A stretch of DNA of 29,354 nucleotides from Scenedesmus sp. ARA3 (Eukaryota > Chlorophyta > Chlorophyceae > Sphaeropleales > Scenedesmaceae): positions 1 through 29,354 of the forward strand of contig RWJK01001452.1 in NCBI GenBank assembly GCA_004335835.1, read 5' to 3'. Positions within the stretch are counted from its first letter, which is position 1; every line of letters begins with the position of its first letter. The position numbers and the translations under genes are program-made. Under the pieces are notes generated by a model. That model made no database searches. It worked only from the letters and a program-made list of their open reading frames with translations, and was not told the origin of the DNA. Below are positions 1-29,354 of this stretch, piece by piece.

Positions 1-53
<53 letters not shown>
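1..53 (+). repeat. (CTG)n tract abutting a splice acceptor
   Basis: An uninterrupted run of about 18 CTG units leads straight into CAG and the exon starting at 57. It takes the place of a polypyrimidine tract. The window boundary cuts it, so its full length is unknown. Confidence 0.9.
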
Positions 54-54
<1 letters not shown>

Positions 55-56
55 AG

Positions 57-1061
57 CTGCGCCAACCCCAGGTGCTGCCAGCTGCTGAGCCGCGGCAAGT
101 TTGAAGAGCACACGGGCTCGCGCAACAAACGCTCCTCACGGCACTTCATGTTAGACTGCGTGGAGATGAGCCTCAAGGTGCGGCTGGGTATGTGTGTGGG
201 CGCGTGTCGGATGTTGTTATATAACATATATGTGTCGTTACGCGCAGCGCGCATTGCACTGGCGCTGTACCCTGGCCTGTGGCAAGCCTGCGCATGGTGA
301 GGAGTCTCAAGGTGGGTGGACAGGCGCTGAGTGTGTATCCATGTGTGAAGTTTGACAGTCTAGCATGAACAATGCAAATCTGTGCACCTTCAAGCATTGC
401 TGGTCCAGGAGACCCCCTGCCCAAGGTCTCCCATGTGTGTTGCGTTGCGCACGTGTTGTTGCGGTCAGCGGGCCTTGCACAGGCAATTGACCCTCGACTG
501 CGTGGTGTTGAGCCTCAGTGTGAGCAGCACTGCATGGTGTTGAGCCTCAGTGTGAGCAGCACTGCATGGTGTTGAGCCACAGTGTGAGCAGCACTGCATG
601 GTGTTGAGCCACAGTGTGAGCAGCACTGCGTGGTGTTGAGCCTCAGTGTGAGCAGCACTGCGTTGTGTTGAGCCTCAGTGTGAGCAGCACTGCATGGGTG
701 GGGATGAGGCCTTGTTTGGATGCGGTGTACATGCTGCTGCTTCCTGGCATGGCCGCTGCAACAGCTGCTGCATGTTAGCACTCCCCACAGTGAGCCGGTG
801 TGCAAGATTCCGTGTGCCGCGCTCTCCGCCCATGCCCTGCTCACCAAGCAGCAAGGGACAGCAACACACTTGGCAGCAGCCTGGAGGCAGAGTTGCGCCT
901 TCTGCTGCCGGCTCAAGGGGCTTGAGCAGGGCCTGTGGCCACAAGCGCTGCTGCTGTGGCTGCGACCAAGTGTGCCGGCCTGAAATGCCTGACCTGTCTC
1001 GGCACCTGCACGCTGCCTCTGCACTGCTGCTGCCTTCCTGCTGCTGCTGCCTGCCGCACTG

Positions 1062-1092
<31 letters not shown>

Positions 1093-1290
1093 TGCTGCTG
1101 CTGGTCCTGCAGGAATTTGCTGTGCTGGTGAGCAGCGTGGACCTGCACCTGGTGGACTGCATCTACTGCAGCAGCGATGGAGACGAGCAGAAGGAGGCAG
1201 CCGCTGCTGCTGCCGCTGCTGCTCCTGCTGCCGCAGCAGGCACAGGCAGCGGTACTGCAGCTGCTGAAGCATCTGATGAAGCTTCATCCA

Positions 1291-1325
<35 letters not shown>

Positions 1326-1941
1326 GGCGCTGATAGCAAGCTTGTGTGCTCGCGCTGCCCCGCAGTGTTCCACCGCAGCTGCTACCTGGCTGCAACTGGG
1401 GAGCACATCGGGGAGGAAGATGATTGGTGCTGCGCCAGCTGTCAGCAGGCAGAAGCATGCGCTGCAGAGGGCTGCAGCTTCTGCTCCAACAGACTTGCAA
1501 ACCTGCAGCAGGGCTTGCAAGAGCCTGACATGATGCAGCGCTGGCAGCAGCTGCAGCAGAAGATTGATGATGCTGTGGCAGCAGGCGGTGAGCCTGATGA
1601 AAATGAGGGTGCTGCAGCAGCAGCAGCAGCAGCAGCCGGTGGGGGCGGTGACGCAGGGACACCCAGGCAAGTGAGGCGCCGCAGCAGTGCAGGCAGAGAC
1701 CAGCGGCAGCCGCAGCAGCCGGAGCGCAGTATTTGGGATCTAATGGCTGCTAAGCAGGTGAAGGAGCAGCAGCAGGCGGAGCAGCGCAAGCAGAGGGCAG
1801 CAGCCCGGCAGCAGCAGCAGCAGCAGCAGCAGTCGCCTGGCAGCGGGTATGAACAACCTGCCGGTTGTGATGAGGATGATGCTGCTGACGACCTGGCTCA
1901 TGGCACTGGTGCTGATCAGCTGCACAGGCCAGCAAAGCGGG

Positions 1942-1995
<54 letters not shown>

Positions 1996-2173
1996 TGGAG
2001 ACTACTGTTGCTGGCGGCAAGGCTGACGACGACGCTGCTGCTGGCGGCAGCGTAGCTGTGGGTGGTCCTCCTGACGACGACGCTGCTGACGTTGCTGCCG
2101 GCGGCGCTGCCGGCGACAATGCTGCTGCTGCAGCTGCAGCTGCGGCTGCGCCTGCTGGTGGCGGCAATGCTGG

Positions 2174-2217
<44 letters not shown>

Positions 2218-2773
2218 TTGACGAAGCGGCTTGCGCCCGCAGAGTATCCCAGATGACCGCCTGCATGATTGCCGCACGCCAGCTGCTGGCACACCTGCAG
2301 GCGGGCGCGCAGCAGGTGCGTGGCTGTGCACATGCAGCCTGCACCGGAAGTGCTCCGCGCATCCTGTGACGCATGCACATCATTTGCTGTGCCAGCAGCA
2401 GTGGCACAACAATAATTGATATCTGCAATGGCGTAGTGCTGCATGCCTCGCCATACAAGGCTGCAGCGACTTCCACTGCACTCTGGCCAGGCCTGTCTCG
2501 GCTGATAGCTGCCAGCTGCATAGCTGTGCATCGCCTTCTGACGTCAAAACCCTCAACTCTCCACTGCTGCTCCTGCCCCTTTGCCTACACCTACTGCTGC
2601 TGCTCCTTGTCTGCCCCAAGCAGCAGCCAACTGCAGCGGAGCGCCTGGATGCTGCTGACGCCTCTGTGACGTGGCTTGGGCTGCAGCTGCCAGGCCTGGC
2701 CAAACGGCACCCAGCAGCAGCAGACTACTGGCTGGCGAGCACAGGCAGGGAGCTGCGGCTTCTGGCACAAACA

Positions 2774-2839
<66 letters not shown>

Positions 2840-3415
2840 GCTGCTGCCGCTGGGGGTGCAGCTGCTGTCACTGGCTCATGCAGGGAGCTGCTGCTGCAGC
2901 TGCTGGAGGGGCTGCAAGGCTCACTGGAGCCACTCAACCAGCTTGCCAGCAACAGCAGCAGCAGCAGCAGCAAGTGCTGGGCTGCCTTGCAGCAGCTGGG
3001 CGAGTGGGTGGGGCAGCTGCATGGAATCCTGGGCCGACTGCAGCAGCAGCAGCAGCAGCTGCCCGCTGAGCAGGTGGGGCAGCTGCAGGTGGGGCTGCGT
3101 AGGCTGTACCAGCAGCTGCTGCCGCGCCTGGCTGCACACCTGGAAGCTGTGCAGTACTGGCTGTCGGCTGTCCATATTCCACAGGTGTGTGTTCGTCAAA
3201 AGTGTACAGCAGAGTGTTATTGCGCTGATTCAGCCAAGCAGATAGCAACACATTACTCCCGTTGCGGATCACGTGCACCTGTATCAGAAAGCAATGATAA
3301 CAGGCGGTGTGTGCAAACACTAAGTTACTTACTTGGAGTTACTGCTGCAGTGCCTAAAAGCCCACCATGACGTGTGGTAGGTTTTCCATTCCAGACGCTG
3401 TTGTATGGCCATGCA

Positions 3416-3459
<44 letters not shown>

Positions 3460-4407
3460 GCCATGCAGGCACCAGCACAGAATCCAGCAGCAGCAGCCAC
3501 TGATGGATCTGGCAGCAGCACTGCTGCTGCTGCCCCCTGGGCCAACGAGGCTGTGCGGCAGCTGGCAGATCTGCCCGGGACGGCTGAGGATCTGCTCAGG
3601 TAGAGGGTGTGGGACCCAGGGGCGCCGCCTACCTGAGCCACACACCCTCTAAGCCTCAAATTCCAGGAGCTGCAGAGCTGCCTGGGTAGTCACTCACTCA
3701 CTCACTCAGGATCTGCTCAGCGACTGCGGCGCTGCTCCACCTGGCTGAGGTGCTTGTGGCAGCTGAATTTCAATGCAGCATGCGGCATCAGGGGGCGCAG
3801 GCGGCCGCCTTGAAAAGTTCGGCATGCGGCATGCGGCATGCGGCTGCCGGCCTGCCAAGCTCGTTACTGCTGGCCAGCCTCGATCAGGTCCTGAATCTGG
3901 CGCTGACAGCAGCCTGGCCCTGACGGCTGCTGCTGCTGCTGCTGCTGCTGGCGCGGCCTTGAGCAGGTGCTGGATCTGGTCCTGACAGCAGCCTGGGCAG
4001 GTGGTGCATTGCAAGCTGTGCGTTGTCGACAGAGAGATTGCAGTTTGACATGTGAGCGTGCGAGTGAAGCGGGCGTCGTATGACTTGTCTGATCACGGCT
4101 GTAGCCAACGATTTGCGCACGTTGCGCGTGGCCAGCTTGGTGTGGCAGTAATTGCCGGCTCACTGCGGCACTGGCTGGCAGCATGCACAGCCTGCTGCTC
4201 GGAGCAGTAGCTGTTGTTGATTCTGAAGAACTGGCCAACTACACACATGTTGTGCCGCACAACTGGGCCAGTCGCTGGGCGGCAGCTGCCCGGCTAGTAG
4301 TTGAGTCTGCTGCGGCGGCGGCGGGTGGCCCTGGAGTGGCATGCATGGTGAGGCGCAACAGGGGCTTGCCCCAGCAGCATCATGCTGTCAGTGACTTGCC
4401 TAGGTAA
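57..4407 (+). CDS. TDBD/CxC-like and PHD-finger chromatin protein, 5'-truncated, multi-exon
   Basis: Exons I can support: 57-177, 1113-2315, 2621-3184, 3469-3599, 3710-about 3920, and a last exon from about 4140 to the stop at 4405-4407. The first four are flanked by AG/GT. The junctions 2315/2621, 3184/3469 and 3599/3710 agree in phase. The first exon reads CANPRCCQLLSRGKFEEHTG, followed by a basic stretch and then FMLDCVEMSLK. This resembles the TDBD (Tify/Jas-TPL-binding) module found next to PHD fingers in plant chromatin proteins. Exon 1113-2315 has a PHD finger: CIYC (1158-1169), then CSRCPAVFHRSC and WCCASC. Long Ala, Gln and basic low-complexity stretches follow, then a leucine-rich helical region in 2621-3184. 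The C-terminal part is unrecognised. At least one exon between 178 and 1112 is unresolved; a frame around 790-965 (EPVCKIPCAALSAHALL) is a candidate. The gene starts before the window. A nuclear, histone-reading role is inferred from domains only. Confidence 0.6.
498..692 (+). repeat. Six 32-bp tandem units echoing the 3' edge of exon 57-177
   Basis: The TTGAGCC core recurs at 508, 540, 572, 604, 636 and 668, a strict 32-bp period. Each unit resembles the end of exon 57-177 (GCGTGGAGATGAGCCTCAAG and its GTG donor). The units read GCGTGGTGTTGAGCCTCAG followed by TGTGAGCAGC, so a degenerate donor is repeated with the exon edge. A single weaker copy lies near 290-312. The array is in the intron of the PHD gene. 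Confidence 0.75.
1065..1103 (+). repeat. (CTG)n tract before the PHD exon
   Basis: A near-perfect CTG run with one GTT interruption ends eight bases before the AG acceptor of exon 1113-2315. Confidence 0.85.
1158..1430 (+). other. PHD finger interrupted by an alanine-rich insertion
   Basis: The first zinc-ligand pair CIYC (codons 1158-1169) is separated from the next pair CSRC (1347-1358) by 59 residues. Most of these are Ala runs with Gly, Thr and Ser. The remaining ligands (FHRSC, then WCCASC) have normal spacing. In ordinary PHD fingers this loop is far shorter. The insertion grew from a GCT/GCA tract, so zinc binding may survive around a disordered loop. Confidence 0.6.
1946..1994 (+). 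repeat. (CAG)n coding for polyglutamine
   Basis: About 16 CAG codons in the frame of exon 1113-2315 give a pure Gln tract after RPAKRAKQ. Further Ala tracts in the same exon are encoded by GCT (2173-2213) and GCA/GCT units. Confidence 0.85.
2776..2837 (+). repeat. (CAG)n polyglutamine in exon 2621-3184
   Basis: A run of about 20 CAG/CAA codons sits between LRLLAQTQ and EAAAAGG in the helical region of the PHD-finger protein. Confidence 0.85.
3418..3461 (+). repeat. (CTG)n tract before acceptor of exon 3469-3599
   Basis: CTG units with one CTA lead to CCATGCAG and the exon. This is the same arrangement as at the window start. Confidence 0.85.
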
Positions 4408-4411
4408 CGTG

Positions 4412-4559
4412 TGTAAAATGACAGTTTTATGCATGGTAAATGCTGTGTATTCAGATGTCTATTGATGCTTTGGTGAAGCTGGCGACACACTTGTGGCCGC
4501 CACTTGTGACGCCGTTGTAGCATCCTGGTCACCAGTGCATGAAATGTAAGGTAATGTAA
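4412..4559 (+). terminator. Polyadenylation signals (TGTAA) of the PHD-finger gene
   Basis: TGTAA, the usual signal of volvocine and related algae, occurs at 4412-4416, only five bases after the stop, and again at 4545-4549 and 4555-4559. The latter pair is the more plausible 3' end. Confidence 0.5.
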
Positions 4560-4587
4560 TGCATTGTGTTCCTTGATAACCGGGAAG

Positions 4588-4592
4588 TTACA
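4588..4592 (-). terminator. Candidate polyadenylation signal (TGTAA) of the protease gene
   Basis: TTACA on the plus strand is TGTAA on the minus strand, about 1.25 kb after the protease stop. I found no earlier TGTAA in this orientation between 4593 and 5836, so a long 3' UTR is implied. It faces the plus-strand signals at 4545-4559. Confidence 0.45.
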
Positions 4593-5785
4593 TTTACGGT
4601 GCTACTGTGCTGCGTGATGCAGCAGTGAAGTTGATGCAGTTTATGCTGGCAGCCGCCACGCCGTGATATCGGACATCACAGCAGCTCCATGCCTGCATGC
4701 CTCGCATATGCCGCCTGATAACTGCCACCCATTCAGAAAGTGCACAGGGCAGCTGCACCTGCAGCGGCAATGAATGCACAGCATCCCACTGCATGGCGTT
4801 GATGCTATGGCTTGATGGGTAACATGATGATGATGAGCGGCCCACTGCAAGCTGCAATCATAATGATCAAAGACACCTACCCCAGCAAAAACAAAGCACC
4901 CTACCGCGGTACCCCACATCTGAGGCTTTGGTGCCAGTGGTGGCACTGTGGCATGTACATACTTTCTGGGTACATCAAAGGACCATACACTATGCATGAA
5001 CATATGAACAGCATGACACTGGCCATGCGTTGCCGTGCATGCGGCTTTCTGGGACCACGTCCACTCTTGCCAACCTGAACAGCAGTAGTGCTGGTCAGCA
5101 CTCATGAGTGCGGAGGACTCATCCTGGTGTCTGGCACAGTACTGTGCTTGGCCCGCCTGTACTGATCAGTAAAACAACATCAGCACTGCATGCATGACAT
5201 AGGCGCTGGCAGCAGCACACCAGCAGACCGTGTGACAGTGCAAGTCCCAGGCAACACACACATGCAGGACAAAATAACATGCGCCTGACACGACTACACT
5301 ATTAAGTTGCAGGTAGTTTTTGTGCAGCAAAGTTTCTGTGCTTCACATCAATGCCAGATCCTTCCGCCAGCTACAGTCAGCCGTTTCACACTGTTGCAAC
5401 CAGGGCTAGGGCAAACAACAGTGCGAGATTTTGAGCCCTCACGCATGAGACTGCTGTACTGTTCAGCACAGCCCGTGTGCGCCTTGCGATGCAGACACAA
5501 AAGGACACAAGTCTGGAGCATCAGCTGCAGCACTGCAGCCATGAAACAACTGCTGCACTGCGTGCATTCGTCGGCAGTGTTCGCTACAACAATGCGGTAC
5601 ACACAGCAAACTATGAAAATCAATTTGGTGGGCAGCACTGCCCGAGATCCCTTCATGGCTGTTATGACAACAGACCCGCACAAACATTCAGAACAAAAGA
5701 ATTGCAGCATTGGGGCATACTTTGGAGGTGTTTTGTTCTGATCATAAGATGGTTGAGCATTCAACAGTGCCTGATGCAGTGTGGG
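4593..5785 (-). other. Non-coding stretch, probable 3' UTR of the protease gene
   Basis: The open frames here, including a 154-residue one on the minus strand (4641-5105), show no domain, no repeat bias like that of real exons, and no convincing splice partners. The likely content is the 3' UTR of the minus-strand protease gene. Confidence 0.45.
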
Positions 5786-5875
5786 CCAGTGTCACTTGCA
5801 CTCTGCCGCCACGCCGGTGCATGTGCTGCGCCAGTGTCACTTGCACTCTGCCGCCACGCCGGTGCATGTACTGCG
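5786..5875 (-). repeat. Two 45-bp tandem copies spanning the protease stop codon
   Basis: Nearly identical units start at 5786 and 5831. The 5831 unit carries the last codons and the stop (5837-5839). The 5786 unit is a copy lying just beyond the stop in the 3' UTR. The coding edge has thus been echoed outward, as at splice sites. Confidence 0.8.
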
Positions 5876-6035
5876 CCAGTAGCAGCGGCCGTCACCGCCA
5901 GGAGAGCTGCAGCACACACTGCCAGCTGGCTTCAGCTGGTAGCTGCACAGCCGCCCACTGCTGCTGAGCCTGCTGCCGCTGCTGCTGCTGCCGCTGTTCA
6001 GGCCATTCAAGCTTGAGATGACTTGCGAAAGCGCG

Positions 6036-6079
<44 letters not shown>

Positions 6080-6939
6080 ACGGGCCTGATCCTGGTACAG
6101 GCTCGCCTGCTGCTGCTGTGTTTGCTGCTGACTGCCTGCCATTCTGGCAGGGAACTCCACACGTAAGCCGTCCAGGGCAGCAGATTTGCGGGGCCTGCTG
6201 CCCCCAGCATTATTACTCCCACCATTGCTGCCACTGCTTGGCTGCCTAGGGCTGCTCTGCTTGCCACTGCCGTCTGCTGACACGCAGTAGGCTGCAGCGC
6301 TGCAGCTTGCACCAGCTGGCAGCAGCACGCCTGCAGCACAAACACCGACGCAGGTGCAAGTTTCAGCATGTCGAGTTGGTCCCGATATGTCAGGAAGTGC
6401 TGGGCTACAGCTACTGCTGCAGTGCAGCACATTGTATGCAAATTGATACACTGTGCAGTGTGATCGGCACTCCTCTAATCAGGTTATATGTCTTCCCTCT
6501 GCATTGCAGCTGCAGGCTGCATGAAATCATCGGCAGCTGCACTTGTATAGTGCCGAATAATGTCCAGACACAGGCCAGGCTCACCTGTTGCTGCGTTCAC
6601 ACACGCCGGCAGGCCCTTTATAGGGCATCCTGCAGCCGTGCTGCTGCTGCTGCTGCAGCGCCCGCCGTCCCGCCCACACACCTGCCCCCAGGGACAGTCA
6701 TCTGGCTCTGTGCAGCAGCCGGCCTGCAAAATGCACCTGCCATTGCATAGCTTCCTGCCTGCAGGGCAGCTGGTGCCGGGGGGCTGCTCAGTGCTGCGGC
6801 GAGACCTACGGCACTTGCTGTTGACACAGGTTTCGTCGCTGATGCAGTCGCTGCTGCTGCTGCATGGGCAGGGCTGGGCTGATGGCAGGCAGCTGCTGCC
6901 GCAGCGCTTTTGAGTGACGGGGCAGCCCACCTGGGCGGC

Positions 6940-7027
<88 letters not shown>

Positions 7028-9783
7028 GCAGCAGGCAGAAAGGAGATGCTGTCAGCTGCAGCACAGGGCGAGGGTGCAGGGCACGGCCAAGGGGCAATTG
7101 TAGCGCAGCAGCTGCACCTGCATGGTGCTACAGTCTGCGCGTGGAATCTTCTGTCCTGCTTGTCCTGCCCATCCTCTTAAAACTAGCGCAGCTGCCACTA
7201 AGTTGCATCGTTCGCCAGCACAGATGCTTAGAAACAACAAGCAACCACCACGCCTACTGTCGCCGCCACTCACTCTGCGCTGCAGGCAGCCAACGACCAT
7301 CAATCCCCCGACAACCGAACACAGCAGTGTGCAGCTGCCACGACAGCCGTGCTGTTCACCAGCAAGAAATTCCCACCAACACCAACACCAGCTGTCATCC
7401 TGTGCTGCTGCGCCTGAGCCGCCACTCACTCTGGGCTGCAGGCAGCCAAAACGCGGCCGCTTCCACCTGAGGAGCTAACACAGCAGTGTGCAGCTGCCAC
7501 AACAACCGGGCTGTTTACCAGCAAGAAACCTTCTCAAACACCTAACAACCAAAACACATGCCGCCTGCGCCGCCACTCACTCTGCGCTGCAGGCAGCCAA
7601 ATGCGGCCTGTGCATTCAGCAGCCCCCCAGTAGCATCCTTGTAGCTCTTGCCAGGGAACCACTTTGCAAACTCGTACGGCTCTGGGTAAGAAGGCATGCG
7701 GTTGGCGCTGTCCAGCAGGCAGTTGACGACGTCTTTTGCGGAGGCCTGCGGGAACACGTTGCGCAGCAGCAGCGCCGTGCCTGACACGTGCGGGGTGGCC
7801 TGCAGCGGGTGAGGACAGCAGAAGGGGCAGCAGCAGCAGGACAGGCGCGTGGCAGTGTCACAACGATGTCATTCTTTGTCATGCGCAGGCACCTTTGGGT
7901 AGCAAGGCAGCGGTCGCTACCAGTGCCAGAAGGTGGCAGGTCACTGCCAACATCCAAGACCGGCGCAATGTGCACCCATACCTCTAGAAAGCCACCAGCA
8001 TGTCTAATAGAATTCCATAAGGTTATGAGATTATCATCACTGTCCACTCACCACGGAGGTGCCGCTGATCACGCCCACACCGCTGTTAATGCCCACCACT
8101 AGCAGATCACTCAAACGATTGTTATTGTTGTGACATTGTTAGTAACACATACATGAACATCCCCACTGTCCACTCACCACAGAGGTGCCGCTGATCACGC
8201 CCACACCGCTGTCAGTGCCGGCCACCGGCAGGTCACTCGTGATACTGTTACTGTTCGTAACATTGTTGCAACACTTCTCTCAGCACCAGCGCCATCCACT
8301 CACCACAGAGGTGCCGCTGATCACGCCCACGCCCGCCTCGCTGCCCGCCAAATAACACATTTTTCAACCAGCATTACATGCATACAATGAAAAAGAACCG
8401 GCGATGGCCACTCATGCACTCAGCACGGAGGTGCCGCTGATCACGCCCACACCGCTGTCAGTGCCGGCCACCGGCACGTCCGCCCTGAACCCCACTAACA
8501 GCAGCGTGGCCTAACCCCAAGCCCTGAACATGAACCTAAACCCTGAAGCTGCTTCCACGCTCACCACAGAGGTGCCGCTGATCACGCCCACATCGCTGTC
8601 GGCGCCCGCCACCGGCAGGTCACTCGTGATACTGTTATTGTTAGTAACAATATTGTAACACTTCACTCAGCACCAGCGCCATCCACTCACCACAGAGGTG
8701 CCGCTGATCACGCCCACACCCGCAGCGTTGCCCGCCACCGAAAAGTCGCTCAAACTACTGTTACTGTTAGTAACATAAATGACCATCCCCACTAAATACT
8801 CACCACGGAGGTACCACTGATGACGCCAACTCCCGCAGCGCTGCCCGCCACAGGCAGGTCACTTGTGATGTTCACACCCGGCGCCACGATTCGAACGCCC
8901 CCGCCAAAATTCGAAAACGGCGCCAGCATGTTATTTTCGTCCACGGCCGCCACCGCAATAACACAGTGCGGCATGCTTGCAGCCAGGCTGCTGGGCACGT
9001 GCACAACACCGCCCCCTGGGACCTCAGGATCTGAGTCCAGGTGGTCCACTGGCCCAAAATAACAGACGCAGTAGTTGCTGGGGCACTCTTGCGGGTTCTT
9101 GCACTTGGTGGCAGTAGTGCAGTCACGGCCAACGCAGCGGCCGTTGCCGGCGGCTGTGACGGCGATGCCGTCCCTACAGCGGCGGCAGCAGCACAGGCAA
9201 GTGTGACGTGAGCACGGGTACGACAGGTGTGGGCATGCCCCACGCAGCGGCCGTTGCCGGCAGCTGTCACGGCGATGCCGTCCCTGGGCAGTGTAGCGGT
9301 GGCAGCAGTGGCAGCAGCAGCAGTGGCAGCATTGGCAGCAGCAGCAGTGGCAGCAGTGGCAGCAGCAGCAGTGGCAGTAGCGCAGCAAGTGACAAGGTCA
9401 GGGGTGGCTCTGTTGTTGCAAAGTACCGGGAGCTGTGTCACCGCTTCGACTGCTGCGCTTAGCGCCTCTCTCTGCAATTTACCAGCCTTTGACCAGCCAG
9501 ACCCTGCTGCACAGGAATGGCATCACTAGGTGGGTGGGGCCACCCCATAAGATGGCGCATCTGTCACAAACGTGCTGCTTGATGGCCTTGCCGTAACACG
9601 GTGTGCGGCGAAAGACCTGAGCAATGTGCACAGTACACATCATCCCGCACCTGTCGCACACGTGCTGCTTGATCGCATCCGCATAACACGCCTCCACTGC
9701 GCCTCCCGCAGGCACGTATGCGCCCAGGCTGAGGTTGACCACCCAGGAGGCATTGACCGCAGCGGCATGCGCGATGCAGCGCA

Positions 9784-9819
<36 letters not shown>

Positions 9820-10127
9820 GGTGACAACGACAACAGCACCACAACGTCGATTGCGGCCGCATGCGCGTTGCAGCGCTCCTGCAGGCGGCAGGCGGTGCGA
9901 GGCGACGGCCACCTGGATTCACTGCCAGCGTGCTGTATTGCTGTTCCTTTCAAGTGCTGCCCACCATGCTGAAACAGCTGCCCCGGCATCCGCTGACGAC
10001 CATGCCTGCATTTACAACAGCCACAATGGAAAAGCCAACGCAACCGCTCACCACGTCCACGAAGCTGCGCTCCCTTGAGCCGGCGTTGCAGGACACCACA
10101 GCGCCGCCACGCACGGGGCCAACCACA

Positions 10128-10208
<81 letters not shown>

Positions 10209-11180
10209 AGTGACAGGCTCAGGAAGGCTGAGGCTGCCAAGGCACGACAAAGTCCAACATGTACGATCATGATTCAGGCACCGCTGCTACCGCTAGTCCA
10301 ACAGCAGCAGTAGCGGCCCCACTAGCAGCAGCAGCAGCAGCAGCAGCGCACCTGCGATGCCCCCTTTGTCGCCGTTATCTCACGCCCCTGTCATGATGCC
10401 CGCCACTAGGCTGCCGTGGCCATCACAGCTCTTCATTGCTGCACACTCGACCCCCTACCTCAACCACATGGTACGGCTTTATCGCTTGCCACTGGCTAGC
10501 TGGTGGCTTGGCCTGCACCAGACTACAGCTGTGCTGCTACACACAGCAGCAGCTCTAAATGCACACGTTTACCCCGCCAATGCGCACCTGCAATGCCACC
10601 CTTGTCGCCATTGTTCCACGCTCCCGCCATGATGCCCGCTACTAGGCTGCCGTGGCCATCACAACTCTTCATGGCCGCCTCGCTGCTGCCCTCACACGCC
10701 ACCTGCGAATTTGAAAAACAACATAACATGTTTGTCATAACTGGGTACAGCTACTGAACGCCAAGTTCATTGCTTGTTCGTGCTGGCTGCTCTTCATGGC
10801 TGCCTTGCTGCTGCCCTCACACACAATCTGCAAAGTGCAACAGCAAGCATTTGTTTGTGATGGTCTGGCTGGCCACAGCTTTTCTTGGCTGACTCGCTGC
10901 TGCCCTCACACGCCACCTGCAGATATGAAACTGTGCATCTGCAATTGTCTGACTGGCTACAGCTTCTGAGACGTCTAGTTTAAAAGGTGTTTTTGCTGGC
11001 TGCTCTGAAGATTTAGCAAGCGAAGCATGTTTTGCGGCAGTTTACTCTTCATCAGTCTTATGATTGCGTAAGCGCATGTCGAAGCAACCACAGCAAGTAC
11101 ACGCCGCACCTGGGCCAGGCCGCGTGTTGCCGGGTCGCCGCCGTCTATGCTGCAGGTGGTGGAAGAGCCCACATCTACCT

Positions 11181-11212
<32 letters not shown>

Positions 11213-12965
11213 CGTGGTTTCCAACAGCCAAATACGCCAGCAGCTGCGGCACTTATGTGAGCTGCGCTGTTGTGTTTGATGCGCAAGCAACTATGATGAC
11301 CTCACCAGCGTCAAGCCACGCCCTGCCTGCAGCCATCACCGCCGCCATCACCACTGCAGCTGTGGTTTTGTGCAGAGCTGGACTTCATAAAACCTTCAAC
11401 TATGCAGGCTGCGGTCATCACCGCCATCACCGCTGCCACTGCTGTTGCATGTGTGGGTGCCTGCGATGCTGAGGCCATCCGACATATGCATGCAACCCTG
11501 CAGGCTGAAGCGTGGACTCTGGCTTTGCCTGCCCTGTGGCCAGCAGGCGGAAGCACACAAGGGCTGCAGCAGCTGCTTGCGGGGCAACCACCAGCACGAG
11601 TCGAAGATGCAGCCACCAAGACTCTCACCTGGCCTCTCACCTGGCCTCTCACCTGGCCTCTCACCTGGCCTCTCACCTGGCCTCTCACCTGGATTATGAT
11701 AGAGCTCTCAGGCCCAGGCCTGTCCTGGTCCTTCTCTGATTTACGCACGGACGAGTATAGGCTCAAGCAGGCTTGCCTGCTTCTGATGCGTAGGACTTGT
11801 AACTTGTAGCCCTAACCTGGCCCGCCAGGTGTTGAGAGTGAACAAATCAAGCTCAAGTACACAAAGCCCCGCTGCTCACCTGCCCAGCCAAATCTGCATG
11901 CGTGAAATCCACGCCATCATCCACGATGGTGCCCTTGTATGGAAACTCAGCCAGCGGCACAATATCAGCCAGCTCCTCCCGCCACAGCGCATCAATCTTT
12001 GACAGCCGCATGCCATACAGCGCATCACCGCAGCTGCCGCCGCTGCATTCAGCTGGCACGGCAGCTGGCTGTGCCAACTGCAAGTCATCTACCCCGGCTA
12101 GCGCAAAGATGCGGCGCAGGTCAAGCTGCTGCTGCTGCTGCTGCTGCTGGTTGTCTGCTGCGGCTGCAGCTGCTGTTGTGGCAGCTGTGGTGACGCCTGC
12201 AGGGGAATAGGGGACGAACACAGCAGATCAGCAACATGCAAATCTGCAGCAGGCTGGCCTGAAGATATGCAGGCCATAGGCCAGCATGCATTGCGATAAC
12301 AGGGTGCATCTGCAGCTGCTGCATGTAGTAGCACAGGTGTGCACTGCTCTGCAGCTGCGGAGCTGCTGCCAGAGGGCAGAGCGCTAGCCATTTGACTGCC
12401 TGTGAGGCCGAGCCAGTAAGCGTGTGTTTGCAATTGCCGGCTGATAGCCGCGGCTCAGCTGCTGTACCGGCTGTAGCTGCCCCAGTGCTGCTGCACCGCA
12501 CCGCCCACACAGCACAAGAGCAGCCTGCCTGCCTGCAATGCCATGCCCTACCTGCAGCTCCCTGGCCGCTGCCGTCCTGCTGCTGCTGCTGCTGCTGCTG
12601 AACTCCAAGCAGGCCCCCTTGGGGCCTACTGAAGGCCCACCAACAGTGCACAGGCAGCGGGAACCTAAAACTCAACCCCAGGCCTGCTGCCGCTGCTGTT
12701 TGTTTGACCAGCTGTCGGTGGTTTGAATCCATGTTGCCCGTTGACCAGTCGCAGAGGTCCTGCTGGATCTTGGCCAGCACCACACCCTTTTTGCAGGTGG
12801 GTATGCCAGCTGAGCGCGCGGCTGTACATGACACGCCAGCGTCACCTGGGCACTTGGCTGCTTGCACTGCAGGCAGAAAGGCGCAGAAACAAATGCTTAG
12901 GTGGTGTGTCTCGTGAAATGAGTGGTACACGTCAGCAGCAACAGCTCGTGGAGTGTCACCAGCAG

Positions 12966-13021
<56 letters not shown>

Positions 13022-13245
13022 CTTGACCCACTTCAGTATTGGGACCATGTCACGGAGGAGACGCGCGACGATACGCGAGCTAGAAACAATATGACAATCA
13101 AGTTCTGATGAGGTTTATGAAAGTTGCGAAGTCGTGGCGTATTTCGTGACCCATTTCGCGAATGCACAGATAGCTAGCAGCGCTCACCTGCGGTGCTCAG
13201 AGCGGCTATGGCAGCCGTGAATATGACGATGCGCTGCCAAAGCAT
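5837..13245 (-). CDS. Secreted subtilisin-family (S8) serine protease with Cys-rich C-terminus, 11 exons, complete
   Basis: Exons in order: 13245-13188, 12866-12552, 12196-11880, 11178-11110, 10702-10588, 10128-10052, 9784-9651, 9173-8804, 7799-7581, 6930-6585, 6330-5837. All have GT/AG borders and compatible phases, giving 837 residues. The start gives the signal peptide MLWQRIVIFTAAIAALSTA. The N-terminal part (about 20-205) is a Cys-containing, prodomain-like region with Ala/Gln tracts. Catalytic residues: Asp217 in TIVDDGVDFTHADL, His270 in DGHGSLVAGIM, oxyanion Asn372 in AVTAAGN, and Ser484 in ISGTSVATPHVSGTALLL; the serine motif is rebuilt across the exon 8/9 junction. The NLSLGAY strand (exon 7) and VRIVAPG also fit the fold. 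DDG at the Asp site is usual in kexins (S8B), and HGS replaces the common HGT. A Cys-rich loop follows Asn372. Residues 559-837 form a Cys-rich, Ser/Gln-rich tail. Secretion or a cell-wall or vacuolar role is inferred; the substrate is unknown. Confidence 0.88.
6943..7031 (-). repeat. Longest (CTG)n tract (sense strand), before protease exon 10
   Basis: About 25-28 CAG units on the plus strand, CTG in the sense of the gene, end about a dozen bases before the acceptor of exon 6930-6585. Its length makes it the likeliest unstable locus here. Confidence 0.9.
7255..7460 (-). repeat. Echoes of the 3' edge and donor of protease exon 9
   Basis: The real exon 9 end (7581-7600 with donor at 7575-7580) is copied around 7264-7292 and 7424-7452. 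Each copy has the same CACTCAC donor block and the GCTGCAGGCAGCCA exon edge. All lie downstream of the real donor in intron 9. Confidence 0.75.
8040..8850 (-). repeat. Seven tandem copies of the active-site-serine exon edge plus donor
   Basis: The core GAGGTGCCGCTGATCACGCC (sense: VISGTS) starts at 8056, 8182, 8308, 8428, 8569 and 8695. The genuine, slightly diverged copy is at 8808, at the end of exon 8. Spacing is 113-141 bp. Each copy keeps codons for Gly-Thr-Ser-Val; six of the seven, the genuine one included, are followed by GTGAG and the 8428 copy by GTGCTGAG. Several also keep the upstream residues up to TSDLPVAG. The six extra copies lie in intron 8. They begin part-way into the exon, and a stop arises if a copy is simply appended to exon 8 (for example from an AG near 8640). 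Confidence 0.9.
9244..9285 (-). repeat. Echo of the 5' edge of protease exon 8 (oxyanion-Asn motif)
   Basis: It repeats the acceptor and the codons DGIAVTAAGNGRCVG found at 9131-9173, about 110 bp upstream of the real exon in the gene's direction. It too has an AG acceptor, and then diverges with no clear donor. Confidence 0.8.
9558..9602 (-). repeat. Echo of the 3' edge of protease exon 7
   Basis: It copies the codons for CYADAIKQHVCDR as CYGKAIKQHVCDR. The donor position has decayed. It lies downstream of the genuine exon end at 9651. Confidence 0.75.
9788..9893 (-). repeat. (CTG)n acceptor tract and echo of the 5' edge of protease exon 7
   Basis: The tract at 9788-9818 is CTG in the gene's sense and abuts the acceptor of exon 9784-9651. 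At 9843-9892 a diverged copy of the exon start reads ERCNAHAAAIDVVV against the genuine VRCIAHAAAVNASWVV, also preceded by CTGCAG. Confidence 0.7.
10131..10205 (-). repeat. (CTG)n tract (sense strand) before protease exon 6
   Basis: About 24 units with one interruption end at CCAG and the exon starting at 10128. Confidence 0.9.
10350..10435 (-). repeat. Echo of the catalytic-His exon with an in-frame stop
   Basis: It matches exon 5 (10702-10588) over the region reading AMKSCDGHGSLVAGIM, then carries a TGA before DNGDKGGIA. It ends with the same CGCAG and GTGCGC donor. The stop rules out use as a replacement exon. Confidence 0.8.
10785..10925 (-). repeat. Two echoes of the 5' edge of the catalytic-His exon
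   Basis: Near 10790-10832 and 10888-10921 the plus strand repeats the GCTGCTGCCCTCACAC block of exon 5 (sense: VCEGSS or ACEGSS), each with a CAG acceptor. Both lie upstream of the genuine exon start at 10702. Confidence 0.75.
11182..11211 (-). repeat. (CTG)n tract before protease exon 4
   Basis: Ten CTG units in the gene's sense directly precede the acceptor of exon 11178-11110. Confidence 0.85.
11622..11693 (-). repeat. Six 12-bp tandem units, each a perfect 5' splice site
   Basis: The plus-strand unit CTCTCACCTGGC repeats six times. On the gene strand each unit contains CAG|GTGAGA. The array lies about 190-260 bases after the real donor of exon 3 (exon end 11880), whose junction GGGCAG|GTGAGC it resembles. 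Confidence 0.85.
12966..13021 (-). repeat. (CAG)n tract in protease intron 1
   Basis: About 18 units, CTG in the sense of the gene, lie about 100 bases upstream of the exon 2 acceptor at 12867-12868. Confidence 0.85.
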
Positions 13246-13654
13246 TGTTCGTTGTGTCCGGATGGGCAGCACACGCTCCCAACATCACTGCTCCTGTCTG
13301 CACACCATGACATGCGCACTCACAGCCTGGTGTATGTCAGCCTTGCAAAGCTGAAACTAGTTTTGTCAAATTTTAACACCGTAACCTGCAAGGTTGTTTT
13401 GCTACGAGCAGAAGGCAAGGGACCGACAAAGTTTGAGGCAGCATGCAATAGACCGAGTCGTCTGAGGTGCCTACGTACTGTAAAAACACACAATCAAGTT
13501 CACCGTTAGCATCGCAAAAGACTAGCAAATGCTGACGTCGTCGCATGCGCCATGCTCAAAGCAGCAGTGTTATTGGGGCCGCAGGCAACTGTTGACCTCC
13601 TAGCCTGGTGGCACGCCCTGGTGCCTTCGCCCCTGCAAATTGACGTTGGTGCTG
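13246..13654 (-). promoter_or_regulatory. Presumed 5' region of the protease gene
   Basis: It lies between the protease start codon and the HSP70 polyadenylation signal. It has no repeat-biased coding sequence and no motif that I can name. The 85-residue plus-strand frame at 13252-13509 shows no recognisable feature. Confidence 0.35.
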
Positions 13655-13659
13655 TTACA
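13655..13659 (-). terminator. Candidate polyadenylation signal of HSP70
   Basis: TTACA on the plus strand is TGTAA in the gene's sense, about 690 bases after the stop at 14346. The intervening 13660-14345 shows no other gene and is the likely 3' UTR. Confidence 0.5.
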
Positions 13660-14345
13660 TGAATGTGGACATACCGATCATGCTCGACCCACCAGAACTT
13701 CTAGTCAGCAACTCAATGTAACAGGACATGATGGTTGATGATCGTGCGCCGCAAAGGCGCTAATGCAAAGGCGCTATTGCGGGCTGCTGGGCCCCACCAT
13801 TCACGATGTGCTGCAAACGAATGCGGTGTACCAGGCCACGTGCAGCAGTGCTTGCTGACTATGGTGCCGGCAAGCACCATAGCAGTTCCAGGGCCGCCAT
13901 GCGGCATGCTGCAAACAACCGCCGCACACAAATCACCACACTCGATGCACAGCCGGGGTGTCATGGACCTGCAGAGTGCCTGCTCTGAACATGATTGACA
14001 TGCCAACATCCCTCCAAGCCAGTTGGTATGCGTGTGAAGCACCATGCAACATGATGCAACCCCAGCGCAACTGCAACGTCCAGCCAGGCATGTGCCCATC
14101 AACTGCAACCAGCCAACCCACAGCACCCACTCAGCATCTGCCGAGTGCCACAGCACTGCCTGTACAGCAGTGCCTGCAGACCCAGCTGCACCCCGCACAC
14201 CTGCTTGCAAAAGATACCCCAGCGAATACTGCCCCTTGCACCCGCTGCTGCCTGCTGCAGCTGCAGCATCCCAGCAGCGCCTGCTGCTGCCGCCCCTGCC
14301 GCCACCGCAAGCCTGCTAGCCCTGCCGTCAACCCCACTGCCACGC

Positions 14346-22432
<8,087 letters not shown>

Positions 22433-22809
22433 GGTGAGGGTGCTTCTGCACTGCACGATAGCCTGTCAACCTACTTCACAGTTAATGGACGGGTTTTCAG
22501 GCAGCTTGCTGCCGCGCTCCAAGCCTTAACGATATGCTGCAACGCAATCCTGTGCCAACGCTGACATGTGACACGGACGCGGTGAATTCTGTAGAAGCCC
22601 ACTTCAAAACCCTGGCCGAGTGTCACCCTGTCGGCGCCTCGTTAGGCCTATGTGTTATGCTACGCGGGTAGTTTGCTTGTTGAAAGTTGTTCTGTGGACC
22701 GATCAAGATGATGGTACAAGCTGGGCAGTAGTTCCGTTGTCAAACCGCCTGATCTAAGGCATTTCAGCACCATTCGCAACGATTTGTGAGATTAAATACC
22801 TCAAATAGT
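22433..22809. promoter_or_regulatory. Shared divergent promoter interval of HSP70 and TGD4
   Basis: Only 377 bp separate the HSP70 start codon (minus, 22432) from the proposed TGD4 start (plus, 22810). No (CAG)n tract is present. An AT-richer stretch with TTAAATAC lies just before the TGD4 start. I found no canonical heat-shock element with 2-bp-spaced inverted GAA blocks. Confidence 0.5.
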
Positions 22810-24638
22810 ATGCCTGTGATACCAGAGAAGCACCAGCTTGAAGACCATGTGCATGGGGCCCTTGCTGCTCAGTTCTGGTCACAGGGCATCGAGAACACGA
22901 GGTGAGCCACACCCCAAATACCCTCAAACACAAAACACTAAACCCCTTGAACTCAAACACACGCACCAGCTGCATCCTAGGCTGCACTGTGGGCAGTGGG
23001 CCCTCAGCACTGAACTGTCGCTGTTGCTTGCAGGAGCTTGACAGGCCAGGCATGTACCGCCCCCTGCGAGCCCCAGCCCCTCAGGCTGCATGCCCCTTCC
23101 GGTCTATCCAGGACACAGTTCCTGGTAGCAGCGCATGCAGTGCGCGTGCCAGTGTTCCCAGGCTTCTGCAATGAACACGGCGGCACGGTGCGGCACTGCT
23201 GCTGCTGCTGCGACGGTGCCACAGCTTGCATCTTGGCTGCAGCCACAAGGCATCATGCTCTTGTCAGCAGCTGTTCGTGCTGCAGCAGTAGTCATTAGTT
23301 TTTAAAAGCAGCTGCCGTGGCACTTCGCAGCTGCCAATGCACGTCAAGGCATCCTGATCTTGTCAGCAGCTGCTTGTGATTTAGCCGCAGTCATCAGCAT
23401 GTATGCAGCTGCCGTGGGACTCCGCAGCTGCCAACGCACGTCTGCAGCAGCATCACCTGTCGACAGTGCACACTCTCCACTTGGTGTCCCCAGCACGCCC
23501 TGGGTCAGCTTCAAACACGTGCATTGCAGCTGCCAATGCATGTCAACTGCAGGGCAGCAGCACCTGCTGACAGTGAGGGTGCAGGCTCTCCACCTGCCTT
23601 CCCCAGCACGCCCTGGGTCAGCTGCAAACACGCGCATTGCAGACCTACACACACCCCTGAGCGATCCGTTGCACCTGCACCTACCTTGCACAATGCACTT
23701 CGACGCGCCATGCGCCTGCTGGCGCATTGCAACCCTGCTTTGAAACAACATTTCCCTCCATTTCCCTGCTGCAGGTGCTTGACAGGGTGCTGCTGCAGTC
23801 GGGGGGCAAGCGCTGGTGGGGCGCACTCATCGGGCGGGCCAAGCTGCAGCGCGGCATGCAGCAGCGGCGATCCACAACCTTGGTGAGTGTGCATGCGTAC
23901 ATGACAGCAGCTGCAGCAGCAGCAGCAGCAGCAGCAGCAGCACCAGCACCAGCACCAGCGAGCATGAGTACACGGTAGTGCTGATAGGGCTGTTGAATGT
24001 TGGCGTGCAGCAGCGCTCCGCCACCACCCTGGTGAGTCCTCGGCAGCAGCAGCAGCAGCAGTGATGGTCTTCAGACGTGTTGTTGGTGTGCTGCTGTGCG
24101 TTTGCCACCGCCCTGGTGAGTGCCATGTGTACATGACAGCAGCAACAGCGATTCGGATTGTGTTTGGTGTTGTTGCAGCGCGGCGTGCAGCAGCGGTCCG
24201 CCACCACCCTGGTGAGCGAGCATGCGTTCTGTACTTGACAGCAGCAGCATGTAGCTGTGGCTGCATCGCTACAACCTGGCTGGTCTATTGTAGTGCCTCA
24301 GGGCTGCCTGCCCTGCCCCGCTGTGCTGCATGTTCTCGCTGCAATGCCGCAACCTGGGTGATGTCCTGTTGTGCGCCGGTTCTGTGTGTTTTCCACTTTC
24401 CCGCTGCACCGCCGCAACCTGGCTGATCTATTGATGTGCGTCTGCGCTGCCTGCCCTGCCCTGCTGTGCTTTATTTGTCTACTTTCCTGCTGCAGCGCCG
24501 CAACCTGGCTGACCCAGACAACTACGCACTGGCAGCCACAGGCCGCCTGCAGCTCAGCAGCAGCACCAGCCTCAAACTCACAGCACAGGTGGACAGCCTG
24601 GCACACCTGCAGCCGCTGCTGCCGCAGGGCGGCCGCAT

Positions 24639-24674
<36 letters not shown>

Positions 24675-25335
24675 GGGGTGGGCGCGCATGGGGCGCAACA
24701 GCAGCCTCGCAATGCAGCTGAAGCAGCAGCTGGAAGGGCTAGATCTGACTGCTGACTTGGCGGTGAATGAGCTGTCAGTTGAAGGGGTGCGGCGCTACGC
24801 AACAACCCCGCTGCGACTGGCTGTGGATCTGGCACCTAGCAGCAGCAGCAGGCATGGCAGCAGCAGCAGCAGCAGCAGCAGGCTGAAGGGCCTGCTGTTC
24901 CGGGTGGGGCTGCATGGAGTGGTGGCACCTGTGGAAGGAGCTGCGGCAGGCGATGCACAGCAGCAGCAGCTGCAGCAGCAGCAGCAGCAGCAGCAGCATG
25001 CGTTGTCGGTGCATTGCCAAGGTGCTGTGGCGCTGTCCGGCAGTAAGACAGTCTGGGAGGCTTCTCAGAAGCCCTGGCAGGCCGCAGCAGCAGCAGCAAA
25101 GGAGCAGCGGGCGAAGCGGCAGAAGCAGCGCCAGCGGCAACTAGAGGCGGCGCAGCAGGCAGTGCAGGAGCAGGACCAGCAGCAGCAGCAGCAGCAGGCA
25201 CAGCTGCAGGTGCAGCCGCTGCAGTTGAGTGACAGCCGTGGCGCCGACAAACAGCCAGAAGGATCATCACCAGCAGCAGCAGCAGCAGCAGCAGCAGGGG
25301 GTGCTGGGGCTAGTGCAGCTGGTGATGCAGCCAGC

Positions 25336-25370
<35 letters not shown>

Positions 25371-28102
25371 CAGCGAGCAGCACACCGCCAGCAGCAAGCA
25401 CCACCACCGCCACCACCACAAGAGCAGCAGCAGCAGCAATAGACATGCAGCAGCCAAGTCTAGCAGCTCCAGCAGCAGCACCACCACAACAGCCGCCAGC
25501 AGCAGCAGCAGCACTCGCACAAACTCAAACCACACGGGCCCTGCTGGCCGCAAGCGCTACCTCACCCTGCAGGGTCAGGAGATAGCTTTACCACTTCTAA
25601 GCCCTGCTGCTGTGCAAGACTCGATCCAGGAGTCAGGCAGCCGCTTAGAGAGGCTGCGCAGTGAGCTTGGCCAGCTGCGGGGCCGTGTGGAGGCGGGCGA
25701 TCTGCAGCAGCTGGGGAAAAAGGAGAAGGGTGGTGGGCTGCTTGGTGGGCTGGGCAAGGAGCCTGGCGGCTGCTGGAGCAGCTTTTTGGCTGGGCCACAT
25801 TTTAAGGTGGGTGCGAGTGTTGACGCTGTGTGGGTTTGGGGTTTGCTTGCATTTTGTTGGGTCTTTGGGCGCTGATGGGGCCGAGATGTTGGTGTAGCGG
25901 CAATCTGAATTTCTGCACGTTTCTGAAGCAGCTGGGTCAGCTGCGGGGCCGTGTGGAGGCGGGCGATCTGCAGCAGCTGGGCAACAAACAAAAGGGTGGT
26001 GGGCTGCTTGGTGGGCTGGGCAAGGAGCCTGGCGGCTGCTGGAGCAGCTTCCTGGCGGGCCCGCATTCCAAGGTGGGTGGTGGTGCTGCTGTTTGGGTTT
26101 GGGGTTTGTTTGGTTTGTTTTGGGCCTTGGGGCGCTGATGGGGCCGAGTTGTTTTTACACCAGGGCAGTTTCTGCACATGCGCGAAGCAGCTGAGCAGGC
26201 TGTGGGGCCGCGTGGAGGCGGGCGATCTGCAGCAGCTGGGCAAGAAAGGCAAGGGTGGTGGGCTGCTTGGTGGGCTGGGCAAGGAGCCTGGCGGCTGCTG
26301 GAGCAGCTTCCTGGCGGGCCCGCATTCCAAGGTGGGTGGTGGTGCTGCTGTTTGGATTGGGGTTTGGTTAAATCTTGTTGGGTCTTTGGGCGCTGATGGG
26401 GCCAGGATGTTTGTGTAGCGGCATTTCCTGCATATACCTGGAGCAGCTGGGCCGGCTGCGGGCTTTTGTGGAGGCCGGGGGCCTGCAGCAGCTTCCTGGC
26501 GGGGCCACACTTCAAGGTGGGTGGCGGTGTTTGCTGTGATGGTTGGACATATAGACTTTTGTACCCTTGGCTGCATGGGGCTGGCATTTGACGTGGGAGC
26601 ATGGAGCAGCAGCGAGGTATGGCCACAGCGGGGCCACACTAAGTTGGGTGGGGTGTGCAGGTGCTGCTGTTGTTCCCCCACTGCTAGTGCTGGCGCATTG
26701 AGCAGGACAGCTGGCGTGACAGAGATTGGGTGGGTCTGGTGTGTCTGGTGACACTGGTGGCGCGCTTTGGTCCCCTGTTGGTTTGACGCGTGTGGGTGGG
26801 AGGGGGCTTAGGTGACATTTCGAGCGACATCTGGCCTTTCCTGGCAGGGCCACACTTCAAGTGGGTGGGGTTTCAAGGTTGAAGCGCTGCTGGGGCGTGT
26901 TCGGGCATTTTGCAGTGAAGCTGAAGCTCTCAAGGTGGGTGGTGGTGTTGAGGTTGAGGCGCTGGCTGAGGCGCTGCTGGGGCGTGTGTGGGCATTTGTA
27001 GCATTGAGCAGTGAAGCTGAGGTGCTCCGGCATGATGGCTGCTGCTGGCCCTGCCACATGGCGCAGCATGCCCAGCATGTTTCAGGGGCACGGCATTAAA
27101 TAGTAATAGGGATAGGGAATAGGGCGTGCGCTCGGCACACTTTGTGACCATGTCGCTCAGCATGCCAACCATGCCTGAACGGCACGGCAATAACAGGAAT
27201 AGGAATAGGAATAGGGAATAGCGAATAGGGAATAGGGGGTGCGCTCGGCACACTTTGTGGCCACATGGCGCAGCATGCCCAGCATGCCTCAAGGGCACGG
27301 CAGTAACTTTCAACTCCATGCATTGCTTTTTGAAGCCATCACAGCTCGTGTGGAAGCATGTGTCTGGTGTTGCATATCGTAATGCTGCTGCTGCTGCTGC
27401 CGCTGCTGCTGCTGCAGGTTACGGGCCTTGTCGGCTTGCTGGGCCGTGTGCCGCTGCAGCAGCGCACCCTGCTGCTGCCAAGCCCCACCTCACCGCCACA
27501 GCAGCAGCAGCCGCACCACAGCAGCAGCAACGCCAGCCTGGCTAGCACCAGCACAGCAGACGGCGCTGCCGGCAGCAGCAGCGCAGCAGCCGAGCATGCC
27601 GCTCCAGCAGCAGCAGCAGCAGCAGTGCCGTCTGGGCGGCCGTTAGGCCACAAGGCTCGGTCCTTCCTGGCAGCTTCGGCTACACACTTGGATAGGTTGG
27701 TGCTGGGATCAGCGCGGCAGCTGGGCAGCAACATCCGGCAGCAGTCGCAGCTGCGGCTGTTTGGCAGCGGAGGAGCCAGCCTACAGCTTGGTGAGATGCG
27801 GGGCAACTTTTTCGACTATTCGAGGCTGGAAGTTGCACTGGACCTGGGGTTTAATGCACCAGAGACGTCTGCTGCTGCAGCAGCCGCCGCTGCTGCTGGC
27901 AGTGCGGCTGCAGCAGCAGCAGGGCCAGGCAGGGGGGGTGCGGCACGGCAGCAGCGCGCAGCAGCAGCAGCAGGAGGAGGAGTCAAGGGTTTTGGCAGCA
28001 GCCGCCAGCGCACCGCTGGCCGTGGGATGGGATCCATTCTAGGCCCTGCTGCAGCAGTTGAGCTGGCAGCAGCAGCAGCAGCGACAGCAGCTGCACCCAG
28101 CG

Positions 28103-28148
<46 letters not shown>

Positions 28149-28542
28149 ACCATCTGCTGGGCCCTCTGCTGGCCCGAGCAGCAGCAGGCAGCAGCAGCAG
28201 CAGCAGCCAGTCTCAAAGCACCCTGCTTTTGCGTTGGAGGATCGCTGCGTGTGGAATGCACTCACGCTCTCAGCCAGCCAGCAGTTAGTAGGCCCAGTGC
28301 GGCTTCGTGGCGACTGGCGCTTTGCGCTGGATTCGAAGCATGCATGCCCTAGCGGGGTGGGCTGGCTGCAGCCGGGTGCGCCGTTGGCGCTGCTGCGGCA
28401 TGTGGCGGGCGTAACCCCGGCGCTGGTTGACAGCGCGGTGGGCGTGGATGTGGTGGTGCCTGGTGCTGGCGGGCTGGTGCGGCTGGTGGGCTGGTACAGC
28501 CCAGGCAGGAAGGAGGGCGGGCTGGAGCTGCGGCTGATGTGA
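22810..28542 (+). CDS. TGD4: TGD4-like chloroplast-envelope lipid-transfer protein, 5 exons
   Basis: Exons: 22810-22901, 23034-about 23187, 23775-23882, 24496-25806, 27418-28542; about 929 residues. Phases agree, but the 3' end of exon 2 and the start codon are the least certain. Plant TGD4 is a beta-barrel of the outer chloroplast envelope that binds phosphatidic acid and moves ER lipids to the plastid with TGD1-3. Matches, in the same order as plant TGD4: FWSQGIENTR then SLTGQACTAPCEPQPLRL (1-50), the Trp-containing GGKRWWGALIGRAKLQ (exon 3), NLADPDNYALAATGRLQL, TPLRLAVDLA and FRVGLHG (exon 4), FLAGPHFK then VTGLVGLLGR (exon 4/5 junction), GNFFDYSRLEVALDL, SASQQLVGPVRLRGDWRFAL, and the end LVGWYSPGRKEGGLELRLM. 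The plant protein has about 480 residues; the excess is Ala, Gln, Ser and His tracts, chiefly in exons 4 and 5. Confidence 0.82.
23245..23640 (+). repeat. Paired tandem repeats in TGD4 intron 2
   Basis: Two copies of about 100 bp (23248-23345 and 23348-23440) share GTCAGCAGCTG and CGCAGCTGCCAA. They are followed by two copies of about 115 bp (about 23460-23535 and 23570-23640) sharing CCCAGCACGCCCTGGGTCAG. I could not tie these to an exon edge. Confidence 0.7.
24000..24220 (+). repeat. Three echoes of the 3' edge and donor of TGD4 exon 3
   Basis: The genuine exon end reads MQQRRSTTL followed by GTGAGT at 23883. Copies ending about 24031, 24115 and 24211 read VQQRSATTL, a degenerate CCLPPPW-like form and VQQRSATTL, each with GTGAG. 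Confidence 0.8.
24258..24432 (+). repeat. Three echoes of the 5' edge of TGD4 exon 4
   Basis: The exon start CGCCGCAACCTGGCTGA at 24496 is copied at about 24264, 24344 and 24407. The last one keeps the CGCCGCAACCTGGCTGA string intact but is preceded by CTGCAC instead of CTGCAG, so the acceptor is lost. Confidence 0.8.
25929..26516 (+). repeat. Three tandem copies of the end of TGD4 exon 4, two of them intact
   Basis: Copies at 25929-26072 and 26188-26331 are each 144 bp, begin after GAAG and end at AAG with GTGGGT. They code without stops for 48 residues from QLGQLRGRVEAGDLQQLG or QLSRLWGRVEAGDLQQLG to FLAGPHSK, against the genuine ending FLAGPHFK at 25806. A third copy, 26444-26516, has lost its middle and its frame. 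Short scraps of the same edge follow near 26620-26640 and 26838-26870. Confidence 0.9.
27050..27306 (+). repeat. Three-fold repeat with a GGAATA-type tract in TGD4 intron 4
   Basis: A block containing GCAGCATGCC or CTCAGCATGCC and GGCACGGCA recurs at about 27058-27097, 27152-27188 and 27265-27303. The spacers carry runs of AATAGG units and the shared GTGCGCTCGGCACACTTTGT. It resembles no exon here. Confidence 0.75.
27384..27416 (+). repeat. (CTG)n tract before TGD4 exon 5
   Basis: CTG units with one CCG lead straight to CTGCAG and the exon at 27418. Confidence 0.85.
28108..28148 (+). repeat. (GCT)n polyalanine tract in TGD4 exon 5
   Basis: About 13 GCT codons in frame. Other Ala and Ser/Gln tracts in this exon include 27605-27625, 27864-27925 and 28063-28090. 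They fall between conserved TGD4 segments, not inside them. Confidence 0.85.
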
Positions 28543-28568
28543 ACTGATGTGAACGGGGTCCTGCGTTT

Positions 28569-28573
28569 TGTAA
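28569..28573 (+). terminator. Polyadenylation signal (TGTAA) of TGD4
   Basis: TGTAA lies 27 bases after the stop at 28540-28542. No other plus-strand TGTAA was found between the stop and the window end. Confidence 0.5.
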
Positions 28574-28682
28574 CGATGTCAGTGTTGCGGCTGCTTTACT
28601 CAGCTAGACATGGAATATGAAAAACCTGGAACTCTAAATGCTGCACATGCTCCGCTTGAGTTCTGTTGAAACCTGCGGCAGC

Positions 28683-28755
28683 GCTGGTGCGGCTGGTGGG
28701 CGGGTACAGCCCGGGCAGGAAGCAGGGCGGGCTGGAGCTGCGGCTGATGTGATCA
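28683..28755 (+). repeat. Echo of the TGD4 C-terminus after the stop
   Basis: About 70 bp repeat 28474-28545, coding LVRLVGWYSPGRKEGGLELR as LVRLVGGYSPGRKQGGLELR through its own TGA. It lies beyond the proposed polyadenylation signal. Confidence 0.9.
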
Positions 28756-29284
28756 GGTGTTGCTTAGGTGTGTATGTGACCTTCTAGTATGGAGTATTTT
28801 TTTGCCGTGTTCAGCAGCACGTGCGATGTTAAAATGTGGCGGTGCTGCTGCGGGTGCGCGAGTTGGCTGCTGAATGTCTGCTACATCCGGGGCTCGCCTT
28901 CTGATCGAGTGTTGTCATAGTTAAGGCCAGATTTTCAAACAGGAAGAACCACGGCGTACAATGAAAGCGTCCTAATCAATGCATTTGTCACGAATAACCA
29001 CAACACACGCTCGACGTTGTCCATACTTGAGTTGAACACGGCTCAAAATAACTTCCAGTGCTATAACGTAGTACATAGTGCATGAAACACCTCTGATTTA
29101 CCGATCAGGTGCCCTTTTTAACAGAATCAGGTGTTGGTACGCAAACGAAACACGCGCCTGTAGGATACAAACAATGCTCTATGTTGTTTTCAGAATCGTA
29201 AAGTCGATCTTTCAGGTGACTCAGGCGATGTTCTGCCCTCCAGCGCACAAACAAAACAGTCACCTGGTCGAGCACTATGGTCAC
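28756..29284. other. Intergenic sequence without recognised features
   Basis: It is lower in GC than the genes and free of trinucleotide tracts. The 65-residue minus-strand frame at 29105-29302 has no recognisable motif. Confidence 0.4.
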
Positions 29285-29352
29285 CGAGATGTCCAGCTGC
29301 ATGTCCAGGCATGTCCAGTGTGGGACTGGACATGGCCATGTCCAGTGTGCTG
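29285..29352. repeat. ATGTCCAG repeats with a perfect hairpin
   Basis: ATGTCCAG occurs at about 29289, 29301, 29311 and 29338, with an inverted copy CTGGACAT at 29327-29334. CATGTCCAGT (29310-29319) and ACTGGACATG (29325-29334) form a 10-bp perfect stem with a 5-base loop. Confidence 0.8.
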
Positions 29353-29354
29353 CT

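Follow-up and report, generated by a model that had tools for sequence, protein, structure and literature searches.

Many exon edges in the genome of this alga are accompanied by partial copies of themselves in the adjoining intron, and this feature is real, widespread and orderly. Its best explanation, which we consider somewhat more probable than all others together, would be recurrent tandem duplication of segments of about 100–180 bp across exon edges, followed by exchange among the copies. The observations come from a window of 29,354 nucleotides (the whole stretch of DNA analysed), which is part of an 87.3-Mb assembly of 1567 contigs, and from further sampled regions. The host is likely Tetradesmus obliquus or a very close relative, since the HSP70C protein encoded in the window has 98.8% amino acid identity to T. 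obliquus OEZ86_009446 (P0001) and the product of the BiP gene (contig C272) matches T. obliquus OEZ86_007102 (P0243) with 100% identity over 655 aligned residues.

HSP70C (in the window, 18 exons) and BiP (elsewhere, 14 exons), two genes with protein-checked exon models, were used for a strict test. The models were built with a home-made spliced aligner; for HSP70C four query proteins gave identical internal exon edges, and for BiP two of four queries agreed in full, while query P0244 gave three extra mini-exons in intron 12 and P0249 deviated at the first and last exons. Both models fit the reference proteins with the copies staying inside existing introns. Introns were scanned with masked exon-edge probes of at most 60 nt at a score cut-off of 40. 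At this cut-off 22 of the 59 edges (13/30 5' edges and 9/29 3' edges) had a same-strand partial copy in the expected adjacent intron, and all 22 conform to the arrangement described in an earlier note on the window, namely 3' edges copied downstream of the exon and 5' edges copied upstream of it. Copies on the wrong side (best scores 37 and 36, both in BiP) or in reverse complement were found for none of the 59 edges. The earlier note had also proposed scoring edges against mismatched exon-intron pairs, and here the difference is clear: only 5 of 1655 comparisons with other introns of the same two genes reached the cut-off. Three of ten mid-exon probes scored as well (HSP70C exons 10 and 14, BiP exon 11), which we read as long edge copies, as the edges of these exons score too. 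Altogether 29 copies were collected in the two genes, of which 27 reach the exact exon edge, one falls short by 1 nt and one by 5 nt. Most of them also match the splice dinucleotide, none is of low complexity by the chosen cut-off, and no low-complexity match was dropped.

The observation extends beyond the window and, as the earlier note had supposed, across unrelated genes. Self-comparison of the window with period-3 runs masked yielded 57 self matches, 56 direct ones spaced by 64–781 bp and a single inverted one. When 20 further regions were added to the window (regions L001–L008 and L029 being left out of these repeat counts), direct matches outnumbered inverted ones by 160 to 5, and three regions (L009, L011, L016) contained no direct pairs. 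Moreover, 311 exon matches to five Pfam families, 189 of them to HSP70, TCP-1 and HSP90 and 122 to EF-Tu GTPase and E1-E2 ATPase, included 35 profile-overlapping pairs within 1 kb, three of which come from HSP70C and BiP. All 35 pairs are on the same strand, 34 are on the expected side, with one unassignable tie (C1542) counted against the side rule, and 33 are no more than five residues away from the longer match's edge. The threshold for acceptance was E 0.001 for HSP70 and as high as E 5 for the four remaining families, with only the best candidates scored. For profiles that end within the gene, such as PF00122, which ends near residue 181, the '3' edge' is partly trivial and the side is still informative.

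HSP70C itself is located on the minus strand at 14349–22432, as indicated by spliced alignment with four queries and by family matches, with GT-AG borders at 17 of 17 introns and 14 counted exon-edge copies. Edge probes derived from the exon model bear out the claim that exons 4, 10 and 15 are flanked on both sides. Exon 4 (20939–21028) has a copy of its 5' edge 103 bp upstream (21086–21134; 49 nt, 100% identical) and a copy of its 3' edge 155 bp downstream (20779–20814), both detected by masked self-comparison and by edge probes. Exon 10 (18271–18437) is preceded by three copies of its 5' edge at 126, 230 and 339 bp (18515–18779), with spacers that are alignable in part, and followed after 245 bp by a 96-nt copy of its 3' edge that includes the donor and is 97.9% identical (18019–18114). 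Copies of both edges of exon 15 (15801–15914) lie at 15998–16045 (5' edge) and at 15669–15721 (3' edge, including the donor). Further 5' edge copies belong to exon 8 (19167–19321; copy at 19375–19426, with seven of nine changes in third codon positions), exon 14 (16309–16479; copy at 16554–16665, 112 nt, 92%, with eight of nine changes in third positions), exon 17 (14848–14996; two copies within 15126–15282) and exon 18 (14349–14549; copy at 14595–14687, 93 nt, 91%), and a 3' edge copy with still recognisable intron flank homology belongs to exon 13 (17022–17111; copy at 16894–16924). In BiP, exons 5, 11, 12 and 13 have copies on both sides.

The protease and TGD4-like genes of the window were analysed by self-comparison without a verified protein model, so that exon numbers are provisional. 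The protease gene (minus strand) contains an array of seven exon 3' edges with a unit of about 126 bp (8045–8860), in which the reading frame assigns the live edge to the unit at 8797–8860 and leaves six copies at 8045–8747. By self-comparison and frame, it also contains an exon 5' edge at 9129–9175 with a copy at 9239–9285, and an exon at about 10584–10703 with copies on both sides (10348–10442, 10790–10834 and 10874–11006). In the TGD4-like gene (plus strand; named from the sequence-only reading) an exon 3' edge ending at 25806 is followed by copies ending at 26072, 26331 and 26516 (25664–26516). The last coding exon of this gene has its end copied as well, 210 bp downstream at 28683 (28473–28760), and here the match halts at the stop codon and not at a splice site. 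This case, although a single one, suggests that the sharp copy boundary is set by coding constraint and not by splicing as such. Copies in the first gene (plus strand) are short: about 24 nt of the presumed exon edge at 154–177 resemble, by direct reading and without statistics, positions 496–518 and units of the ensuing 32-bp array (497–697).

Spacing is regular. The nearest copy is 103–182 bp away at 20 of the 22 copy-bearing edges and 245 and 249 bp away at the other two (median 126 bp), and spaced pairs across the sampled regions peak at 100–140 bp with a second rise at 230–260 bp. The proposal that introns lengthen by this route was supported: introns with a copy have a median length of 394 bp (n = 18) as compared to 236 bp for those without (n = 12; Mann-Whitney p 0.0004), and subtraction of the stretch from the exon edge to the outermost copy reduces the former to 225 bp. 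The copy stretches, which make up 3949 of the 11,349 intron bases of HSP70C and BiP (35%), account for the extra length of copy-bearing introns. Divergence, in contrast to what had been claimed, does not grow with distance from the exon (Spearman 0.02, p 0.93, n = 29); in multi-copy arrays the match falls steadily with distance in two of five, and in the TCP1 5' array it is the outermost copy that matches best. Triplet runs are suggestive only as a trigger. By simple count they occur in 8 of 21 spacers as compared to 34 of 242 control windows, and among introns they are present in 13 of 18 copy-bearing versus 7 of 12 copy-free ones (Fisher p 0.46); at the locus level, after one region consisting largely of N (L019, 8132 of 10,000 bases) had been dropped from the triplet-run analysis, they correlate with copies (Spearman 0.55, p 0.013).

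How could exon edges multiply within introns and leave the mRNA unchanged? In a first step, a segment that straddles the border, with an exon end and the first part of the intron or the same in mirror image, would duplicate in tandem. In a second step, splicing would join whichever copy runs on into the exon body, and the spare is predicted to be removed with the intron, leaving the mRNA the same and the intron one unit longer. The strict side rule would, on this reasoning, demand no special process, because a border-spanning duplication puts the spare towards the intron, any other outcome being harmful to the mRNA. In a third step, neighbouring edge copies would pair out of register, allowing arrays to expand, contract and swap sequence; selection would fix the live exon and spacers would drift, such that the coding part stays recognisable and the intron part becomes scrambled. 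The first two steps taken alone are probable, judging from the sequence, and the third, the out-of-register pairing and exchange, appears to be the weaker part.

Evidence for duplication comes from the flanks. Ten of the 29 copies have intron-flank similarity at a rank p of at most 0.06, where at most about 1.7 would be expected, although some of this similarity consists partly of CTG runs. This set includes single copies (HSP70C exon 13 3'; BiP exons 5 3', 12 3' and 13 5'), implying a plain tandem unit at birth. The remaining 19 copies have no flank homology above that of shuffled pairs at this rank p. Recently expanded units are alike throughout, including the spacer (L013, 8456–8834; L018, 9154–9460), and this rules out fast-mutating introns as an explanation for scrambled spacers. 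Thus, of the recurrent tandem duplication across exon-intron borders proposed in the earlier note, the duplication is supported by the flank homology and the side rule, and neutral decay as the sole subsequent process is not. At an identity of 90% or more the flank should align, and mostly it does not. In pairs that are at least 95% identical (n = 27) homology covers, at the median, just 0.38 of the spacing, and the similarity of the 40-nt flanks is that of random pairs. The homologous length reaches at least 0.9 of the spacing in 6–11% of pairs in each identity class from 80% upward and in 28% in the 70–80% class, masking shortening some matches; two of the 160 pairs, more than 1 kb apart, were left out of this analysis.

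The coding part of the copies is preserved in an unexpected manner. In four arrays, even between one copy and another, gaps amount to 0–5.6 nt per 100 in the coding parts versus 15–48 in the spacers. Across the 29 copies of HSP70C and BiP, mismatches to the live exon number 30/536, 17/534 and 73/534 in first, second and third codon positions, and only seven gaps, each of 1–2 nt, occur in 1604 aligned nucleotides, together with a single stop codon; one TCP1 copy carries a 1-nt insertion. When seven TCP1 copies are included, 95 silent and 51 amino acid changes relative to the live exon are found in 689 codons, where neutrality would give a silent share of at most about 0.5. Comparison of copies with each other yields 49 silent and 42 amino acid changes from pairs that are not independent, and the corresponding neutral share of at most about 0.33 ignores silent change of the exon between births. 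Taken together, the short homologous part, the random-like flanks and the mostly silent coding changes are the reasons why simple duplication with neutral decay fails. From the silent bias we infer either that copies are renewed by exchange with the live, selected exon or that the joined partners had already diverged as haplotypes; given the surplus of silent changes, diverged haplotypes may often be brought together by exchange or duplication. Strong haplotype divergence is plausible, as the assembly of S. obliquus DOE0152z, with 208 Mb, is about twice the 109 Mb of UTEX 393 (PMC5552973) and Scenedesmus NREL 46B-D3 is described, in the accessible part of the report, as likely diploid (PMC7955037). 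A mosaic (four-gamete) test for exchange was not significant in the four arrays analysed (P 0.34, 0.10, 0.62 and 0.13). That the coding half of the copies is preserved is the most puzzling and intriguing aspect of the phenomenon.

Alternatively, copies could be born with sharp edges, if a break or a switch of template at a splice site led to copying of the exon edge alone or around a filler. Such a birth is possible for the 19 copies without flank homology, and it would fit the exact stop of 27 of 29 copies at the exon edge, the short homologous part and background-like flanks of the most similar pairs, and the splice-like motifs visible by eye at one boundary of many pairs. Of 121 pairs, 39 have a strong site in each of the two copies, as compared to 23.6 expected from an interior-position null; when the annotation-free motif scan was run at a very low threshold the interior null exceeded the real count, and the stricter version gave this moderate enrichment. 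Degraded flank homology in 10 of the 29 copies, the plain tandem units in some arrays and the copy that ends at a stop codon without a splice site argue against it. Furthermore, no source of filler was found, as two copy-spacer regions with copies of 98–100% identity match nothing else in the genome in a search that skips common words. We consider edge insertion unlikely, albeit the best placed of the alternatives to border-spanning duplication with exchange.

Less likely again is that the copies function as alternative exon ends under selection at the protein level. The preponderance of silent changes and the rarity of gaps would be consistent with such a role, as would the acceptor-like TGCAG at the start of the BiP exon 12 3' copy and the BiP annotation P0244 of T. 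obliquus, which holds DKVSAEDKKT three times and thereby apparently includes the copies of the exon 13 edge as coding. However, the copies are detached from the remainder of the exon, no consistent second splice site is visible to the eye, the 29 copies contain seven gaps of 1–2 nt and a stop codon and one TCP1 copy a 1-nt insertion, and such use at a third of all exon edges is implausible.

Still less probable is an assembly artefact, in which two diverged haplotypes are joined end to end at exons and the copies are alleles of one edge. Silent-biased changes next to scrambled introns do resemble a comparison of alleles or orthologs, and the assembly sizes and likely diploidy cited above lend the idea some plausibility. 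Against it stand arrays of up to seven units with partly alignable or nearly identical spacers, identities that range from 80 to 100% inside a single gene, the absence of N from the window and from regions L013 and L029, and the presence of the exon 13 copies also in annotation P0244, which is located on a 3.05-Mb contig of another T. obliquus assembly. Finally, chance similarity in CAG/CTG-rich sequence combined with the splice consensus, for which the composition of the genome and the only moderate motif enrichment might speak, is refuted by the masked-probe edge test (5/1655 in other introns, 0/59 in reverse complement, none of 29 copies of low complexity) and is of negligible probability.

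Several known phenomena share features with the duplicated exon edges. Tandem exon duplication concerns a whole exon with both splice sites; it likewise leaves exon copies close by, on the same strand and in the same gene, but the copies described here are partial (none of 29 is of exon length), carry one splice edge and lie outside the modelled protein. Minisatellite-type arrays also expand as tandem units, but in the alga a live exon edge forms one half of the unit and most pairs are alike in that half only. Introner elements are a genome-wide source of intron sequence, as the edge copies seem to be, but place the same sequence at many sites, whereas both algal copy-spacer regions searched match only themselves, common words being skipped. 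False (heterotype) duplications in assemblies consist of adjacent diverged copies of one segment and differ from the algal arrays, whose spacers can be aligned and whose divergence varies widely inside a single gene. Intron lengthening without transposons is, to our knowledge, poorly documented. The earlier note knew of no named process that fits exactly. Literature searches returned no description of the exon-edge copy pattern in their result listings, but a related event has been published for the potato RdRp gene, the nearest case found (PMC4974935). According to the accessible part of that report, a short tandem duplication there also crosses an intron-exon boundary (PMC4974935). In both organisms spare exonic sequence turns intronic with splice signals inherited from the parent structure; in potato a new intron arises, whereas in the alga an existing intron lengthens, exon number and protein remain unchanged, and 22 of 59 edges are affected, in places as arrays. 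The accessible text of a further paper (PMC7590803) mentions neither 'intron' nor 'exon'.

The mean intron of T. obliquus measures 462 bp as compared to 230–302 bp in four other tabulated algae, coding sequence is given as 15.7%, and the larger genome is put down to intergenic regions and introns, with no mechanism named in the accessible part of the study (PMC5966456). The threefold DKVSAEDKKT in P0244 suggests that copies can be annotated as coding, and since this annotation seems to include edge copies, gene models of such genomes would, should the pattern be general, call for caution. Tentatively, and with a good deal of doubt, it may be envisaged that exon edges seed self-renewing arrays that extend introns outward in steps of about 126 bp and whose spares exchange with the live exon, so that introns would form a recombining reserve of near-functional coding ends in which amino acid sequence is kept untranslated. 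If the phenomenon is general, exon-edge copies would constitute a step-sized record of intron growth and a natural experiment on how the spliceosome disregards decoys that are nearly perfect.

Copies of exon edges with their splice sites are distributed very unevenly among the sampled regions. The density of direct pairs (self matches on the same strand) ranges from 0 to 19 per 10 kb, with L009, L011 and L016 contrasting with L013, L017, L024 and the window. By region, copy density rises loosely with CAG/CTG runs (Spearman 0.55, p 0.013). Telomere-like heptamers in TTTAGGG phase are enriched in the sampled regions (for TTTAGGG, 27 observed, 5.3 expected) and cluster in two copy-rich genes, reaching 111 per 8.4 kb in L029, the TCP1 locus (C1492:2600-11000), and 42 per 10 kb in L013.

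Within the window, the coding end of the last exon of the TGD4-like gene is duplicated beyond the gene at 28683-28760; this duplicate includes the stop codon, at which the match stops. A nearly perfect tandem duplication of 45 bp at 5785-5880, outside the gene models made in this analysis, illustrates that local duplication has recently occurred at a distance from exons as well. Furthermore, a probable intron of the protease gene contains a dispersed repeat of about 115 bp (11694-11808), which has at least 39 matches in the genome at 83-95% identity on both strands and is adjoined by a (CTCTCACCTGGC)n array. A scan of the whole window against Rfam found no family at or above its threshold.

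Elsewhere in the assembly, contigs C74 and C1411 have 954 bp of their ends in common at 100% identity in inverted orientation (positions 5464-6417 of sampled region L009 and 4926-5879 of L010), and therefore a single HSP70 gene seems to be divided between these two overlapping contigs.

Short internal repeats are also found in predicted proteins: DKVSAEDKKT occurs three times in the predicted BiP of T. obliquus OEZ85 (P0244), and the predicted HSP70C proteins of Chlamydomonas sp. UWO 241 and Edaphochlamys debaryana (P0024, P0029) contain such repeats as well. These repeats may likewise be exon-edge copies that were annotated as coding elsewhere among green algae.
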